Shown: one piece after another, positions 1 to 64,000 of the stretch
Layout: every line of letters begins with the position of its first letter
How positions within the stretch are numbered: position 1 is the first letter of the stretch
NCBI RefSeq assembly: GCF_016735595.1
Contig: NZ_JAERRB010000019.1
Span: forward strand, 62,001 to 126,000
Length of the DNA stretch: 64,000 nucleotides
Reading direction: 5' to 3'
From: Chryseolinea lacunae
GTDB taxonomy: Bacteria; Bacteroidota; Bacteroidia; Cytophagales; Cyclobacteriaceae
Notes under the pieces: generated by a model
Told to the model about the DNA's origin: nothing
Databases searched by the model: none
Seen by the model: the letters and a program-made list of their open reading frames with translations, nothing else
Made by a program: the position numbers and the translations under genes

Positions 1-1050
1 ATCCTGATTAAAGTAATTCAAGGAAAGAGATAATTGGGTCTTTTCGCTACCACCACTGATGGACAACTGGTGGTTCTGCATGGGCGCTTCCCGAAAAATG
101 AGCGACTGCCAGTCGGTGCCTTGACCTAAGGAAGCGGGGTCACTGTACACCTTGGTTTTGAAAACATCGTTCTCCAGTTGTGCAAACTCTGCCGCGTTCA
201 TCAGGGCCATTGTTTTGCGTACCTTCTGCATGCCATAATACGTCTCGTAAGTAATTCGGGTAGAACCGGCCTTACCTCGCTTGGTTGTGATCAATACCAC
301 ACCATTGGCGCCTCGCGACCCATAGATGGCCGTCGCCGAAGCATCTTTTAATACTTCAATAGATTCAATATCACCGGGGTTAATGGTGGACAACGGACTA
401 AGGTCTTTACTACCACTATCGTTGGCACTTCCCGCACTGGATACGCCGCTATTGCTGGCGCCATTCGAAATCTGAATGCCATCGATAACATAGAGTGGTT
501 CCGATGTTCCGTTGATCGAGTTCGTACCCCGAACGCGAACGCTGATACTGCCTCCAGGTGCAGCCGAATTTTGAGTAATCTGTACGCCTGCCGCACGCGC
601 CTGCAACCCCTGGGCAACATTGACTACGGGTGTCTGCATGAGTTCTTCAGCTTTCACCGAAATAATGGAGCCGGTGGTTTCTATCTTGCGTTGTGTTCCG
701 TAGCCGACAACGACAATCTCGCCAAGCGTTTTAACGTCCGGTGGAAGCGTAACGATAATGCTCGTTTGATTTCCAACTTCCACCTCCTGGTTTGAATAGC
801 CGATGAAGGAGAAGACCAAGACATCCGAAGATTGTACATCCGACAATGTAAAGTTACCCTCTACGTCCGTCGTTGTTCCCTTGGCTGTCCCTTTGATCAG
901 CACCGAAACGCCGGGAAGTATCTCCCCAGACGTGGTTGAGACCCTTCCATGAACGATTGCCTGGGCTCTCAGTGAATTGGAGCTGCCCAGGAGAAGCAGA
1001 AGGAAAAGACCCAATCGCAAAACTGTTTTTCCTGTAGAAAATGTTTTCAT
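1..1050 (-). CDS. SusC/RagA-type TonB-dependent outer-membrane receptor, N-terminal part (cut by window edge)
   Basis: The frame is open from an ATG at 1050 to the window edge, giving 350 residues of a protein expected to be about 1000. It starts with a signal peptide ending in LRAQA, then a carboxypeptidase-like domain (about residues 33-110, with SFIGYSNQEV), the TonB-box-like segment VVVGYGTQ, and a plug domain with VRVRGTNS, LYVIDGIQ and VLKDASATAIYGSRGANGV. These are hallmarks of SusC receptors, which import oligosaccharides across the outer membrane with a SusD partner. No STN domain is present, so it is not expected to signal to a FecR. The SusD partner should lie beyond the left edge. 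A promoter of the six-member regulon lies about 80 bp upstream. Confidence 0.93.
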   Translation of the reverse strand, partial: MKTFSTGKTVLRLGLFLLLLLGSSNSLRAQAIVHGRVSTTSGEILPGVSVLIKGTAKGTTTDVEGNFTLSDVQSSDVLVFSFIGYSNQEVEVGNQTSIIVTLPPDVKTLGEIVVVGYGTQRKIETTGSIISVKAEELMQTPVVNVAQGLQARAAGVQITQNSAAPGGSISVRVRGTNSINGTSEPLYVIDGIQISNGASNSGVSSAGSANDSGSKDLSPLSTINPGDIESIEVLKDASATAIYGSRGANGVVLITTKRGKAGSTRITYETYYGMQKVRKTMALMNAAEFAQLENDVFKTKVYSDPASLGQGTDWQSLIFREAPMQNHQLSISGGSEKTQLSLSLNYFNQD

Positions 1051-1129
1051 TACTTATTTAAGGTTTAGTTTATGAAGTCATCCAGAGGTGTGATGTATCA
1101 TCGAATCCCCTTGCGACCTCAATCGATTG

Positions 1130-1194
1130 CAAAGTCTGGTTTCTGCTAAAAAAAAAGTGAATGAATTTTAGCAGGCAGTGGTCAAGAATTAGCA
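1130..1194 (-). promoter_or_regulatory. Regulon promoter 1: 21-bp direct repeats plus -7 box, upstream of susC
   Basis: On the minus strand, two TGCTAA hexamers (plus-strand TTAGCA at 1168-1173 and 1189-1194) lie exactly 21 bp apart, each followed by a CAC contact (ACCAC, TTCAC). A TTTG (plus-strand CAAA 1130-1133) follows 40 bp downstream, matching the Bacteroidota -7 box TAnnTTTG. The same arrangement occurs at five other places in the window. A CAATCGATTG palindrome (1120-1129) sits at the expected start site. About 110 bp here (1090-1195) align with the promoter at 10258-10366. I see no gene in the rest of the 1051-1495 gap. Confidence 0.6.
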
Positions 1195-1495
1195 GATTGG
1201 GTCTACAGAGTCGGGCTAGATAAAATGAATAAAACGCCAGTTGAAGATTATACCCTGGCAGGTGGTATATATGCAAACTAGTCCTTTAAAAAAATAACCA
1301 ATTTACCCATGGTCTCCATCTCATCAATTTATAGCTCTCGATCGGATACCTGTAAATCTTCGAGCACTTGGAAACGTCCTACTATGTTGCTTCCAGAGCG
1401 ACTTTAGATTGCTTACACCTCTTCGCTGAACAGTGCCGCAGGTACTTAGGCCAAACCCTGCTCCGACTGTTTCCAAACAAGATAAATTCTAACAT

Positions 1496-2914
1496 TTACA
1501 GGCTCAACTTCACAATGGAAACAAATTCATCGGGCGCCTTTCTAGGCATTGTCAGGATAGTACGATCACGAGTTTGCTCCACACGTATCTTGGCGTTTGC
1601 ATTTGCCAGGAAGGTTGCGCTTTTTATTTTCGCCTTCAAAGCAGGCAATTCAAGTTGACCATCTTCTGGCCAGTTCAGAATGTGGATGTATACTTCTCCC
1701 GGTTTCGTAGTGCAACGCCAGTTGGCAGGAGCCGCAACGAATTTCCTTTTGCCATCCACTTGGTGGTACTCTCCAAACTCAGTTCCAAAAGCTGTACCAT
1801 GGCAACCGTAAATAGCTTCTCCGTTCACGGCTAGCCATTTGCCTATTTGCCGTAAACGCACAGTATAGGCCAATGAAATCTCACCCTCACCGTCGGGGCC
1901 AATGTTCAACAAATAGTTTCCATTTTTAGAAACCGCATCGATAAGGTGATAAAGTAATTCACTAACCGGGCGAAAATCAGTATCCCATTTCTTATAAGCC
2001 CAACTCTGGTTCATGGTTCCGCAAAGTTCCCAGGGGACATTCGAATATTGTTCAAATGCTTCATTATCGCCACCATTTGTGTAATCCCAAAGCCCAACGT
2101 TACTTCCGGGACCAGAAAATATTCTGCTATTGATCAGGACATCAGGTGAGCTCCTGCGGGTAACTTCGGCGACATGCTGGGCGCGTTCTAATGTCATACC
2201 ACCGGGTGTGTCATACCACATAATCGCGGGATGATATTGCTCACAGATTTCGCGGATTTGAGGGAGAGCCTTCTTTTCAAGATAGACGTCGATATCACCT
2301 TGATACCCGCTAAAAGACCAGTTGTTACCATATGCATCACGTTCGTCCCAGTCCTGAGCATGTGAGTAATAAATCCCGAACCTAATGCCCTGCCGGTCGC
2401 AAGCCTCTTTCAATTCCTGGATAGGGTCACGCTGAAACGGAGTGGCATCCACAATGTTATACGCCGACGCCCTTGACTTAAACATCGCAAAGCCATCATG
2501 ATGTTTGGCCGTAATAACAATGTATTTCATACCGGCCATTTTAGCCACTGACACCCATTCCTCAGCATTAAATCGTAATGGATTAAACTCCTTTGCCAAT
2601 TCACGATATTCCTCAAGGGGAAGCTTATGTAATTTAAGTGCCCATTCACCACCATAAACTTTTTCACCTTTCCAGTATCCTGCCATTTTTGAATACAAAC
2701 CCCAGTGTATAAACATTCCAAACCGGGCTTCCTGATACCATGCTATCCGTTTTTTTTCGGCTAGCGATGGGGCGTAAGTTCCTAACGATGGCCCGCCAAA
2801 CTGCTCCAGCGTAGTCATTTCACTAAACCCTTGGGCAGATGCTTTTTGACCGGCTGATTGTTGCGCACTTACGGCCAAAGGCAGAGCAACTAAAAAAATT
2901 CTTATAGTCTTCAT
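1496..2914 (-). CDS. Secreted alpha-L-fucosidase, GH29
   Basis: Hydrolyses terminal alpha-L-fucose with retention, probably in the periplasm. The signal peptide begins MKTIRIFLVALPLAVSAQ; ATG 2914 is chosen because it gives a canonical one, and ATG 2929 (MNKVT) is an equally good alternative. Family landmarks: FGMFIHWG (fucose-contacting His), KHHDGF, and IMWYDTPGG, whose Asp (residue 235 from this start) is the expected catalytic nucleophile. The length of about 470 residues fits a GH29 catalytic domain plus a short C-terminal beta domain. It is the last gene after SusC, SusD and the GH16-like gene, separated from the latter by about 200 bp, so it may have its own promoter. The family is certain; the linkage cleaved is not. 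Confidence 0.93.
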   Translation of the reverse strand: MKTIRIFLVALPLAVSAQQSAGQKASAQGFSEMTTLEQFGGPSLGTYAPSLAEKKRIAWYQEARFGMFIHWGLYSKMAGYWKGEKVYGGEWALKLHKLPLEEYRELAKEFNPLRFNAEEWVSVAKMAGMKYIVITAKHHDGFAMFKSRASAYNIVDATPFQRDPIQELKEACDRQGIRFGIYYSHAQDWDERDAYGNNWSFSGYQGDIDVYLEKKALPQIREICEQYHPAIMWYDTPGGMTLERAQHVAEVTRRSSPDVLINSRIFSGPGSNVGLWDYTNGGDNEAFEQYSNVPWELCGTMNQSWAYKKWDTDFRPVSELLYHLIDAVSKNGNYLLNIGPDGEGEISLAYTVRLRQIGKWLAVNGEAIYGCHGTAFGTEFGEYHQVDGKRKFVAAPANWRCTTKPGEVYIHILNWPEDGQLELPALKAKIKSATFLANANAKIRVEQTRDRTILTMPRKAPDEFVSIVKLSL

Positions 2915-3115
2915 TGTTACTTTATTCATTCTGAAAGCTTTATGCGTGACATCGTATTTTAACATTTGGACAATTATGTTTACACCTACCCAACGTGATA
3001 AGACTCAATTTAGAGCAGTGTAAACTCTTGCTTCTTACTTCAGTGTAATCAAGTAAATCGAACGAGCGCGAGACCAAAAATCCCATGCGATCACTACACT
3101 TTACAACTCACTGGT

Positions 3116-4945
3116 TTACTTTTTAATCAGATCTTTGATTTGGCTTGGAGAAAGTACATTATTAAATACCTGCACATTTTCAATTCTCCCGTTATAAGGC
3201 TCAATTTTTCCTAAAGCGGTCTTATCTTTTGATGGGGCCATTACCTCGCCTACTGCTTCGAAGACTGTTCCTGTATTTCCCATTTTACCTGCAGCAGTTT
3301 TATCATCCATATTAAAATCCACTACCCTTTTCTTAACCGCTAACTCGCCGTCAGAATATATTGCAACCTCTCCTTTATCATATGTACAGGTCACCGCAGT
3401 TTTTATCCCTGGCCGGTAAGCATTTTTGGCAATCACATCAGTATGGGTGGCCATGCTCCCCAGACTAAAAGAAATATCACCCGCATCATTTAATCGAATT
3501 GCCCATCCGGAATTTCCCTGTTTCGGCATTCGCGCAATCGGGGAAGTATTCATAAACTTATCAGCGGTTATTTCGAGATGAATTGTTGATAAATCACCCA
3601 GTCCGACATTTCTATCAAAGAAGTAAAAGGCTTTATCGTCTTTGAAGTCTATTGGATACTTCTGCGCTATCTTCCATACCGGTTCCCCCGTGTATTTTTG
3701 AGGTCCTGATTCATTGGTTACGCTCGCTGAAAGATTCGGTTTAAAAAAACGCAAATCGTCTAACGATATAAATGCACCTGTAGGAGCTATGCCCTGGATA
3801 GCTATTTTAACTTTGTTGCATTGTACGTTGATATCGGGAATAACTATTTTTTTCCATTCATCGCTTGTCGGGAGCATTAATTTGATATCCTTTTTACCAA
3901 ATTCTGAAACAACGATACTTGCTTCCGAAACACTTGGCGGAACTTTTACCCAGGCTGAGAGTTGATACGAATCATTGAGAATGTATTCAAGTACCTGATA
4001 GAGCGTAACGTTTGTTTTCTCACTGACGTGCCCAATCCTTAAATGATAATCACCAATTTTCGATGCACCTATAGGCAATGCAATCACCTTGTTGTTTCCT
4101 TCAACTTGCCAGGCGATAGGCGTATCGCCTGGGATCTTGTCCATATTGTATTCAAAATCTCCATTTGGCAATAGATTGATGCCCGGATAAGGCTTTGCAT
4201 AATACCTGAAATATTTAAACAGAGTTTCTCCGGGCTGCTTGGCAGCATCTACTTTGCCCACTCCATTTAGGGCTGACAACCAAACGACCTGCGCCGCAGT
4301 AAGTTCGCGCCATTCAGCACGGGCCACCACCTTGCCATTGTCATAAAATGTAACGCCCTCGGGAGTATACTCATAGGCATCCAGAAACCATCCGTCAGGT
4401 CTAAATTCAAATGGCAGGTTTGCCCGGCAGGGCCAGGGTACATAGGGATGCTGCTTTGAACCGAGATGAATGTATAAATTATTACATCCCATTTTGTACT
4501 TAGAATCAATTTCGTAAGAATCAATCTCGAAGATGCTATTATTCGGAAAAGCTCCACCTGATTGCCAAAATGAACAATGCACCCCGGTACCTTGCATGAA
4601 TGGTTTTGATAACGTTTCATAGTAGCCATAACCAAATTGATGCCTACTGATTATTCCACCACCGGTGTTCTCCAGCTTGCCGTTTATCATTTCCTGTTTG
4701 GCCAGAATATGTAATCCACTGTCGGACACAAATACATTTTCTTTTAATCCAAACCCGTCTATACCGGTGCCAACACGTGGGCCTAATCTATATCTCCAAT
4801 CATTTTCGTTGACGGTCTTTCCTTTAAAATTTTCTTCAAAAAGCAGTGTATAGGATTCGTCGGGTGGTTGGCCGCAAACACTGCTAGTTGCAGCACTAAA
4901 CACAGCGATACCGAAAAGTATCGCATAAAGTTTCTTCGTTGTCAT
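3116..4945 (-). CDS. Secreted GH16-like glycoside hydrolase with CBM-like and LamG-like C-terminal domains
   Basis: Signal peptide from MTTKKLYAILFG (ATG 4945; an upstream ATG at 4969 adds eight residues). The first 270 residues form a concanavalin-like domain with the signature EIDSYE (residues 140-145), matching the GH16 consensus ExDxxE that carries the nucleophile and acid/base. The middle (from about NLLPNGDFEYN) resembles a CBM4/9-type beta-sandwich, and the last 180 residues a LamG/concanavalin domain. GH16 enzymes are endo-acting on beta-1,3/1,4-glycans (laminarin, agar, carrageenan, porphyran and others); the substrate cannot be read from sequence. It sits directly downstream of SusD, so it probably acts on the glycan taken up by that pair. 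GH16 assignment is good; the domain boundaries are estimates. Confidence 0.8.
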   Translation of the reverse strand: MTTKKLYAILFGIAVFSAATSSVCGQPPDESYTLLFEENFKGKTVNENDWRYRLGPRVGTGIDGFGLKENVFVSDSGLHILAKQEMINGKLENTGGGIISRHQFGYGYYETLSKPFMQGTGVHCSFWQSGGAFPNNSIFEIDSYEIDSKYKMGCNNLYIHLGSKQHPYVPWPCRANLPFEFRPDGWFLDAYEYTPEGVTFYDNGKVVARAEWRELTAAQVVWLSALNGVGKVDAAKQPGETLFKYFRYYAKPYPGINLLPNGDFEYNMDKIPGDTPIAWQVEGNNKVIALPIGASKIGDYHLRIGHVSEKTNVTLYQVLEYILNDSYQLSAWVKVPPSVSEASIVVSEFGKKDIKLMLPTSDEWKKIVIPDINVQCNKVKIAIQGIAPTGAFISLDDLRFFKPNLSASVTNESGPQKYTGEPVWKIAQKYPIDFKDDKAFYFFDRNVGLGDLSTIHLEITADKFMNTSPIARMPKQGNSGWAIRLNDAGDISFSLGSMATHTDVIAKNAYRPGIKTAVTCTYDKGEVAIYSDGELAVKKRVVDFNMDDKTAAGKMGNTGTVFEAVGEVMAPSKDKTALGKIEPYNGRIENVQVFNNVLSPSQIKDLIKK

Positions 4946-5047
4946 AAAAATTATTGTTAAAGTATTCATACACTTCAGTCAGATGTTCACATAGAACCTC
5001 CGCTCATTTACACCATCTGGTCAGGTGACCTATCCTGCAAATATTTA

Positions 5048-6547
5048 TTAGTACCCGGGATTTTGAGGCGTTAGATTCGGATTATTAACCAAGTCGATAT
5101 ACGGCAGTGGCATCAGCATTCGGTTCTGATCGACGTAGTTAAAATCAGTGATCGCCTTGTTATACTCTCTGGCCAAGTGCTCCTTCATGGTGGGTACAAA
5201 CGTATTCCAGCGTATCAGATCATAATATCGCTTGCCCTCGAAAACCAGCTCACGCCGTCGCTCCTGACGAAGTTTTTGACGTAAATCGGCCTGGTCAGTA
5301 TAGGTTAATGCAGGTAAACCCGCATGGGGCACCCGTACCGAATTGATGGCCGTCAATGCTTTTTCCAGATTGTTCGCTCCCCCCACTTCAATTAGGGATT
5401 CAGCATACATCAACACCACATCCGAATAGCGCAAGGCATGAAAATCATTCTGGTTGTCATTACTATTGGTCAGGTTATCAACATACTTATTGATAATGGG
5501 GATGGTCGTTCCCGGCGGGGTTGTTATCGGTACAATGGATGAACCAGATTTGCGGGCAATACTCACATTTTGACGCAGATCAGTCGGTTGGTATAGCGAG
5601 TCAATAACTTCGTTAGTAGGTATAACGGAGGTAAATCCATAATACCAATATTGAAGCCGGGTATAGGCTAAAAAACTGGATGTTTGTCCTGACACACCTT
5701 TGTAATAAAATATATTCTCTTTGTTGGCCGCTTTTTTGGTAACATCAAAAATATCTCGGTAGGCTGGCATAATATCCACCTTGAATTGGGTTTTGTTTGC
5801 AATGATCTCTTCCAGTTTAGCAACCGCTAGCGGCCATTTACTGGCATCGTTCATCGGATATCCCCCCATGACCATATACACATAACCCAACAGTGCTTTC
5901 GCAGCAACCGCCGTGGCGCGACCACCGTTTGCCTCCGTATAGGTGTAATTGGGTGCCAGGGTCTTTTCGGCATATTGTAAATCATCAATAATTTGCTGGT
6001 ACACATCAGTTTTCGGAGAACGTACCGGATACAGCGTGCTTTCGTCTACGGGTGTCAATACCAGCGGAACATCACCATATAATTGCACGAGCCGAGTGTA
6101 ATAAAATGCGCGCAAAAAACGAGCTTCACCAAAAGACCGCCTGACGACTGCGCGATTTAGGGTAGTATTAGTCAAGGTGTCAACATACGTAAGCACTGCA
6201 TTTGCCCGGCCAATAGCTTTGTATGCTGTGTTCCACACAGCCCTGACAAAATTGTGTCGGGAGGCATAAATCAGGTTTTCAACTTCCAGTCGTTCACTCA
6301 CTGGTGTTCCACCCAATCGTGCATCATCCGTTGGCATTTCAGCCATCCAAATAGGTGAAATATTACCCGTCACATCTTCTCGCATAGCCAGGTAAATACC
6401 ATTGACTGCCCCAACAACGTCGTTATCATTCTTATAGAAATTCGTTGTGGCGATCTGACTTTTGGGGTCTTCTTCCAAAAAGGAACTGCAGCCAGAGCAG
6501 GTAGCCATCAAACAACAAAAGACGAATAGTGTATATACTTGATTCAT
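5048..6547 (-). CDS. SusD/RagB-family nutrient-binding outer-membrane lipoprotein
   Basis: A 499-residue lipoprotein: signal peptide with a Cys-rich lipobox region (MATCSGCSSFLEEDPKSQ), then the SusD-like N-terminal TPR region (AVNGIYLAMRED) and the C-terminal motif RRRELVFEGKRYYDLIRW typical of RagB/SusD. SusD proteins cap the SusC barrel at the cell surface and bind the glycan. The gene starts 34 bp after the SusC stop, so the two are co-transcribed. The length is normal for the family (480-560). Ligand specificity is unknown; neighbouring GH16, GH29, GH95 and propeller enzymes suggest a branched glycan with fucose or galactose. Confidence 0.95.
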   Translation of the reverse strand: MNQVYTLFVFCCLMATCSGCSSFLEEDPKSQIATTNFYKNDNDVVGAVNGIYLAMREDVTGNISPIWMAEMPTDDARLGGTPVSERLEVENLIYASRHNFVRAVWNTAYKAIGRANAVLTYVDTLTNTTLNRAVVRRSFGEARFLRAFYYTRLVQLYGDVPLVLTPVDESTLYPVRSPKTDVYQQIIDDLQYAEKTLAPNYTYTEANGGRATAVAAKALLGYVYMVMGGYPMNDASKWPLAVAKLEEIIANKTQFKVDIMPAYRDIFDVTKKAANKENIFYYKGVSGQTSSFLAYTRLQYWYYGFTSVIPTNEVIDSLYQPTDLRQNVSIARKSGSSIVPITTPPGTTIPIINKYVDNLTNSNDNQNDFHALRYSDVVLMYAESLIEVGGANNLEKALTAINSVRVPHAGLPALTYTDQADLRQKLRQERRRELVFEGKRYYDLIRWNTFVPTMKEHLAREYNKAITDFNYVDQNRMLMPLPYIDLVNNPNLTPQNPGY

Positions 6548-6581
6548 GGAAATGATCTTTAATTAAATCGACAAATAATTT

Positions 6582-9500
6582 TTAGAAAGTTACCATAACA
6601 CCCAATCGGTAATTCCTGAATATGGGGTAGCTACCGTTGTCAAGTCCTCTTGTCGCAAGACTACCTGCACCAACTTCAGGATTAAAGCCTGAATAGCGTG
6701 TCCAGGTTACCAAGTTCTGAAGGTTTGCATACACTTTCAGATTACTAATCCTTAGGTTACTGATTATTGACCGGGGAAAGGTGTAGCCAATATTGATATC
6801 TTTGCAGCGCAGAAACGATCCATCCTCAATATAAAAGTCGCTCACTTCCCGACGGTCAAAGGTCGAACCGGGTGTGGGTACGCGGGTAGTGGCATTGTTG
6901 GCCTGAACGGCTTCCAGAGTTGACCCCGGGGGTATGGCTGAAAGCGGAATATAACGAGCATCAAATGTTTTTTGATAGACGTTATTATCACCACTCATGT
7001 TAGTCAGGATCCAATCATTCTGATTGAAAATCTTATTGCCATACGAGAAATTGAAAAAAGCTGCAAGGTCGAAGTTTCGGAAACGAAGTTCGGTACGGAA
7101 TCCACCCGTAAATTGGGGCAAGGCCGAACCAATAAATACCCTGTCATCGTTGGTCAACAGACCATCGTTGTTGATGTCAGCGTAGCGCATATCTCCTTCG
7201 CGCGCACCGGGCTGAAATGTCGCAGGCTTGGTTTTAATCGTTTCTTCATTCCAGACGGGTTCGGCCTTCAGACCAAAAAATTGACCAATGGGTTTCCCAG
7301 GCTCAAGAATAAAAAGATAAGAGTTTCCGATTAACTGATTGATCCCCAAAAATTCGCCTGAATTTCCAGCCAGTCTATTCACCAGATTTCGATTGAAAGC
7401 AATATTAAAGCTTGTTGACCAGCTGAACTCTCCGGTCTCAACATTGACTGTGGAGAGTGCTATCTCCAGCCCTTCATTTTTAACGCTTGCTGCATTTTTC
7501 GTGTAGCTTGTAAAACCAGTAGTACCCGGTAAATCAATGGTGTATAACAAGTCATCCGTCATCTTTTGATAAAGGTCCACTTGCAGGCTAACGCGATCTT
7601 TAAACAGACCAAGATCCAGACCAATATTAGTCTGGCTCGTCTTCTCCCAGGTTAAACCAGGGTTTGGTAAACGGCTTGGCGAATATGCCGCATTCGCTTG
7701 GGCATTGCCAAACATTACCGTGCCAGCGCTTAACGTTGAAAGCGTATTGTATGGACCAAGCGCTTGATTACCGATCACCCCATAACTCGCGCGTAGCTTC
7801 AGTTCACTAAGGGCTTGAAGGTCTTTGATGAACTTTTCGTTGACGATCCGCCAGGAGGCTCCAACCGATGGAAAAAAGCCAAATCGATTATCTTCCGCAA
7901 ACTTAGAGGAACCATCATACCGCGCGGATACCGTCAGGTAGTAACGATCATCATAATTATAACTCGTTCTGAAAATCGATGACAATAACTGATAACCGCT
8001 GTAATCACTGACGGGTGCTTGTGGCACCTGTCCGGCTTGAATAGCATTCACCCCCGTTAAATCATTTACAAACCCTTGCGAGGAAACCGTTTGTCTTTTT
8101 TCAATATACTTCTCAGCAGTAGCGCCAACCACCGCATTCAGATTATGTTTCGCAAATTTTTTGTCATAACTCAGCGTGGCCTGATAAAGCACCTTATTGC
8201 TCTGAAGATTCCCCAAAGAGGCTACGCCGCGCTGCGTTGTAAATACAGGTAGAATGGTCGACGGCAGGTAGTTTTCCAGTGTCCCGCTATACGAGGTTAC
8301 ACCCAGTACACCCGCGAGTTTAAGATCCTTTGAAATCTTGTAGGTTAATGTAGCATTTCCAAGGATCTGCGTATTTGTATTGATATTTACCGTTCCACCG
8401 CCTTTTATGTTTCCATCAATATAATTGGCGGGATTTGTGGCATAACTATTTGGGCTAATCCGAGATATTACCTCAGTAATCGGAAATCTTGCGTTGTAAT
8501 AAATACGGCCGTACGTCGGATCATCATAAGCCTCTGTACCATAATAATAAGGAACCGTGATAGGATTTAGGGTGCCATCGGGCGTATAAAATGGCAATAT
8601 CGGAGCCCATCGCTGCGTCGTTTGAATGATATCACTTGTCAGGTTTCCGTTTGATTTACTGGCGGTCAGGTTGATACTCGTGTTCAGTATTAATTTTGAT
8701 GTTATTTCATTTTCATAATTAACCTTAAAATTATACCGTTTAAATCCCGTAGATTTTATTAGCCCCTGCTGGTTAAAAAATTGCCCCGAGATATAATATC
8801 TTGATCGGTTTTCGCCCCCTGAAATTGAAATGTTTGCGTCCTGTGTTACGGCCTTCACCGTCACTGCTTTTTGAGGATTAAACTCAACTAAATTAGGGAT
8901 GTCACTTTCCAGATATGGAATAAAATCACTTGCTGGGTTACGGTATCTGTAGGCCTCATTGGCCATTTGCGCAAAATCCGCAGCGCCCAGTACGTCAACT
9001 TGTTTAAGGGGCGTGGCCACGCTCGTGGAATAATTAAATTCGATTTTGGTCTTCCCTTTCTGACCGCTTTTGGTCGTAATAAGCACGACACCATTCGCTC
9101 CTCGCGACCCATAAATAGCCGTCGCCGAAGCATCTTTAAGAATTTCAATACTGGCAATATCATTCGGGTTGATCGACGCCAATGGGCTTGCAACAGCTCC
9201 CCCCGATAAGTTGGCGTTGGAATTCAAGGCACCCACATTGGGCGATTCGAGTGGAATACCGTCAATTACATAGAGTGGCTGTGTCGAGAAGTTGAGTGAA
9301 CTAGCACCCCGAATCTCAACGGACAGGGCCGACCCCGGTTGCCCGGAGGTTTCATTGACAACAACGCCTGCCACACGCCCGGCGAAAGCCTGCTGAAAAT
9401 TACCATAGCCACTTTCCTGAAATTTCGTGGTTTTTACGTGTCCCACTGAGCCCACCAAATCAGATTTCTTTGCTTCACCATATCCAATGACAACTACCTC

Positions 9501-9893
9501 ATCCAGTACTTCTTCATCTGGCGTTAATCGAATTTCAAGTTTGCTTTGAGATCCGACTTTTATTTTTTGTGATAAATAGCCTATAAATGAAAAAACCAGT
9601 ACTGAGTTTTCGTTAGGTACATCTATGGTAAACTCACCATTTTCATTTGTCGATGTTCCCTGTGTCGTGTTTTCAACAAGGATATTTACGCCGGGAAATC
9701 GTTCATCCGTATCTCCGGAATAGACCACCCCGCTGACAACCTTAGTACTCTGTGCTTGGAGACACATCGGCCACAGAAATGCACTAATGAGTAAGGCAAA
9801 AAAACACCCTGCTCGTCGATCAATTAAGTTGGCAAATAGTCGGTTAACAACCGTACCTATACAGCCTGGAACCCACCAAGTATAAAAATTCAT
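6582..9893 (-). CDS. SusC/RagA-type TonB-dependent receptor
   Basis: A complete 1103-residue receptor. An unusually long N-terminal region (about 48 residues before CLQAQS) precedes a carboxypeptidase-like domain (GVVYSGDTDERFPGVNI, SFIGYLSQ), the VVVIGYGEAKK segment, a plug domain (VEIRGASSLN, LYVIDGIP, ILKDASATAIYGSRGANGV) and a 22-strand-type barrel ending in the terminal aromatic motif VMVTF. There is no STN domain, so it is a transporter rather than a sigma-regulating transducer. It forms a pair with the SusD gene 34 bp downstream. A regulon promoter lies 446 bp upstream of the start, predicting a leader of about 400 nt. No better start was found to shorten the signal region. Confidence 0.95.
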   Translation of the reverse strand: MNFYTWWVPGCIGTVVNRLFANLIDRRAGCFFALLISAFLWPMCLQAQSTKVVSGVVYSGDTDERFPGVNILVENTTQGTSTNENGEFTIDVPNENSVLVFSFIGYLSQKIKVGSQSKLEIRLTPDEEVLDEVVVIGYGEAKKSDLVGSVGHVKTTKFQESGYGNFQQAFAGRVAGVVVNETSGQPGSALSVEIRGASSLNFSTQPLYVIDGIPLESPNVGALNSNANLSGGAVASPLASINPNDIASIEILKDASATAIYGSRGANGVVLITTKSGQKGKTKIEFNYSTSVATPLKQVDVLGAADFAQMANEAYRYRNPASDFIPYLESDIPNLVEFNPQKAVTVKAVTQDANISISGGENRSRYYISGQFFNQQGLIKSTGFKRYNFKVNYENEITSKLILNTSINLTASKSNGNLTSDIIQTTQRWAPILPFYTPDGTLNPITVPYYYGTEAYDDPTYGRIYYNARFPITEVISRISPNSYATNPANYIDGNIKGGGTVNINTNTQILGNATLTYKISKDLKLAGVLGVTSYSGTLENYLPSTILPVFTTQRGVASLGNLQSNKVLYQATLSYDKKFAKHNLNAVVGATAEKYIEKRQTVSSQGFVNDLTGVNAIQAGQVPQAPVSDYSGYQLLSSIFRTSYNYDDRYYLTVSARYDGSSKFAEDNRFGFFPSVGASWRIVNEKFIKDLQALSELKLRASYGVIGNQALGPYNTLSTLSAGTVMFGNAQANAAYSPSRLPNPGLTWEKTSQTNIGLDLGLFKDRVSLQVDLYQKMTDDLLYTIDLPGTTGFTSYTKNAASVKNEGLEIALSTVNVETGEFSWSTSFNIAFNRNLVNRLAGNSGEFLGINQLIGNSYLFILEPGKPIGQFFGLKAEPVWNEETIKTKPATFQPGAREGDMRYADINNDGLLTNDDRVFIGSALPQFTGGFRTELRFRNFDLAAFFNFSYGNKIFNQNDWILTNMSGDNNVYQKTFDARYIPLSAIPPGSTLEAVQANNATTRVPTPGSTFDRREVSDFYIEDGSFLRCKDINIGYTFPRSIISNLRISNLKVYANLQNLVTWTRYSGFNPEVGAGSLATRGLDNGSYPIFRNYRLGVMVTF

Positions 9894-9970
9894 ATATTTA
9901 CAAGATTTGTTTGAATTTCGATTTGAACAATTACCCTGAGATCAGTCCGCCAAGATTAATTCTCCGGGGC

Positions 9971-10006
9971 AAGGGCCGTCAGACTTTCTGTCGGCCCTTC
10001 ATTTTT
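9971..10006 (+). terminator. Strong hairpin with T-run on the plus strand inside the susC leader
   Basis: AAGGGCCG (9971-9978) pairs with CGGCCCTT (9992-9999), extended inside by CAG/CTG across a T-T mismatch, and is followed on the plus strand by CATTTTTATTT. No plus-strand gene ends here. It lies in the predicted 5' leader of the minus-strand susC at 9893. It could end an antisense transcript or be a structure in the leader itself. Confidence 0.4.
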
Positions 10007-10300
10007 ATTTAAATTTTCCCTTTCTCCTTCATACTGTTTTTTTGTTGTTATTAAAATCATTCTTCGCGAAACAACGTAACTGCCTTCCGCGACCGTTGCA
10101 TCTTTCGGTTGTTCATGATCAGCCACCGAACACCCGAATGTATTGCCCAGGATGAGATCGAGACTTTTCCATGAACGTTTGCAATTCAGCATTCAACAAT
10201 TTCTAATCAGAAGAAAATAAATACCCAATCACAAGAGCTGTTTTTCGGAAATGACGGTGCGGTGATTCATCATAACTCAAACGTGCACCTTCAATCGATT

Positions 10301-10365
10301 GAAATTCCGATTTCTGAGAAAGCTATTGTGAAGGAATTTTAGCAGTCAGTGGTAAGGAATTAGCA
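10301..10365 (-). promoter_or_regulatory. Regulon promoter 2: 21-bp direct repeats plus -7 box, upstream of susC/susD
   Basis: Plus-strand TTAGCA at 10339-10344 and 10360-10365 (minus-strand TGCTAA) are 21 bp apart, each followed on the minus strand by a CAC contact (ACCAC, TTCAC). The -7 position holds TTTC (10301-10304), one mismatch from TTTG. The CAATCGATTG palindrome (10292-10301) abuts it, as in promoter 1. The susC start is 408 bp further left. The intervening 9894-10300 holds the hairpin at 9971-10006 and no convincing gene. Confidence 0.6.
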
Positions 10366-10391
10366 AGTTACTTTGATGAGGTCGTGATGGA

Positions 10392-10422
10392 TAAAAAAAA
10401 AGCATTACCCGTAGGTAATGCT
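10392..10422 (-). terminator. Rho-independent terminator of the GH95/propeller-enzyme operon
   Basis: A perfect 9-bp stem (AGCATTACC 10401-10409, loop CGTA, GGTAATGCT 10414-10422), followed on the minus strand by an eight-T run. It lies 30 bp after the stop of the minus-strand gene ending at 10453. Confidence 0.85.
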
Positions 10423-10452
10423 TTGTCTGGCCAGAGTGGAAAATCTCTGTGC

Positions 10453-11583
10453 CTAGTTTGCCTTCAACGGCATAGCCACATTGTACGAATGCTCACGCTT
10501 TTTAATCCCCAATGCGCCGAACAATACTATAGGTACGCCTTTCTCTCGCAACAAACATGGCCTCTCTGGCGCTTCCTCGCTGAGTGAACCATCGCTAAAC
10601 TTCAAGTGAAATGGCGCGGCTTTAGGATGCTTGGCAGGTTGCCAGGTAACGCCGTCGAGAGAGGTAAGCATTGCCCAGGTTGCCTCTCCGTGCGTGAAAT
10701 GACCAGCCACATCCCGAACGATCGCATAGTGTTTCTTTTTATAAGTCCACAGGTATGGATCTTCTGCAACCATCCACGTGTCTTTACGGTCGATGCCGCT
10801 GGCTTCGAATATGGGATTAGGATGTTTCTCAAAAGGGCCAAGCATCTGTTTTGCAAACGCGACGCCAAACCTAACATTCCCACCGTGCAAGGTTCCATTT
10901 CGACCAACCTGTTTATAGATCAAAATTACTTTACCATCATCGTCGACTGTCACGGCCGGGTTGGAAACCATCAACGCATCAAAGGCCGTTGAATCCCGGC
11001 TCACGTTGAGCACCGGTTCATCAAAACGCTGCCACTCTTTCTCAGGATCATCACAGACGGCCACACCGATCCGTTGGGTATTCCGATAGTGCCACCAATG
11101 TGAATCCTTCATGGTGGTCGGCTGCTTCAGCAACCCATCTCCGGTAGTCGCTACATAATATAAATAGTATTTGCCATTGTGCAGAATGGCGGTAGGGTTG
11201 TGGGTGGCTGCACCGTCCCAATATTTACTTCCGCGAGAATTGAAGATGACCTTCACGTGCCGATAAGGTCCCCCAGGGTTATCAGCCTTGGCCAAAGCTA
11301 TTTCCGAATGGCTGATCCAGGCATAGTGACCAAGGGATCGCGGCCATCGACTGTAGAACATGTAGTACTTACCATTGTAGCCTTTTAGTACCGAGCCACA
11401 CCAAATGTTGTACGCGGAATCCGCAAAAACATTTGTTGCCGGAATGGGTTGGATCATCGAAAACAGGTCGACATCATTCATGGACGTAAGGCTGCCATCG
11501 CGGTCCGTTTTTATTTTTTGAGCCGAGGCGACAATGACAATCAGCGTCAAAATACAGGCCACTAAAAATCTAATCATCTTCAT
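10453..11583 (-). CDS. Secreted five-bladed beta-propeller glycosidase, GH43/GH117-like
   Basis: 376 residues with a signal peptide ending ASAQ. Repeated blade-like motifs (GKYYMFYSRW, GKYYLYYVATTGDG, GKVILIYKQVG, AEDPYLWTYKKKHYAIVRD) are typical of GH43, GH117 and related propeller enzymes. HNPTAI and AEDPYLW resemble the segments that carry catalytic acids and a conserved His in such families. Those families act on arabinose, xylose, galactose or anhydrogalactose ends; I cannot name the sugar. Its ATG overlaps the stop of the upstream GH95 gene (ATGA), so the two are translationally coupled and probably act on the same side chain. The gene is followed by a clear terminator. Confidence 0.75.
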   Translation of the reverse strand: MKMIRFLVACILTLIVIVASAQKIKTDRDGSLTSMNDVDLFSMIQPIPATNVFADSAYNIWCGSVLKGYNGKYYMFYSRWPRSLGHYAWISHSEIALAKADNPGGPYRHVKVIFNSRGSKYWDGAATHNPTAILHNGKYYLYYVATTGDGLLKQPTTMKDSHWWHYRNTQRIGVAVCDDPEKEWQRFDEPVLNVSRDSTAFDALMVSNPAVTVDDDGKVILIYKQVGRNGTLHGGNVRFGVAFAKQMLGPFEKHPNPIFEASGIDRKDTWMVAEDPYLWTYKKKHYAIVRDVAGHFTHGEATWAMLTSLDGVTWQPAKHPKAAPFHLKFSDGSLSEEAPERPCLLREKGVPIVLFGALGIKKREHSYNVAMPLKAN

Positions 11584-13844
11584 TGTGTATGTGTTTTGGT
11601 TTTTAAGTCAATAACGTGAGGTCTGTTAGCAACCAAGTAGACCGATGCAACTTTATCACCATACCGAAAGGTATAGGTCCCGCTTCGTACAGCTTTTAGC
11701 GTAGCATTTACCAAATGGTTGCTTTTCCATCGCATCGCCACCTCAACATTACCACGCGCTTTTAATCCCTTAACTTCACCGTCAGCCCATGCTTTTGGAA
11801 GTGCTGGCAAGAGATGAATAACATTTTCGTGGCTCTGCAAAAGCATTTCTGCCACGGCAGAAGTATAGCCGAAATTACCGTCTAGCTGAAAAGGATAAGC
11901 ATTGAAAAGATTCGCGTATAGTCCGCATTTCTCAGCTTGACCCGGTGATTCCGCGTACTGAATCAGCCGCCGCATTTGCGCATAAGCATGTTCACCGTCA
12001 GCCAGACGCGCCCAAAGATTAAGACGCCAGGCAACGCTCCAGCCTGTACTTTCCATGCCTCTTGACAGGAGTGAACGCGAGGCGGCCCGTGCCCATTGCG
12101 GCGTTTGCTGAAGCGTGATTTGCCGACCGGGATAGACCGCAAACAGGTGCGAGTTGTGGCGGTGATGATCGGTCGAGTCATCGAGATCTTCAGCCCACTC
12201 CTGCAACTGTCCCCATTTGCCGACACGTGGACCTAAAAGTTTCGAGCGCAGGCGCTCTGCGTTTGAACAGAAACCGTCGTCAATTTTTAATTTCTTAGCT
12301 GCATCGATATAGTTTGTAAACAGATCATAGACAATCTGCTGGTCATAGGATGCTCCCGGATAAGGACGTTTATCAAGCTCGTCTTTATGGGGACCGTGTT
12401 CCGGTGACCAGCCGTCGGGAGATATGAGTTTGCCCGCTGACGTTTCAACCAAATGACCATCCCAGTAACTGACAAGTTCCTTTAACAAGGGGTATGCACG
12501 TCTGGCCAGAAACAATGAGTCACCGGTGAAGGCATACCGTTCCCAAAAATGTTGTGACAACCATGCACTCCCCGGACGGTGTATGCGCCAGGTACTGCCA
12601 CCGCCCATCAAGTTGTCAGTACTGTACGTTACCCAGCCCACGCTGGTCTTCAACACGTTGTCGCTGGTAGATCTGTTTATCGCGGCTAGATTTTCAACCC
12701 AGTCGAATAATGGTTCATGACACTCCGAAAGATTGGTCGGCTCCGCTGACCAATAATTCATCTGAATATTAATATTGGTAGTATACTGCGAATACCATTC
12801 CGGCTTCACATCATTGTTCCAAAGGCCTTGTAAATTTGCTGGTGTTCCACCAGCACGTGATGAGCTTATTAATAGGTAACGTCCGTATTGGAATAGCAAT
12901 GCTTCCAGGTCGTGATCACTGGCGCCTTGCGTATAATCCTGTAATCTTTGTAGCGTGGGTTTGTCAGGTCCATCACCAAGCTTCAACGTCACGCGATCAA
13001 ATAACCCACTGAAGTCCTCCTTATGATCGGTGAGCACCTTATCGATATCCTTTTCGCTAACGCGCTTCGCCCTTGCACGAACTAACTTTTCCGGATTTTC
13101 TCCAGCGGCAAATTCCGCCCCAGCGCGGAGCTTAAAACTGGTAGCCGCGGTAAGGTAAAAGTTCAGGGCGTCAGCGTCTCGAATAATGATCGAGGAATCT
13201 GTTGGTGTCACCACTCCCCCTTTCGCCTTTACGATCAAACAAGCAGCATACGAAATACCGTTTTCCAACTTTCCCTGAAAGAATAACGAAGATGTTCCTT
13301 CTGTTAATTTTTCTCCTCGAACATCCTTTAGCTTTATTTCGACATTAATTGACTTGGGTTTACTCGCGGTAATCAAACCCACCAGGGCTTGATCTGGATG
13401 ACTTGTAAAATAGACGCGCTTGAACGCAATAGCACCCTTTTTAAATGACGTCTCGTGGATTGCATTGTTCAAGACAAGCGACCGCCGATAAGCCGTGGCA
13501 GACGCATCGGTATTGTACTTCCACGCCAGGAAAATATTTCCAAATGGCTGAAAACTACCAATTTTATCTAAACTCCCGGTACACAAAGAGGACTCGTTGA
13601 ATTGTATTCGTTCACCATCAACACCACCAAAAATCATTGCTCCTAGAGAACCGTTTCCAAGGGGTAGCGCATCCAGCCATCGATCTGCTGGCTTAGTATA
13701 CCACAACCGTTGAAGGGGCGTGCTGCTGTGGGCCACTTTCCGTTGGGCACTTGCCACCCCTGAAATTAGCACAGCAAGGATCACAATACACATGAAACGT
13801 TCAGGCAAGAGGAAACTCCCTCTTACAATAGGCAAATAAATCAT
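11580..13844 (-). CDS. Secreted GH95 alpha-L-fucosidase/alpha-L-galactosidase
   Basis: 754 residues, the usual length for GH95. After a signal peptide (ending ASAQ) come LWYTKPADRWLDALPLGNGSLGAMIFGG-type N-terminal beta-sandwich motifs and IQFNESSLCTG. The (alpha/alpha)6 barrel contains MNYWSAEPTNLSE, DGWSPEHGP, HRHNSHLFAVYPGRQI and QLDGNFGYTSAVAEMLLQS, where the Asn pair and the Asp are the expected catalytic residues of this inverting family. GH95 removes alpha-1,2-L-fucose or alpha-L-galactose. It overlaps the downstream propeller-enzyme gene by ATGA and lies 44 bp after the AraC regulator gene, suggesting one transcript. Fucose and L-galactose specificities cannot be told apart here. Confidence 0.93.
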   Translation of the reverse strand: MIYLPIVRGSFLLPERFMCIVILAVLISGVASAQRKVAHSSTPLQRLWYTKPADRWLDALPLGNGSLGAMIFGGVDGERIQFNESSLCTGSLDKIGSFQPFGNIFLAWKYNTDASATAYRRSLVLNNAIHETSFKKGAIAFKRVYFTSHPDQALVGLITASKPKSINVEIKLKDVRGEKLTEGTSSLFFQGKLENGISYAACLIVKAKGGVVTPTDSSIIIRDADALNFYLTAATSFKLRAGAEFAAGENPEKLVRARAKRVSEKDIDKVLTDHKEDFSGLFDRVTLKLGDGPDKPTLQRLQDYTQGASDHDLEALLFQYGRYLLISSSRAGGTPANLQGLWNNDVKPEWYSQYTTNINIQMNYWSAEPTNLSECHEPLFDWVENLAAINRSTSDNVLKTSVGWVTYSTDNLMGGGSTWRIHRPGSAWLSQHFWERYAFTGDSLFLARRAYPLLKELVSYWDGHLVETSAGKLISPDGWSPEHGPHKDELDKRPYPGASYDQQIVYDLFTNYIDAAKKLKIDDGFCSNAERLRSKLLGPRVGKWGQLQEWAEDLDDSTDHHRHNSHLFAVYPGRQITLQQTPQWARAASRSLLSRGMESTGWSVAWRLNLWARLADGEHAYAQMRRLIQYAESPGQAEKCGLYANLFNAYPFQLDGNFGYTSAVAEMLLQSHENVIHLLPALPKAWADGEVKGLKARGNVEVAMRWKSNHLVNATLKAVRSGTYTFRYGDKVASVYLVANRPHVIDLKTKTHTQ

Positions 13845-13888
13845 TCGTTTGAAGGTTAGTGGTTAGGTATTGAGAAGCTTTCGACAAC

Positions 13889-14752
13889 TCACACATTTGA
13901 GCGCACATACTGGATGGGCGTCATATGCATGGCAGCTTTAAATTGTTTATTAAAAGTGGATAGATTGGCAAATCCTGATTCATAACAGACCTGCGCTATT
14001 TTATTACGTTTCTCTTGAAGTAATTGACAGGCGTACCCGATCCGGACTTCCGATAAAAAATGCGAGAACGTCTTGGTGGTGCGCTGGCGGAAATATCTGC
14101 AAAATGCGGTGGGGCTCATGCTTGCAGCGTGCGCAACTTCATCCAGGGTAATGGGATTACGAAAGTTTTCAAAGATATACTGATGCACTTGTTCGAGACG
14201 ATCGTTGCTACTTGAAAATGCGGTTGCCGTAATGGCAGATTCTGTAAGTGGTCTCATGTCCTGAGACTCACTAATTTTTTGCAAAACATCAAGCAGTATA
14301 AATAACCTTTTGGTTTGGCTCTCCTGCTCCATACGTTCCATCGCCCACGATACCTCGTTGTGCAACTTGCCCGTGATTTTTACACCCGCTGATGCTTTGA
14401 GCAACAACTCACGAATTTGTCTGAGCTCCGGCTTGTTAAAGAAATCATCACCTAAGAAATTATAGGAGAAATAGGCCGTAATAGACTCGCATGCATCCGA
14501 CTGAGGTTTATCAAAATATTGCTGATCTGATTTCCATAAATGAGGAACATTTGCGCCGAGCAGTACTAAATCTCCGTCTTGAAAAGGTTCAATTTTATTG
14601 GAAACATAGCGCATCCCCTTTCCACGCACGACCAAACTTAACTCAAGCTGCGGATGGTAGTGCATCTCATGGTAAAAATAGGGAACATGTTGCCGCTTAA
14701 TCATAAATGAACTCTGTGGACCGGCAGTGTCCTTCAATACGTACTTATTCAT
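13889..14752 (-). CDS. AraC-family transcriptional regulator with cupin sensor domain
   Basis: 287 residues. The N-terminal half is a cupin-type ligand-binding fold (EMHYHPQLELSLVVRGKG, VLLGANVPHLW). The C-terminal 100 residues hold the two helix-turn-helix motifs of AraC proteins (ITLDEVAHAASMSPTAFCRYFRQRT and NKIAQVCYESGFANLSTFNKQFK regions). Such proteins bind a sugar and activate promoters at direct-repeat sites. It lies 44 bp upstream of GH95 in the same direction. It is one of two AraC-domain proteins in the window that could recognise the 21-bp repeats described elsewhere. Confidence 0.93.
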   Translation of the reverse strand: MNKYVLKDTAGPQSSFMIKRQHVPYFYHEMHYHPQLELSLVVRGKGMRYVSNKIEPFQDGDLVLLGANVPHLWKSDQQYFDKPQSDACESITAYFSYNFLGDDFFNKPELRQIRELLLKASAGVKITGKLHNEVSWAMERMEQESQTKRLFILLDVLQKISESQDMRPLTESAITATAFSSSNDRLEQVHQYIFENFRNPITLDEVAHAASMSPTAFCRYFRQRTTKTFSHFLSEVRIGYACQLLQEKRNKIAQVCYESGFANLSTFNKQFKAAMHMTPIQYVRSNV

Positions 14753-14828
14753 GACTATTTTTAGATATCAAAACACTTTTTTTTATTTTGCTTTGGCATG
14801 AGTCCATGTGGGCGAGGTCTTCATGCGA

Positions 14829-15872
14829 TCATTCATCATTCGCTAAGTGAAGTTCCCTTCGTGTCGAATCCCGCACAATTAACTTGGGAATAAAGACACG
14901 CCGCTGAGAAACGGCTTCCTGTCCTTTATGGATGCAGGATATTTGATCAAGAAGTAGTTCGGCGGCCGCCTGCCCCATGGCCTCGCTGAACTGATCCACC
15001 GTGGTCAACGACGGCGTGATATGTTTGGTCAATTCTTCGTTGCTAAACCCCACAATTCCAAGCTGCCCAGGTACGTCAATCTGTCGGCTTTTAGCAAAGT
15101 TCAAAACTCCCAACGCTAAATAGTCACTGGCCGCAACCACGGCATCCGGGGGATCCGGAAGATTAAAAAGACTTTCCATCACCGCCATTGCAAAATCTTT
15201 ATCAGGGGAAGACTCAAAAATAAAATGATCCAACACAGGAAGGCCATGTTTGACAAGGCCATATTTATAACCTTCCATCCGCTTGTTAAACGCCAGGATA
15301 TGTGAATAGCCTCCCAGATGAGCAATGCGACGGTAGCCCATCTCCGCCAGGTGGTCAACAACCTTCACGGCAGCCTGAAAGTCATCAATCACAATATTGC
15401 TGATGGACTCATCCTCAAACACTCTGTCAAAAAGTACGAGAGGCCTGTCTTTGGAAAATTCTTGGTAGAAACCTACTTGTTTAGTTTCCATCCCCAGCGA
15501 AGCAATTACTCCCTCAACGTTGGCTCTTACAAAACCGTCCAACTGCTTTTTCTCCTGCTCCTGTGAATCCTTCGACTGAGAAATCATCACACTGTATCCA
15601 GCATCACTCAACACCTCTTCGGCTCCTTTGATGGCCGAGGAAAAGAAACTATAGTGAATGCCTGGCACCAGTATTCCAATCAAACCGGTCCGCCCCGTTC
15701 TAAGGGCGCTCGCCATACTGTTCTGTTGATAGCCAAGCTCCTGTGCCGCCTTCAGAACAGCATTTCGCGTATCGTCACTAATCCGGGTATTTCCGTGAAG
15801 TGCTTTTGATACAGCCGACGGGGTAATACCCACCCTTGCCGCGATGTCAACTATGGTCGATTTTTTCTTCAC
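14829..15872 (-). CDS. LacI-family transcriptional regulator
   Basis: 347 residues. The N-terminal HTH (STIVDIAARVGITPSAVSKAL) with hinge helix (NSMASALRTGRTGLIGILVP) is followed by a periplasmic-binding-protein-like sensor domain (DRPLVLFDRVF, AVVAASDYLALGVLNFA, GIVGFSNEELTKHITPSLTTV). LacI proteins bind palindromes with a central CG and release or bind DNA on sugar binding. Two identical palindromes of that type lie upstream, one 14 bp before its start, so autoregulation is likely. It is the first gene of the minus-strand run leading to AraC and GH95 (76 bp spacing). Confidence 0.95.
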   Translation of the reverse strand: MKKKSTIVDIAARVGITPSAVSKALHGNTRISDDTRNAVLKAAQELGYQQNSMASALRTGRTGLIGILVPGIHYSFFSSAIKGAEEVLSDAGYSVMISQSKDSQEQEKKQLDGFVRANVEGVIASLGMETKQVGFYQEFSKDRPLVLFDRVFEDESISNIVIDDFQAAVKVVDHLAEMGYRRIAHLGGYSHILAFNKRMEGYKYGLVKHGLPVLDHFIFESSPDKDFAMAVMESLFNLPDPPDAVVAASDYLALGVLNFAKSRQIDVPGQLGIVGFSNEELTKHITPSLTTVDQFSEAMGQAAAELLLDQISCIHKGQEAVSQRRVFIPKLIVRDSTRRELHLANDE

Positions 15873-15885
15873 AAAATGCTATTTT

Positions 15886-15901
15886 GTTCAAACGTTGTAA
15901 C
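15886..15901. promoter_or_regulatory. Probable LacI operator, proximal copy
   Basis: GTTCAAACGTTGTAAC is a near-perfect palindrome around a central CG (GTT-NN-AACGTT-NN-AAC), the form typical of LacI-family operators. It is 14 bp upstream of the lacI-type start. The identical 19-bp sequence including flanks recurs at 16043-16061. Confidence 0.65.
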
Positions 15902-16043
15902 AAAAATATTGGCAGATTTTATACTTTCAAAATTGTCCAAAAAAATAATTTAACAGACTGGCTATTAACAATTTAAAATGTCGTCTAGCTGACAAATGCT
16001 ATCCTTTGGAGATCCCATTTTAGATGTAAATCATACACTTTAT

Positions 16044-16059
16044 GTTCAAACGTTGTAAC
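16044..16059. promoter_or_regulatory. Probable LacI operator, distal copy
   Basis: An exact copy of the operator at 15886-15901, centre-to-centre 158 bp, close to 15 helical turns at 10.5 bp per turn. The spacing would suit repression by DNA looping. I found no third copy in the window. Confidence 0.6.
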
Positions 16060-16061
16060 AA

Positions 16062-16900
16062 CAATTGACCAACATTTTTGGGTCAAAGCGATGCTTATTT
16101 CATTGTGAGAGCGTTCGGCATTGAATGCAATTCTCACTGTTTCCATTGATAAGAATGTGAATTCTACAAGGCGGGGTTAAAGGAATTCAAACGGCTTGTT
16201 GAGGATAGCGGGTGGAGCGTTCGATAGCTCAACCTACCGGCACGCGCTTCTCATGCTTATCGAACTTCCCTCCCAGAATTCCCCCAGTGGAATAGAAAAA
16301 CGAAAGCGGCGATGGAAATAATGAATTGTAGTGATAAGAAAACATGAAGATACTCACCAGATCTTTTTGATGATGGCAAACCCACGCTGCGGGGGAGGGG
16401 CGTCATACAGGCCAAGGAAAAATTAGACGCAGGGATGACAATGGAACTCAAAGGAAGGGTAAGAATTATTGTCGGTGCGCGATTGAAATATTTCATTGAA
16501 CATCATGTACACCATAGTGACATGTTTGACAAGGTGGAACATGTTTATTTTTAAGTCTACCCACATAAAGCGTTTATTCAAACAGCCCACGCGTTGGCGT
16601 GGGGCGTTTGCTGTTGAAGCAATTCATCGGCATTCCGCAGGCGTTCATCTTAAAGATTTGCCTCCCTTGCACAGGCCCGTTGGTGTAGCGTTCGATTGTT
16701 CTGCTGGAGGGTTGGTCATCTGATATTAAGGTATTGAAAATGAATATCTTAATACAGAAGCCATGTTGATCAAACAGCCTTTCAAAGGCTTCAATCGTTG
16801 CCAAAAAACAAACAAACGATTGCATTTGTTGAACCTTATGCATACACTTGGCCGAAATTTTTAGGATTCGGGCTGGGCACTTACTAACGTCAAGAGCGCA
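16062..16900. other. Long intergenic stretch without a convincing gene
   Basis: About 840 bp between the distal LacI operator and the ECF sigma gene. Short open frames exist but show no recognisable protein or coding character. A hairpin CCCACGC-GTTG-GCGTGGG lies at 16586-16603 with an outer AACAG/CTGTT pair. Near 16826-16852, TTTG and TACACTTG could be -33/-7 boxes for the sigma gene, but this is weak. Confidence 0.4.
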
Positions 16901-17476
16901 ATGCAGGTAGATAATGAATGGAAAGAGCAGGACCTTATCGAGGCATTGCGGCAAGGCGATGAACAAGCGTATAGTATCATCTTTAAGCAGTACTGGAAAA
17001 CGTTATATCACCAGGCCTATTGCAAAGTACAATCACACGAACTTGCTGAAGAAATTGTGCAAGAGCTGTTTCTTACGCTATGGGAAAAACGTAGCACGCT
17101 GCTGATCTCCAACCTGCTTCACTACCTTCGCACTGCCCTGCGCAACAAATGCATCGATCATATTCGTGCTACACTGGTGAAGGATAAATACTGGCGCTAC
17201 TACAAGCAATTCATCCCCCGACAGGCCGACGCCACGCAGGAAATGGTATCCTATAATAATCTGGCGGAAGCCTTGGAGACCGGTCTGTCTCGCCTACCGG
17301 AGAAAACCAAAGCGGTCTTTGCCCTTAGTCGATTCGAGGGCCGGTCCATTGCAGAGGTGGCAAAAGTGGTAAGACTTTCCGAAAAGGCCGTGGAATATCA
17401 TCTTACCAAATCGTTGAAAATACTGAAAGTCTACCTGAAAGACTTTGTGCTCCTGGCCCTGCTCTTGTTTTATTAA
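16901..17476 (+). CDS. ECF-type RNA polymerase sigma factor
   Basis: 191 residues with sigma region 2 (DEQAYSIIFKQYWKTLY, EEIVQELFLTLWEKR, YLRTALRNKCIDHIR) and region 4 (LSRLPEKTKAVFALSRFEG, IAEVAKVVRLSEKAVEYHLT). It belongs to the Bacteroidota ECF group paired with FecR anti-sigma factors and STN-type SusC receptors, all three of which follow in order. In the known model, glycan binding at the receptor releases the sigma factor through FecR, which then drives the susC/susD operon. It should act on a promoter upstream of the receptor at 18906. Confidence 0.93.
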   Translation: MQVDNEWKEQDLIEALRQGDEQAYSIIFKQYWKTLYHQAYCKVQSHELAEEIVQELFLTLWEKRSTLLISNLLHYLRTALRNKCIDHIRATLVKDKYWRYYKQFIPRQADATQEMVSYNNLAEALETGLSRLPEKTKAVFALSRFEGRSIAEVAKVVRLSEKAVEYHLTKSLKILKVYLKDFVLLALLLFY

Positions 17477-17697
17477 TTGTCCCCCTCCTGTCTTTTTGTC
17501 TCTTAAGATCATGCCGGCTTGCGTTTCGCGTGAACGCCATTTAGCCTATGCCTTTATTCTTTTGTAAGGCCGTTTTTGTTAGAGATGCCCCTTGTCAAAG
17601 TTTTTTTGCCGAGGCAGGATGAAAGATCAAGTTTTTCCGAAAACGTTTTAGGGATTCTCCTGAGTTGTTCGTCTTAATGGGTATGCGACAAGCCCCC

Positions 17698-18717
17698 ATG
17701 AGCAGAAAGGAATTTGAGAAGATTTTGATGAAGTATCAAAAAGGACTATGTACAGCCGAAGAGGAGGCTTTGGTACAGCGGTGGTATGATACCATCGGCG
17801 AGGAGACAAATTTTTCCATAGACCAAGCGCAGCACCAACAATTGGAAAATGTGCTGTGGCAGAAGCTGTCCTTACGCATACATGAGCCGGTGGTGCCCAC
17901 ACCTTCGCGATTGTATTGGAAAATTGCCAGTGTGGCCGCCGCCCTGTTTATATGCATTGGGATGGGCGTGTATCTGGCCACTGACAACTTTGCCGCAAAT
18001 GAAGGCGACTTCGCCGCGGTGGAGGGTGCTGAAATGATTATTGTCAATGACCACCCCGTGGCCAAAGCGGTAACGCTGGAAGACGGAAGCGTGATTACGC
18101 TACAACCGGGCAGTACGTTGCGCATGGCAAAACATTTCAGCAAAGAAAAACGCGAATTGCAACTTACGGGTGTTGCCTTTTTTGAAGTGGCCCACGATAA
18201 GCAACGACCATTTTTGGTCTATACAAAAAATGTGATCACCAAAGTTTTGGGCACCAGTTTTTCGGTGTATGCAGATAAGCTCGATTCGTCTATTACGGTT
18301 TCGGTAAAAACGGGCCGCGTTTCGGTGTCCCGGCAGGTGGAGAAACATTTTGGGTTAACCAAAACCATGAAGGAAGAGGCCATCCTGGTGCCCAATCAAA
18401 AAGCCGTTTTCGATTTGAGCAAAGAAAAAGTCACCACTACGCTGGTGGACAACCCTCAACCGGTGCTGGCCATCGAAAAGGAAAAGGTGATGACCTTTGA
18501 TGAGAAGCCGGTAACAGACATTTTGAAGTCGCTGGAAAAAATGTACGCGGTTGACATTGACTACGATGCAAGCGCATTGCAATTCTGCGAGCTTACTACA
18601 GTCTTTTCGGAAGAAGGTCTCTATGAACGCCTACGGATTATCTGCAAAGCCATCGAGGGGACCTATGAAATCCACGGCACACGCATCATTCTAAAAAGCC
18701 GTGGATGTAGTCACTAA
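17698..18717 (+). CDS. FecR-family anti-sigma factor
   Basis: About 339 residues. Start ATG 17698 (MSRKEFEKIL) is preferred; in-frame ATGs at 17677 and 17683 are possible. The order is a cytoplasmic sigma-binding N-terminus, one transmembrane helix (about residues 75-93, ASVAAALFICIGMGVYL), a periplasmic FecR domain (EDGSVITLQPGSTLR, LTGVAFFEVAHDKQRPF, VLGTSFSVYAD) and a C-terminal domain of the DUF4974/STN-like type. It transmits occupancy of the outer-membrane receptor to the ECF sigma factor. It follows the sigma gene by 220 bp and precedes the STN-containing SusC, the standard order. Confidence 0.93.
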   Translation: MSRKEFEKILMKYQKGLCTAEEEALVQRWYDTIGEETNFSIDQAQHQQLENVLWQKLSLRIHEPVVPTPSRLYWKIASVAAALFICIGMGVYLATDNFAANEGDFAAVEGAEMIIVNDHPVAKAVTLEDGSVITLQPGSTLRMAKHFSKEKRELQLTGVAFFEVAHDKQRPFLVYTKNVITKVLGTSFSVYADKLDSSITVSVKTGRVSVSRQVEKHFGLTKTMKEEAILVPNQKAVFDLSKEKVTTTLVDNPQPVLAIEKEKVMTFDEKPVTDILKSLEKMYAVDIDYDASALQFCELTTVFSEEGLYERLRIICKAIEGTYEIHGTRIILKSRGCSH

Positions 18718-18803
18718 AAACACTAAAGACGATGATGATATTTGCACATCCTACACTTAACCGATCACGCATGAAATAATTGCTATCCACCAGAAAAAAA
18801 ACA

Positions 18804-18831
18804 GGCCGATAATGTTCCAGCATTACCGGCC
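18804..18831 (+). terminator. Hairpin between fecR and the STN-type susC
   Basis: GGCCGATAATG (18804-18814) pairs with GCATTACCGGCC (18820-18831) with one mismatch, and a short T-run follows after CTCACCCGG. It may partly terminate the sigma/anti-sigma transcript ahead of the separately regulated receptor operon. The rest of 18718-18905 should hold that operon's promoter, but I see no clear box. Confidence 0.5.
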
Positions 18832-18905
18832 CTCACCCGGTTTTTCCAAGGGATAAACCAGGCATTCGTTTTTGAATTGTTACACACAAAAACCTATTAC
18901 AAGGT

Positions 18906-21900
18906 ATGAATAAACCTATTCCTAAAAAAATTATTGCTCTTATGAGAATATCGTTGATACAAGCAGTAATGGCAGGTGTTTTCAGCGTATGGGCATACGG
19001 ATTCGAATCCAAAGGTCAGGAAATCTTGGATCGTAAAATTTCCGTTCATGTTGAAAAGAAAAGTATCAAAGCCATTCTGCAGGTCATCGAGCAAGAAGCA
19101 AAAGTAAAGTTCACGTATCAGTCCCAGCTCATCCGATCCTTTAGCCCGGTATCACTGGAGATTTCCGATGTAAAAATCAGTGATGCCCTGACTGAAATAC
19201 TAGGTCCCAGCATTTCCTATGAAGTAGACGGCAACCAAATCATTCTGAAACCCGCTTCCGTGCCGGAAGAGGAAGCTTCCTCCTACGAGACCGCCATCCG
19301 TGCCAGCGCGGTGGTTACGGTCACCGGCCAGGTTACCGACAGCGATGGTCAGCCCCTACCCGGCTCAAACGTGGTGGTGAAAGGCTCAAGCAATGGCGTC
19401 ACCTGCGATGCGACGGGCAAATTTTCCCTTGCTGTTCCCAACGAGGAATCGGTATTGATTATTTCCTTTATCGGTTATGCTTCCCAGGAAATCGTAGTGG
19501 GTTCGCAAACGACGATAAACGTAGTGATGGTGCCCGAACTGCAATCGCTGAGTGAAGTGGTGGTGGTAGGTTACGGTACACAGCGCAAACAGGATGTTAC
19601 CGGAGCGATCTCCTCCATCAAAGGCGATGATTTAAAAACTCAAGGATCCAACTCCATTCAAAAATCGTTGCAAGGCCGTGCGGCCGGCGTGCAGGTAGAA
19701 TCCGCCGGTGGCGAGCCTGGCTCGGGTGTAAAGATCTTGATCCGTGGTACGGGTTCGTTGAATAGCAACAACCCGCTCTACATCGTAGACGGCGTGCAGG
19801 TCGACAACATCAACAACCTGAACCCTTCCGATGTGGCCTCGATGGACATTTTAAAAGATGCATCCGCTGCCGCAATCTATGGTTCGCGGGCTTCCAATGG
19901 CGTGGTGCTGATCACCACCAAGTCCGGTTCGGAAGGCGAGATAAAATTTGATTTTAACTCCTACGTAGGCGTACAGAACGTAACCAAGAAATTGGATGTG
20001 CTGAATGCCACGGATTGGGCGACTGTAAGCAATGCTGCACACGACAACGCGGGTCTTGCCCGCCTGGATGCTGCCAACAACCCTGCGCCTACTACATCGG
20101 GCACAGATTGGCAAAAACAAATTTATCACACCGCACCGGTGCAGAACTATGTACTGTCGGCAGGCGGCGGTGGACAGAACTATAAATTCAATGTGTCGGG
20201 CGGATACCTGAACCAGGACGGTATTGTAAAAAACACCAACTACGAACGCATCAACCTGCGCATGAAATCTGAGTTCACCAAAGGGATTTTGAAGCTCGGT
20301 CAAAGCTTTATCCTGAGCCGCGAAAATGCAAGACCCCAACCCCCTGGCTTGGGTGGACAAGGTGGTAATCCGGTGGAAGCCGCCACCAAGATGATCCCCG
20401 TGTTCAACGTTTACGATCCCACAGCAGTCGGCGGCTATAGCGGCGCTTACGGACCGGTAGTGGATGTGGCCAACCCGGTAGCATCGTTGAACCTTCAAAA
20501 AATGAAGAACAACACCAACACGGCCATCCTGAATTTGTTCGCTGAACTTACGTTGGCCGAAGGCCTCAAGTATAAGTACAACCTGGGATACACCAACACA
20601 TCGGTAAACAACTTCAATTACATCTCCCCCTACCAAGTGGGTGCTTTGTTTGTGAACGCGATCTCCAAGCTCACTGAAACAAGAAGCCAGAACAACTACT
20701 TCCTCCAGGAACACACACTGAATTATTCCAAGACGTTTGGTAAGCACAGCCTCCAGGCACTTGGCGGTTTTACCTATCAGAACACCCAGTTCCGTACCCT
20801 CATCGGTTATAAGACCGGCATGCCCGATGGCATTTTCGTGCTGGACGCCGGTACGGCCAATGCACAAGTAAATAGCAACGCAAAGGAATATGCTTTGCTT
20901 TCTTACCTGGGACGTCTCGTGTATTCCTATGACAACCGCTATGTACTGACGGGTACATTCCGTCGTGATGGTTCCTCGCGTTTTGGCAACGGCTATAAAT
21001 ACGGTGCATTCCCTTCCGTCGCCCTGGCGTGGAACGCCTCCAACGAAGATTTCTTTACAGCCCTGGAACCCGTGGTAACAAACCTGAAAGTAAGGGCAAG
21101 CTATGGTGTGCTGGGTAACCAAGAAATTCCCGACTACCTGTATGTGCCCACCATTAATTCCAACCTCAACTACGTAACCGGACAAGATCAACACCTGTGG
21201 AACGGTTCTTCGCAAACCGCCTTTGCCACGCCAAACATCAAGTGGGAAAGCTCCAAGACGTTTGACATCGGAATGGACTGGGGCTTATTTAGTAACAAGC
21301 TGAACCTGACGGCTGATTATTTCATCCGTAAGAACACCGACATCCTGTTGCAGGTGCCCCTTCCTCTGTCTTCGGGCGCCAGTGGCAGCAACCCGTATGT
21401 TAACGCAGGTAGCATTACCAACAAAGGCCTGGAGCTGGCGTTGAATTATAACAACCAGGTGAACGACTTCAAATATCAACTCACCGGTACATTCACCGCC
21501 ATCAACAACGAAGTAACCGCACTGGGAACCGGAAGCCAACAGATATTTGGTGGCCAGCCTACCCACCACGGTGCATCCGCTACCGTAACCCAAGCCGGTC
21601 TGCCTGTAGGTTCGTTCTATCTAATCAAGGACATGGGCATCTTCCAAACACAGGAACAGATCAATGCTTACTCGAAAAATGGCCAGCTCATTCAACCCAA
21701 TGCAAAACCCGGCGACATCCAATTTGAAGATGCCAACGGCGACGGCGTGATCGATCAAAACGACCGCCAATATGTGGGCAGTCCAACGCCTAAATTCTCC
21801 TACGGCTTTGGCGGCAATGCATCCTGGAAGAATTTTGATATCACCATCTTCTTCCAGGGAACACAAGGCAACAAGATCTACAACGGTTTCCGTCAGGATC

Positions 21901-22307
21901 TGGAAAGCATGAGCCTGGAAGAAAACTATGCAGCATCGACCTTGAATGCTTGGACACCCTCCAACACCAACACCGACATGCCGCGTGCCGTGATCAACGA
22001 CCCGAACTACAATTCGCAAACCTCGACACGCTTCCTGGAAAATGGATCCTACCTGCGTTTCAAGACGTTACAGATCGGGTATACGTTGCCCAAGGATTTG
22101 GTGAACCGTGCCAGCATTACTTCGTGCCGTTTGTATGTGAGCTTTGACAACCTGTTTACCGTCACGGGCTATAAAGGGTTTAACCCCGACATTGGACGTC
22201 AGGATACCGGATTGCCGTACTCGGTGCTGGATCGCGGTGTGGACTTTGGTCACGTGGCCTACCCGCTGCCCCGGACTTCTTTATTTGGCGTTCAACTCTC
22301 CTTTTAA
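18906..22307 (+). CDS. SusC/RagA-type TonB-dependent transducer with N-terminal STN domain
   Basis: 1133 residues. After the signal sequence comes an STN (secretin/TonB short N-terminal) domain, about residues 40-120 (LDRKISVHVEKKSIKAILQ, SYEVDGNQIILKPA), which contacts FecR in the periplasm. Then a carboxypeptidase-like domain (SFIGYASQEIVVGSQ), VVVVGYGTQRKQDVTG, plug (ILIRGTGSLN, LYIVDGVQV, ILKDASAAAIYGSRASNGV) and a barrel ending FGVQLSF. The STN domain ties this receptor to the ECF/FecR pair just upstream. Base use looks more GC-rich, with C-ending codons, than the neighbouring loci, which also explains long non-coding open frames on the opposite strand. The substrate is unknown; no degradative enzyme is attached to this unit. 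Confidence 0.96.
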   Translation: MNKPIPKKIIALMRISLIQAVMAGVFSVWAYGFESKGQEILDRKISVHVEKKSIKAILQVIEQEAKVKFTYQSQLIRSFSPVSLEISDVKISDALTEILGPSISYEVDGNQIILKPASVPEEEASSYETAIRASAVVTVTGQVTDSDGQPLPGSNVVVKGSSNGVTCDATGKFSLAVPNEESVLIISFIGYASQEIVVGSQTTINVVMVPELQSLSEVVVVGYGTQRKQDVTGAISSIKGDDLKTQGSNSIQKSLQGRAAGVQVESAGGEPGSGVKILIRGTGSLNSNNPLYIVDGVQVDNINNLNPSDVASMDILKDASAAAIYGSRASNGVVLITTKSGSEGEIKFDFNSYVGVQNVTKKLDVLNATDWATVSNAAHDNAGLARLDAANNPAPTTSGTDWQKQIYHTAPVQNYVLSAGGGGQNYKFNVSGGYLNQDGIVKNTNYERINLRMKSEFTKGILKLGQSFILSRENARPQPPGLGGQGGNPVEAATKMIPVFNVYDPTAVGGYSGAYGPVVDVANPVASLNLQKMKNNTNTAILNLFAELTLAEGLKYKYNLGYTNTSVNNFNYISPYQVGALFVNAISKLTETRSQNNYFLQEHTLNYSKTFGKHSLQALGGFTYQNTQFRTLIGYKTGMPDGIFVLDAGTANAQVNSNAKEYALLSYLGRLVYSYDNRYVLTGTFRRDGSSRFGNGYKYGAFPSVALAWNASNEDFFTALEPVVTNLKVRASYGVLGNQEIPDYLYVPTINSNLNYVTGQDQHLWNGSSQTAFATPNIKWESSKTFDIGMDWGLFSNKLNLTADYFIRKNTDILLQVPLPLSSGASGSNPYVNAGSITNKGLELALNYNNQVNDFKYQLTGTFTAINNEVTALGTGSQQIFGGQPTHHGASATVTQAGLPVGSFYLIKDMGIFQTQEQINAYSKNGQLIQPNAKPGDIQFEDANGDGVIDQNDRQYVGSPTPKFSYGFGGNASWKNFDITIFFQGTQGNKIYNGFRQDLESMSLEENYAASTLNAWTPSNTNTDMPRAVINDPNYNSQTSTRFLENGSYLRFKTLQIGYTLPKDLVNRASITSCRLYVSFDNLFTVTGYKGFNPDIGRQDTGLPYSVLDRGVDFGHVAYPLPRTSLFGVQLSF

Positions 22308-22315
22308 TTTAAAAC

Positions 22316-23839
22316 ATGAACACGATGAAACGACATACAATTGTTTTGCTGTCACTCTTTGCAGTGGCAGCGTGTACGGATGAACTGAACCAGGTAAATC
22401 CAAATAGTCTTACCACGGCAAGCTTCTGGAAAACACAGGCCGACTTTGAAGCCGGCTTGGCCGCCTCCTATAAAATGTTCAAGCAAGTGGACAACGGCTA
22501 TTGGGGAGTGCGCGGTGTTGAGTTATCCAACGGCCGTGGCGATGATATGTTTATTCGCAACGACGTGAAGGACCTTTACCAATTGTCGACCTTCACCAAC
22601 AATGCCACGACTGGTGTGCCCGCGGGAATTTTTACCGGAGCGTACAACGCCATCTTCCGCGCCAATCAGGTGATCGAAAATCTCCCGGCAAGCGAATTAA
22701 GCGATGCCTTGAAAACACGATTGACGGCAGAAGCAAAATTCCTGCGTGCCGCCAATCACTTTATTCTCGTCATCAATTTTGGATCGGTACCCATCGTTAC
22801 GGCGGTTCCCAAAAGCAGCGCCGAGGCAGCTATTGCCAAATCCCCGGAAGCCGACGTCTGGGCGCAAATTATCAGCGACCTGAAAGAGGCCAGCCAAGGC
22901 TTGCCGGTTTCCAACGACGCCAGCGCCGTTGGCCGTGCAACAAAAGGTTCGGCCCTGGGGTACCTCGGCAAAGCCTACGTGTACACCAAGAAATGGTCTG
23001 AAGCCGAAAACACATTCAAGCTGTTGGCACAACCCGATGGCCATCCGCAAGCGCCGTTTACCTACGACTTGCTCACCAACTATGAAGAAAACTTCCTGGC
23101 TGGCTCGGACAACAACAAAGAATCGCTGTTTGAAATCCAGATGCAAAACGTTGGTGGTACGGCTCCTTGGAATGGTGAAAACGCCGGCGAGTCACAAGGC
23201 GTCACCACCGCACAAGAGTTTGCCCCTACAGAAGTGGCCGGCTGGTTCGAAATGTTCCCTTCAGACAAAATCTTCAACGAGTTTGAAAAAGAAAAAACGA
23301 TCGACAACGATTTTGATCCGAGGATGTACGCCTCGCTGGTGTGGAATTATCCCGGCGCACTGTATTACAACCTTCCCTACGCATCGTTCTCAAACCCGTT
23401 CAACTCCAAGGCCAGAATACGCAAATATCAAAACTGGCGCAACAACAACGAAGGCATCTGGATCTCCGAGATCAATGAAAAAGTACTTCGCTACGCCGAC
23501 ATTTTATTGATGTATGCTGAAGCCCTCACCCTGCAGAGCCGAACCGCCGAAGCTTATCCCCTTGTGAACCGCATTCGCGAACGTGCACACCTGGCTCCGC
23601 TGGCCGCCGGTCTTTCTGCCGATGATATGATGGATGAGATCCGTCACCAACGCATGATCGAATTCTATCGTGAAGGACTTCGTTTCTACGATCTCAAACG
23701 TTGGGGGTTAATCCAACAAGAAATGAGCAACAGCGACAAAGTGGGCCGCGAATTTTATGAGGATAAATTCCAGTACTTCCCCATTCCGCAAAATGAGATC
23801 AATACCAATATCAAGATGACGCAAAACGATCCCTGGTAA
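22316..23839 (+). CDS. SusD/RagB-family nutrient-binding lipoprotein
   Basis: 507 residues with lipobox FAVAACTDELNQ (Cys 20), the N-terminal FWKTQADFEAGLAASYKMF segment and the C-terminal RHQRMIEFYREGLRFYDLKRW motif typical of RagB/SusD. It begins 9 bp after the SusC stop and is the last gene of the ECF-controlled unit, closed by a strong terminator. It is the surface glycan-binding partner of the receptor at 18906. Confidence 0.95.
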   Translation: MNTMKRHTIVLLSLFAVAACTDELNQVNPNSLTTASFWKTQADFEAGLAASYKMFKQVDNGYWGVRGVELSNGRGDDMFIRNDVKDLYQLSTFTNNATTGVPAGIFTGAYNAIFRANQVIENLPASELSDALKTRLTAEAKFLRAANHFILVINFGSVPIVTAVPKSSAEAAIAKSPEADVWAQIISDLKEASQGLPVSNDASAVGRATKGSALGYLGKAYVYTKKWSEAENTFKLLAQPDGHPQAPFTYDLLTNYEENFLAGSDNNKESLFEIQMQNVGGTAPWNGENAGESQGVTTAQEFAPTEVAGWFEMFPSDKIFNEFEKEKTIDNDFDPRMYASLVWNYPGALYYNLPYASFSNPFNSKARIRKYQNWRNNNEGIWISEINEKVLRYADILLMYAEALTLQSRTAEAYPLVNRIRERAHLAPLAAGLSADDMMDEIRHQRMIEFYREGLRFYDLKRWGLIQQEMSNSDKVGREFYEDKFQYFPIPQNEINTNIKMTQNDPW

Positions 23840-23867
23840 AACAAATTCGAAGCCCAAATCAAAATAA

Positions 23868-23897
23868 AACAACCCGCGTAGTACCGGGTTGTTTTTT
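23868..23897 (+). terminator. Rho-independent terminator after susD
   Basis: A perfect 9-bp stem AACAACCCG (23868-23876) / CGGGTTGTT (23885-23893) followed by a T-run. It separates this operon from the convergent minus-strand genes; the A-rich left arm could let it work in both directions. Confidence 0.85.
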
Positions 23898-23985
23898 TGT
23901 CCATCGCGCCAAAGCGGCAAGCCTCTCCCACCATTAAAACTTTTTTCACTAACGAAAATCAATCCGATTAAATTCGGCTATAATT

Positions 23986-24549
23986 TCAGATCGCATAAGC
24001 CGGTGAAAGTACGATATGTTCGAAGGATCGGAGAGTCGGAGAACCTCCCTTTGGCATGTTTGGTAAAATCCGAACTTGAGGCGCTACCGAAAACTGATTA
24101 CAGACTGTATTAGGCCCGCTCACGTCGTCGGGAAAAATCTTAATCACTGGACAACGAAGTTTGCTGGCATAGACCATGTCCTTCGCTATAAAACAGTGCG
24201 GTATCCACAAAATTCTTGCCTGGTCACATTGCTTTTTTATGTCCAGCTGGGTTATCGGCGACACTAGGAAATCCGCCCCAGCCCTCAGGAAAAAGCGAGC
24301 TGACTTAGCTTCCAGAATGATACCAACGCCAAGCACGGCGTCCGGAAATCGCTGTGGGCGACATTGCACAAGCTCCGCAAAAATACGGCGTGCATTCATA
24401 CTTCGCCGTGAAATTTCAAAAACGCGCTGCCCTTCCCTATAGCGCTGCGTGATATCGTTAATGGCTGTCTCTGATTCCTTATAGTGACAAACCGAAACTA
24501 CCGTAGCGCTACGTATCGTCTTAATTACCTTTTCTATTTTTGGTCGCAT
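23986..24549 (-). CDS. KDPG/KHG aldolase-like protein (Eda family), C-terminally shortened and possibly decayed
   Basis: About 187 residues from ATG 24549 (MRPKIEKVIKTIRS), overlapping the end of the upstream symporter gene by 29 bp. Eda-like landmarks: GQRVFEISRRS (cf. GVRVLEVTLRT, with the conserved Glu), VLGVGIIL, GADFLVSP and VIKIFPDDVSGP, whose Lys matches the Schiff-base lysine of KDPG aldolase. Other sites differ: IPGxxT is IPHCFIA, PTGG is MPKGG, and the last 40 or so residues with the GGSWL motif are missing. Eda enzymes split 2-keto-3-deoxy-6-phosphogluconate into pyruvate and glyceraldehyde phosphate and would fit uronate or deoxysugar catabolism. Activity is doubtful here. Confidence 0.6.
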   Translation of the reverse strand: MRPKIEKVIKTIRSATVVSVCHYKESETAINDITQRYREGQRVFEISRRSMNARRIFAELVQCRPQRFPDAVLGVGIILEAKSARFFLRAGADFLVSPITQLDIKKQCDQARILWIPHCFIAKDMVYASKLRCPVIKIFPDDVSGPNTVCNQFSVAPQVRILPNMPKGGSPTLRSFEHIVLSPAYAI

Positions 24550-26224
24550 CTGGCAAAGCAACGGTTGATCGTCCACTGGTCATCGAAATTCTTGCTCCGG
24601 CCAGGAGTGCAAGAATCAGTATCACGGCCCCTACGACCATCACGACTAAATCGTTCTTCGCCAAAAGACCAAGCACAAATATTCCTGCCCCAACGACGAT
24701 AGCGGCGATAATAATTACTTTCACACCGAACGCATTCTGCTGCTTAACTCCCACCGTGATGGCTTTGACCACGGGTGGCTCGGATTCAAACTGCAAAGCC
24801 GACGATGAAAGCCGATTGATTGATCTGTAGTACGACTCGAATGCAAACAAAGAAAGCAGCGGCAGAAAAACACCTATTGATGTTTCAAGCATCCTTGACA
24901 ATTTCACCTGGAAGAAAACTGGATGCAGTAGCTTAAAATACAGACAGACCGACAGGGTCAACAACGTGGTAAAGACGACAGAAAATGCCGTAATCCTCTT
25001 AGAATACAACGACCATATAATCGGCGCGAACAGTGCCCCACCGGCAATGGAGGCGATCGACAATACGAGTTCAACGATGCCGCCAAGTCTTGGGATGAGC
25101 AATGCTACCCCTATGGTCGCAATCCCAAATACAACGGTGAACAGCCGGGCAACAAAAATCTGCTCGCGATCACTCGAAAGCGGTCTAATCAAATTTTTGT
25201 ACACGTCCTTGGCAAACACGGTGGCAGCAAGATTGATCGTGGTATTGGCCTTGCTAGAGGTTGCCGAAACCATTCCCGACAATACCAATCCGATCAAGCC
25301 TGCTGGAAGTACACGCTGACAGAGCATCATATAGGCACCTTCCGGTTCAAGCCCTTCAAGGGATGGATTAATGACTCTGTAAATCATGGGCGGAAGCATC
25401 CAGACCAATGGACTAATCAGATAAAGTGCCGCAAAAAGATAGGCCACCTTTTTTGCATTCCGCTCTGTGGACACGCTCGTATACCGCTGCACATATGCCC
25501 AGTTGCCACCAATGTAATAAGTCTGGTATCCTACAAAGGCAAGCATGAACAGCGCAGTATAGTCCTCGTTGAAGGGTTCAAAAAAATGGGCCGGCGCCTT
25601 GTTGATGAATTGTTGCATACCACCAACGTCTGCCAGCGATGCCGGGATAACAATAACCACTGCAGCCATTAATATTATGAATTGCACAACATCGGTCACC
25701 AGCACCGCCCATAACCCTCCGGCAGCAGTATAGAGGATTACCACCAATCCAATCACGACAATGCATGTGTTCAGGGAGAATGGTGTTGCCAGTTGGACCA
25801 TTTTACCTACGGGATATAATACGGAGGCTGTATGGGCCAAACTCAAAAACAAAACCAATACCGTATAAAATTGTTGCGTCTTTATGTCAAAGCGTAGCCC
25901 GATAAATTCAGACGCCGTCCTCGTGCCAGTTCGTTTCCACTTGCCCGCAACAAACATGGCCACGATAATCCCACTTATGGCCATGGTGAGTTGTATCACA
26001 TTGGCCACAACGCCGTGCTTGTAGGCGATTGATCCCCACACTACGAATGTGCCTGCAGAGAAATAACTGATAAAAAGCGAAAGGCCATTTATCCACCATG
26101 GCGTATCACCACCCGCTTCAAAAAAAGCTTGCCCGTCTTTGCTGCCTACCCGAGTAAATGCCACGCCTATCGCAAAGATAAGGATGGCAAAAACGATCAT
26201 AACTAGTACATCCAATGGAATCAT
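24521..26224 (-). CDS. Sodium:solute symporter (SSS family)
   Basis: About 567 residues from ATG 26224 (MIPLDVLVMIVFAIL); longer in-frame starts run back into the preceding gene and add a non-membrane extension. Many hydrophobic segments, with the family segment DTPWWINGLSLFISYFSAG and NWAYVQRY, identify an SSS transporter of the sialic-acid/sugar/acid type. The gene starts 14 bp after the FAD oxidoreductase stop and overlaps the aldolase-like gene, so the three are one operon. In such operons the symporter usually imports a monosaccharide or sugar acid released in the periplasm; the substrate is not readable. Confidence 0.92.
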   Translation of the reverse strand: MIPLDVLVMIVFAILIFAIGVAFTRVGSKDGQAFFEAGGDTPWWINGLSLFISYFSAGTFVVWGSIAYKHGVVANVIQLTMAISGIIVAMFVAGKWKRTGTRTASEFIGLRFDIKTQQFYTVLVLFLSLAHTASVLYPVGKMVQLATPFSLNTCIVVIGLVVILYTAAGGLWAVLVTDVVQFIILMAAVVIVIPASLADVGGMQQFINKAPAHFFEPFNEDYTALFMLAFVGYQTYYIGGNWAYVQRYTSVSTERNAKKVAYLFAALYLISPLVWMLPPMIYRVINPSLEGLEPEGAYMMLCQRVLPAGLIGLVLSGMVSATSSKANTTINLAATVFAKDVYKNLIRPLSSDREQIFVARLFTVVFGIATIGVALLIPRLGGIVELVLSIASIAGGALFAPIIWSLYSKRITAFSVVFTTLLTLSVCLYFKLLHPVFFQVKLSRMLETSIGVFLPLLSLFAFESYYRSINRLSSSALQFESEPPVVKAITVGVKQQNAFGVKVIIIAAIVVGAGIFVLGLLAKNDLVVMVVGAVILILALLAGARISMTSGRSTVALPDATKNRKGN

Positions 26225-26237
26225 AATATGTGAATTG

Positions 26238-28523
26238 TCAAATATGTTCGGCGACATTCTTTTCACATGGACCGTAACACAGGATCTCAAAAATTGCCGC
26301 AGGAACGTGCTGGGATGGATGAGAAACCTCAATGGTTATTTTCTTCGTTTTTATTGTGGAGGCGAGTTTAATTTTGTTGATGGTTTGATAATTGTCTCGT
26401 TTAGCATAAATCACTTTGCCGTTTTCATCCCGAATAATGTAATGCTGCACGCAAAAAGGCATCACATCTTCCGGATGCCCCATCAGAACGGTTTCCATGG
26501 GATGATCAAAGTCGGTGTCGAATTTGAGAACAATCAACTGAATCTCTTTTGGAGCATCCCACTCCAAGGTAATAGACGGCGATTTGTCTGCTAAACTTGC
26601 TGCCCAGGCATTTGGTTGTATAGTGGGCCTAGCCAATCCGTTGCATATATTCCGCGCTTCGAATCCACCCAGGGGAGTATTAAATTTTAACGCCAGGTTA
26701 TGGCCCTTGGGGCGGCGTTTTGGAGTCCAGAATTCAAATGCATCGAAACCCAGTTCTTTTGGAGGCGTTTGCGTTCCAAAGTTTGACACCGCCGGATTGA
26801 CATGATGATAGACCGTTAATATTCCAGTCATGCGCTGCGCGGTATAGGGAAGCATCACGCTGGGATTTTTGAGGAAGGTCAAATAAATGTACCGATGGAC
26901 TTTGGATATCAAATTGAAATTTAACGGAACATTATTCACCCCTTTCTGCAGCGGTATTTCAAGGGATCCCAAGGTAACATCGGGTGAATAACTATGCATC
27001 CTACTACAGACGCGAAGTTCGACCTTGAGTACTGTGCTACATTCGGCAATTACATCCATGAAAAAAGACGGCATCGGGCCAGAGCCGACGGGGATCATCT
27101 GCGCTACCGAGGTATCCAGAACTTCGTTCAATTCGACCGGCAGGTGTGTCAACTGAAGTTCGCTGGAGGCGTTTATTACCGCTTGGCGTGCGAGGTCACG
27201 CGAGTCGTCCAACACAATGCCTGGAATATGATGCCCAGACTCCATCAACTTGCGCTGAAGCTTCTTCATGAAGAAAGGTTCACCCACCGCTCTTGGCTTC
27301 AATTTATTCGTATGGCAGAGCGAAGCCGCCATAGCGACGGCTTGCCCGCCATAGGCGCTGGTACCCATCACTCGGGTAGATCCGAAGGCTACGTGGCTAA
27401 CACTGATAATCCTACCCGCCAGGAAAAGATTTTGTATTGCGTTGGAATAATAGCAACGGTATGGAATCTGATAGATTCCTTTCGAATGCCATTGATTACA
27501 TCCAGGTTTATCGCTGAACACGCCATCAGCCGGGTGAAGATCAACTGACCATCCTCCATACGCGACAGCATCTTCATGCTGGTGCTGTTGAACAATGTCT
27601 TGCTGCGTCAGGACATAGTCGCCCAGAAAGCGCCGACTCTCACGCTTTCCCGGTATGGTTCCAACCCATTCCAGGGTTAAATTTTCAGCATCCGGAAAAT
27701 TACCGGAGTTCTTAATGTAATCCCAAACGCCATACACGACCTTCCAGAGCTGCCATTTTATACTCTCCGTCTCATGCACGGTATCCAGTCTGCCACCATA
27801 CTCTATCCACCACAATTTGCATCCATGCTCATGGGTATTAAACTGCCTGTAACGCGGAATTTTAGCAATGTCGCGCATGGCGTAACAAGGTGGAACATAC
27901 CGAACGGGTTTGCCGGTGTCCTTGGTATAGAAATATAATGAATGGCCGAGTAGTTCTCCATATTCTTTACTGGGCGCAAATTTTTCATCCCATTCTTGTT
28001 CTTTCTCCGCACCCATATGAAAGGGAGCTCCTGAAAGGAATGCTATGATTCCGTCACCGGATGCATCGCAGAACAGCGGAGCATGCAACCTATACTCTGT
28101 AGAATTCTGACTGCAAAAGGCTATGAGGCTGGCGATATTATCTTCAGCATTTTTTTCGACTTGATAAACCGAAGTATTCAAGAGCAACGTAATGTTTGCT
28201 TCGGCCACCACCTTGTCCAGCAGAATAGTGTCGAATATCACGGCATTGCCTTCGCGGTTGCGATACATATTCTCTACCAATATTTCATCGATCACCCCTC
28301 CTTCCCTAGCCCAGCGGTTGTTATTTCCCATATGGGAGGTTGCGCCAAGAACCCATAGCCGTACTTCGCTGGACGCATTACCGCCAAGCACTGGACGGTC
28401 TTGAACCAACGTGACCTTTAGACCCTCACGCGCGGCTGAGATCGCACAACAGGTACCTGCCATCCCGCCTCCCACAATAACAAGATCAGAAAAAATGGTA
28501 GTTTGATTCAGTGTTCGGGACAT
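26238..28523 (-). CDS. FAD-dependent oxidoreductase (FAD_oxidored family) with C-terminal beta domain
   Basis: About 761 residues from ATG 28523, chosen for its strong Shine-Dalgarno (AGGGAGG just upstream). The N-terminal Rossmann motif DLVIVGGGMAGTCCAISAAREG and PVLGGNASSEVR are typical of the FAD_oxidored family that includes xanthan-lyase-annotated and GAG-locus proteins. Late motifs NLFLAGRIISVSHVAFGSTRVMGT and YGGQAVAMAA complete the FAD domain. The last 250 residues look like beta-sandwich material. There is no signal peptide, so it is probably cytoplasmic. It is the first gene of the symporter/aldolase operon, about 150 nt after a regulon promoter. The reaction is unknown; oxidation of an imported sugar is a reasonable guess. 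Confidence 0.85.
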   Translation of the reverse strand: MSRTLNQTTIFSDLVIVGGGMAGTCCAISAAREGLKVTLVQDRPVLGGNASSEVRLWVLGATSHMGNNNRWAREGGVIDEILVENMYRNREGNAVIFDTILLDKVVAEANITLLLNTSVYQVEKNAEDNIASLIAFCSQNSTEYRLHAPLFCDASGDGIIAFLSGAPFHMGAEKEQEWDEKFAPSKEYGELLGHSLYFYTKDTGKPVRYVPPCYAMRDIAKIPRYRQFNTHEHGCKLWWIEYGGRLDTVHETESIKWQLWKVVYGVWDYIKNSGNFPDAENLTLEWVGTIPGKRESRRFLGDYVLTQQDIVQQHQHEDAVAYGGWSVDLHPADGVFSDKPGCNQWHSKGIYQIPYRCYYSNAIQNLFLAGRIISVSHVAFGSTRVMGTSAYGGQAVAMAASLCHTNKLKPRAVGEPFFMKKLQRKLMESGHHIPGIVLDDSRDLARQAVINASSELQLTHLPVELNEVLDTSVAQMIPVGSGPMPSFFMDVIAECSTVLKVELRVCSRMHSYSPDVTLGSLEIPLQKGVNNVPLNFNLISKVHRYIYLTFLKNPSVMLPYTAQRMTGILTVYHHVNPAVSNFGTQTPPKELGFDAFEFWTPKRRPKGHNLALKFNTPLGGFEARNICNGLARPTIQPNAWAASLADKSPSITLEWDAPKEIQLIVLKFDTDFDHPMETVLMGHPEDVMPFCVQHYIIRDENGKVIYAKRDNYQTINKIKLASTIKTKKITIEVSHPSQHVPAAIFEILCYGPCEKNVAEHI

Positions 28524-28673
28524 CGTCCCTCCTTCCCTTATCATATGGTTATATTTAATACTGTTGTCAGTTCCATGTGCAACACGTGCCACCATCTTTT
28601 CCATGCTGCCACAGCCACAGAAACCGGCTGCGCTCGCCCTGAACGATGATTGCGTGAATTGCTAAACTGCAGG

Positions 28674-28738
28674 CAAGATTGTGCCTCAAAAACAATTTGT
28701 GTGATCGCTTATTAGCTTCTTGTGATGGCATATTAGCC
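28674..28738 (-). promoter_or_regulatory. Regulon promoter 3: 21-bp direct repeats plus -7 box, upstream of the FAD/symporter operon
   Basis: Plus-strand TTAGCT (28712-28717) and TTAGCC (28733-28738) are 21 bp apart. On the minus strand each half-site reads GCTAAT-N5-ATCAC, the clearest two-contact form of the six copies. CTTG at the -7 position (28674-28677) keeps the spacing seen in the others. It lies between the MFS gene stop (28762) and the FAD oxidoreductase start (28523), making a separate transcript likely. Confidence 0.6.
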
Positions 28739-28761
28739 CGGGCAACACAACGTGAGGGGTG

Positions 28762-29994
28762 CTATTCAACAAAATCCATGTCACGGTCATATGTTTCAGA
28801 GACTGCGAGCAGTGCAGAAAAGGCAAGAACAAAACATATGATTCCAACGGTGAGTGCAGCCAAATGAACAGGGATGTACAATTTCAAAAATTGATATGCC
28901 AACACCAGCAATACCAAAGAGCCCCTTACCATATTGGGGACTGTCGTAGCCACGGTGGCGCGAAGGTTAGCACCAAACTGTTCGGCCGCTACCGTGACAA
29001 ACATCGCCCAATACCCAATACCAAAACCTGCCAACGATATGACTATGTAATAGACCGAGCTCGTTGCATAGTTCCACAGTAACCCCACCATAGAAATGAT
29101 GATTGTAAAGCCCAACAAATAGCCAATAGCTTGTTTTCGGGACTTGAGCCAATAACTCAAAAAACCACTAAACATGTCACCCACGGACAACCCAACATAA
29201 CACCACATGATCGCCAAACCAGGATCAATCACGGGAAAAACATTTTTTGCTTCGCCCACTTCGTTGGCAAATGTCGCCAGGATACCAATGACAAACCAAG
29301 TCGGCAGGCCTATGCCAACACAGCACATATACCGTCTGAATTTGTCCCAGTTGACAAAGAGTGATAAAAAATTTCCTCTCTGGATATGCTTTTGTTTTCT
29401 CGCGTTTGAAAATACCGATGACTCTGCAACATTGATTCGCAGCACCAGCAGGGAAAGCCCCATTCCACCACCAACAAAATAAGCAGTGCGCCAATCGAAA
29501 AGCTTCACCGTAAAAAAAGCTACAACCGCACCAAGCAAACCAACGGCTGAAACCAGTGAAGTACCCAACGCCCGATAACGCGTCGGTACGGATTCAGCCA
29601 CTAACGTTATACCGACCCCAAGCTCCCCTGCTAAGCCTACTCCTGCAATAAAACGGAACACTTTATACATCTCTACCGTTCCAACAGCGCCACATGCAAC
29701 ATTAGCCAACGAATAGGTGATGATCGATCCGAACAAGACCGAAAGGCGACCCTGCTTATCACCAAGAACTCCCCACAACACTCCGCCCATGAGCATACCC
29801 AACATTTGCCAGTTAAGCACTGATGCGCCGACCATTGACAACGCGTCAGAACTTACCCCGATGGCTTGCAAGCTCGGCAACCGAACAATTCCAAACAGCA
29901 GTAAATCATAAATATCCACAAAGTATCCCAGCGAGGCCACGATAACGGGCGCACTAAAAAGAGCCTGCTTAGCAGACAAATGTTGATTAATCAT
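28762..29994 (-). CDS. MFS transporter, sugar/organic-acid type
   Basis: 410 residues with about twelve hydrophobic segments and the MFS loop signature GVLGDKQGR between helices 2 and 3, plus VPTRYRALGTS after helix 4 (cf. the PETKGRS-like motif of the sugar/proton and metabolite/H+ symporter families). It sits immediately upstream of the FAD/symporter operon in the same direction, with a regulon promoter between. It may import or export a related sugar or acid. The family is clear; the substrate is not. Confidence 0.9.
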   Translation of the reverse strand: MINQHLSAKQALFSAPVIVASLGYFVDIYDLLLFGIVRLPSLQAIGVSSDALSMVGASVLNWQMLGMLMGGVLWGVLGDKQGRLSVLFGSIITYSLANVACGAVGTVEMYKVFRFIAGVGLAGELGVGITLVAESVPTRYRALGTSLVSAVGLLGAVVAFFTVKLFDWRTAYFVGGGMGLSLLVLRINVAESSVFSNARKQKHIQRGNFLSLFVNWDKFRRYMCCVGIGLPTWFVIGILATFANEVGEAKNVFPVIDPGLAIMWCYVGLSVGDMFSGFLSYWLKSRKQAIGYLLGFTIIISMVGLLWNYATSSVYYIVISLAGFGIGYWAMFVTVAAEQFGANLRATVATTVPNMVRGSLVLLVLAYQFLKLYIPVHLAALTVGIICFVLAFSALLAVSETYDRDMDFVE

Positions 29995-30211
29995 TGGCCT
30001 TTATCAATTTAAGGTTGCAGGCGGTATGCTGCATCAGAACGAAAAAAGAATGAATTTTTACTGAGCCATGTATCGCCTCTGCGTGGAAAGACTACTGACT
30101 TTATTTGCATCCATGTCATGGTTCTTATTCTTGGTCAGGCAAGGTGGTTGATCTTTCTTGTTTACATTGAATCTTATCCATCGGAAATTGAAACTCACGC
30201 TCAAGTGCCCA

Positions 30212-30517
30212 TTACATGGTAAAGTCGACACCGGATTTCTGCTGCATACTGTCAGTCCGACCCTCTCGCAAACCCTGCTCCATACGGTGCACTTTGCTTT
30301 TCAAAAAGTAAAAACTCTTATCCTTGATCCGCTGCTGTTGAAGATAGCCGTGAGCGGTCAGCATATGAACAGCCCTCATGGTCACCAGCAGCGGGTACTG
30401 TGACAAACTATTGTGCAAATCATCAATGGTCCAAAAACCACCGTCTAGAAATTCCTCCAGTATCCTGGAGTCAAACTCAGTAAGGACATAGGTTTTCCGT
30501 CTTCGTGTGAATGTCAT
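30212..30517 (-). CDS. Small hypothetical protein, possible winged-helix domain
   Basis: 101 residues with a real ATG. TEFDSRILEEFLDGGFWTI followed by YPLLVTMRAVHMLTAHGYL and a basic stretch (RIKDKSFYFLKSK) fits a small helix-turn-helix/winged-helix layout with a beta hairpin, though I do not recognise the family. The C-terminus is charged and probably disordered. It precedes the MFS gene in the same direction (217 bp gap) and is itself preceded by a regulon promoter with a leader of about 130 nt. The placement would suit a local regulator or a member of the same regulon. Confidence 0.5.
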   Translation of the reverse strand: MTFTRRRKTYVLTEFDSRILEEFLDGGFWTIDDLHNSLSQYPLLVTMRAVHMLTAHGYLQQQRIKDKSFYFLKSKVHRMEQGLREGRTDSMQQKSGVDFTM

Positions 30518-30648
30518 AAGTCAAAATCTTCTCATTCGGCCAGGATTTAAGGGCAGATGGAAAGATCGTTGCCCACACCGTTTCGTTAAATCTTTTGAAT
30601 GCTCCACAGATCAACAAAAAACTTGACGTATCTCCGAAAGCATTCGAA

Positions 30649-30714
30649 CAAATATCTGTGCGCTTAGTTCGATAAGCTTATGGTTATTTATCCAATGATA
30701 ATGAGAAATTAGCA
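30649..30714 (-). promoter_or_regulatory. Regulon promoter 4: 21-bp repeats (one weak half-site) plus -7 box
   Basis: Plus-strand TTATCC (30688-30693, degenerate) and TTAGCA (30709-30714) are 21 bp apart. TTTG (plus CAAA 30649-30652) sits at the conserved -7 distance, with GATATTTG close to the TAnnTTTG consensus. About 40 bp across and right of the distal half-site align with promoter 6 near 61857-61895. The rest of 30518-30863 shows no gene. Confidence 0.5.
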
Positions 30715-30863
30715 AATGAACCGTTGCTAGGACTACACGATTGCATGTCTCATCAACTTAGTAGTTCACTAATAACGACGGAAATATTTTTAGGGACCCT
30801 GTATAGAAAGGCTTCATGTTTTTTTATTTTAACACCTATAGAAAGTATCTAGCAGATCCCTTG

Positions 30864-32381
30864 CTAGGGCTTCACGTAGTTATATTCTTCTTTCAATCCT
30901 AATTCACGGATTGCATCTTCACTAGGCTTTGGATGCTTATCCGATTCCATATAATAAGCTGCTGCGTCCCAGTTGAAAGGTGCGTCCCCCTGCCGTGGGT
31001 CATTTGTTCTTTGTAGTTCTTTCGTTAACTGCTCCAAAAGCCCGGCTTTGATTGCTTGATATTCAGGACGATCCGCTACGTTCGTCATTTGATAGCCGTC
31101 TATTTTTAGATCATAAAGTTCTTCAGAAGGTCTTTTCCCAAACGCTTTAGTAAAGAGTGGGGCTACCCGTTCATCGTTCTTATGCTTGAGCATATACATT
31201 TTGGTTGGTGACGGATATTGCAGCATGTGTGCATCAACGTCGCCATACAATGGCGGATCGCCGGCCGGCCATGCATCTGCATTGTAGTTTCTAATGTAAA
31301 GAAAGTCTTTTGTGCGTATAGCCCGACCCGGGTAGCCCGCACCATTGTTTCTGGCGAACGCATGTCGTTCTCGTCCCATTACTGCGAACTCACGTCTATC
31401 CCCGTCGCCCGCTGCATCGGCTGTTTTTAAGAGTCCTGTCAAACTGCTCGCGTCCATTTGAAGGGGGATCTCAATTCCGGCTAACTCCAAAATGGTTGGC
31501 GCCAGGTCACTCAACAAAACAAAATCGTCAATTGTCCGATTTCCTTTCAGTTGTGAAGGCCAGGAAATGATTAATGGAATTTTTGTGCCGAAATCATAAA
31601 GATTGGCTAGCCCTCGCGGCATTTGCCAGCCATTATCACTGCAGATTATCACAACGGTGTTATCCAATTCACCTACCTCCTTGAGTAGTGCTAAATACGA
31701 AGCAACGTCTTTATCGAAAAGCTGGATTTCATTATAGTAATCTGCCATATCCTTTCGCACCTCTTCAGTGTCGGGTAAGTACGGGGGCACATTGATTTTT
31801 TTAAGATCAATGCCGGCCGACTCCCACCCATTTCTGCGAAATGGCCTATGTGGATCACGGCTACTGAACCAAAACATCCAAGGCTGTCCCTTATCCACTT
31901 CATTGTAAAATTCTTCGAAGGAGTTGTAAGACTGCCCCCCAGGATTGTGAGGCCAACCGTCAACTTCATAATTTCCGGGTCCCCACCCTTTTCCTTCAAT
32001 GCCAACGTGGTAACCGGCTTTCTCCAGTATTTCTGGGTACAATTCCATTTTAGGAAAGCCTCCCCACAAATTTGCTGCTTCCCGGAGACGCCAAGGCTGC
32101 TGTCCTGCAAGCATCGACGCTCTGGCCGGTGAGCAGGACGGAGCATTGCAAAATGCGTTGGTAAACTTGATGCCGTCCTTGGCAACCTGATCGATTGTTG
32201 GTGTTTTTAGCAACGTGTTGCCATAGCATCCTAAATCTTGCCAAGAGTGATTATCGGACATCAATATCAAAAAGTTAGGATGGTGCTTTATTTGAAACTT
32301 GGCCTTCTCCTTCTCCCGTTGACAGGCAATGGTGAGAACTGAAAGTGCGGCATAAAAGAGAATGTGTTTTACAGTGTCCAT
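30864..32381 (-). CDS. Sulfatase (S1 family), secreted lipoprotein, Cys-type
   Basis: 505 residues with lipobox LTIACQRE. The activation signature CSPARASMLAG (Cys 83) is the C-x-P-x-R motif whose Cys becomes formylglycine. The metal-site segments are SDNHSWQDLGCYG near the N-terminus and ICSDNGWQMPRGL later, and GKGWGPGNYEVDGWPH completes the substrate side. S1 enzymes remove sulfate esters or N-sulfates from glycans; the exact position cannot be told. It is transcribed divergently from the hybrid regulator gene at 32711. The 329-bp region between them (32382-32710) must hold both promoters; a TCATTTTG near 32690 may be the regulator's -7 box. The secreted formylglycine-generating-enzyme-like protein at 55150 is its probable maturase. 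Confidence 0.93.
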   Translation of the reverse strand: MDTVKHILFYAALSVLTIACQREKEKAKFQIKHHPNFLILMSDNHSWQDLGCYGNTLLKTPTIDQVAKDGIKFTNAFCNAPSCSPARASMLAGQQPWRLREAANLWGGFPKMELYPEILEKAGYHVGIEGKGWGPGNYEVDGWPHNPGGQSYNSFEEFYNEVDKGQPWMFWFSSRDPHRPFRRNGWESAGIDLKKINVPPYLPDTEEVRKDMADYYNEIQLFDKDVASYLALLKEVGELDNTVVIICSDNGWQMPRGLANLYDFGTKIPLIISWPSQLKGNRTIDDFVLLSDLAPTILELAGIEIPLQMDASSLTGLLKTADAAGDGDRREFAVMGRERHAFARNNGAGYPGRAIRTKDFLYIRNYNADAWPAGDPPLYGDVDAHMLQYPSPTKMYMLKHKNDERVAPLFTKAFGKRPSEELYDLKIDGYQMTNVADRPEYQAIKAGLLEQLTKELQRTNDPRQGDAPFNWDAAAYYMESDKHPKPSEDAIRELGLKEEYNYVKP

Positions 32382-32710
32382 AGTTACTCAAATAGTCGTC
32401 TTCTAACGTTAGTACCTCGCTCTGGTGCCCAATGTTCTCCCACTACCCTGATTGCCCCATTACGATGAATGGCTCAAAAGTTAATGATGCTGAAAAAGGA
32501 ACCGAATTTCTCTACAAAGTTAATTTGAACCCTGGCAGCCAGGTCCAAAGAATGTTACGCATATCATCGCTTGCGGTATCAGATCGTCGCATTGGGAGCT
32601 TTATCACCAAGACAATTGATACAAATGGGACTGGTGAATGAAACATTTGGCTAGTATCGACTGAGTGATGTGTCCGATTTTTTAATTCATTTTGCGATCT
32701 TAATGTAAAA

Positions 32711-35700
32711 ATGACACTGATGAAACTATGCGGCTGTATACGATGGGTTGCCATGATTTGCCTCACGCTGTATATGGATTGTGCCTGGGGCCAAATTCCG
32801 TCGGCGATTTCATTTGATAAATTGTCGGTGAAGCACGGGCTTTCCCAGGTCAGCGTGATGTCAATTTTCAGGGACAGTAATGGGTATCTTTGGTTTGGAA
32901 CAAGAGACGGACTAAATCGCTATGATGGTTTAATCTTCAAGGTGTATAGACATGAAGCTCATCAAAATTCGATTAGCAATAATTACGTCCGTTCTATGGA
33001 CGAGGACGCCAATAACATCTTATGGATAGCCACGGAAGATGGTTTAAATGCCTTGGATCAGTCCACCGGAAACTTTAAAGCCTATACCAGTAACCCAAAC
33101 AGTGCCGACGAGCTCTCCGACAATCAAGTCCTCTCGGTGTTGTGTGCATCGAACGGCGACCTCTGGGTAGGGACCGAAAATGGATTGAATCTGAAAAAGA
33201 AAAACTCCGAGAAATTCATCAAATTCTTTACTAATCGCCAAGGCGCACAAATATTTACTGACAATCACGTTTATTCACTTTTTGAAGACCAGTCACACCG
33301 TATCTGGATTGGTACACGATTTGGGGGACTGTATTGTTACGACCCTAACCGGGATCGCTTCACACACTTTGAACATAATCCGGCAGATACCACGAGCCTT
33401 TCCAGCAGTTTTGTGACCGCCATTGCCGAAGACCGATATGGCGCAATCTGGATAGGGACATCGAAGGGCCTTAATCTGGTAAACGTCGACGGCGTTATAC
33501 AACATATCTATCATAACAAAGATCAGAGCAACACCCTTTCAAATGATTTCATTCGTGCCTTGGCCTTTGATAAGATCGGTAATCTCTGGATTGCCTCCTA
33601 TAATGGTCTCAACTATCTGGAAACTAACAAACGCGCCTTTCGCGTTTATCAGAAGGAAAGCTGGAATCCGCGAAGCATAAGCGACAACTCAATCCGTTCG
33701 CTGCTAATTGACCCCAGTGGCTTCCTGTGGGTCGGCACCTATTTTGGCGGTATCAACATCGTCAATCCATCATTGTCTTCTTTTTTGTTGGTCGGCACAA
33801 GTCCTTCAAATCAAAATAGCCTAAGCAATTATACCATCGGCAGCATGGCTGAAGACGACAAGGGAAACATCTGGATAGGATCAGAGGGTGGCGGACTATT
33901 CTATTTGGATCGAAAAACTCAAAAAGTGGAATCCATAAAAACATATTACGGCAAACCAATTGACCTGTATACCATAAAGTCCTTACTGTTCGATTCGCAA
34001 GGAAATCTTTGGGTAGGCACCTACCTGCATGGCTTGTTTATGTTAGATGGTAAAAACAAAACGGTTTCAACGTTTAACCGTCAAAAGGGAAGTACGCAGA
34101 GCATATCAGACAACACCGTGGTCGCTTTAGTAGAAAATAGCCCAGGCGATATTTGGATCGGAACAGACGCAGGCTTAAACCGGTACGATTATAAAACAAA
34201 ACGGATAAGCAGCGTCCCTTTGGGCAAAGACTCAACCAACAAAGAGCCTAGCATCGCGTGCCTGTCTAAAGATCGTTCGGGCACCGTGTGGATTGGAACC
34301 AAAACAAATGGTCTATTTCGATACTCTTCTATCACTAAAGTACAACGCTATGTGAACATCCCAAATCACCCGGGCAGCCTAAGTAACAATAGCGTGTATT
34401 CTGTCTATGAAGACTTGAACGGAAACCTATGGGTAGGAACCTATGGCGGAGGTCTTAATCTGATGAATAAAGACCGGGGTGAATTTAAAAGATTCACGAC
34501 TCGTGACGGACTGGTAAACGACATCGTTTATGGCATCACTGAAGACCATTGGAATAGCTTGTGGATCACAACACCTTCCGGGATCTCCAAGTGTGATCCG
34601 GTGAACATGACGTTTAAAAACTACACACCCAGCAATGGGATACCTATCGACGAAATTAATGAAAACTCCTTACTCAAACATTCCAGTGGCACCATGTTCA
34701 TTGGAGGACTTCAGGGATTGCTTGCATTTAACCCGGATAAAATTACCGACAACACGATTGAGCCAAAGTTGACCTTCAGAAATCTGAAAGTCTTTAATAG
34801 AGCAATAGTACCCAACGATGATACAGGTATACTAAAAACGTCGCTGGAGGAAACTCAAAATCTTGAGTTTACGCACGATCAAAATGTTTTCACCATAGAG
34901 TATGGCGCGTTCGACTACCCCAATGCTGGAGCAAATCGTTATGCCTACAAACTAGAGGGCTTTGACAAGGAATGGAACTATGTGGGACAAACAATGTCTG
35001 CTACCTACACAAACCTCGATCCTGGAACCTATAGTTTTAAAGTCCGCGCCGCGAACGGTGACGGCCACTGGAGTAAGGAAATAAAGTCTATCAACATTGT
35101 AAAGTTGTCTCCTTTTTGGAAAACACCTTGGGCCTTCGCGGCATACTTTGCCATCGGCACACTGCTACTGTATATCGCACGCAGAGTCGTGCTAATCAGA
35201 CTACAGCTTGAGAATAAACTGGACCTGGAACATTTGGAGAAAGAACAGATGGAAAAACTTACCAAGCTTAGACTCGATTTCTTCACCAATATATCCCATG
35301 ATTTCAGAACACCGCTTACACTCATTCACGCCTCCGTAGAGGACATGATGAAGAAAACGCAGAATGCCGACCTTCAGAAGGCGCTAACAGCCATCAAACG
35401 AAATGTTGCTTTTATGCTCAGACTGATCAGCCAACTGATGTATTTTAGAAAAATCGAAAATGAAAATACACCCCTGCATGTGAGTCGCTGCACCGTTACA
35501 CCGTTTGTAAAGGAAGTTATGGAGTCCTTTGCGGGAATCGCCCACTCCAGGAATATTGAATACAACATTGATAGTGAAATTCCGGACCAACGACTATATA
35601 TGGACCGCGAAAAGATGGAAAAAGTGTTGTATAACATACTGTCCAATGCCTTCAAGTTTACCCCAGACGGTGGCCACATTTATATTACAGTCCGTCTGGT

Positions 35701-36844
35701 GTCCACGGTCAATGAAAAAGAAGACACAACACAATTCGTCGAGATTGGCATTCGAAATTCAGGTGTTGGAATACATGAAAATGACTTAAAAAATATTTTC
35801 ACTCGCTTTTATCAAGGTGAATCTAATCACAAACAGGGAACTGGAATAGGATTGTCAATCGCTAAAGCTTTGATCGAATTGCACCAAGGATATCTAACGG
35901 CTCAAAGCGTTTATGGAGAGTATGCTAAATTTTTAATTGGCATTCCTATAACCGACGCTTTTACTGAAACCCAAAAAACAAAATCACCCACAAACAAGCT
36001 TTTCCAATTCAAGAAAAAATGGTCCGTTCCTCAAAAAATCCGGACAAGGCAATATTCTCTCCTTATTGTTGAGGATAATCTTGAATTGAGAGATCTCCTG
36101 GAAGAGAAGTTTAGCGAAGATTTCGATGTAATGACAGCAGCCAATGGCGAGGAAGCCTTGATGGTAATTGAAAATTCTCCTCCTTCCATCGTAATTTCCG
36201 ACATCGTGATGCCCCGTATGACTGGTTTGGAACTCGTGAAAATGATAAAGCGTGAACCCCGGACCTGCCATATCCCGGTATTACTTTTAACAGAAAAAGG
36301 CGAAGAGGAAACCGCGAAGGAAGGTTACACGGCAGGTGCCGACGATTTTATTTCAAAGCCATTCGACGTGGATACGCTCAAGTATAAAATTAGCAACTTG
36401 GTGATCTCCAAAGAAAAGCTTCGTGAGTATTCCAGGAAAGAGGTTTTGCTGAAGGACAACCAGGTAAATTCAGCGTCTTTAGACGAACGCTTTCTTGAAA
36501 AATTGTCGGACTACGTACGGCAGCACATTGCCGATCCCGAATTAACGATCGTGAAGGCCGGCAAAGACCTTGGGTTGAGTCGCGTCCATTTGTACAGAAA
36601 GGTGAAGGCAGTAACTGGCAAAAGTCCGGTGGAGTTCATCCGGGACTTCCGACTATCGGTTGCTGCACAATTGCTGGAACAACACTACATGAACGTTAAC
36701 GAAGTCTGTGATGCTGTGGGTTTTCAAGATCTGAACTACTTTAGAAAAATGTTCAAGCAAAAGTATAATGTTGTGCCTAAGGATTACGCCAAAGCAAACA
36801 ACTCTGAAAAGATGCACCCCAGTGAAAAACCCGACGCGAATTAA
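32711..36844 (+). CDS. Hybrid two-component system regulator (HTCS): sensor, kinase, receiver and AraC domain in one protein
   Basis: 1377 residues with the full HTCS layout: signal peptide (ends CAWGQ), about 14 propeller repeats of the LWxGT...GLNxYD type (residues 45-680, two seven-bladed propellers), a Y_Y_Y domain (YKLEGFDKEWNYVG), one transmembrane helix near 805-830, HisKA (FFTNISHDFRTPLTLI, His 863), HATPase (NILSNAFKFTPDGG, GTGIGLSIAKALIE), a receiver (VEDNLELRD, ISDIVMPRMTG with Asp 1164, SKPFD) and a C-terminal AraC HTH. HTCS proteins sense an oligosaccharide in the periplasm and activate the neighbouring susC/susD locus. It lies just upstream of GH88-susC-susD and divergent from a sulfatase, so this is its likely target. 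It is also a candidate binder of the 21-bp repeats. Confidence 0.97.
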   Translation: MTLMKLCGCIRWVAMICLTLYMDCAWGQIPSAISFDKLSVKHGLSQVSVMSIFRDSNGYLWFGTRDGLNRYDGLIFKVYRHEAHQNSISNNYVRSMDEDANNILWIATEDGLNALDQSTGNFKAYTSNPNSADELSDNQVLSVLCASNGDLWVGTENGLNLKKKNSEKFIKFFTNRQGAQIFTDNHVYSLFEDQSHRIWIGTRFGGLYCYDPNRDRFTHFEHNPADTTSLSSSFVTAIAEDRYGAIWIGTSKGLNLVNVDGVIQHIYHNKDQSNTLSNDFIRALAFDKIGNLWIASYNGLNYLETNKRAFRVYQKESWNPRSISDNSIRSLLIDPSGFLWVGTYFGGINIVNPSLSSFLLVGTSPSNQNSLSNYTIGSMAEDDKGNIWIGSEGGGLFYLDRKTQKVESIKTYYGKPIDLYTIKSLLFDSQGNLWVGTYLHGLFMLDGKNKTVSTFNRQKGSTQSISDNTVVALVENSPGDIWIGTDAGLNRYDYKTKRISSVPLGKDSTNKEPSIACLSKDRSGTVWIGTKTNGLFRYSSITKVQRYVNIPNHPGSLSNNSVYSVYEDLNGNLWVGTYGGGLNLMNKDRGEFKRFTTRDGLVNDIVYGITEDHWNSLWITTPSGISKCDPVNMTFKNYTPSNGIPIDEINENSLLKHSSGTMFIGGLQGLLAFNPDKITDNTIEPKLTFRNLKVFNRAIVPNDDTGILKTSLEETQNLEFTHDQNVFTIEYGAFDYPNAGANRYAYKLEGFDKEWNYVGQTMSATYTNLDPGTYSFKVRAANGDGHWSKEIKSINIVKLSPFWKTPWAFAAYFAIGTLLLYIARRVVLIRLQLENKLDLEHLEKEQMEKLTKLRLDFFTNISHDFRTPLTLIHASVEDMMKKTQNADLQKALTAIKRNVAFMLRLISQLMYFRKIENENTPLHVSRCTVTPFVKEVMESFAGIAHSRNIEYNIDSEIPDQRLYMDREKMEKVLYNILSNAFKFTPDGGHIYITVRLVSTVNEKEDTTQFVEIGIRNSGVGIHENDLKNIFTRFYQGESNHKQGTGIGLSIAKALIELHQGYLTAQSVYGEYAKFLIGIPITDAFTETQKTKSPTNKLFQFKKKWSVPQKIRTRQYSLLIVEDNLELRDLLEEKFSEDFDVMTAANGEEALMVIENSPPSIVISDIVMPRMTGLELVKMIKREPRTCHIPVLLLTEKGEEETAKEGYTAGADDFISKPFDVDTLKYKISNLVISKEKLREYSRKEVLLKDNQVNSASLDERFLEKLSDYVRQHIADPELTIVKAGKDLGLSRVHLYRKVKAVTGKSPVEFIRDFRLSVAAQLLEQHYMNVNEVCDAVGFQDLNYFRKMFKQKYNVVPKDYAKANNSEKMHPSEKPDAN

Positions 36845-37037
36845 CCTCTCCGTAAAGTAACCAATATTTCCAGCGTCCTTTCACGTTCCATTGGCGAGTA
36901 TAGGATTTCTTCCAGCGCCACCTTCCGAAGCGCCAAGCTCCTTTGGGAGCATTTGTTGGTGGTTTATGAAACATTTCACCTGCCTAGATTTAGTATCACG
37001 TGCTTCTTTTGTACCCATGTGCAATAAAGAAGGTTAT

Positions 37038-38354
37038 ATGAATGAATGTCCCTCCGCGTTCCGCGGTCTTAAGCGTCTTGTATTTCTATGTGGTTTCTTC
37101 GGCCTAATGACGGCCTGTACTACCCCAGCTCGGCAACAATCCGCAGGCGATATCGCCTGGTTTGAAAAAGCAGTTCGACTCAGTGAAGAAAGAATGCGCC
37201 GTGCTGCTACAGTAATGCAACCCGGTACATATCCTCGCTCAATGTGGCCGGATGGAGAGGTGCGCTGCGTGAAGGCGCAGGATTGGACTTCCGGATTCTT
37301 TCCGGGGTCCTTATGGTATATGTACGAATTATCGGGCGACTCATATTTCAAAGGCAAAGCGATAATGTTTACCCAAGGATTGGACTCGATCCAGTATGCC
37401 ACTAACACGCATGACTTGGGATTTATCATTAATAATTCCTTTGGCAATGGGTTTCGATTGACCCAGGATAGCAGCTGGCAACATGTACTGCTAAACTCCG
37501 CACGTTCGCTGTCATCACGGTATTCCACCACCGTAGGCGGAATAAAATCTTGGGATAATGAGATTCGATCAGTAAAGAATGACGCTTTTAATTTTCCAAT
37601 CATTATTGACAATATGATGAACCTTGAATTGCTGTTAAAAGCGTTTCATGCGACAGGTGATTCCAGTTTCTATCACATTGCCACGTCACACGCAGACCTC
37701 ACGATTCGCAATCATTTTAGGGATGATGGCAGCTCCTACCATGTTATAGACTACGATTCGCTGACCGGCATTGTTAAACGAAGGCTCACGCACCAGGGAT
37801 TTTCCGACGAGTCTGCCTGGGCAAGAGGACAGGCGTGGGGACTGTACGGCTATGTAATGATGTACAAAGAAACGGCCCAGGAAAAATACCTAATACACGC
37901 AAAAAAAATTGCCCATTTCATTATGCACCACCCCCGGTTGCCGGAGGACAAGGTCCCCTACTGGGACTTTGATGCACCAAATATTCCGCACGTATTGCGA
38001 GATGCATCAGCAGCAGCAGTAATGGCCAGCGCCATGCTTGATTTAAGTACCGTCTCCAAAGAAAACGCCCAGTACTTTCAATTCGGAGAGGCCATTCTTC
38101 AAAACTTGACAGACAAGTACGTTACTGAAAACAATGCCGATGAAATTTTCATTGTTCATCACGCGGTTGGAAACTTCCGAAATTTCTCTGAGGTCAACAC
38201 GCCGCTTAATTATGCAGATTATTATTTTCTTGAATCGCTCAGCAAATACAAAAGACTGAAGGGACACCTTGGTCTTGAATCTCAGGCCGCACTTAAATCC
38301 AACTCAATTTCATATGAAGCAAGTCTATCAAACAAAATCATCGCTTCACAGTAA
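37038..38354 (+). CDS. GH88 unsaturated glucuronyl hydrolase, lipoprotein
   Basis: About 438 residues from ATG 37038, preceded by a good Shine-Dalgarno (AGAAGG). Lipobox GLMTACTT. GH88 motifs: QDWTSGFFPGSLWYMYE (conserved Asp in DWTSG), THDLGFIINNSFGNG, SWDNE, NMMNLELL, WARGQAWGLYGY and DASAAAVMASAMLDL. GH88 hydrates the 4,5-double bond of the uronic acid left by a polysaccharide lyase, releasing the sugar as an alpha-keto acid. It works downstream of the heparinase-type lyase at 45679. It is the first gene after the hybrid regulator, and its last 41 bp overlap the start of susC, so translation is coupled. Confidence 0.95.
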   Translation: MNECPSAFRGLKRLVFLCGFFGLMTACTTPARQQSAGDIAWFEKAVRLSEERMRRAATVMQPGTYPRSMWPDGEVRCVKAQDWTSGFFPGSLWYMYELSGDSYFKGKAIMFTQGLDSIQYATNTHDLGFIINNSFGNGFRLTQDSSWQHVLLNSARSLSSRYSTTVGGIKSWDNEIRSVKNDAFNFPIIIDNMMNLELLLKAFHATGDSSFYHIATSHADLTIRNHFRDDGSSYHVIDYDSLTGIVKRRLTHQGFSDESAWARGQAWGLYGYVMMYKETAQEKYLIHAKKIAHFIMHHPRLPEDKVPYWDFDAPNIPHVLRDASAAAVMASAMLDLSTVSKENAQYFQFGEAILQNLTDKYVTENNADEIFIVHHAVGNFRNFSEVNTPLNYADYYFLESLSKYKRLKGHLGLESQAALKSNSISYEASLSNKIIASQ

Positions 38355-41300
38355 GCGATACAGTAAGATTTTTCCGTTCCTGTTCTGTTTTCTTGTGGCC
38401 GTGTTTTTTGATGCGGTAGAAGGTTTATCCTCAGCTACTGGATTAAAAAGGCCAACCACTCATGCCGGTATGAAAAGTTTTCAGGCACCGGTAAAGGGAG
38501 TCGTGAAAGACGAAACTGGACAGCCCTTGCCGGGTGCAAGTGTCCTTGAGAAAGGCACCTCCAACGGGACACAAGCGGATATGAACGGAGCATTCTCGCT
38601 AACGCTGTTGTCACCTGAAGCCACCTTGGTAATTTCCTACATCGGATATGAAAACGTCGAACTCCCCGCATCCCCGGGCAAGGAGTTCGCCATTTCCTTA
38701 CAACCAAATGCAACAGCATTAGGTGACATCGTTGTGATCGGCTATGGTACAACGACAAAGAAAAACCTCGTTTCATCCGTAGCTTCCGTAAGCGCAGAAG
38801 AACTGAAAAATCAACCCGTCGCCCGGCTCGATCAAGCCTTACAGGGGCGTGCGGCAGGTGTTCAGGTAACCTCGAATAGTGGTGCTCCAGGGGCGGCCGC
38901 CACCATCAGAATCAGGGGCTCGAGTTCGCTGAGCGGTAACAACAATCCTCTTTTCGTCATTGACGGCTTTATCGCAGGAGAAGGTTTCAACTTAAATAGT
39001 TTGAACATGAACGACATCGAGTCAATTCAGGTCTTAAAAGATGCCACCGCCCTTTCAATTTACGGAACGCGTGGAGCAGCCGGGGTTATCATTGTTACGA
39101 CTAAAAGTGGAAACGGTGCAAGGTCCGATGGAGTAAACGTAGGTTTCAATTACTATCAATCGGTCCAATCGCTAATAAATACTGTTCGCCCCTTAAATGG
39201 ACAGGCTTACCTGGATTATAAAAATGAAGAAGCCCAGTTTGTGCCCGGAACATCAGGGTTCGGTGAAACTGATCGAAACTTACCAATTCCGTTTCCTGCT
39301 GGAAAGGAATACCCCAATACCGATTGGCTGGAAGCAATATCCCGCACCGGAACAATTAGTAACGCCGACCTCTTCCTGTCAGGAAATGCTGAACGTGTAA
39401 AATATTATGTCTCCTTCAACCGGTTCAAACAGAATGGCGTCATTCAAAACTCCGGCCTTGAACGATATCTATTCCGGACCAACCTCGATTTCAAAATATC
39501 TGAAAAGGTAAGAACGGGATTGCGAATGAACCTTTCACGCGTGCGGACAGAAAATCCAAAAGTCGATTTTTACTCTGCCATGTTCCGTGCATTACCCATA
39601 CGACCAATTTATAACCCCGATGGTTCATATAACGGCGTTAACCCAGAGAGCGCCCGCACCGAACGTAACCCCGTTGCCGACATAAACATGCGGGAGGATT
39701 ACGGTCAGGAAGGTAAAAACATTGGAAATGTCTATGTTGAATATGAACCACTAAAGCATTTGATTTTCAAATCCTCCTTTGGTGTTGAGCTAACCAACAA
39801 CCGAAACAACCAATATTTACCTGGGCAACTGCCAGACAGAAAAATTTCGAGTCTGGGTGGGCTGGCTACTGTAACACAAGATCGCAGCGATAATTACTTG
39901 AATGAAAACACACTTACCTACAAACGTGAATTTGGCAGCCATATATTAACTGTCCTCGGTGGAGCGACGTGGCAAAAGTATACGATAGAAACAACCTCTA
40001 TGATGGCAGGCGGTTTCGTCAATGACGCCGTCGGCGTTAATAATATCTCTTTTGGCTCGGACCCAGCAACTTATCAATTGAGCTCCAACTTTGTACAACG
40101 CACATTCTCTTCGCTGCTTTCGCGCATCGATTACTCGTTCAAGAATAAATATTTATTGACACTGGTAGGAAGGCGTGATGGCTCTTCGGTGTTCCAGGAA
40201 GGCAACAAGTATGCATTTTTCCCTTCCCTGGGCGCCGCGTGGAACCTTGATCAGGAACGATTTTTACAGAACTCCAAGATTGTCTCAGCGCTGAAACTCC
40301 GGTCCAGCTATGGATTGGTGGGTGAACAGGGCGTGAGACCGTATAATTCCATTGCCACCCTTGCCAGAACCAACACGTACTTTAATGAGAAGCTTTTAAA
40401 CGGTGTGGTTATCGGCGAACTCCCTAGCAGCAACCTCACTTGGGAAACCACCAAGCAGTTGGACATTGGCCTAGAGCTCGGATTATTTAACAATCGAATC
40501 AGGATTGAGGCCGACTACTACAATAAAAAAACAGAAGACCTCTTGCTGGAAAGAAAAGTTGCCGGAACGGTGGGAAGTACAAGGTTGCAAAACATTGGTT
40601 CGATGGAAAACCGTGGACTTGAATTGTCCCTTTATACTGTCAATTTGGAGAAGTCTAATTTTTCCTGGGAGACCACGTTAACAGTTTCCGCCAACCGAAA
40701 CAAAATTATTGACTTGGGCGGGGCACCCTTCATCGATTTACGTACCCCTCCATCAGACCTGGTCGCCACGGGTACTTCCGGGACAGGTATTCGACTCATG
40801 CCCGGTCAAGTGTCACCAACCTTTGTCGGCGTTGAATATCTGGGTACCTACAAAAATGCAGAAGAGATTGTAGCGGATGGCATGAAAGGCGTTGCCTTTA
40901 TCGGCGGACCACGCTACAAAGACCAAGATGGGAATGGCGTAATTGATAACGGTGACAAAATTCCTGTAGGAAATCCACAACCTGATTTTTATGGAGGATT
41001 CAGAAATCTCTTGAAGTATAAAGGACTAAGCCTCGATTTCTTCTTTCAATTCTCGGTCGGGAATAAAATCTTCAACGCCGCAAACTCATCAGCCATATTT
41101 GGTAGAGGCGATGAAAATCTCTCGCCAGACATTGTTAATCGTTGGATTGAAGGGGTGAACGAAACCTCAAACATTCCGCGTGCTGGTACTTCAGCAAACA
41201 TCTGGAATCCTGTAAGCACGTTGTGGATTGAGGATGGTTCCTTTTTACGATTGCGCACCGTCACATTGTCCTATGAACTTCCCATGGTCGGTCTGGGTAT

Positions 41301-41484
41301 CGATGGCGTTTTTAAAAGAATTAACGTGTACGTCTCCGGGACCAACCTCTGGTTGTTAAGTAACTATTCACTGGGTGATCCCGAAGTTAACAACTACGGA
41401 GGTAGCGCGCTCGAACAGGGTGTCGCATCGGGACAATATCCTTATACCAAGTCTTTTACCGCGGGCCTATCTGTTGAATTTTAA
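38314..41484 (+). CDS. SusC/RagA-type TonB-dependent receptor
   Basis: About 1056 residues from ATG 38314 (MKQVYQTKSSLHSKRYSK, then a hydrophobic signal). The start lies inside the end of the GH88 gene; no later ATG keeps the signal peptide. Domains: carboxypeptidase-like (GVVKDETGQPLPGASVLEKG, SYIGYENVEL), DIVVIGYGTTTKK, plug (IRIRGSSSLSGNNNPLFVID, VLKDATALSIYGTRGAAGV) and barrel ending AGLSVEF. There is no STN domain, consistent with control by the HTCS rather than by FecR. It pairs with the SusD gene 9 bp downstream and should import the lyase products of the core locus. Confidence 0.96.
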   Translation: MKQVYQTKSSLHSKRYSKIFPFLFCFLVAVFFDAVEGLSSATGLKRPTTHAGMKSFQAPVKGVVKDETGQPLPGASVLEKGTSNGTQADMNGAFSLTLLSPEATLVISYIGYENVELPASPGKEFAISLQPNATALGDIVVIGYGTTTKKNLVSSVASVSAEELKNQPVARLDQALQGRAAGVQVTSNSGAPGAAATIRIRGSSSLSGNNNPLFVIDGFIAGEGFNLNSLNMNDIESIQVLKDATALSIYGTRGAAGVIIVTTKSGNGARSDGVNVGFNYYQSVQSLINTVRPLNGQAYLDYKNEEAQFVPGTSGFGETDRNLPIPFPAGKEYPNTDWLEAISRTGTISNADLFLSGNAERVKYYVSFNRFKQNGVIQNSGLERYLFRTNLDFKISEKVRTGLRMNLSRVRTENPKVDFYSAMFRALPIRPIYNPDGSYNGVNPESARTERNPVADINMREDYGQEGKNIGNVYVEYEPLKHLIFKSSFGVELTNNRNNQYLPGQLPDRKISSLGGLATVTQDRSDNYLNENTLTYKREFGSHILTVLGGATWQKYTIETTSMMAGGFVNDAVGVNNISFGSDPATYQLSSNFVQRTFSSLLSRIDYSFKNKYLLTLVGRRDGSSVFQEGNKYAFFPSLGAAWNLDQERFLQNSKIVSALKLRSSYGLVGEQGVRPYNSIATLARTNTYFNEKLLNGVVIGELPSSNLTWETTKQLDIGLELGLFNNRIRIEADYYNKKTEDLLLERKVAGTVGSTRLQNIGSMENRGLELSLYTVNLEKSNFSWETTLTVSANRNKIIDLGGAPFIDLRTPPSDLVATGTSGTGIRLMPGQVSPTFVGVEYLGTYKNAEEIVADGMKGVAFIGGPRYKDQDGNGVIDNGDKIPVGNPQPDFYGGFRNLLKYKGLSLDFFFQFSVGNKIFNAANSSAIFGRGDENLSPDIVNRWIEGVNETSNIPRAGTSANIWNPVSTLWIEDGSFLRLRTVTLSYELPMVGLGIDGVFKRINVYVSGTNLWLLSNYSLGDPEVNNYGGSALEQGVASGQYPYTKSFTAGLSVEF

Positions 41485-41493
41485 TTAAAGAAA

Positions 41494-43029
41494 ATGAAAA
41501 CAAATTTTATACTTAAAATATCCACCTGCCTCGTTTTGCTGGCGATCACCACGTCTTGTAATGACTTTTTAGAAGAGAAGTCGAAGAGCCAGCTCTCGCC
41601 AAACTCATTTTTCAAAAGTGATGGCGAAGCGCAACTAGCTGTAAACGGTGTTTACCAGATCTACCACAATAAATCTTTATACAATGATGTTGGTCTTGAT
41701 AAATTCTATTTGCACGGCGCCGATGAGGTCGCGGCAAATCGTGCGGAAGATTCGGACGTTCATAGCTATACATTTACAGAAGCCTCTCAATTTATTTTGG
41801 ACACCTATATGGACCTTTACAGTGTCGTACGCAATTGTGATCTGTTTATTGAGTCCATAGAGAAAAGCCCCAACGTAAGTGGTGACTATCGAAAACAAGC
41901 CGTAGGAGAGCTGTTGTTTTTGCGCGCGTTGGCATACTTCCACCTAACCAACATCTGGGGCGATGTCCCCTATTTCCGAACCCTCCTCTCCATTGACGAG
42001 CTCGCAACGATCCAACGGACTGACAAAAATATCATCCGACAAGAGATGCAAGCAGATCTCCAAAAAGCTTTCGAATTATTGCCCGGGTCGTATACCGGCG
42101 TTGACCTTGGTCGAGCCACAAAGTGGGCTGCCGCTACTCTTAAGGCCAAATACCACATGATGGCAGGAGAATGGCAAGGGATGTTGGATGAATCTGTCAA
42201 GGTGATTAACAGTGGGCAATTCACTTTGCTCGATGACTATGCCGAAGTATTCAATCAAAAAGATCCCCTTAAGCAATATAACAAGGAAATAATATTCGTG
42301 ATAGATTTCACCGGTAAGAACAGGGTGATCAATACGCTGGCATCCTTTCGTGTAAACAATTATAATCCCCGCATTGCAAGGGATGAACCATTTGATATGA
42401 CACAACTGCAAGCGTTTCAAAAAGCGTTGGCTGATAGAAATGAAAACATGACAGGCTATGGAAAAGCGATCCCCTTGCCTGAACTTGCGGACAAATCTAC
42501 CTGGGAAGAGGGAGACCTGCGATACGACAAAAGCATCGTCACAAGCTATTTGGGATTTAAACTACGCTGGCCTTACTTTTCAAAAATGTGGAATCTGGAC
42601 CAGGCAAATTCATCACGTGATAACTCCACCAACAACAATATTGTATTTCGCCTCGCAGACCTATACCTGATGGCAGCAGAAGCTGAAAATGAATTGAACG
42701 GACCTTCGAATGCTTATCCCTTTGTAAATAAAGTCCGAGAACGCGCTTTTGAAATCGATAAGCCTTGGAGCGGTTTAACCCAACAAGAATTTAGGTTAAA
42801 AATCCGCGACGAGCGCAAATACGAACTCTCCGGTGAAGGCGGCAGAAAAATGGATCTGGTGCGTTGGGGAGTTCTTGTAGAGACCGTTAAAAAAACGTTA
42901 CACCGGCCGTTCAATAATCCGCAAGACAATATTCGGGACCGGCATGTATTGTATCCTCTCCCCCAACAGGAAATCCTTCTAAATCCAAGGTTGCTGGACA
43001 CTGATCCCACCAACAATGGCTATCGGTAG
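41494..43029 (+). CDS. SusD/RagB-family nutrient-binding lipoprotein
   Basis: 511 residues with lipobox ITTSCNDFLEEKSKSQ (Cys 22), AVNGVYQIYHN, ELLFLRALAYFHLTNIWGDVPY and the C-terminal RDERKYELSGEGGRKMDLVRW motif. It follows SusC by 9 bp and is closed by a terminator. It is the surface-exposed binding partner of the HTCS-linked receptor. Confidence 0.96.
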   Translation: MKTNFILKISTCLVLLAITTSCNDFLEEKSKSQLSPNSFFKSDGEAQLAVNGVYQIYHNKSLYNDVGLDKFYLHGADEVAANRAEDSDVHSYTFTEASQFILDTYMDLYSVVRNCDLFIESIEKSPNVSGDYRKQAVGELLFLRALAYFHLTNIWGDVPYFRTLLSIDELATIQRTDKNIIRQEMQADLQKAFELLPGSYTGVDLGRATKWAAATLKAKYHMMAGEWQGMLDESVKVINSGQFTLLDDYAEVFNQKDPLKQYNKEIIFVIDFTGKNRVINTLASFRVNNYNPRIARDEPFDMTQLQAFQKALADRNENMTGYGKAIPLPELADKSTWEEGDLRYDKSIVTSYLGFKLRWPYFSKMWNLDQANSSRDNSTNNNIVFRLADLYLMAAEAENELNGPSNAYPFVNKVRERAFEIDKPWSGLTQQEFRLKIRDERKYELSGEGGRKMDLVRWGVLVETVKKTLHRPFNNPQDNIRDRHVLYPLPQQEILLNPRLLDTDPTNNGYR

Positions 43030-43050
43030 AATTCGGTTGTAAGTTCATAG

Positions 43051-43091
43051 ATTGCCGAAATGGATTTTATATCTGTTTCGGCAATTTTTTT
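43051..43091 (+). terminator. Rho-independent terminator after the GH88-susC-susD operon
   Basis: A perfect 10-bp stem ATTGCCGAAA (43051-43060) / TTTCGGCAAT (43076-43085) with a T-run, 21 bp past the susD stop. The rest of the gap to 43442 has no gene; a 7-bp hairpin CCGCTGC/GCAGCGG (43374-43394) lacks a U-tract on either side. Confidence 0.88.
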
Positions 43092-43442
43092 AATGACTGA
43101 GTACGTTTCCATTCATCTCAAGGCGTGATCATTTTCAAATCACACAACTTACCGACCACTTTTGGTTCCTTCCTTATGCACCTGCTTTGGCATGGCGTCT
43201 TTTTTTGCCACGAGATTGACCCTCTATTGTGGCCATTGTTTCTGCCCCTCCATTGGAAAGCCCAGGCGTAAAAAATATTAACATTTAAAACGATTTCTCC
43301 GAAACATTAACGCCATGGCGCTGGACATCTACTGCTGTGAGGGAAAACACCACCGTTCTCAAGGACATCCATACCGCTGCAAATTTCGCAGCGGCGCTGT
43401 AATTTATTTATCTGGCTCACAAACAACGGTGTCGTTAGGGTA

Positions 43443-45425
43443 TTAGCTTTTAGGATATTGGGCTTGCCAGTTCCTTGTCTCATTTATCTTTATTCCTTCC
43501 TCAATTTCACGCTGCGGGAACAATTCGCGAACTGGTAATGCATCAAGGTTAACCAGAAGTGATCTAAGTTTGAGGTATATTCCCATACGGTCAGCCTTTG
43601 TTTCTTCTGCATCGGTTGACAGTTTTTTGAACTCTGCAACATACTCTTTGAGGTGTGGTTTACAATCAGCAACCCATGTAAGATTCTCCAGGGACGAATA
43701 GGCAAAATTATCATTGGTGATAAAGATGTCCACCAGACGACGGAGAGCTTTGGAATCTTTTGTTACCCTAAAAACGGCTTCGGCGGCTGTCGCTGACACC
43801 GCGGCAGCTGGATCATTCATAGTCTTGGTAAGAATCAGGGGCACGTGCACAAGCTGCTTTGTTGACGCCAGCATGACATACCCAACTGCACCCCAATACC
43901 GCATCTCCGCATATTGGCTGCTTAACAATTTGGACAGGTAAGTAGTATCCCGCAAAGTAGCCATACTTGCTTTTTCTGCGGCGTCATACATGGCTGATAA
44001 CGGAAAGTTTGTTGAGCGAACCCAATCGAATAAGCCGCCCGTCTTTTCCTTGCGCATGTCTCTGTAAAAAAGTCCCAGATCTTTCGATTCGCGTATATGT
44101 TCGGAAACGGCCTTGCGCATCGTTTTAAGCTTGACTTGGTGCTCACGGGTCGCAGCCAAATTAATGAGCTCGTCGGGATCTGTCCGTAGATCAAATAGCA
44201 TTTCCGTTCCTTTGGCCTCGTACTGCGACTTCCAATCGGGGTTAGTGCATTTGCCGGACAGCACGTATTCGTCCCACGCAATATTGGCGGGCATTCCCGA
44301 TTGATAGAGGTTGCGCAAGGCGAACGGTTTATACGGGTGATAGTTACGAATATATTTGAACCGACCATCCGTTGCTGTCCGGCAGGGATCGAAGTGATAA
44401 TTTTCTTGGTTGGAACGGAACCCGAACTGATATTTTTTAACACGCCTGGTGCCTAGAAAAGGTTTGCCCTGCATGAATGGAGGAATATCAATACCACTTA
44501 ATCTTAATACCGTTGGCGCGAAATCTTCAAAACCAACAAGGTTACTGTTCACAGCTCCTGCGGGGATGTCAAACTTGTCTCGCCATTTTTCAGGTATATA
44601 TATAATTAGCGGAATTTTAAGACCGGACTCGTAGGGAAATCCCTTACCCCTGGGCAAGCATCCACCGTGATCGCTGAAGAAAAAAACAATCGTATTTTCA
44701 GCAAGCTTGCGATTCTTCAGATCCAACAAAAAAGTTCTTAACCACGCATCCATTTCCAGGTAGGATTCCAGATGCACGGCAAAGTCAGACCTGACCTCTG
44801 GCAAATCAGGAAGGTATTTTGGCAGTTTCAGTTGTCCTGGCTCAATTCCGAGTTCAAGATAGTGGCCGCGCCCTTCCGTTGTAATCGTCCTGATCCTACT
44901 CATGTGACTGGCCGTAGCGTTGAATACAGCAAAGAAAGGCTGGCCCTCCTTACGTTCCACACTATTGTAACTGGCCGATGCCCCGCATTCATTCCAGAGC
45001 GATTTGTCCGAAGTGAACGTGTTGTAGTCTGTCTTCTTATTGTTGGAACAAAAATATCCATTAGCTCGCAGAATGGACGGATAAAAAATATCTGAAGGCG
45101 TTTGATATTTTTCGCGATGAATGTCCATGCCAAACGTGGTGGCAAAACACCCCGTAATCAATGTTGAGCGAGACGCCGAGCAGTGAGGTGCAGTAGCATA
45201 AGCATTTGTAAAAAGTATGCCCCGTTGGGCAAGGCTATCCACGGTTGGAGTCGTGAAGGCTTTGTTCCCATAGCAGCTAAAACCATACGGACTCGCGTCC
45301 TCAAAAGTAAGCCATATAAAATTTGGCTTTTCCTGCTTTTGAGCCTGGGCCGTGCATCCTGGAGCTGCCCAAAAGGAAAATAGGGTCAATATGGTGATAC
45401 TGATGCGTGTTAAAAATATATTCAT
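43443..45425 (-). CDS. Sulfatase (S1 family) with C-terminal repeat domain, secreted
   Basis: About 660 residues from ATG 45425, chosen because MNIFLTRISITILTLFSFW gives a signal peptide with a Cys (APGC); longer in-frame starts run into the divergent gene. Activation signature CSASRSTLITG (Cys 82), the C-x-A-x-R variant of the formylglycine motif. Metal-site residues lie in FEDASPYGFSCYGN and FFFSDHGGCLPRGKGFPYE. The last 170 residues are helical repeats resembling HEAT (EMRYWGAVGYVMLAS, AAAVSATAAEAVFRVTKD), a layout seen in some sulfamidase-like sulfatases. It is transcribed divergently from the lyase gene across 253 bp. The specific sulfate position is unknown. Confidence 0.92.
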   Translation of the reverse strand: MNIFLTRISITILTLFSFWAAPGCTAQAQKQEKPNFIWLTFEDASPYGFSCYGNKAFTTPTVDSLAQRGILFTNAYATAPHCSASRSTLITGCFATTFGMDIHREKYQTPSDIFYPSILRANGYFCSNNKKTDYNTFTSDKSLWNECGASASYNSVERKEGQPFFAVFNATASHMSRIRTITTEGRGHYLELGIEPGQLKLPKYLPDLPEVRSDFAVHLESYLEMDAWLRTFLLDLKNRKLAENTIVFFFSDHGGCLPRGKGFPYESGLKIPLIIYIPEKWRDKFDIPAGAVNSNLVGFEDFAPTVLRLSGIDIPPFMQGKPFLGTRRVKKYQFGFRSNQENYHFDPCRTATDGRFKYIRNYHPYKPFALRNLYQSGMPANIAWDEYVLSGKCTNPDWKSQYEAKGTEMLFDLRTDPDELINLAATREHQVKLKTMRKAVSEHIRESKDLGLFYRDMRKEKTGGLFDWVRSTNFPLSAMYDAAEKASMATLRDTTYLSKLLSSQYAEMRYWGAVGYVMLASTKQLVHVPLILTKTMNDPAAAVSATAAEAVFRVTKDSKALRRLVDIFITNDNFAYSSLENLTWVADCKPHLKEYVAEFKKLSTDAEETKADRMGIYLKLRSLLVNLDALPVRELFPQREIEEGIKINETRNWQAQYPKS

Positions 45426-45678
45426 TGGTCGTGCAGTTTGGACAGGAGTTGGTACATGTATAATAAGCCCATTCAGGACATGGATTATTACCAGCAAGTT
45501 ACTTGCAATCCAGTGGCAGACATACGGCAAATGTTTCAGGTAGGAACGACATATGTTACATCCGTCCCGTAGGGCCTTACGCCGAAAGGAATTGGTAACC
45601 GTGACAAAGGTTTCTTGAGATAATATTCCCCGGGCAACCCGGACAACAGTTCCATTTTTGCCTATCAAACCAATAAAA

Positions 45679-48249
45679 ATGAACTATCGGATTTGCCATC
45701 CCAACCGGCGGGCATTACAGGGCTTTTATCTATCGAGTATGACTACTGCTTTTTTGGCCATATGCTTTTCGCAGCTTTCGCTCGCCCAGTCAAGCCAACA
45801 ACCTTCCTCGACATTTTATGAGGAATGGCGAACAACACCGTCTCCAGCCAACGGCACGGTGCCCGAAATGAATCCTTCGCCCTTTTTATGGCCATCTGAA
45901 CGCCATTGGAAGGGTGAAGAGGTTTGGTATCAAGTATACGTGAGCCGCGATTCCGTATTCAAAACGAGGTCAACCTACGTCAGTGAAAAACTCAAATATT
46001 GTTTTTACAACCTTCACAAACCGTTGGCCTTCGGTACATGGTATTGGAAATATGCTATTCTGAAGGACAATCAAGTGGTCGATTCCCGAGGTCCTTTCGC
46101 ATTTTCAGTAACCAAGGATGCATATGTCTTTACTTCGCCAAGTTTCCAAGAGTTTCTAAACGCCATTAAGAAAACACACCCTCGGGTGATGAACCAGGGA
46201 AAGGACATGACCACGATCAGGAAAATGGCGCCACATCATCCACTCTACAACACGATCGTAGCGGAAGCACACAAGGCCATGGCTTCCCCTATATATGAGG
46301 GCCCCGTTTCAGATAAGGACCCCGCCAAGGACAAAGCGCTGTCCATCCTTACCGGAAAAGAAGTAGGCCGTTTTACTAAAATCCTAGAAGGTTATGTACT
46401 ATCAGGAGACAAGGACATGCTGGCTTCCCTGCTAAAGCGGATGATGGTGTTGCTCCAATGGCCCACCAATGACCTACTCGGCTCTCAAGTACTGACCTCA
46501 TTAGCGATGGGGTATGATGCTCTGGTTAATGAACTCAGCAAGCCTGTTAAACAACAACTATTAAACGTAATTGAAAATCGGTTGAGCGTGGGGTTAAAAA
46601 ATTGGCAAGGCGACATTGAAACGCGCCAGGTCGAAAATCACTTTTGGCAAATGGAGATTGCCGGAAACTTTATCGCATCGCTAGCCACCGTTGACGAACT
46701 GCCGGTAAGCAAGCAAATGTTGGAGTACACCTATGGGTTATTCCTGGCGCGCTTTCCAAATCTATCAACCCAACAGGGTGGCTGGGCGGAAGGTATCGGC
46801 TATTTCGGGGTAAATAAATCTGCCATTGTTGACATGGCACTGCTTATGAAGAGCGTTGGCGGTTGCGATGTCTTTAAAATGAACTGGTATAAGACGCTGG
46901 CGGATTATCTGTTTTATTTCGCTCCCGTCGATGGACGTATACAAGGTTTTGGAGATATGCATGATCGTGTTGGAAATGGTAACGTTGGCCATTCCATGAT
47001 GCTGATCGTCGCCAATGAAAATCAAGATCAACGTGCGCTCTACCGCTTGGCGACGCTTCTTAAGGCCAAGCGACCTATGGGTGAAGCGGAGGACTGGTAC
47101 GAAAAAGAACTGTCCTTGATAGAACCATGGTACCAGATTATCCATGACGTTCACCTGGACCTGAACACCAAAAACCCTCCCGCGATGGAGCAGGCGAAAT
47201 TATTTCCTGGCGTAGGTGATGCTGCACTCCATACCGATGTCCTCCACAGCGAACACAACACCGCCGTATACTTTCGCTCTTCGCCTTTCGGCGCAAAGGG
47301 ACATATGCACGCCAGCCAAAACTGTTTTAATATTTCCCGCCGGGGCGACCCCATCTTCTATTCATCCGGGTATTATACCACATTCGCAGATCCCCATTCC
47401 CTAACCTCCTATAGACACACACGAGCCCACAACGGAATTCTAGTAAACGGAATGGGACAGGCCTTTGGCCATGAAGGCTACGGATGGATCAAACGGTTTA
47501 TTAACGGAACCAAGATATCCTATGTCATGGGAGATGCAACAATGGCCTATAAGCCCGTGGTTGATCAACAATTTCTAACATTATTAGCTGAGAATGGAAT
47601 TTTGGCAACACCCCAGAATGGATTCGGAGACGCTCGCCTCCGCTTGTTCGAACGTCACCTCATTCTGTTACGCCAGGACATTGTGGTTATCTATGATATT
47701 CTGGAAGCCGAGGAACCTTCACAATGGGCATTCCTATTGCATAGCCCGGAAAAGCCAGCGCTAGCCAACCAAGGTCTAAAATTGTCAACAGCCAAAAACG
47801 ATGTGCGGGGAACTGTGCTGGCCTCGACTAAAATTGAGGGAACCCTTACCGATCAGTTTCATTCCCCGCCAATTGATATTCGCAAAAAATATAAGAGCCT
47901 TCCAAATCAGTATCATATTCGTTTTGAATCGGTTGAGAAGACAAAGTCTATGCGCTTTTTAGCCATCTTCCAACTGAGCGACAGTGGCAGGGCCGTTCCG
48001 TCCGTAGCGATGTCAAACAACCAATTTTTGATTGGAGATATTCGATTGCAGGCTGAATTAAACACCCAGCTGCCGCCGAGCTTAACCGTTATAACAAAGG
48101 GCGAACAGCTTTATGTGAACAAAGATTTCTCCGAGCGTTCCGGCTTCACGTACGATCCCTCCATTTCCACATTGTTGCTGGAGACTGATGAGGGCAAGAA
48201 GACAGTTACAAAATCAAGAAACCAACTACCAGGGCAATATAAACCATGA
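45679..48249 (+). CDS. Polysaccharide lyase of the heparinase II/III superfamily (DUF4962 plus Hepar_II_III), PL21-like
   Basis: About 856 residues from ATG 45679, giving a signal peptide (MNYRICHPNRRAL to LSLAQ). The N-terminal 130 residues (PSPANGTVPEMNPSPFLWP, WYQVYVSRDS) match the DUF4962 type. The (alpha/alpha) toroid follows (ETRQVENHFWQMEIAGNFI, GGWAEGIGYFG, with a Tyr in the usual catalytic position), then the Hepar_II_III beta-sandwich with GHMHASQNCFNISRRGD and SYRHTRAHNGILVNGMGQ. Such enzymes cleave uronic-acid-containing glycans (heparin/heparan and others) by beta-elimination, producing unsaturated ends for GH88. It overlaps the following GH29 gene by ATGA. PL family number is tentative. 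Confidence 0.88.
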   Translation: MNYRICHPNRRALQGFYLSSMTTAFLAICFSQLSLAQSSQQPSSTFYEEWRTTPSPANGTVPEMNPSPFLWPSERHWKGEEVWYQVYVSRDSVFKTRSTYVSEKLKYCFYNLHKPLAFGTWYWKYAILKDNQVVDSRGPFAFSVTKDAYVFTSPSFQEFLNAIKKTHPRVMNQGKDMTTIRKMAPHHPLYNTIVAEAHKAMASPIYEGPVSDKDPAKDKALSILTGKEVGRFTKILEGYVLSGDKDMLASLLKRMMVLLQWPTNDLLGSQVLTSLAMGYDALVNELSKPVKQQLLNVIENRLSVGLKNWQGDIETRQVENHFWQMEIAGNFIASLATVDELPVSKQMLEYTYGLFLARFPNLSTQQGGWAEGIGYFGVNKSAIVDMALLMKSVGGCDVFKMNWYKTLADYLFYFAPVDGRIQGFGDMHDRVGNGNVGHSMMLIVANENQDQRALYRLATLLKAKRPMGEAEDWYEKELSLIEPWYQIIHDVHLDLNTKNPPAMEQAKLFPGVGDAALHTDVLHSEHNTAVYFRSSPFGAKGHMHASQNCFNISRRGDPIFYSSGYYTTFADPHSLTSYRHTRAHNGILVNGMGQAFGHEGYGWIKRFINGTKISYVMGDATMAYKPVVDQQFLTLLAENGILATPQNGFGDARLRLFERHLILLRQDIVVIYDILEAEEPSQWAFLLHSPEKPALANQGLKLSTAKNDVRGTVLASTKIEGTLTDQFHSPPIDIRKKYKSLPNQYHIRFESVEKTKSMRFLAIFQLSDSGRAVPSVAMSNNQFLIGDIRLQAELNTQLPPSLTVITKGEQLYVNKDFSERSGFTYDPSISTLLLETDEGKKTVTKSRNQLPGQYKP

Positions 48250-49787
48250 AGAAAAAAAATCATTCGACTAAAATGACAACAAAACTTTGTGTTTTGAACG
48301 GCGCGCTAATCCTTGCGTTTTTCCTTCCCTCCCTTCAGCTGGGAGCACAAGATTCAATACATAAAGAAAAATACCTTCCCACCTGGAAATCCTTAGCAAA
48401 TCATAAAATTGTCCCGGACTGGCTACGAGACGGGAAGTTTGGTCTATACTTCAATTGGGGCGTATACTCCGTTCCTGAAAAATTCTCAGAATGGTACCCG
48501 CGCCAGATGTATGACGTGAATGATCCAGCATTTCAATATCACAAAGAAACCTATGGCGATCAATCAAAATTTGGATACCATGATTTCGTCCCAATGTTTA
48601 CCGGCAAAAACTTTGACGCATCGCATTGGGCCCACCTCACCAAATTATCCGGTGCCCACTTCGGAGGCATTGTTGCTGAACATCACGATGGCTATTCGAT
48701 GTGGAAGAGTTCGATAAATCCTTGGAACAGTTTTGATACCGGCCCTCATAAGGACATAGCAGGCTTGGTCAAAAATGAGATGACGAAGTTGGGTATTAAA
48801 TTCTTTGTAAGCTTCCACCATGCGCGTAATTTACAACGAAACAGTTCTTCCGAAAACGACGGTAACTATGACAGTCATTTCATCTATAACCCGAAATGGC
48901 ATACATCATCTACAGATCCAAGATTGCGTTTGTTATATGGTAACATTACTAAAAATGAGTTTTATTACCGCTGGGCTGAGAAACTTCATGAAGTTGTTGA
49001 CCGCTATTCGCCTGACATCATCTATTTTGATTCTTGGTTGAACCTGATACCTGAAAACTATAGTCAGGAATTTTGCGCATATTATTTGAACCACGCCAAC
49101 AAGACCCAACAAGATGTTGCTATTGTTTATAAACAACACGATCTACCCATCACCATTGGCATCAACGATATAGAAAAGGGTGGGCATGCCGAAGTATTCA
49201 ATCCTTTCTGGATGTCTGATGACGTGATAAATTTTGGCTCGTGGTCCTATACAGACAGCAGCCGGATCAAACCTGTACAGATGGTACTCCATAGTCTGAT
49301 TGACATTGTTAGCAAGAATGGCGCGTTACTCTTGGCCGTGTCACCCCGTGCGGATGGGTCCGTACCCCCCGAACAAGAGCGAACACTCACCCAACTTGGA
49401 CAATGGTTGCATCAGAATGGCGAGGCGATTTATAACACTCGCCCCTGGCTGATCTATGGAGGCGGCCCGACGATTGCAGGTGTTAACGAACACGGTGGAT
49501 TTGAAAATACGACCACCTACACCTGGCACGACTATCGGTATACTTTTTCGAAAGATGGGAAATCGATCTACATAATCTTCTTAGGGAAGCCGCCGATTGG
49601 GACTCGGATAAAGCTTCGGGATTTCGCCCCACATCGCTATCCACCACCATCTTCCGTCAAGAAAGTTGAAGAATTATCTACCGGAACACCCGCCATTTTA
49701 GAGACCATGGACAATGCTTTCTTTTTAACTATACCAGATTGTGTTTCCAGCGACTATGCCACGGTGTTTAAATTTTCTTTGCAATGA
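48246..49787 (+). CDS. Secreted GH29-family alpha-L-fucosidase with altered active-site His
   Basis: 513 residues, signal peptide ending LQLGAQ. GH29 landmarks: AEHHDGYSMWKS, EWYPRQMY, SPDIIYFDSWL (Asp 262, expected nucleophile) and IVSKNGALLLAVSPRADG. The usual FxHWG motif reads LYFNWGVYS (Asn 70 in place of the fucose-contacting His), which may change the accepted sugar or decoration, for example sulfated or substituted fucose. Its ATG overlaps the lyase stop (ATGA), so both are made together, arguing that the polymer cut by the lyase carries this residue as a branch. A 53-codon frame overlaps its own stop in the same way. Confidence 0.9.
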   Translation: MKKKNHSTKMTTKLCVLNGALILAFFLPSLQLGAQDSIHKEKYLPTWKSLANHKIVPDWLRDGKFGLYFNWGVYSVPEKFSEWYPRQMYDVNDPAFQYHKETYGDQSKFGYHDFVPMFTGKNFDASHWAHLTKLSGAHFGGIVAEHHDGYSMWKSSINPWNSFDTGPHKDIAGLVKNEMTKLGIKFFVSFHHARNLQRNSSSENDGNYDSHFIYNPKWHTSSTDPRLRLLYGNITKNEFYYRWAEKLHEVVDRYSPDIIYFDSWLNLIPENYSQEFCAYYLNHANKTQQDVAIVYKQHDLPITIGINDIEKGGHAEVFNPFWMSDDVINFGSWSYTDSSRIKPVQMVLHSLIDIVSKNGALLLAVSPRADGSVPPEQERTLTQLGQWLHQNGEAIYNTRPWLIYGGGPTIAGVNEHGGFENTTTYTWHDYRYTFSKDGKSIYIIFLGKPPIGTRIKLRDFAPHRYPPPSSVKKVEELSTGTPAILETMDNAFFLTIPDCVSSDYATVFKFSLQ

Positions 49788-49945
49788 TCATCAAAATGGT
49801 GTATTCCTCCGCCGCCGAATACCATCAGCAATTACAACCGCGAGATGTAGGTATGCTGAACTATAATGAAACATTCATCATCTGCATTGGAACGATTGCC
49901 CGTTTACCTGCGGGGCATGGCGCTTACTTTTACAATTACAAATAA
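49784..49945 (+). CDS. Possible small protein (53 aa) translationally coupled to GH29
   Basis: ATG 49784 overlaps the GH29 stop as ATGA, the same coupling as between the lyase and GH29 genes. The 53-residue product includes AEYHQQLQPRDVGMLNYNE and ends AYFYNYK. It has no signal peptide and I do not recognise it. It ends 8 bp before tandem hairpins that close the transcript. It could also be chance open frame. Confidence 0.35.
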   Translation: MIIKMVYSSAAEYHQQLQPRDVGMLNYNETFIICIGTIARLPAGHGAYFYNYK

Positions 49946-49952
49946 GGGGAAC

Positions 49953-50009
49953 ACAACGCTGGGTTAACGTTGTGGGCTGTCGCATCCCGCTTGGGGTGAC
50001 AGCCTTTTT
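49953..50009 (+). terminator. Tandem hairpins ending the lyase-GH29 transcript
   Basis: A first hairpin ACAACG/CGTTGT (49953-49973) is followed by GGCTGTC (49975-49981) / GACAGCC (49998-50004) and a T-run at 50005. It lies 19 bp before the nagB-type GTG start, so nagB either has partial read-through or its own promoter overlapping this region. Confidence 0.7.
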
Positions 50010-50027
50010 CTAAAATCAGCTATACGA

Positions 50028-50843
50028 GTGAAGCATATAACGATCGACAGGGATAAAACCCGCATTCTAATCTTCCCACTCCTGGACGATGGATCCCGCT
50101 ACGTAGCAGAACAAATCGCTACAACTATCCGCTCACGGCAAGCAAATGGTAACTATTGTGTCTTAGGGCTTGCCACTGGCGCAACACCCAAAAAGATATA
50201 CGCACACTTAATTGCCATGCATCGTAATGAGGGATTGAGTTTCCGGAACGTTGTTACCTTTAATTTGGATGAATATTTCCCCATGCGTCCTGAGCATCAA
50301 CAGAGCTATGCCAGATTCATGCGGGATAATCTGTTTAATCATATTGATATCGATTTTAAAAATGTTCATATGCCGAATGGGACCATTGACGCTATCCACG
50401 TCCATGATTTCTGCCAGCGATATGAACAGCAAATCGTTTCCTGGGGTGGCATCGACTTACAAATTTTAGGTATTGGCAGAACAGGACACATTGGATTCAA
50501 TGAGCCTGGATCCCCATCAGATTCAGAAACACGCTTGGTGTCCCTGGATCCAATAACCAGAAAGGATGCTGTTCCAGGATTTGGATGTTTGGAGGCAGTC
50601 CCTACCCATGCACTCACGATGGGGATAAAGACAATTATGCAGGCCAAGCGCATAATTCTAATGGCGTGGGGCGTTCAAAAAGCACCAATTGTTAAGCGAA
50701 CGCTCGACTGCGAGATCACGGAAATGGTTCCCGCTTCCTTCTTGCGACAACATGATGCATGTTCTATTGTGCTTGATCGTCTGGCCGCAATGCAAGTGTT
50801 GCGCACTGCGAACGGGCCTCAATTGAACCCACGAATGAAATGA
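50028..50843 (+). CDS. nagB: Glucosamine-6-phosphate deaminase, single-domain (NagB family)
   Basis: 271 residues from a GTG start; no ATG gives the N-terminus HITIDRDKTRI. NagB motifs: GLATGATPKKIY, FNLDEYFPM (Asp 81), GIGRTGHIGFNEPGS (His 154, Glu 159) and HALTMGIKTIM. It converts glucosamine 6-phosphate into fructose 6-phosphate and ammonia in the cytoplasm. The GRTGH form (Thr 152 in place of the Asp in E. coli GNDGH) is, from memory, the form usual in Bacteroidota NagB homologues, so it is not read as a defect. Those homologues often carry an extra C-terminal LmbE-like domain, absent here. It is followed by a ROK kinase and a permease, which suggests amino-sugar catabolism. Confidence 0.9.
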   Translation: MKHITIDRDKTRILIFPLLDDGSRYVAEQIATTIRSRQANGNYCVLGLATGATPKKIYAHLIAMHRNEGLSFRNVVTFNLDEYFPMRPEHQQSYARFMRDNLFNHIDIDFKNVHMPNGTIDAIHVHDFCQRYEQQIVSWGGIDLQILGIGRTGHIGFNEPGSPSDSETRLVSLDPITRKDAVPGFGCLEAVPTHALTMGIKTIMQAKRIILMAWGVQKAPIVKRTLDCEITEMVPASFLRQHDACSIVLDRLAAMQVLRTANGPQLNPRMK

Positions 50844-50901
50844 AGAAATCTAAAAACCAGATTTCATCGGAAGAATATTAAAATCTAACCCGCAAAGGAC
50901 T

Positions 50902-51840
50902 ATGAATTCAAAATGTGTGGCTTTGGGCATTGACGTCGGGGGAACATCCATAAAGTATGGATTAATCGAATTCGATGGTCGTGAGGTATACGCCCTCGAA
51001 AGGCCTACGAAAATAGGCGAAGAAGATTCATCGGTTAGGGTAACCCTGGTCAAAATTATTGAAGAGACGATCGCGGTCGCCAAAGCCATGGGCGCTATAA
51101 CGTGTTGCATCGGCGTGGGCGTCCCAGGTCTGGTAAGCAATTCAAACATAATATTGACATGCGATAACATACCTGAACTGATAAACTTGCCATTGGCGGA
51201 CATCGTACAGAACTCCGTTGGTTTGTCAACTTGTATCTACAACGACGCTGATGCCGCAGCTTTCTCCGAGTTTCAAGTGGAATGCCAACAAGGCGACACT
51301 GCATTGTTCGTTAGTCTGGGCACGGGAATAGGCGGAGCACTTTATATCCATGGACAGGCATTTCAAGGTCAGTTCGGTATGGGCGGAGAACTCGGCGTCT
51401 TTCCGATGTCGATAAATGGCAAAGTTCAAAACTGGGAAGATATTGCTTCTACCCAGGCATTATTAAAACATTATCGGCAACGTTTAGATCCGAACGTTTA
51501 TCCTGATCATTTAATTGATGGCCATTTTCTAGTGGAACGGTATGTGGCTCATGACCCTATAGCAATTCAATGCATCAACGAATTCCTCCATTACCTAGCG
51601 CTAGGACTCGCTGGCTACATAAATGTTTTTAATCCCGCACGCGTAATTATTGGCGGGGGGTTTTCAACGGCTATAACAACGTTCATGCCGGCATTGATCG
51701 ATCACATTAAACATTATGTGATACCCCAGGCATTTAAAAGCGTTGAAATTATTGCCGCGAAATCAGGAAACAAAGCAGGATTTAAAGGCGCGGCTTTGCT
51801 TGCCCTAAAACACACGCGCAGTGCGCTGTCCATTCTATGA
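50902..51840 (+). CDS. ROK-family sugar kinase
   Basis: 312 residues: LGIDVGGTSIKYGLIEFDG (phosphate loop), CIGVGVPGLV, CIYNDADAAAFSE, SLGTGIGGALYIHGQ and FGMGGELGVFP. ROK kinases phosphorylate glucose, N-acetylglucosamine, N-acetylmannosamine or related hexoses. The ROK zinc motif CxCGxxGCxE and the His of the usual GE(I/L)GH are both absent (GELGVFPMSINGKVQNWED), so it is a zinc-less variant. Its stop overlaps the start of the permease gene (ATGA), and it lies 58 bp after nagB, pointing to phosphorylation of an imported amino sugar. Confidence 0.9.
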   Translation: MNSKCVALGIDVGGTSIKYGLIEFDGREVYALERPTKIGEEDSSVRVTLVKIIEETIAVAKAMGAITCCIGVGVPGLVSNSNIILTCDNIPELINLPLADIVQNSVGLSTCIYNDADAAAFSEFQVECQQGDTALFVSLGTGIGGALYIHGQAFQGQFGMGGELGVFPMSINGKVQNWEDIASTQALLKHYRQRLDPNVYPDHLIDGHFLVERYVAHDPIAIQCINEFLHYLALGLAGYINVFNPARVIIGGGFSTAITTFMPALIDHIKHYVIPQAFKSVEIIAAKSGNKAGFKGAALLALKHTRSALSIL

Positions 51841-53129
51841 ACAGCAAACTCAAAATCAGCATCAATAATAATTTCGACGGTATGAAAAGACGGCCCGCAC
51901 TGGTGGCACTTGTCCTGCTTATCTTTTTTGTAATTTCATTTTTAACAAACATACTCGGTGCGCTTAACCCTTCCATCAAGAGCAGCTTTAACCTTGAGCT
52001 TTCTTCGCTTGGCTTTATGACGATGGCCTTTTTCTCTGCTTACGCGCTAATGTCAATCCCCGCCGGCATCCTGGTAGAACGCTGGAAGGAAAAAAAAACC
52101 ATGATATTCGCCTTCACCCTTGCCGGAAGCGGGTCGGTAGCATTCGTGCTGTTTCCCGATTTTTCCACCTTTCTATTTTCGCTCTTTCTGATCGGCGCAG
52201 GAATGGCAATTCTCCAGGTCGCTATTAATCCATTACTAAGAACATCCGGTGGTGAGGAACATTTTGCCTTCTATTCAGTACTTGGCCAGCTTTGTTTTGG
52301 CCTGGCAGGATTTATGGGCCCCTATTTCTTTTCATTTTTGATGGACCCTACAGAAATCCAGAGTCCGTTCGGAGCAATACGGATACTACTATATTCCTGG
52401 GCGCCACATCAAATGCCATGGGCATCCCTTTATGTAGTCTTTGCTATCATCACGTTAATCATAATAACAGTTCTCACCTGCATACGATTTCCAAAAACGG
52501 TCCTTAACAGTGAGGAGCGAATTAGCGACCTAAAAGATATTGTTTGGATTATAAAAGCACCACGAACCATTGGTTTCTTCGTCGGAATTTTTTGCTATGT
52601 CGGCTTTGAGCAAGGGGTCTCCTTTTGGCTGTCCCAATTTCTGGAAAAATATCACGGTATCGATCCGAATACCAATGGAGCAGAAACGGTTGGAAATTTT
52701 TGGGGGTGTTTAACCTTGGGATGTTTGCTCGGATTGGCCTTACTAAAAGTCATGGATAGCAAGGTGGTTCTCGTTTTGTTTAGTTTGCTCGCGGGACTAT
52801 CCCTTGTACTGGCATTGCTTGGCCCTGCCCCTGTAGCCTTGATGGCCTTCCCTGCTGTCGGTTTCTTTGCCTCAGTCATGTGGTCTATCATTGTCTCATT
52901 GGCTTTGAATTCAGTCAGAACACATCACGGCGCCCTTACCGGCATACTATGTACCGGTATTGCAGGTGGTGCCATAGCACCGCTACTCATTGGCGCCTTA
53001 AGTGAGGTCCTATCCTTACGCACAGCAATGTTTCTCAATTTTTGTTTGCTCAGCTATATCATGAGTGTGGGCTTTTGGGCGAGGCCTTTGGTTGGGAACA
53101 AGCTTTATAAACGCAGGCAGACCGTATAA
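51837..53129 (+). CDS. Sugar MFS transporter, FucP/NagP-like
   Basis: 430 residues with about twelve membrane segments. ISFLTNILGALNPSIKSSF, FFSAYALMSIPAGILVERW and GAGMAILQVAINPLLRTSGG are typical of the fucose/glucose-galactose permease group (FHS family), proton symporters for L-fucose, glucose, galactose or N-acetylglucosamine. A second ATG at 51882 (MKRRPALVALVLL) is possible. Coupled to the ROK kinase by ATGA, it probably imports the sugar that kinase phosphorylates. Whether that is an amino sugar or fucose cannot be decided; no fucose isomerase or kinase is seen here. Confidence 0.9.
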   Translation: MNSKLKISINNNFDGMKRRPALVALVLLIFFVISFLTNILGALNPSIKSSFNLELSSLGFMTMAFFSAYALMSIPAGILVERWKEKKTMIFAFTLAGSGSVAFVLFPDFSTFLFSLFLIGAGMAILQVAINPLLRTSGGEEHFAFYSVLGQLCFGLAGFMGPYFFSFLMDPTEIQSPFGAIRILLYSWAPHQMPWASLYVVFAIITLIIITVLTCIRFPKTVLNSEERISDLKDIVWIIKAPRTIGFFVGIFCYVGFEQGVSFWLSQFLEKYHGIDPNTNGAETVGNFWGCLTLGCLLGLALLKVMDSKVVLVLFSLLAGLSLVLALLGPAPVALMAFPAVGFFASVMWSIIVSLALNSVRTHHGALTGILCTGIAGGAIAPLLIGALSEVLSLRTAMFLNFCLLSYIMSVGFWARPLVGNKLYKRRQTV

Positions 53130-53185
53130 TAGCGCTGGCCAAATGCGGATAGAGGATCCTATTTTAGTAAGACAAGAATGATGCA

Positions 53186-55099
53186 ATGAATACATTAGAG
53201 AACAGACGTCTATTTTTGCAGAACCTAGCCGTGGGTGCACTTACCATGCTTTCATTTCCGTCTATTGAAGTAAAGGGTAATGCACCACCTCAATCGAATC
53301 GACTCCTTGACGAATCACAGCAGTTGTTAGCCGCCTGGTGTCAGTCATTAGTTAATTATCAGGTACAAGACATTCGCTTCGGAACCCTGTATGGCGGAAT
53401 TCTTTGTCCGGCATGCGGACGAATGCACGGGCGATGCGGCGAAGCGGTTTATCCATTATTGTCAATGGCCAAACGATCTAAAAAGCAGTCTTATGCAACC
53501 GCAGCATTACGTTTGTTCGATTGGATGGAACGAAACGTAAGTTTACCTGACGGCTCGTGGTCTAACGATATAAACGTCAGCAGTTGGAATGGGACAACTG
53601 TTTTCACCGCAATATCATTAGCCGAAGCAATTTACCATCACGGCGATCAACTCGATACGCCCACTAAAGCCAGATGGCTGATACGTTTGCGAGCGGCAGC
53701 CGACTTCATTGACCGAAAATTTACTATTGAATTCAGTAACATTAATTATCCCATTACAGCGGCTTATGCACTGCAACTCTTTGGCAAGATTTTTCATGAT
53801 GACAAATTAATCCATCATGGACAGCTCTTAGCAAAAGAAGCCCTTCGGTTTTTCACAAGTACTGATGGTTTTATATACGGAGAGGGTGGCGGAGACCGAT
53901 ACCCCCCTGGACCCAAGGGAAGTTTACCCGTTGATTTGGGATATAATGTAGAGGAATCGTTGCCGTACCTGGTGATGTGTATTGTCGGCGAGCAAAACGA
54001 ACACCTGCGGACAAGCGTTGTCAAGTCGCTAAAAACGCATATGGAATTTATGCTTCCCGATGGCGGATGGGACAATAGCTGGGGTACACGAAATTACAAG
54101 TGGGCATATTGGGGCGGGCGCACCACCAAAGGATGCCAGTGTAGCTATGGCTTAATGGTGGATGATGATCCTCGCTTTTACACCGTGGCGAGGAAGAATT
54201 TGGAAATGTTGCGCGCTTGCACGCACGATGGTTTGCTATATGGTGGGCCACACAATTTCAAGCACGGCGTTTTGCCTTGCATCCATCATACCATCGGTCA
54301 TGCTAACTCGCTTGCCACGCTTTTGGATTGCGCCTCGTATGATCAATTTGAAAAAGAACCAGCGCTCTTGCCCAGAGAAATGGTGTATGGAATTAAAGAA
54401 TTCTCGGACGTCAGAACCTGGTTGATTTCGACCGAAAACTGGGTTGGGACTATTGTCGGTTATGACCGTGAGTATTCTTGTAAGAATGGCCATCCTAGCG
54501 GGGGATCAATCGGCATGCTCTTTCACCGGAAGGTCGGCGTGATTCTCACCGCAAGCATGACCGAATACCAACTTGTGGAACCACCAAATATGCAGGCTCA
54601 ACACGAGTTCTTTTCCGGTTCGTTAACCATGCGTGTCCAAACAAGCGATGGAAAATATTTAAGCTGTTCTTACCTGAGTCCTGAAATCATTTCTTTTCAA
54701 AATGGTTCGATCAGCAAAATAATTACGCAGGGGTATCTTGTTGACGGTGATCAACAGCATCCCGATACTGGTCCAATTCCTTACAAGATGCAATACGTAT
54801 TTCAAGGTCAATCCATAGAATTGGAAATAAATATCGACGGGATAAGCACAGAGGAAATAGAAATTATCCTCCCAGTCATTAGCCAAAGCAATGAGGCGGT
54901 GGAATGGAGCTCCGATAAAACAATAGAAATTCAGCGCGCAACAGGAAGGATAGCAATCTCCAGCACACAGAAAATGCTGATAAAACCGCTGCCAATGCAT
55001 GCAACACGGTGGTTCAATTTTGTGCCCGGAATGGAGGCCATTCCACTTTACGTTAGTGGAACGAAAGCAAAATTTACAATAAGCGTATCAGAAGCATAA
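53186..55099 (+). CDS. Secreted protein of unknown function, predicted alpha/alpha-toroid plus beta-sandwich, candidate carbohydrate-active enzyme
   Basis: 637 residues. The N-terminus NRRLFLQNLAVGALTMLSF looks like a twin-arginine (Tat) signal. A cluster LCPACGRMHGRCGEAVYP follows (Cys 74, Cys 77, His 81, Cys 84), a C-x2-C-x3-H-x2-C pattern that could bind metal. Residues to about 400 are helix-rich with paired-helix spacing (YATAALRLFDWMERN, ARWLIRLRAAADFIDRKF, GGWDNSWGTRNYKWAYWGGRTTKG split by loops), suggesting an (alpha/alpha)n toroid as in GAG lyases, GH88 and GH105. The last 200 residues are beta-rich. I do not recognise a named family. Position between the permease and the maturase argues for a role in degrading the same polymer. 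A folded cofactor could explain Tat export. Confidence 0.7.
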   Translation: MNTLENRRLFLQNLAVGALTMLSFPSIEVKGNAPPQSNRLLDESQQLLAAWCQSLVNYQVQDIRFGTLYGGILCPACGRMHGRCGEAVYPLLSMAKRSKKQSYATAALRLFDWMERNVSLPDGSWSNDINVSSWNGTTVFTAISLAEAIYHHGDQLDTPTKARWLIRLRAAADFIDRKFTIEFSNINYPITAAYALQLFGKIFHDDKLIHHGQLLAKEALRFFTSTDGFIYGEGGGDRYPPGPKGSLPVDLGYNVEESLPYLVMCIVGEQNEHLRTSVVKSLKTHMEFMLPDGGWDNSWGTRNYKWAYWGGRTTKGCQCSYGLMVDDDPRFYTVARKNLEMLRACTHDGLLYGGPHNFKHGVLPCIHHTIGHANSLATLLDCASYDQFEKEPALLPREMVYGIKEFSDVRTWLISTENWVGTIVGYDREYSCKNGHPSGGSIGMLFHRKVGVILTASMTEYQLVEPPNMQAQHEFFSGSLTMRVQTSDGKYLSCSYLSPEIISFQNGSISKIITQGYLVDGDQQHPDTGPIPYKMQYVFQGQSIELEINIDGISTEEIEIILPVISQSNEAVEWSSDKTIEIQRATGRIAISSTQKMLIKPLPMHATRWFNFVPGMEAIPLYVSGTKAKFTISVSEA

Positions 55100-55149
55100 G
55101 CCAGGGTTGCCATGCAAGAGACATTTCTTAAAGACAGAAAATTCCGAAC

Positions 55150-56154
55150 ATGTTAAGAAGACTGAAAACAATAGGATTGATGATGTTGATGGCATGCAAT
55201 CCTCAAAACAAACATGATGATGTAAAAAGAGAAAACGCTCCGGCAGGTATGGTATTTATCCCAGGTGGCGAGTTTATTATGGGAACGGATGACCCGGAAG
55301 CACCACCGCATGAGCACCCCGCTCATCGCGTGCAGGTCCACGCTTTCTGGATGGATGAGACAGAGGTGACCAACGCACAGTTCGATGCATTCGTGAAAGC
55401 AACCAAATATGTGACCGTCGCCGAACGCCCCCTGGTCTGGGAAGAACTGCAAAAAGAATTGCCCTCTGGCACTCCCCCAATGGCCGATAGTTTGCTCAGG
55501 GCTGGTACGATAATTTTTAATCCACCAGACCATCCGGTTTTACTAAATGATATTTCCCAATGGTGGCAGTGGAAGGTTGGTGCTAATTGGAAAGCACCCG
55601 AAGGGCCAGGAACTGATCTTCATGGACGATGGGATCACCCGGTCATCCACATTGCGTACGAAGATGCTGAGGCGTACGCAAGGTGGGCGAACAAACGCCT
55701 GCCAACCGAAGCTGAATGGGAGTTCGCATCCAGTGTCGAGCGCAAACAACCGAACGCCGCCAATTCCGTGCTGGCCAATACCTTTCAGGGTAGCTTTCCG
55801 TTTAAAGATCTGGGCGAAGATGGCTTCGCCGGAACCGCGCCAGTAAAATCGTTTCCCGCCAATTCATTTGGGCTCTATGACATGATTGGCAATGTCTGGG
55901 AATGGACACAAGATTGGTATGACCCAAGGTATTTTAAGGAACTCACGCATGCCGCAGTCACGAAAGATCCTAATGGGCCTGTCCAGTCTTTTGACCCGGC
56001 TGAACCCTACATTCCAAAACGAGTTACGAAAGGAGGATCATTTCTATGCTCATCAAACTATTGTTCAAACTACCGCACTTCCGCCCGTCAAGGTTCTGCC
56101 GTCGATAGCGGACAATCCCATATCGGTTTTCGTTGTGTTTTGACCAAAGAATAA
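55150..56154 (+). CDS. Formylglycine-generating-enzyme (SUMF1/FGE) family lipoprotein, probable sulfatase maturase
   Basis: 334 residues, lipobox LMACNPQN. FGE-sulfatase domain throughout: VFIPGGEFIMGTDDPE, FWMDETEVTNAQFDAFV, HPVIHIAYEDAEAYARWANKRLPTEAEWEFA split over the usual region, GNVWEWTQDWYDP and KGGSFLCSSNYCSNYR. The last carries both Cys (300 and 305) at the spacing of the catalytic pair in true FGE (C336/C341 in human), which many other SUMF1-like proteins lack. It would oxidise the Cys of C-x-P/A-x-R sulfatases to formylglycine using oxygen and copper. Both sulfatases in this window are Cys-type. Its export to the envelope, where it would act after translocation, is unusual for bacterial FGEs. 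Confidence 0.85.
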   Translation: MLRRLKTIGLMMLMACNPQNKHDDVKRENAPAGMVFIPGGEFIMGTDDPEAPPHEHPAHRVQVHAFWMDETEVTNAQFDAFVKATKYVTVAERPLVWEELQKELPSGTPPMADSLLRAGTIIFNPPDHPVLLNDISQWWQWKVGANWKAPEGPGTDLHGRWDHPVIHIAYEDAEAYARWANKRLPTEAEWEFASSVERKQPNAANSVLANTFQGSFPFKDLGEDGFAGTAPVKSFPANSFGLYDMIGNVWEWTQDWYDPRYFKELTHAAVTKDPNGPVQSFDPAEPYIPKRVTKGGSFLCSSNYCSNYRTSARQGSAVDSGQSHIGFRCVLTKE

Positions 56155-56604
56155 AATGAATGTAGCGCACATACCGATGACGATTTCAATGCAAGAAAAA
56201 TGGAATTTTGAGACTTTGGTGCCATAGAAGACCGCTCAACGCGCATAGGCTTTCCCTATGGTCTGATTTGCTCCAGTAACGCTATAGATCTTTACCGCGA
56301 ATATCAATATCCCAAATTGGATGTTTGAGTATATAAGTAATCTTGGGCTATAAAGATATTCCAATGGCCTACTGGAGACTCTAACCCAGTTGATCACTTT
56401 ATTCCGTGAGGGCGTGATCACCATAAGTTCGTGAGCGTAAGTTAACCCGTTAGAACATAACTTCAAGATAGTCAAACCGAAGGGTGTTCAGTTCGTCGCG
56501 GAATGACTTATACGGCCGTACGGAATGTAATGGTCACAGGCGCACGAAATAAATAAAATGGTCAACCTCCTCGGAATTTCCAATCCAGATCCAATCCCAA
56601 TCAT
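56155..56604. other. Intergenic stretch without a convincing gene
   Basis: 450 bp after the maturase gene. Short frames on both strands lack coding character or recognisable products, and I see no clear terminator hairpin. Confidence 0.4.
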
Positions 56605-56880
56605 TTAGTCTTTATTCGAACACGTCTTGAAATCTGCCGAGGCTTGTTTGACAAACTCTTCAAACAGTTTATCAATGATGGCCGTTAATTTTTCTGGACG
56701 AGGTAACTTGTCAATTCCTAAATACGCGTGGGGATTCTGCAATATGGAACTTTTTATTTTAGTCACCTCATAGCACCATCGAGTATGTCCCCTTTCGTTG
56801 TATTGCTTAACCAGCAAATCAAAAACCGGAATGAGCGAAATGCGAATTGAAACAGTAAGCATCTGAAAATCCTGAGGCAT
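56605..56880 (-). CDS. Small hypothetical protein (91 aa)
   Basis: ATG 56880, product beginning MPQDFQMLTVSIRISLIPVF and ending in a charged helix (KLTAIIDKLFEEFVKQASADF). Codon use looks coding and the composition is that of a soluble, largely helical protein. No signal peptide and no family recognised. A regulon promoter lies 199-264 bp upstream, giving a leader of about 195 nt, which supports real expression. It is alone on its strand between plus-strand genes. Confidence 0.5.
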   Translation of the reverse strand: MPQDFQMLTVSIRISLIPVFDLLVKQYNERGHTRWCYEVTKIKSSILQNPHAYLGIDKLPRPEKLTAIIDKLFEEFVKQASADFKTCSNKD

Positions 56881-57078
56881 AGGTTCTGTTCTGGGTTCAT
56901 CAGTATATTGAAAGCGATGTTTAATTCAGCGGATCCCTGACTTCGAAGATGCCCTTAGATTGGAAACAAATTGCAATATTTAGAAATACTAAGGGCTGCA
57001 TCGATACCAAGACCAGGCCCATTGGAACTGCCGGCAACCTGCATGAATTCGTCAGATTCTTACAATGAATAATATCTA

Positions 57079-57144
57079 CAAATTGACCAAAAAAAGAATA
57101 AGCATTCCTCTAAAATATTAGCAACATATAATGATTATTTAGCT
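57079..57144 (-). promoter_or_regulatory. Regulon promoter 5: 21-bp direct repeats plus -7 box
   Basis: Plus-strand TTAGCA (57118-57123) and TTAGCT (57139-57144) are 21 bp apart. On the minus strand, TCAATTTG with its TTTG at 57079-57082 is at the conserved -7 distance. It points toward the 91-residue gene at 56880. The remaining 57145-57529 upstream of the plus-strand kinase gene holds no gene that I can support. Confidence 0.55.
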
Positions 57145-57529
57145 TCGAGCTGATGATCACCTGCCTCACGGCAAGCAAGCCATGCCGACACCCAGGCAGA
57201 GCGTAAAGAGTCTAAGAAGCTTTTTCAACGCCAGAAAATAAAGAGCCCCGTATTATGTCGAAGAAATTTCGACTGCTTCTGGGAAGCGTCCGTTGGCTCA
57301 ACACCTTCCGGTGCAATTTCCGTCTGAGGGGAAGCTGTTGTAAAAGTAAGTCTCACGTTGCCCAATGTTTTTTAACTGCGATATTGCTATTACTGCAAAT
57401 TGCTCTCTCAAACTGGCCAATTGGTCAGCTCGCCTACCGTAAAAATACTTTTCGATGTCATGATTGTTAATAGGTGCGTTTGTTGCTTAAAGTTGATAAT
57501 TTTAGCACCCCTAAACCTTACGATCCCCT

Positions 57530-59845
57530 ATGTTACCGAATCGGATTCTCCGCCACGCTCTCCATCGCGGACTTTATACTCTATTCCCGGTCATGCTGTT
57601 GTCCATAAGTGCTGCCGGGCAGTCGCTTACGTCAGGAGCATTGCGTGACATCAAAACGCAATTGGCCACAACTATTGCAGACACCACGCGGGTGCGTTTG
57701 CTGCTCATATTGAGCTCCCATGCCACCGCCCATGTTGACCGAATTACCGCCCGTGACAGCGCACTTCAGTTTGCAAGAACGGCGCATGCACTGAGCGCAA
57801 AAATTCACTACGATAGCGGTATTTATAGATCTTATCTACACGAGATTCGAGTATGGGTAGAAGTTAATAACGGCAAATATTGGCTGGGTGAAATCGACAC
57901 GGTAGCGCTCAGAAATGCTCGGGCTGCGCAAAGCAAGTTTATTGTCTTTGTGCGATCGCGTGGGTCTATCGACCAACTAGGTGCAGCTTATAGTGAAGTA
58001 GCAACGCTGCATCTCAATGGAGGATACGCTGTCGAATCGGTCGGGTTGTACGATTCTGCGCAGGTTTGTTACCGGACAAGTGCCAATGCGCTACAAGAGT
58101 CGCATGCACTGTACGGATTAGGACTTAGTTACAACCAACTCGGAAAATTGAAGGAGTCACTACCAATATATCATCGCAGCATCAAGCTGGCAGAGCCGAC
58201 CGGTGGACCGCATCTATACTGCCTATACGGAATTCTGGGGCGGACGTACAATAATTTGGGAGGATATTCTATTGCTTTGAAATACCAGATGAAGGCCATG
58301 CAACTCGCGGAGGCCGCCAAGGACACAACCGACGAAATGGGCGCGATTCACCTCTTCTTGGGGATGACGTACTCCAAATTGAGAAAGTATGCATTGGCCC
58401 GCGAACACTTTGAAAAAGCATACCACATAGATCGGCATTATACAGCGCATCACGCCAATGAGTTTTTTGCTGCTGCAACCAATCTAGCCGACGCAATATC
58501 AATTAAAAACCCACAGGACGCTATCGATTTTTTAATACGACTCAAAGAAGAATATAAAGCCCTTATGACTCCTGGCCGCACCAGAAATATAGACTTCGGG
58601 TTAATGAGCGCATACATTAGAAAGCGCGACTATATCACAGGCCAACTGTATTGCAATAAATTGATAGCCATACCTGAAACGGTGCCAGGAGCATTGTATC
58701 GCTCTGAGGCGATCGGTCAATTTCTAGTTGTATCCGGACAATACCGTACGGCAGAAAAGTACTTGGCGAACGCTGCGCAGATTGCCAAGACCGAAGGGAG
58801 GATGTACAATTTGCAGAATATCTATTTGCTCTGGCACAAAGTAGATTCAGCAAAACGAGACTACGCCGCCGCGTTGGAAAAGTTCAAGCTTCACAAGGCC
58901 TATGGTGACTCAACGTTGAATGAAAGCAAAGAGAAAGAGATTGCACTCTTGGAAATCGAGTATGAAACTGCAAAAAAAGAACAATCCATTGCGCTGTTGA
59001 CAAAAGATTCGGAATTGAGCCAGCAGCAGCTGGCGCAGTCCAAATTTCAACAAAACGGAAGCCTTGCGGCGTTAGCCGTGGCAGTGCTAATTTCAGGCTT
59101 GGTGGTTAATCAATACCGAATTAAGAAAAAAAACAATACAGAGCTTACGCAACGACAGCAGGAAATACAAAGCATGAATACGGTCCTGCAGAGAACGATT
59201 ATCGAAAAAGAATGGCTTTTAAAAGAGGTGAACCACAGGGTTAAGAATAATTTACAAACTGTGGTGAGCCTGCTCGAAACGCAGTCTTATTCGGTGCAAG
59301 GAAGTGAAGCAGCGTCGGCCATTCGCGACAGCCAGAACCGGGTGCACGCCATGTCCCTGATCCACCAGAAACTAAACCTGACTGAGCACCGAACCTCGAT
59401 CAACATGTCTGCCTACCTGAGCGAACTCACCGAGTATTTGCGCGACAGTTTTTCAACAGGCCGGCTGATTGACTTTCAATTGTTTGTCCAGGCAATTGTG
59501 CTGGATGTCTCGCAGGCTATTCCTATCGGACTCATATTAAATGAAGCGGTCACGAATGCAATCAAGTACGCGTTTCCAACAGAGTCAAAAGAAAATTGCC
59601 AGGTAATTATTTCAATGAAGCAAGACAAAGACCAAAAGGTGTCGCTCACGATTGCCGATAACGGATGTGGTCTGCCGCCCGACTTTGATCCCCGTGGCAA
59701 GCATTTTGGAATGGGATTAAATCTATTGCATGGCCTCACCACCGACCTCGACGGCCGTTGCACGATAGGTACACACAACGGAACCGGGGTTTTGATCGAG
59801 GTAGTCTTCAATGCCAACGTGCTGAATTTTATTGGCCATCGTTGA
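57530..59845 (+). CDS. Orphan sensor histidine kinase with TPR repeats (HisKA_2 type)
   Basis: 771 residues. Signal peptide (ending SAAGQ), then an N-terminal half of tetratricopeptide-like helices (ALYGLGLSYNQLGKLKESLPIYHRSIKLAE, split across the repeat; GAIHLFLGMTYSKLRKYALAREHFEKA), a coiled segment, one transmembrane helix (about residues 510-530), then the HisKA_2 dimerisation motif KEVNHRVKNNLQTVVSLL (His 569) and an HATPase with NEAVTNAIKYAFP, DNGCGLPPDFD and GMGLNLLHGL. No response regulator is adjacent. In Bacteroidota such kinases often pair with distant LytTR or HTH regulators. Its signal is unknown. Confidence 0.93.
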   Translation: MLPNRILRHALHRGLYTLFPVMLLSISAAGQSLTSGALRDIKTQLATTIADTTRVRLLLILSSHATAHVDRITARDSALQFARTAHALSAKIHYDSGIYRSYLHEIRVWVEVNNGKYWLGEIDTVALRNARAAQSKFIVFVRSRGSIDQLGAAYSEVATLHLNGGYAVESVGLYDSAQVCYRTSANALQESHALYGLGLSYNQLGKLKESLPIYHRSIKLAEPTGGPHLYCLYGILGRTYNNLGGYSIALKYQMKAMQLAEAAKDTTDEMGAIHLFLGMTYSKLRKYALAREHFEKAYHIDRHYTAHHANEFFAAATNLADAISIKNPQDAIDFLIRLKEEYKALMTPGRTRNIDFGLMSAYIRKRDYITGQLYCNKLIAIPETVPGALYRSEAIGQFLVVSGQYRTAEKYLANAAQIAKTEGRMYNLQNIYLLWHKVDSAKRDYAAALEKFKLHKAYGDSTLNESKEKEIALLEIEYETAKKEQSIALLTKDSELSQQQLAQSKFQQNGSLAALAVAVLISGLVVNQYRIKKKNNTELTQRQQEIQSMNTVLQRTIIEKEWLLKEVNHRVKNNLQTVVSLLETQSYSVQGSEAASAIRDSQNRVHAMSLIHQKLNLTEHRTSINMSAYLSELTEYLRDSFSTGRLIDFQLFVQAIVLDVSQAIPIGLILNEAVTNAIKYAFPTESKENCQVIISMKQDKDQKVSLTIADNGCGLPPDFDPRGKHFGMGLNLLHGLTTDLDGRCTIGTHNGTGVLIEVVFNANVLNFIGHR

Positions 59846-59977
59846 TATAATTTTCGTTCTGGCGCGTAATAAGCAGAAAAATATACTTTCATATCATTGA
59901 TTAATAATCCTATGAAATCAACATTACTAAGCGATCATTTTAATATTATTGCTTACCAATGAATATTAATTGATGTG

Positions 59978-60613
59978 TTAAAGCCTGCGCGTGTTGACAA
60001 CCAACGGCGCGTTTCCGACGACGTAGAACATATAATTTTCCTGCCGGGCTTTAATTTTGTTTGCCAGGTCCTCTACCCAATGATATAGCAAACCATGGTT
60101 GGTGACACCCTGCAACGGCAGCCACGGACAATTTTCGTGAAATGCTGCTGCGGTTTTCAAATCGCTGAAGGCAATGCAGCCCATTACCTGCATACCCTGC
60201 GATGCCAACTGCTGCAAGGCACAAAAATGGCCGATGGCCGTTTGGTCTCCAAAGAAAACCAGTTGTTTGTCCGGCACAGGATAGTGACTTTCGTCTTCGA
60301 TCTTAAGATAGTGAAAAGCATTGCCCCGCTTCTGCATTTTTGCCCATTCGCTGCCTTTTCCGGTGTGACTTGTGTCGATATATACTGTACAGGTTTTCTC
60401 GTTGGCATCCCACATTGATGGCGTGTAGTCAGTGTAGTGAAATGACGATATCCGGCATTTTATGGACTGTGTTTTATGCCATGCTTCAAAATCGACATTT
60501 GGCAAATGAAGATGCAACTCGTGGACGTTGTCTCCCGCCTACGGACGAGCAGAGGAGATTTGGCCGGTTTTGACAAAAACTTTTTCTAGCGTTGCGATGA
60601 CGTTGGTTGCCAT
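59978..60613 (-). pseudogene. Siderophore-interacting (SIP-type) flavoprotein gene, interrupted by an in-frame TAG
   Basis: From ATG 60613 the frame reads MATNVIATLEKVFVKTGQIS then ARP, hits TAG at 60539-60541, and continues in the same frame with AGDNVHELHLHLPNVDFEAW to the end at 59978. The downstream 187 codons contain DYTPSMWDANEKTCTVYID, VFFGDQTAIGHFCALQQLA and YHWVEDLA, typical of FAD-binding SIP/ViuB-type ferric-siderophore reductases. Because the sequence on both sides of the stop fits one FAD-domain start, this looks like a nonsense mutation in a formerly intact gene of about 211 codons. Translation from a later TTG near 60517 would miss the first FAD-binding strand. A sequencing error is possible. 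Confidence 0.7.
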
Positions 60614-60658
60614 GGTTTGTGTTGACTGATTTTTGTAAAGGTTGCTTTATTTTCGCGT

Positions 60659-60699
60659 CGTCATAAGCAGGCTTGCTTACGCAAGCCTGCTTTGATGAC
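60659..60699. terminator. Long perfect hairpin between the NmrA-like and SIP-like genes
   Basis: AAGCAGGCTTGC (60665-60676), loop TTAC, GCAAGCCTGCTT (60681-60692): a 12-bp perfect stem, extended by GTCAT/ATGAC at the base. It lies 30 bp after the stop of the minus-strand NmrA-like gene and before the SIP-like start. The U-tract is weak, so it may be a terminator or a processing/stability structure. Confidence 0.55.
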
Positions 60700-60728
60700 C
60701 TTGCATAATAGACGCCTGTTATCTGATT

Positions 60729-61634
60729 TTAGTCTACATGGTATGCTGCCGCGAACTGTTTCACGAAATCGTGGAGCTTCTCTTTGCCCAGCGTTGGCTT
60801 GTGCCGGTAATAATCTTGGTAGAGCAACCCACTTCCCTGGCTTGCTTGCATCTCGACAAAGCCGTGGGCGATTTGCGCATTGAACCCGATAGTCAACCAG
60901 CTGCTCAGGAGCTGTTCGTCGCTAACCACCTGCCATGGCAATTCGGGCTTGCCGATGGCGTGGCCCAAGGCTGTTGCAATTTCGTTTGGCGAAAGCTCCT
61001 CGCTGGCCACGTAGCGGATTGTTCGGCCGGCAAAGGGTTTGTCCATTTCTTCGGCAATGGCAGCGGCTACGTCTGCAGGGGACACCCAGGGTTCTTTTTT
61101 GTCGCCTCCATAGTTGGACACGATGGCGCCTTTTGTTTTGATGTTGCTGATGAGGCCAAACAAGTTGGAGTAGAACCCAACGGGACGCATGAATTTGATG
61201 CTGACCTGTGCGGGGAGTTGTTTCAGAATGGCTTCGACGTTGTAGTGAAATTGCAGAATGCCATTGCCCGATTTCATATGCGCGCCAACGCTGCTGAGGT
61301 GAACGACCCGGGTGACGCCAGACTGCAAAACAGCCTGACTATAATTTTTCCCGATCTGGCGTATTGCACCCAGAAAGTCTGCCTCTTTATCGAAGAAGTC
61401 TCCAGCGGCGTCGAGCGTTTCCATGAGGTAGACAATGTCGGCGCCCTGGAACGTTGCGGCCAGAAAGGGAACATCGAACATGCTGCCCACGACGGCTGTG
61501 GCCCCAAGTGATTCAATTTCTTTTACCCGCTCCGCCTTGCTTGTAATTACCGAGACGGAATGACCATTTCTGACTAGTTGTTGCGTAAGCGGCTTGCCCA
61601 CATTACTGATTGATCCTGTTAGTACGATGTTCAT
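60729..61634 (-). CDS. NmrA-like NAD(P)-binding protein (atypical SDR)
   Basis: About 301 residues from ATG 61634 (MNIVLTGSISNVGKPLTQQL); an earlier in-frame start adds 13 residues of unlikely sequence. The glycine motif GSISNVGKP deviates from the usual GATGxxG. TSKAERVKEIESLGATAVVG, VTRVVHLSSVGAH and VSPADVAAAIAEEM follow the NmrA/NAD(P)H-binding layout. Such proteins are nucleotide sensors or quinone/nitro reductase-like enzymes and the role here is unclear. It is cytoplasmic, next to the SIP-like flavoprotein gene on the same strand, and preceded by a regulon promoter with a leader of about 160 nt. Confidence 0.85.
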   Translation of the reverse strand: MNIVLTGSISNVGKPLTQQLVRNGHSVSVITSKAERVKEIESLGATAVVGSMFDVPFLAATFQGADIVYLMETLDAAGDFFDKEADFLGAIRQIGKNYSQAVLQSGVTRVVHLSSVGAHMKSGNGILQFHYNVEAILKQLPAQVSIKFMRPVGFYSNLFGLISNIKTKGAIVSNYGGDKKEPWVSPADVAAAIAEEMDKPFAGRTIRYVASEELSPNEIATALGHAIGKPELPWQVVSDEQLLSSWLTIGFNAQIAHGFVEMQASQGSGLLYQDYYRHKPTLGKEKLHDFVKQFAAAYHVD

Positions 61635-61796
61635 AGTTGCGTTTGATTTTGTTGATACAAAAATCAACAGCAACGAGAACTCGCCCGTAGTCGAAAGTCA
61701 GTTTGTTGTAGTCAAAAAGGAGGTTGTTTGCGTGGTGCCTTGGTGAGAAAGATTTATGATGGGCACGCTTACCAAACAGCCTCGTTAAGATTCAAC

Positions 61797-61862
61797 CAAA
61801 GATCCGTGCTTTCACCTCCATATTCTCATGAATTATTAGCGTATGGTGGTGATAAATTAGCA
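61797..61862 (-). promoter_or_regulatory. Regulon promoter 6: 21-bp direct repeats plus -7 box, upstream of the NmrA-like gene
   Basis: Plus-strand TTAGCG (61836-61841) and TTAGCA (61857-61862) are 21 bp apart, and TTTG (plus CAAA 61797-61800, in GATCTTTG) is at the conserved -7 distance. The distal flank aligns closely with promoter 4. The rest of the gap to 62238 has no gene I can support; it must carry the promoter of the ECF gene at 62239. Confidence 0.55.
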
Positions 61863-62238
61863 ATGAATCGCCACTAAGATTACGCAATGCCAACTAAACG
61901 AAGCCTGCCATACAAGAAACAAAACCTAAAAAAATCTCAGTCCTCATTTTTAAGAAAGTTTTCCCGTGTTTGCAATAACACTTATCTTAAGAACGACGAT
62001 GCTCAATTCCGTATATGCAATCCGTTGTTGAAAGAAAAAACATAAACGCTGTAGGGTACGTGGGGTATTTGGTGTCATCGTGGTATACATGAACTCATCA
62101 CTAAAGCGGTGAGTGCCCATTCAGAGGCTGCCTTCAAAGGCATATTGATAACGAGTGAATTTGAAACTAAAAATATGATTTCATATTTCCGGTTGATTTT
62201 ACTGATGTTCAATTTCTGTTAGCATAACCCATAGCGCA

Positions 62239-62832
62239 ATGGCATCGACAGGCGAATTCGATGACAAAGATGACGTGATCTTAAACCTCCTGGCGGAGGA
62301 CAGCACGCACGCGTCAACCCTCCTTTACCACCATTACTATAGGACCGTTTTCCATTACGTGAACGATATCGTGGAAGACCAGGAACAGAGCAAGGACATT
62401 GTTCAGGAGTTGTTCCTAGCCATCTGGGTAAAGCGACATTCCCTTCATTTCTCCAAACCCTTACTAGCCTATTTGTTTGTTGCCGCCCACAATAAAGCAA
62501 TCAACCACATCCGAGATGTCGAAAGAAAAACCAAAACATTCGGCGACAATGTTAGCCTATCCGAAATAGAAAGGATCCCTTCATCTGCCATTGTGGATCT
62601 GGAGGCGGTTGAATTGGCTTCTCTCATAAAAAAAGCTATGCGGTTGCTCCCCGTAAAGGCAAGGAAAACCCTCCTGATGAGTAGGAAACATGGCATGACC
62701 AATGCAGAAATTGCAACGCGGTTAAAGGTCTCGCAGAAAGCCGTAGAGAAGAATATGACCAAGGCCCTGGCGCTGCTGCGGAAATATCTAAAGCCATACT
62801 TTAAGGTGCTTTTAATCTTCATCGATTACTAA
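62239..62832 (+). CDS. ECF-type RNA polymerase sigma factor
   Basis: 197 residues with region 2 (HASTLLYHHYYRTVFHYV, SKDIVQELFLAIWVKR, AYLFVAAHNKAINHIRDV) and region 4 (MRLLPVKARKTLLMSRKHG, NAEIATRLKVSQKAVEKNMTKAL split over the HTH). It heads a second sigma/FecR/STN-receptor unit that runs off the right edge. By the known model it would be released by the FecR partner at 62898 when the receptor binds its ligand. Confidence 0.93.
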   Translation: MASTGEFDDKDDVILNLLAEDSTHASTLLYHHYYRTVFHYVNDIVEDQEQSKDIVQELFLAIWVKRHSLHFSKPLLAYLFVAAHNKAINHIRDVERKTKTFGDNVSLSEIERIPSSAIVDLEAVELASLIKKAMRLLPVKARKTLLMSRKHGMTNAEIATRLKVSQKAVEKNMTKALALLRKYLKPYFKVLLIFIDY

Positions 62833-62897
62833 AAAAAGGAACAATGACGGTAGGGTTACGGCAAATCAAGGTGTCTTAGCAGTAAAAGGTTACCACT

Positions 62898-63884
62898 ATG
62901 GCCGAAATGGATTTTTACATTCTAACGCACAAAAGTCTCACGGGGCAACTTTCCTCGCTAGAACAGAGACAGCTTGACACATGGCTCCTACAGGATGTAA
63001 AAAACCAGCAAGCCTATCAGGAGATTAAACGCATTTGGGAGCTGGATATCGACGATGATGAAACGGACCACGTAAGCGAAGCGCATTTCCAAGAAGAACT
63101 AAGAATACTGGAAAGTGCCGTCGGAGAAGCCAAGCGGAAGGAAGACCTCATCAAGCGCTACAAACGATATGCTGCCTTTGGACTAGTCACCACGGTTATT
63201 TGCATCTTTCTTTTTGCGTGGGAGCTGTTTCTTTTATCCGAGAAACTGCCAACGGATACTGTAAAATTTGCAAGCCTCCAAAACAGTGCGGTGTGGCTTG
63301 CGGATAGCTCACAGGTCTTCCTTAATGACAGCTCATTCTTTTCCTACCGTGCAGGAAAGCAAACACGCCTGGCTGAGTTATCCGGAGAGGCCCTCTTCCA
63401 GATAAATCCGGAAAAAAGACCCTTCGTGGTTTCCGCAAACGGAGTTCAGCTGGAAGTTCTTGGGACATCGTTTGTCGTAAAAGCTTATCCTGGGAAAGAC
63501 ATGGAAATCATTGTCATATCCGGAACTGTCTCTGTGAGAAGCCAAAAACAGTCAGTGACATTGTCAACAGGGGAAAAAGCGAGCATCAAAGGTGAACAGA
63601 TACAAAAACAACAGAACTTAGATCCGAACTTCGATGCCTGGTATACCGGAAAACTTGAGTTCAAGAACACCGAACTGGGAGAAGTTTTAAAGCTGATTTC
63701 CCAGCAGTACGATGCGACATTTGCAGCAACAGATTCCAATGTCTTACGCTGTCGCTTCACCGGAAAATTTAACGATAGCAGACTGGAAGATGTGCTCCGG
63801 GCACTTTCCTTCAGCATGAACATCGTTTTTGTGCCCGGTCCGGAAGGCCGGTATATTATCTCCGGGGCAGGTTGTATGAAATAA
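62898..63884 (+). CDS. FecR-family anti-sigma factor
   Basis: 328 residues: cytoplasmic N-terminus (SLEQRQLDTWLLQDVKNQQAY region), one transmembrane helix (about residues 92-110, AFGLVTTVICIFLFAWELF), FecR domain (AVWLADSSQVFLNDSS, ELSGEALFQINPEKRPFVV, EVLGTSFVVKAYP) and a C-terminal STN-like/DUF4974 domain (LEFKNTELGEVLKLISQQY). It lies 65 bp after its sigma gene and 5 bp before the STN-type receptor start, the standard signalling trio. Confidence 0.93.
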   Translation: MAEMDFYILTHKSLTGQLSSLEQRQLDTWLLQDVKNQQAYQEIKRIWELDIDDDETDHVSEAHFQEELRILESAVGEAKRKEDLIKRYKRYAAFGLVTTVICIFLFAWELFLLSEKLPTDTVKFASLQNSAVWLADSSQVFLNDSSFFSYRAGKQTRLAELSGEALFQINPEKRPFVVSANGVQLEVLGTSFVVKAYPGKDMEIIVISGTVSVRSQKQSVTLSTGEKASIKGEQIQKQQNLDPNFDAWYTGKLEFKNTELGEVLKLISQQYDATFAATDSNVLRCRFTGKFNDSRLEDVLRALSFSMNIVFVPGPEGRYIISGAGCMK

Positions 63885-63889
63885 ATCCT

Positions 63890-64000
63890 ATGAGAATACT
63901 TTCACTCGCTACACTGCTAAGTTGTACCTTATACGCAAATGCCCAAATTGACGTAAGTCGGCGACTCACCTTTAAAGCAGAGAATGTTGACCTGCCAACA
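63890..64000 (+). CDS. Start of an STN-type SusC/TonB-dependent receptor (cut by window edge)
   Basis: 37 codons from ATG 63890: signal peptide MRILSLATLLSCTLYANAQ, then SRRLTFKAENVDLPT, the opening strand of an STN domain. Position directly after ECF and FecR genes supports a TonB-dependent transducer. Little more can be said from this fragment. Confidence 0.75.
   Translation, partial: MRILSLATLLSCTLYANAQIDVSRRLTFKAENVDLPT

Follow-up and report, generated by a model that had tools for sequence, protein, structure and literature searches.

Six promoters in the stretch of Chryseolinea lacunae DNA analysed here (the window, 64,000 nucleotides) share GCTAA-type direct repeats 21 bp apart. This raises the question of whether they form one regulon and which protein reads the repeats. 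We consider it quite likely that they belong to a local activator regulon for the use of fucose-containing polysaccharides in this Cyclobacteriaceae bacterium, with the cupin-AraC protein encoded at 13889-14752 as the probable regulator. Direct computation established the sites, their fixed geometry and clustering, the genes they accompany, and the recurrence of this geometry at AraC homologs across Bacteroidota.

Repeats and promoter boxes

The window contains the following sites and -7-like boxes:

1168..1193, minus strand: site GCTAATTCTTGACCACTGCCTGCTAA, susC1/susD1 promoter (both genes by Pfam; susC1 extends past the left window end)
1130..1133, minus strand: -7-like box TTTG, offset 39 from site 1168
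10339..10364, minus strand: site GCTAATTCCTTACCACTGACTGCTAA, susC2/susD2 promoter (susC2 445 bp away, with a 78-aa ORF in between)
10301..10304, minus strand: -7-like box TTTC, offset 39 from site 10339
28712..28737, minus strand: site GCTAATATGCCATCACAAGAAGCTAA, promoter of FAD oxidoreductase, SSF symporter and KDPG-type aldolase genes (Pfam)
28674..28677, minus strand: -7-like box CTTG, offset 39 from site 28712
30688..30713, minus strand: site with one degenerate half (GATAA), 5' of a 101-aa orphan ORF, then an MFS transporter
30649..30652, minus strand: -7-like box TTTG, offset 40 from site 30688
57118..57143, minus strand: site GCTAAATAATCATTATATGTTGCTAA, 5' of a 91-aa ORF
57079..57082, minus strand: -7-like box TTTG, offset 40 from site 57118
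61836..61861, minus strand: site GCTAATTTATCACCACCATACGCTAA, 5' of an NmrA-like gene (Pfam)
61797..61800, minus strand: -7-like box TTTG, offset 40 from site 61836

The first-pass annotation had reported these pairs and boxes. Five minus-strand GCTAA pairs are exact at 21 bp (1168/1189, 10339/10360, 28712/28733, 57118/57139 and 61836/61857), and the sixth (30688/30709) has GATAA in one half, the degeneracy already described. The box identities were borne out as well, with TTTG at four window sites, TTTC at 10339 and CTTG at 28712. All six sites do face minus-strand ORFs, but the distances to the assumed target starts are 107-445 bp, not the 118-446 bp given earlier.

The contig carrying the window (C11) holds 12 sites in all, the other six lying left of the window. 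Counted from the first base of the promoter-proximal GCTAA as 0, TTTG is found at exactly +40 in seven of the 12. An exact TTTG starts at 39-41 in nine of them and a TTTG with at most one mismatch in all 12, so the proposed fixed distance between repeat and box is real; the TTTG density is 0.007 per position. Of the full TAnnTTTG element only the TTTG core is shared; the TA half is in place at only 2/12 contig sites and at none inside the window.

The 21-bp period at the 12 sites represents tandem head-to-tail half-sites about two helical turns apart, which fits the suggested AraC-type reading. Two contacts per repeat had also been proposed, and here only the distal half-site is clear. Its A[TC]CAC box, which stands 11 bases from the first base of that GCTAA, is exact in 4/6 window sites and 6/12 contig sites (AYYAY in 10/12), but the second box of the proximal half-site is mostly degenerate (exact in 1/12).

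Genomic distribution of the sites

With up to one mismatch allowed, the pattern matched the window 11 times versus a shuffled mean of 3.25, and none of 100 shuffles reached 11; six matches are the sites listed above and the other five lie inside ORFs. A scan of the whole genome had been recommended as a check, and it gives a mixed answer. Its raw counts are no higher than those for the reversed pattern used as control, whether for exact GCTAA-N16-GCTAA (14 vs 22) or for the longer pattern with up to two mismatches (49 vs 113), but the good matches are concentrated on contig C11. This contig holds 8 of the 14 exact GCTAA-N16-GCTAA matches where 0.23 are expected (binomial 1.7e-11). Moreover, for GCTAA-N6-AYYAY-N5-GCTAA in the 7.9-Mb genome, all six exact matches and five of the seven with one mismatch fall on these 132 kb.

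None of the 12 site midpoints lies inside a called ORF, though C11 is only 15% intergenic. In a leave-one-out analysis with 11 training sites, the left-out site scored 17.3-32.4 and was beaten on C11 by at most 11 positions, which fits the ten other training sites plus one position matching the twelfth site, 30473. Because their flanks differ, the sites are not copies of one element, and a mobile or tandem repeat was rejected. The exact C11 motif is not conserved in the family: it was matched in 33 of 390 genomes, with more than two matches only in the window's own genome.

Genes downstream of the sites

The genes in the window that bear on the function of the sites are the following:

1496..2965, minus strand: alpha-L-fucosidase GH29 (Pfam), final gene of the susC2/susD2 run
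5048..6547, minus strand: SusD2 (Pfam)
6582..9893, minus strand: SusC2 (Pfam), downstream of site 10339
23986..28604, minus strand: gene group of site 28712 (Pfam, NCBIfam)
26238-28604, minus strand: FAD oxidoreductase of this group
24521-26332, minus strand: SSF symporter of this group
23986-24576, minus strand: aldolase of this group
28762..29994, minus strand: MFS transporter (Pfam), possibly downstream of site 30688
30212..30517, minus strand: 101-aa orphan ORF, first called frame downstream of site 30688
56605..56880, minus strand: 91-aa ORF downstream of site 57118
59978..61673, minus strand: gene group of site 61836, with the NmrA-like gene (60729-61673) and a 179-aa ORF (59978-60517) (Pfam)

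The regulon genes centre on L-fucose uptake and oxidation, accompanied by SusC/D proteins and fucosidases. Downstream of sites, FucP, L-fucose dehydrogenase and a tagaturonate reductase score above their NCBIfam cut-offs, and matches to fuconolactonase and to the diketo-deoxy-acid hydrolase fall below theirs. The candidate dehydratase is assigned only to the galactarate/altronate family, and for a second SDR the assignment does not go beyond SDRs in general. Sites are also followed by two SusC/D pairs and two GH29 fucosidases. A GH95 protein, a third GH29, two sulfatases, a sulfatase-maturing enzyme and a heparinase-II/III-like protein (all by Pfam) are encoded in the region, not directly downstream of a site. 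The two small ORFs are putative genes: counting the own genome, relatives of the 91-aa ORF occur in 2/98 genomes and of the 101-aa ORF in 1/98, and the former also has weak similarity to two other places in its genome. The idea of a single regulon for the window's six targets is supported in extended form, with 12 sites and L-fucose catabolism as its core.

The candidate activator

Three regulatory genes of the window come into question:

13889..14752, minus strand: proposed activator of 287 aa, cupin sensor plus AraC two-HTH domain (Pfam and homologs)
14829..15872, minus strand: LacI-family regulator directly upstream of araC (Pfam), without a site in front
32711..36844, plus strand: HTCS of 1377 aa with Reg_prop, Y_Y_Y, HisKA, HATPase, REC and AraC HTH domains (Pfam), not favoured

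LacI operator sites are palindromic. Since the sites described here are direct repeats, the LacI protein was rejected as their regulator. The first-pass annotation had left the choice between the HTCS and the AraC protein. We favour the latter, because AraC homologs keep the geometry, and both the HTCS-adjacent promoters and the neighbourhoods of HTCS homologs lack the motif. The AraC protein has HTH_18 (6.6e-20) and AraC_binding domains above the gathering scores, with Cupin_2 slightly below its own. We infer that it binds the sites, activates the promoters and responds to L-fucose or a catabolite of it.

Period 21 stood out in the 400 bp upstream of 29 AraC homologs, which were the top family matches and not picked by motif. 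At a self-identity of at least 12/16 it was found in 16/29 regions, and each other period in 0-3; eight of the 29 share a 30-mer with another region, and among the 16, two are near-copies (L044/L046) and at least L027 and L047 are not motif-like. No HTCS homolog upstream region (0/29) showed period-21 self-identity. We also analysed 97 Bacteroidota AraC upstream regions not chosen by motif (109 minus 12 sharing 30-mers). For these divergent promoters, a grid of period against TTTG distance, its box chosen after inspection of C11 and homologs, peaked exactly at (21,40) with 12 regions (grid-cell mean 0.47, sd 0.84), versus 0 on the opposite strand. At two mismatches this cell held 21 (mean 3.64, next 13), versus 7 on the opposite strand (mean 3.5).

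When the grid was applied to every intergenic region at 18 family AraC loci, no peak emerged (2 at (21,40) vs a mean of 0.75, top cell 5). Across 80 named loci, period 21 was in modest excess at 12/16 (10 vs 0-6), and at 13/16 the count was 0 and the excess absent. Few sites near homologs are recovered with the C11 half-site matrix. In the 80 loci, period 21 leads at its lower threshold (16 vs 1-13 for the others), but at the higher one it is level with several other periods (5). Box 2 of the homologs differs from that of C11 and is CAGT-like in two aligned groups. Four loci fetched because of a pattern match (L124, L125, L015, L016) were excluded from the 18-locus and 97-region analyses but enter one set of AraC period counts.

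Of 100 AraC loci, 21 lie next to two or more of seven L-fucose oxidation genes. The 100 contain L124 and L125, both outside the 21, and count one record twice (L120, L154). For HTCS loci the number is 0/20, with one such gene in 2/20. A de novo search for self-repeats in these 21 loci gave only a marginal period-21 excess (9 loci vs 2-8), and most of the repeats listed are not motif-like.

The best relative of the C11 AraC is 42% identical in 196 family genomes and 43% among the 80 loci listed, and the protein sits on a long branch (1.44) in the tree. With no close ortholog among the genomes and loci searched, transfer from homologs is indirect. A PDB sequence search returned only general AraC-domain and cupin relatives, the best being an HTCS chain (2.6e-9). 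Neither araC itself nor the adjacent LacI gene has a site in front; many AraC homologs do. A 33% identical AraC paralog of the same genome, on contig C1, lies among variant sites of the same kind.

The HTCS could be the binder if its phosphorylated dimer placed the AraC-type domain on the 21-bp direct repeats. Its gene lies inside the site cluster and encodes an HTH_18 domain, and in the part of PMC3878776 covered here the HTCS motifs of B. thetaiotaomicron consist of direct repeats with an average of 21 bp, a spacing also found here. But its adjacent promoters and its susC lack the motif, with a best pair score of at most -5.0 vs 19.3-35.8 for the 12 sites, and no sites precede the HTCS-adjacent susC/D genes. 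Nor is the motif kept near HTCS homologs: 20 neighbourhoods contain 0 cases at (21,40), and neither they nor the 29 upstream regions show a period-21 excess of the GCTAA matrix or of self-repeats. Furthermore, no HTCS was found within the 80 kb read around the C1 paralog and its variant sites, where the two largest candidates are an fn3/lipase protein and a sensor kinase with TPR repeats that lacks an HTH, and none of the BLAST matches listed is the C11 HTCS. We therefore rejected the HTCS as regulator and regard this reading as improbable.

Marginally less probable still is that another AraC-type or HTCS protein encoded elsewhere reads the sites. First-look counts gave 87 loose AraC and 312 loose HTCS candidates in the genome, but the concentration of all exact and most one-mismatch sites on C11 argues against such a protein, as does the membership of the C11 AraC in a family with the same geometry, often adjoining fucose genes. 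Scattered chance GCTAA pairs or a repeat artefact, for which the raw genome-wide counts would speak, can practically be dismissed, since clustering, intergenic location and the +40 TTTG spacing are each far beyond chance, the spacing result already contradicting this explanation.

Proposed mechanism

In the proposed mechanism, the cupin-AraC protein acts as a one-component regulator whose ligand is probably a breakdown product of L-fucose or fucan. Two copies of it, arranged head to tail, would occupy a pair of 16-bp half-sites on the same face of the DNA, at a spacing of 21 bp or two helical turns. The distal half-site would be GCTAAT-N5-A[TC][CT]A[CT], and the proximal one would have a weaker second box. 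The Bacteroidota -7 box has been placed at -12 to -5 (PMC9723704); if the TTTG box is this sigma-A -7 core, the proximal half-site lies at about -48 to -33, meeting the upstream promoter element, and the distal one at about -69 to -54. Because of these positions relative to the -7 core, AraC could contact RNA polymerase and thereby compensate for the weakness of the promoters, most of which have no good TA.

A wider reading, for and against which we see equal chances, is a Bacteroidota-wide cupin-AraC subfamily with one rigid geometry (two bipartite 16-bp half-sites at a 21-bp spacing, TTTG at +40) and a code that can be read in part. A large branch of this subfamily would serve L-fucose oxidation and fucose-rich glycans in place of the Bacteroides FucR. 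In this reading, box 1 would be mostly conserved (GMYAA-like, but ATCAA in one group), as would the second HTH with its S[NT]FN[RK] core, and box 2 would vary with the first HTH.

Relation to known regulons

FucR of B. thetaiotaomicron is a GntR-type protein. As far as the excerpt of PMC3878776 describes it, FucR also controls a fucose regulon, but one consisting of a single operon, and its pathway differs in yielding lactaldehyde and glycerone phosphate. The Bacteroides HTCS regulons in the same excerpt resemble the present one in their direct repeats averaging 21 bp, the AraC-type HTH and SusC/D among the polysaccharide-use targets. Unlike them, the present regulon is most likely controlled by a one-component cupin-AraC protein, and its sites also cover monosaccharide catabolism besides uptake and hydrolysis.

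The AraC-family RhaR of Bacteroides, Bacillales and Enterococcus uses 21-bp direct repeats according to the portion of PMC3870299 covered; compared by description, our system differs in serving the L-fucose oxidative pathway and fucosidases and in its motif, GCTAAT-N5-AYYAY. The Zobellia carrageenan regulon (ZGAL_3159, PMC5698469, in part) likewise combines an AraC-type positive regulator with a multi-locus sulfated-polysaccharide regulon in Bacteroidota, but concerns another polysaccharide, and no DNA-binding motif is among its text matches listed. Algoriphagus marincola HL-49, also a Bacteroidetes genome, has an L-fucose oxidation locus for the same pathway (PMC5507952). The Figure 3 legend of that paper mentions predicted FucR sites without naming the genomes, and the text, in the parts covered, gives neither regulator family nor motif.

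Among the matches listed from the open-licence literature (titles and abstract openings), neither the motif nor an AraC-type L-fucose regulator in Bacteroidota was found. The regulon had been called unrecognised, which holds for the regulon itself as far as searched but not for its architecture, since 21-bp repeats appear in the covered parts of PMC3878776 and PMC3870299.

Meaning for fucose use in Bacteroidota

Bacteroidota play a major part in degrading fucose-rich glycans of algal and mucin type, and the direct-repeat regulons of this phylum found in print come from Bacteroides. The fixed 21/40 geometry links 12 promoters to a likely regulator gene and predicts each start site within a few bases. 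It also provides a rule by which many unannotated cupin-AraC genes could be assigned. Finally, it supports a one-component sensor as the shared controller of outer-membrane uptake and cytoplasmic catabolic steps.

Direct-repeat sites on a single contig

The first-pass annotation had described six promoters with GCTAA-type direct repeats 21 bp apart. All six repeats were found as described, but a scan of the whole contig (C11; 132,144 bases, the draft genome having 7.9 Mb in 29 contigs) returned 11 strong sites and one weaker, which doubled the extent of the predicted regulon to 12 sites.

Predicted sites on C11 (contig coordinate, strand) and the genes behind them; the window covers C11:62001-126000, and its coordinates are lower by 62,000.
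30473 (-): Melibiase-like hydrolase, directly behind
35315 (-): GH29 fucosidase, directly behind
37876 (-): right-handed beta-helix protein, directly behind
39692 (+): KDG-type kinase, KDPG-type aldolase, tagaturonate reductase, fuconolactonase-like hydrolase
51845 (-): seven consecutive genes (GH43-like protein, two FAA hydrolases, altronate/galactarate-type dehydratase, two SDRs including L-fucose dehydrogenase, FMN-dependent lactate-type dehydrogenase)
51961 (+): FucP, zinc dehydrogenase
63168 (-), one of six in the window: SusC1/SusD1, FAD oxidoreductase
72339 (-), window: SusC2/SusD2, LamG protein, GH29
90712 (-), window: FAD oxidoreductase, SSF symporter, aldolase
92688 (-), window: 101-aa ORF, then MFS transporter
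119118 (-), window: 91-aa ORF
123836 (-), window: NmrA-like protein

In each site, 21 bp separate the starts of the two half-sites. The one farther from the promoter (distal half) carries GCTAA with A[TC]CAC 11 bases on in six of the 12 sites (AYYAY in ten), and GTTAA replaces GCTAA in two; the second box of the proximal half is mostly degenerate. In a leave-one-out test of the 11 training sites, the omitted site scored 17.3 to 32.4, and at most 11 C11 positions scored higher: the 10 other training sites plus one more, presumably site 30473. We counted the latter as real because it also reads TAAATTTG with TTTG at +40.

The genome-wide scan that had been proposed along with the regulon gave raw counts below those of the reversed control pattern (14 vs 22 for GCTAA-N16-GCTAA, 49 vs 113 for the longer pattern), so the motif is a local signal and not a genome-wide one. 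Yet the matches clustered on C11: all six exact genomic matches to GCTAA-N6-AYYAY-N5-GCTAA lie there, as do five of the seven with one mismatch. For GCTAA-N16-GCTAA, 8 of 14 matches fall on this contig, which makes up 1.7% of the genome (binomial chance of 8 or more, 1.7e-11). None of the 12 site midpoints lies inside a called ORF, and only 15% of C11 is intergenic.

Counted from the first base of the proximal GCTAA, TTTG starts at exactly 40 in seven of the 12 sites and at 39-41 in nine; the remaining three have TTTC or CTTG at 39. TTTG density on C11 is 0.007 per position, and the chance of seven in 12 at one offset, with 100 offsets allowed, is about 7e-11. In Flavobacterium psychrophilum, TAnnTTTG is described as the sigma-A -7 box, at -12 to -5 (PMC9723704). 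On that placement, the proximal half-site would span about -48 to -33, with the distal half at about -69 to -54. Only 2/12 sites have the TA of this box at its proper position, as might be expected if these promoters need an activator.

Behind two of the strong sites, the first frame called is a small ORF, one of 91 aa (window 56605-56880) and one of 101 aa (window 30212-30517). The former has weak matches on contigs C27 and C9; for the latter, a search of 98 family genomes found no relative besides its own copy. Each may encode a small protein, belong to a leader or be no gene at all.

Identity of the regulator

Two candidates had been named: a cupin protein with an AraC-type two-HTH domain (window 13889-14752, -) and a hybrid two-component protein (HTCS; window 32711-36844, +). 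We examined the 400 bp upstream of the 29 top family AraC hits, chosen by protein similarity alone. Self-identity of at least 12/16 at period 21 occurred in 16 of these regions, against 0-3 at each other period from 14 to 35. Of the 29 regions, eight have a 30-mer in common with another; L044 and L046 nearly duplicate each other, and at least two, L027 and L047, do not resemble the motif. The same test on HTCS homologs gave 0/29. Aligned AraC groups contain conserved repeats, e.g. GMYAAAAT-N-CAGT at 21 bp.

We then added 80 named AraC loci (among the matches listed) and removed 12 regions sharing a 30-mer, leaving 97. For 697 combinations (cells) of period d and distance x, we counted the regions that have a TTTG at x and two G[ACT][CT]AA boxes at period d, allowing no more than one mismatch in total. 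The maximum, 12, fell at (21,40), which equals the C11 geometry; the mean was 0.47, the next cell (21,39) held 6, and then came 4. The opposite strand gave 0 at (21,40). With two mismatches, (21,40) held 21 (mean 3.64, next 13), the opposite strand 7 (mean 3.5). These loci were not selected by motif; the box was defined after seeing C11 and the homologs. In 20 HTCS neighbourhoods, (21,40) occurred 0 times. Moreover, 21 of 100 AraC loci adjoin two or more of seven L-fucose-oxidation genes, compared to 0/20 HTCS loci, two of which have one. In a tree, the C11 AraC protein forms a long branch within a 31-member group (95/80) that holds 16 of these 21 loci; the other five are in a group of 27 with a C1 paralog, and none in a group of 44.

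Some results fit less well. The promoter of the C11 AraC gene itself has no site. The 80 named loci alone showed a modest excess at period 21 (10 vs 0-6 at 12/16) and none at 13/16. Across all intergenic regions of 18 family AraC loci, (21,40) did not stand out (2; mean 0.75; top cell 5), and no other genome among those searched in the family shows this exact cluster of motifs. The regulator is therefore assigned from the geometry seen across the family and from gene context, not from a conserved orthologous regulon. Taken together, we regard the 12-promoter regulon as real. Its spacing evidence is unusually strong, and it has a likely regulator: judging from sequence, the cupin-AraC protein most likely runs it, responding to L-fucose or a catabolite.

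Among AraC homologs, box 1 is largely kept and box 2 varies between groups; in step with this, the second HTH is conserved and the first varied, a possible recognition code.

Variant sites around an AraC paralog, and related loci

The AraC paralog on contig C1 of the same genome is 33% identical to the C11 protein and lies among variant 21-bp sites, e.g. GCTAAAATTCTATTAC-N5-GATAAAATTTGTTTAT, with arabinosidase-type genes (C1:349448-383037; L014-L016). Its neighbours include GH51/GH127-type arabinosidase domains, GH20, SusC/D and a POT transporter. A search of the 80 kb read around it found no HTCS; a 1616-aa ORF is an fn3/lipase protein and a 908-aa ORF a TPR sensor kinase without HTH. This set is probably an arabinose-side counterpart. 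In genomes G156 and G177, close relatives show similar sites; these two, like the C1 stretch, were picked owing to a pattern hit. In genome G061, a weak 21-bp near-repeat (at least 11/16) of different motif (L129:7469-7506) lies immediately upstream of a SusC-like ORF that neighbours an HTCS homolog, and might point to the motif of that homolog.

Probable fucose catabolism and known systems

Three matches clear their cut-offs: L-fucose dehydrogenase (NF052481, 407.7 bits vs 300), FucP (TIGR00885, 322.6 vs 280.4) and tagaturonate reductase (NF002969, 510.3 vs 359). The fuconolactonase match (257.9) is below its cut-off of 400 and that to 2,4-didehydro-3-deoxy-L-rhamnonate hydrolase (370.3) below 500. 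The same region encodes, with no site directly in front, a GH95 adjoining araC, a third GH29, two sulfatases, a sulfatase-maturing enzyme and a heparinase-II/III-like protein. We read the cluster as a system for using a polysaccharide that is sulfated and rich in fucose; its exact identity is our inference.

Two ECF sigma/FecR anti-sigma pairs lie in the window (16901-18717 and 62239-63884). The former directly precedes susC3/susD3; these genes lack a 21-bp site, and a sigma/anti-sigma system probably controls them instead.

An AraC regulator is reported as important in Zobellia carrageenan use (PMC5698469). The L-fucose oxidation locus of Algoriphagus marincola represents the pathway predicted on C11, and a figure legend mentions FucR sites; the accompanying passages do not name a regulator family (PMC5507952). 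The observation behind the first-pass annotation was sound; the interpretation is revised, with the regulator narrowed to the likely AraC protein and the novelty reduced. Direct repeats averaging 21 bp are predicted for 16 of 36 Bacteroides thetaiotaomicron HTCSs (PMC3878776), and novel rhamnose regulators of the AraC type, from Bacillales, Bacteroides and Enterococcus, are described whose direct repeats have a 21-bp periodicity (PMC3870299); as far as these accounts go, the C11 regulon belongs to a known architecture.
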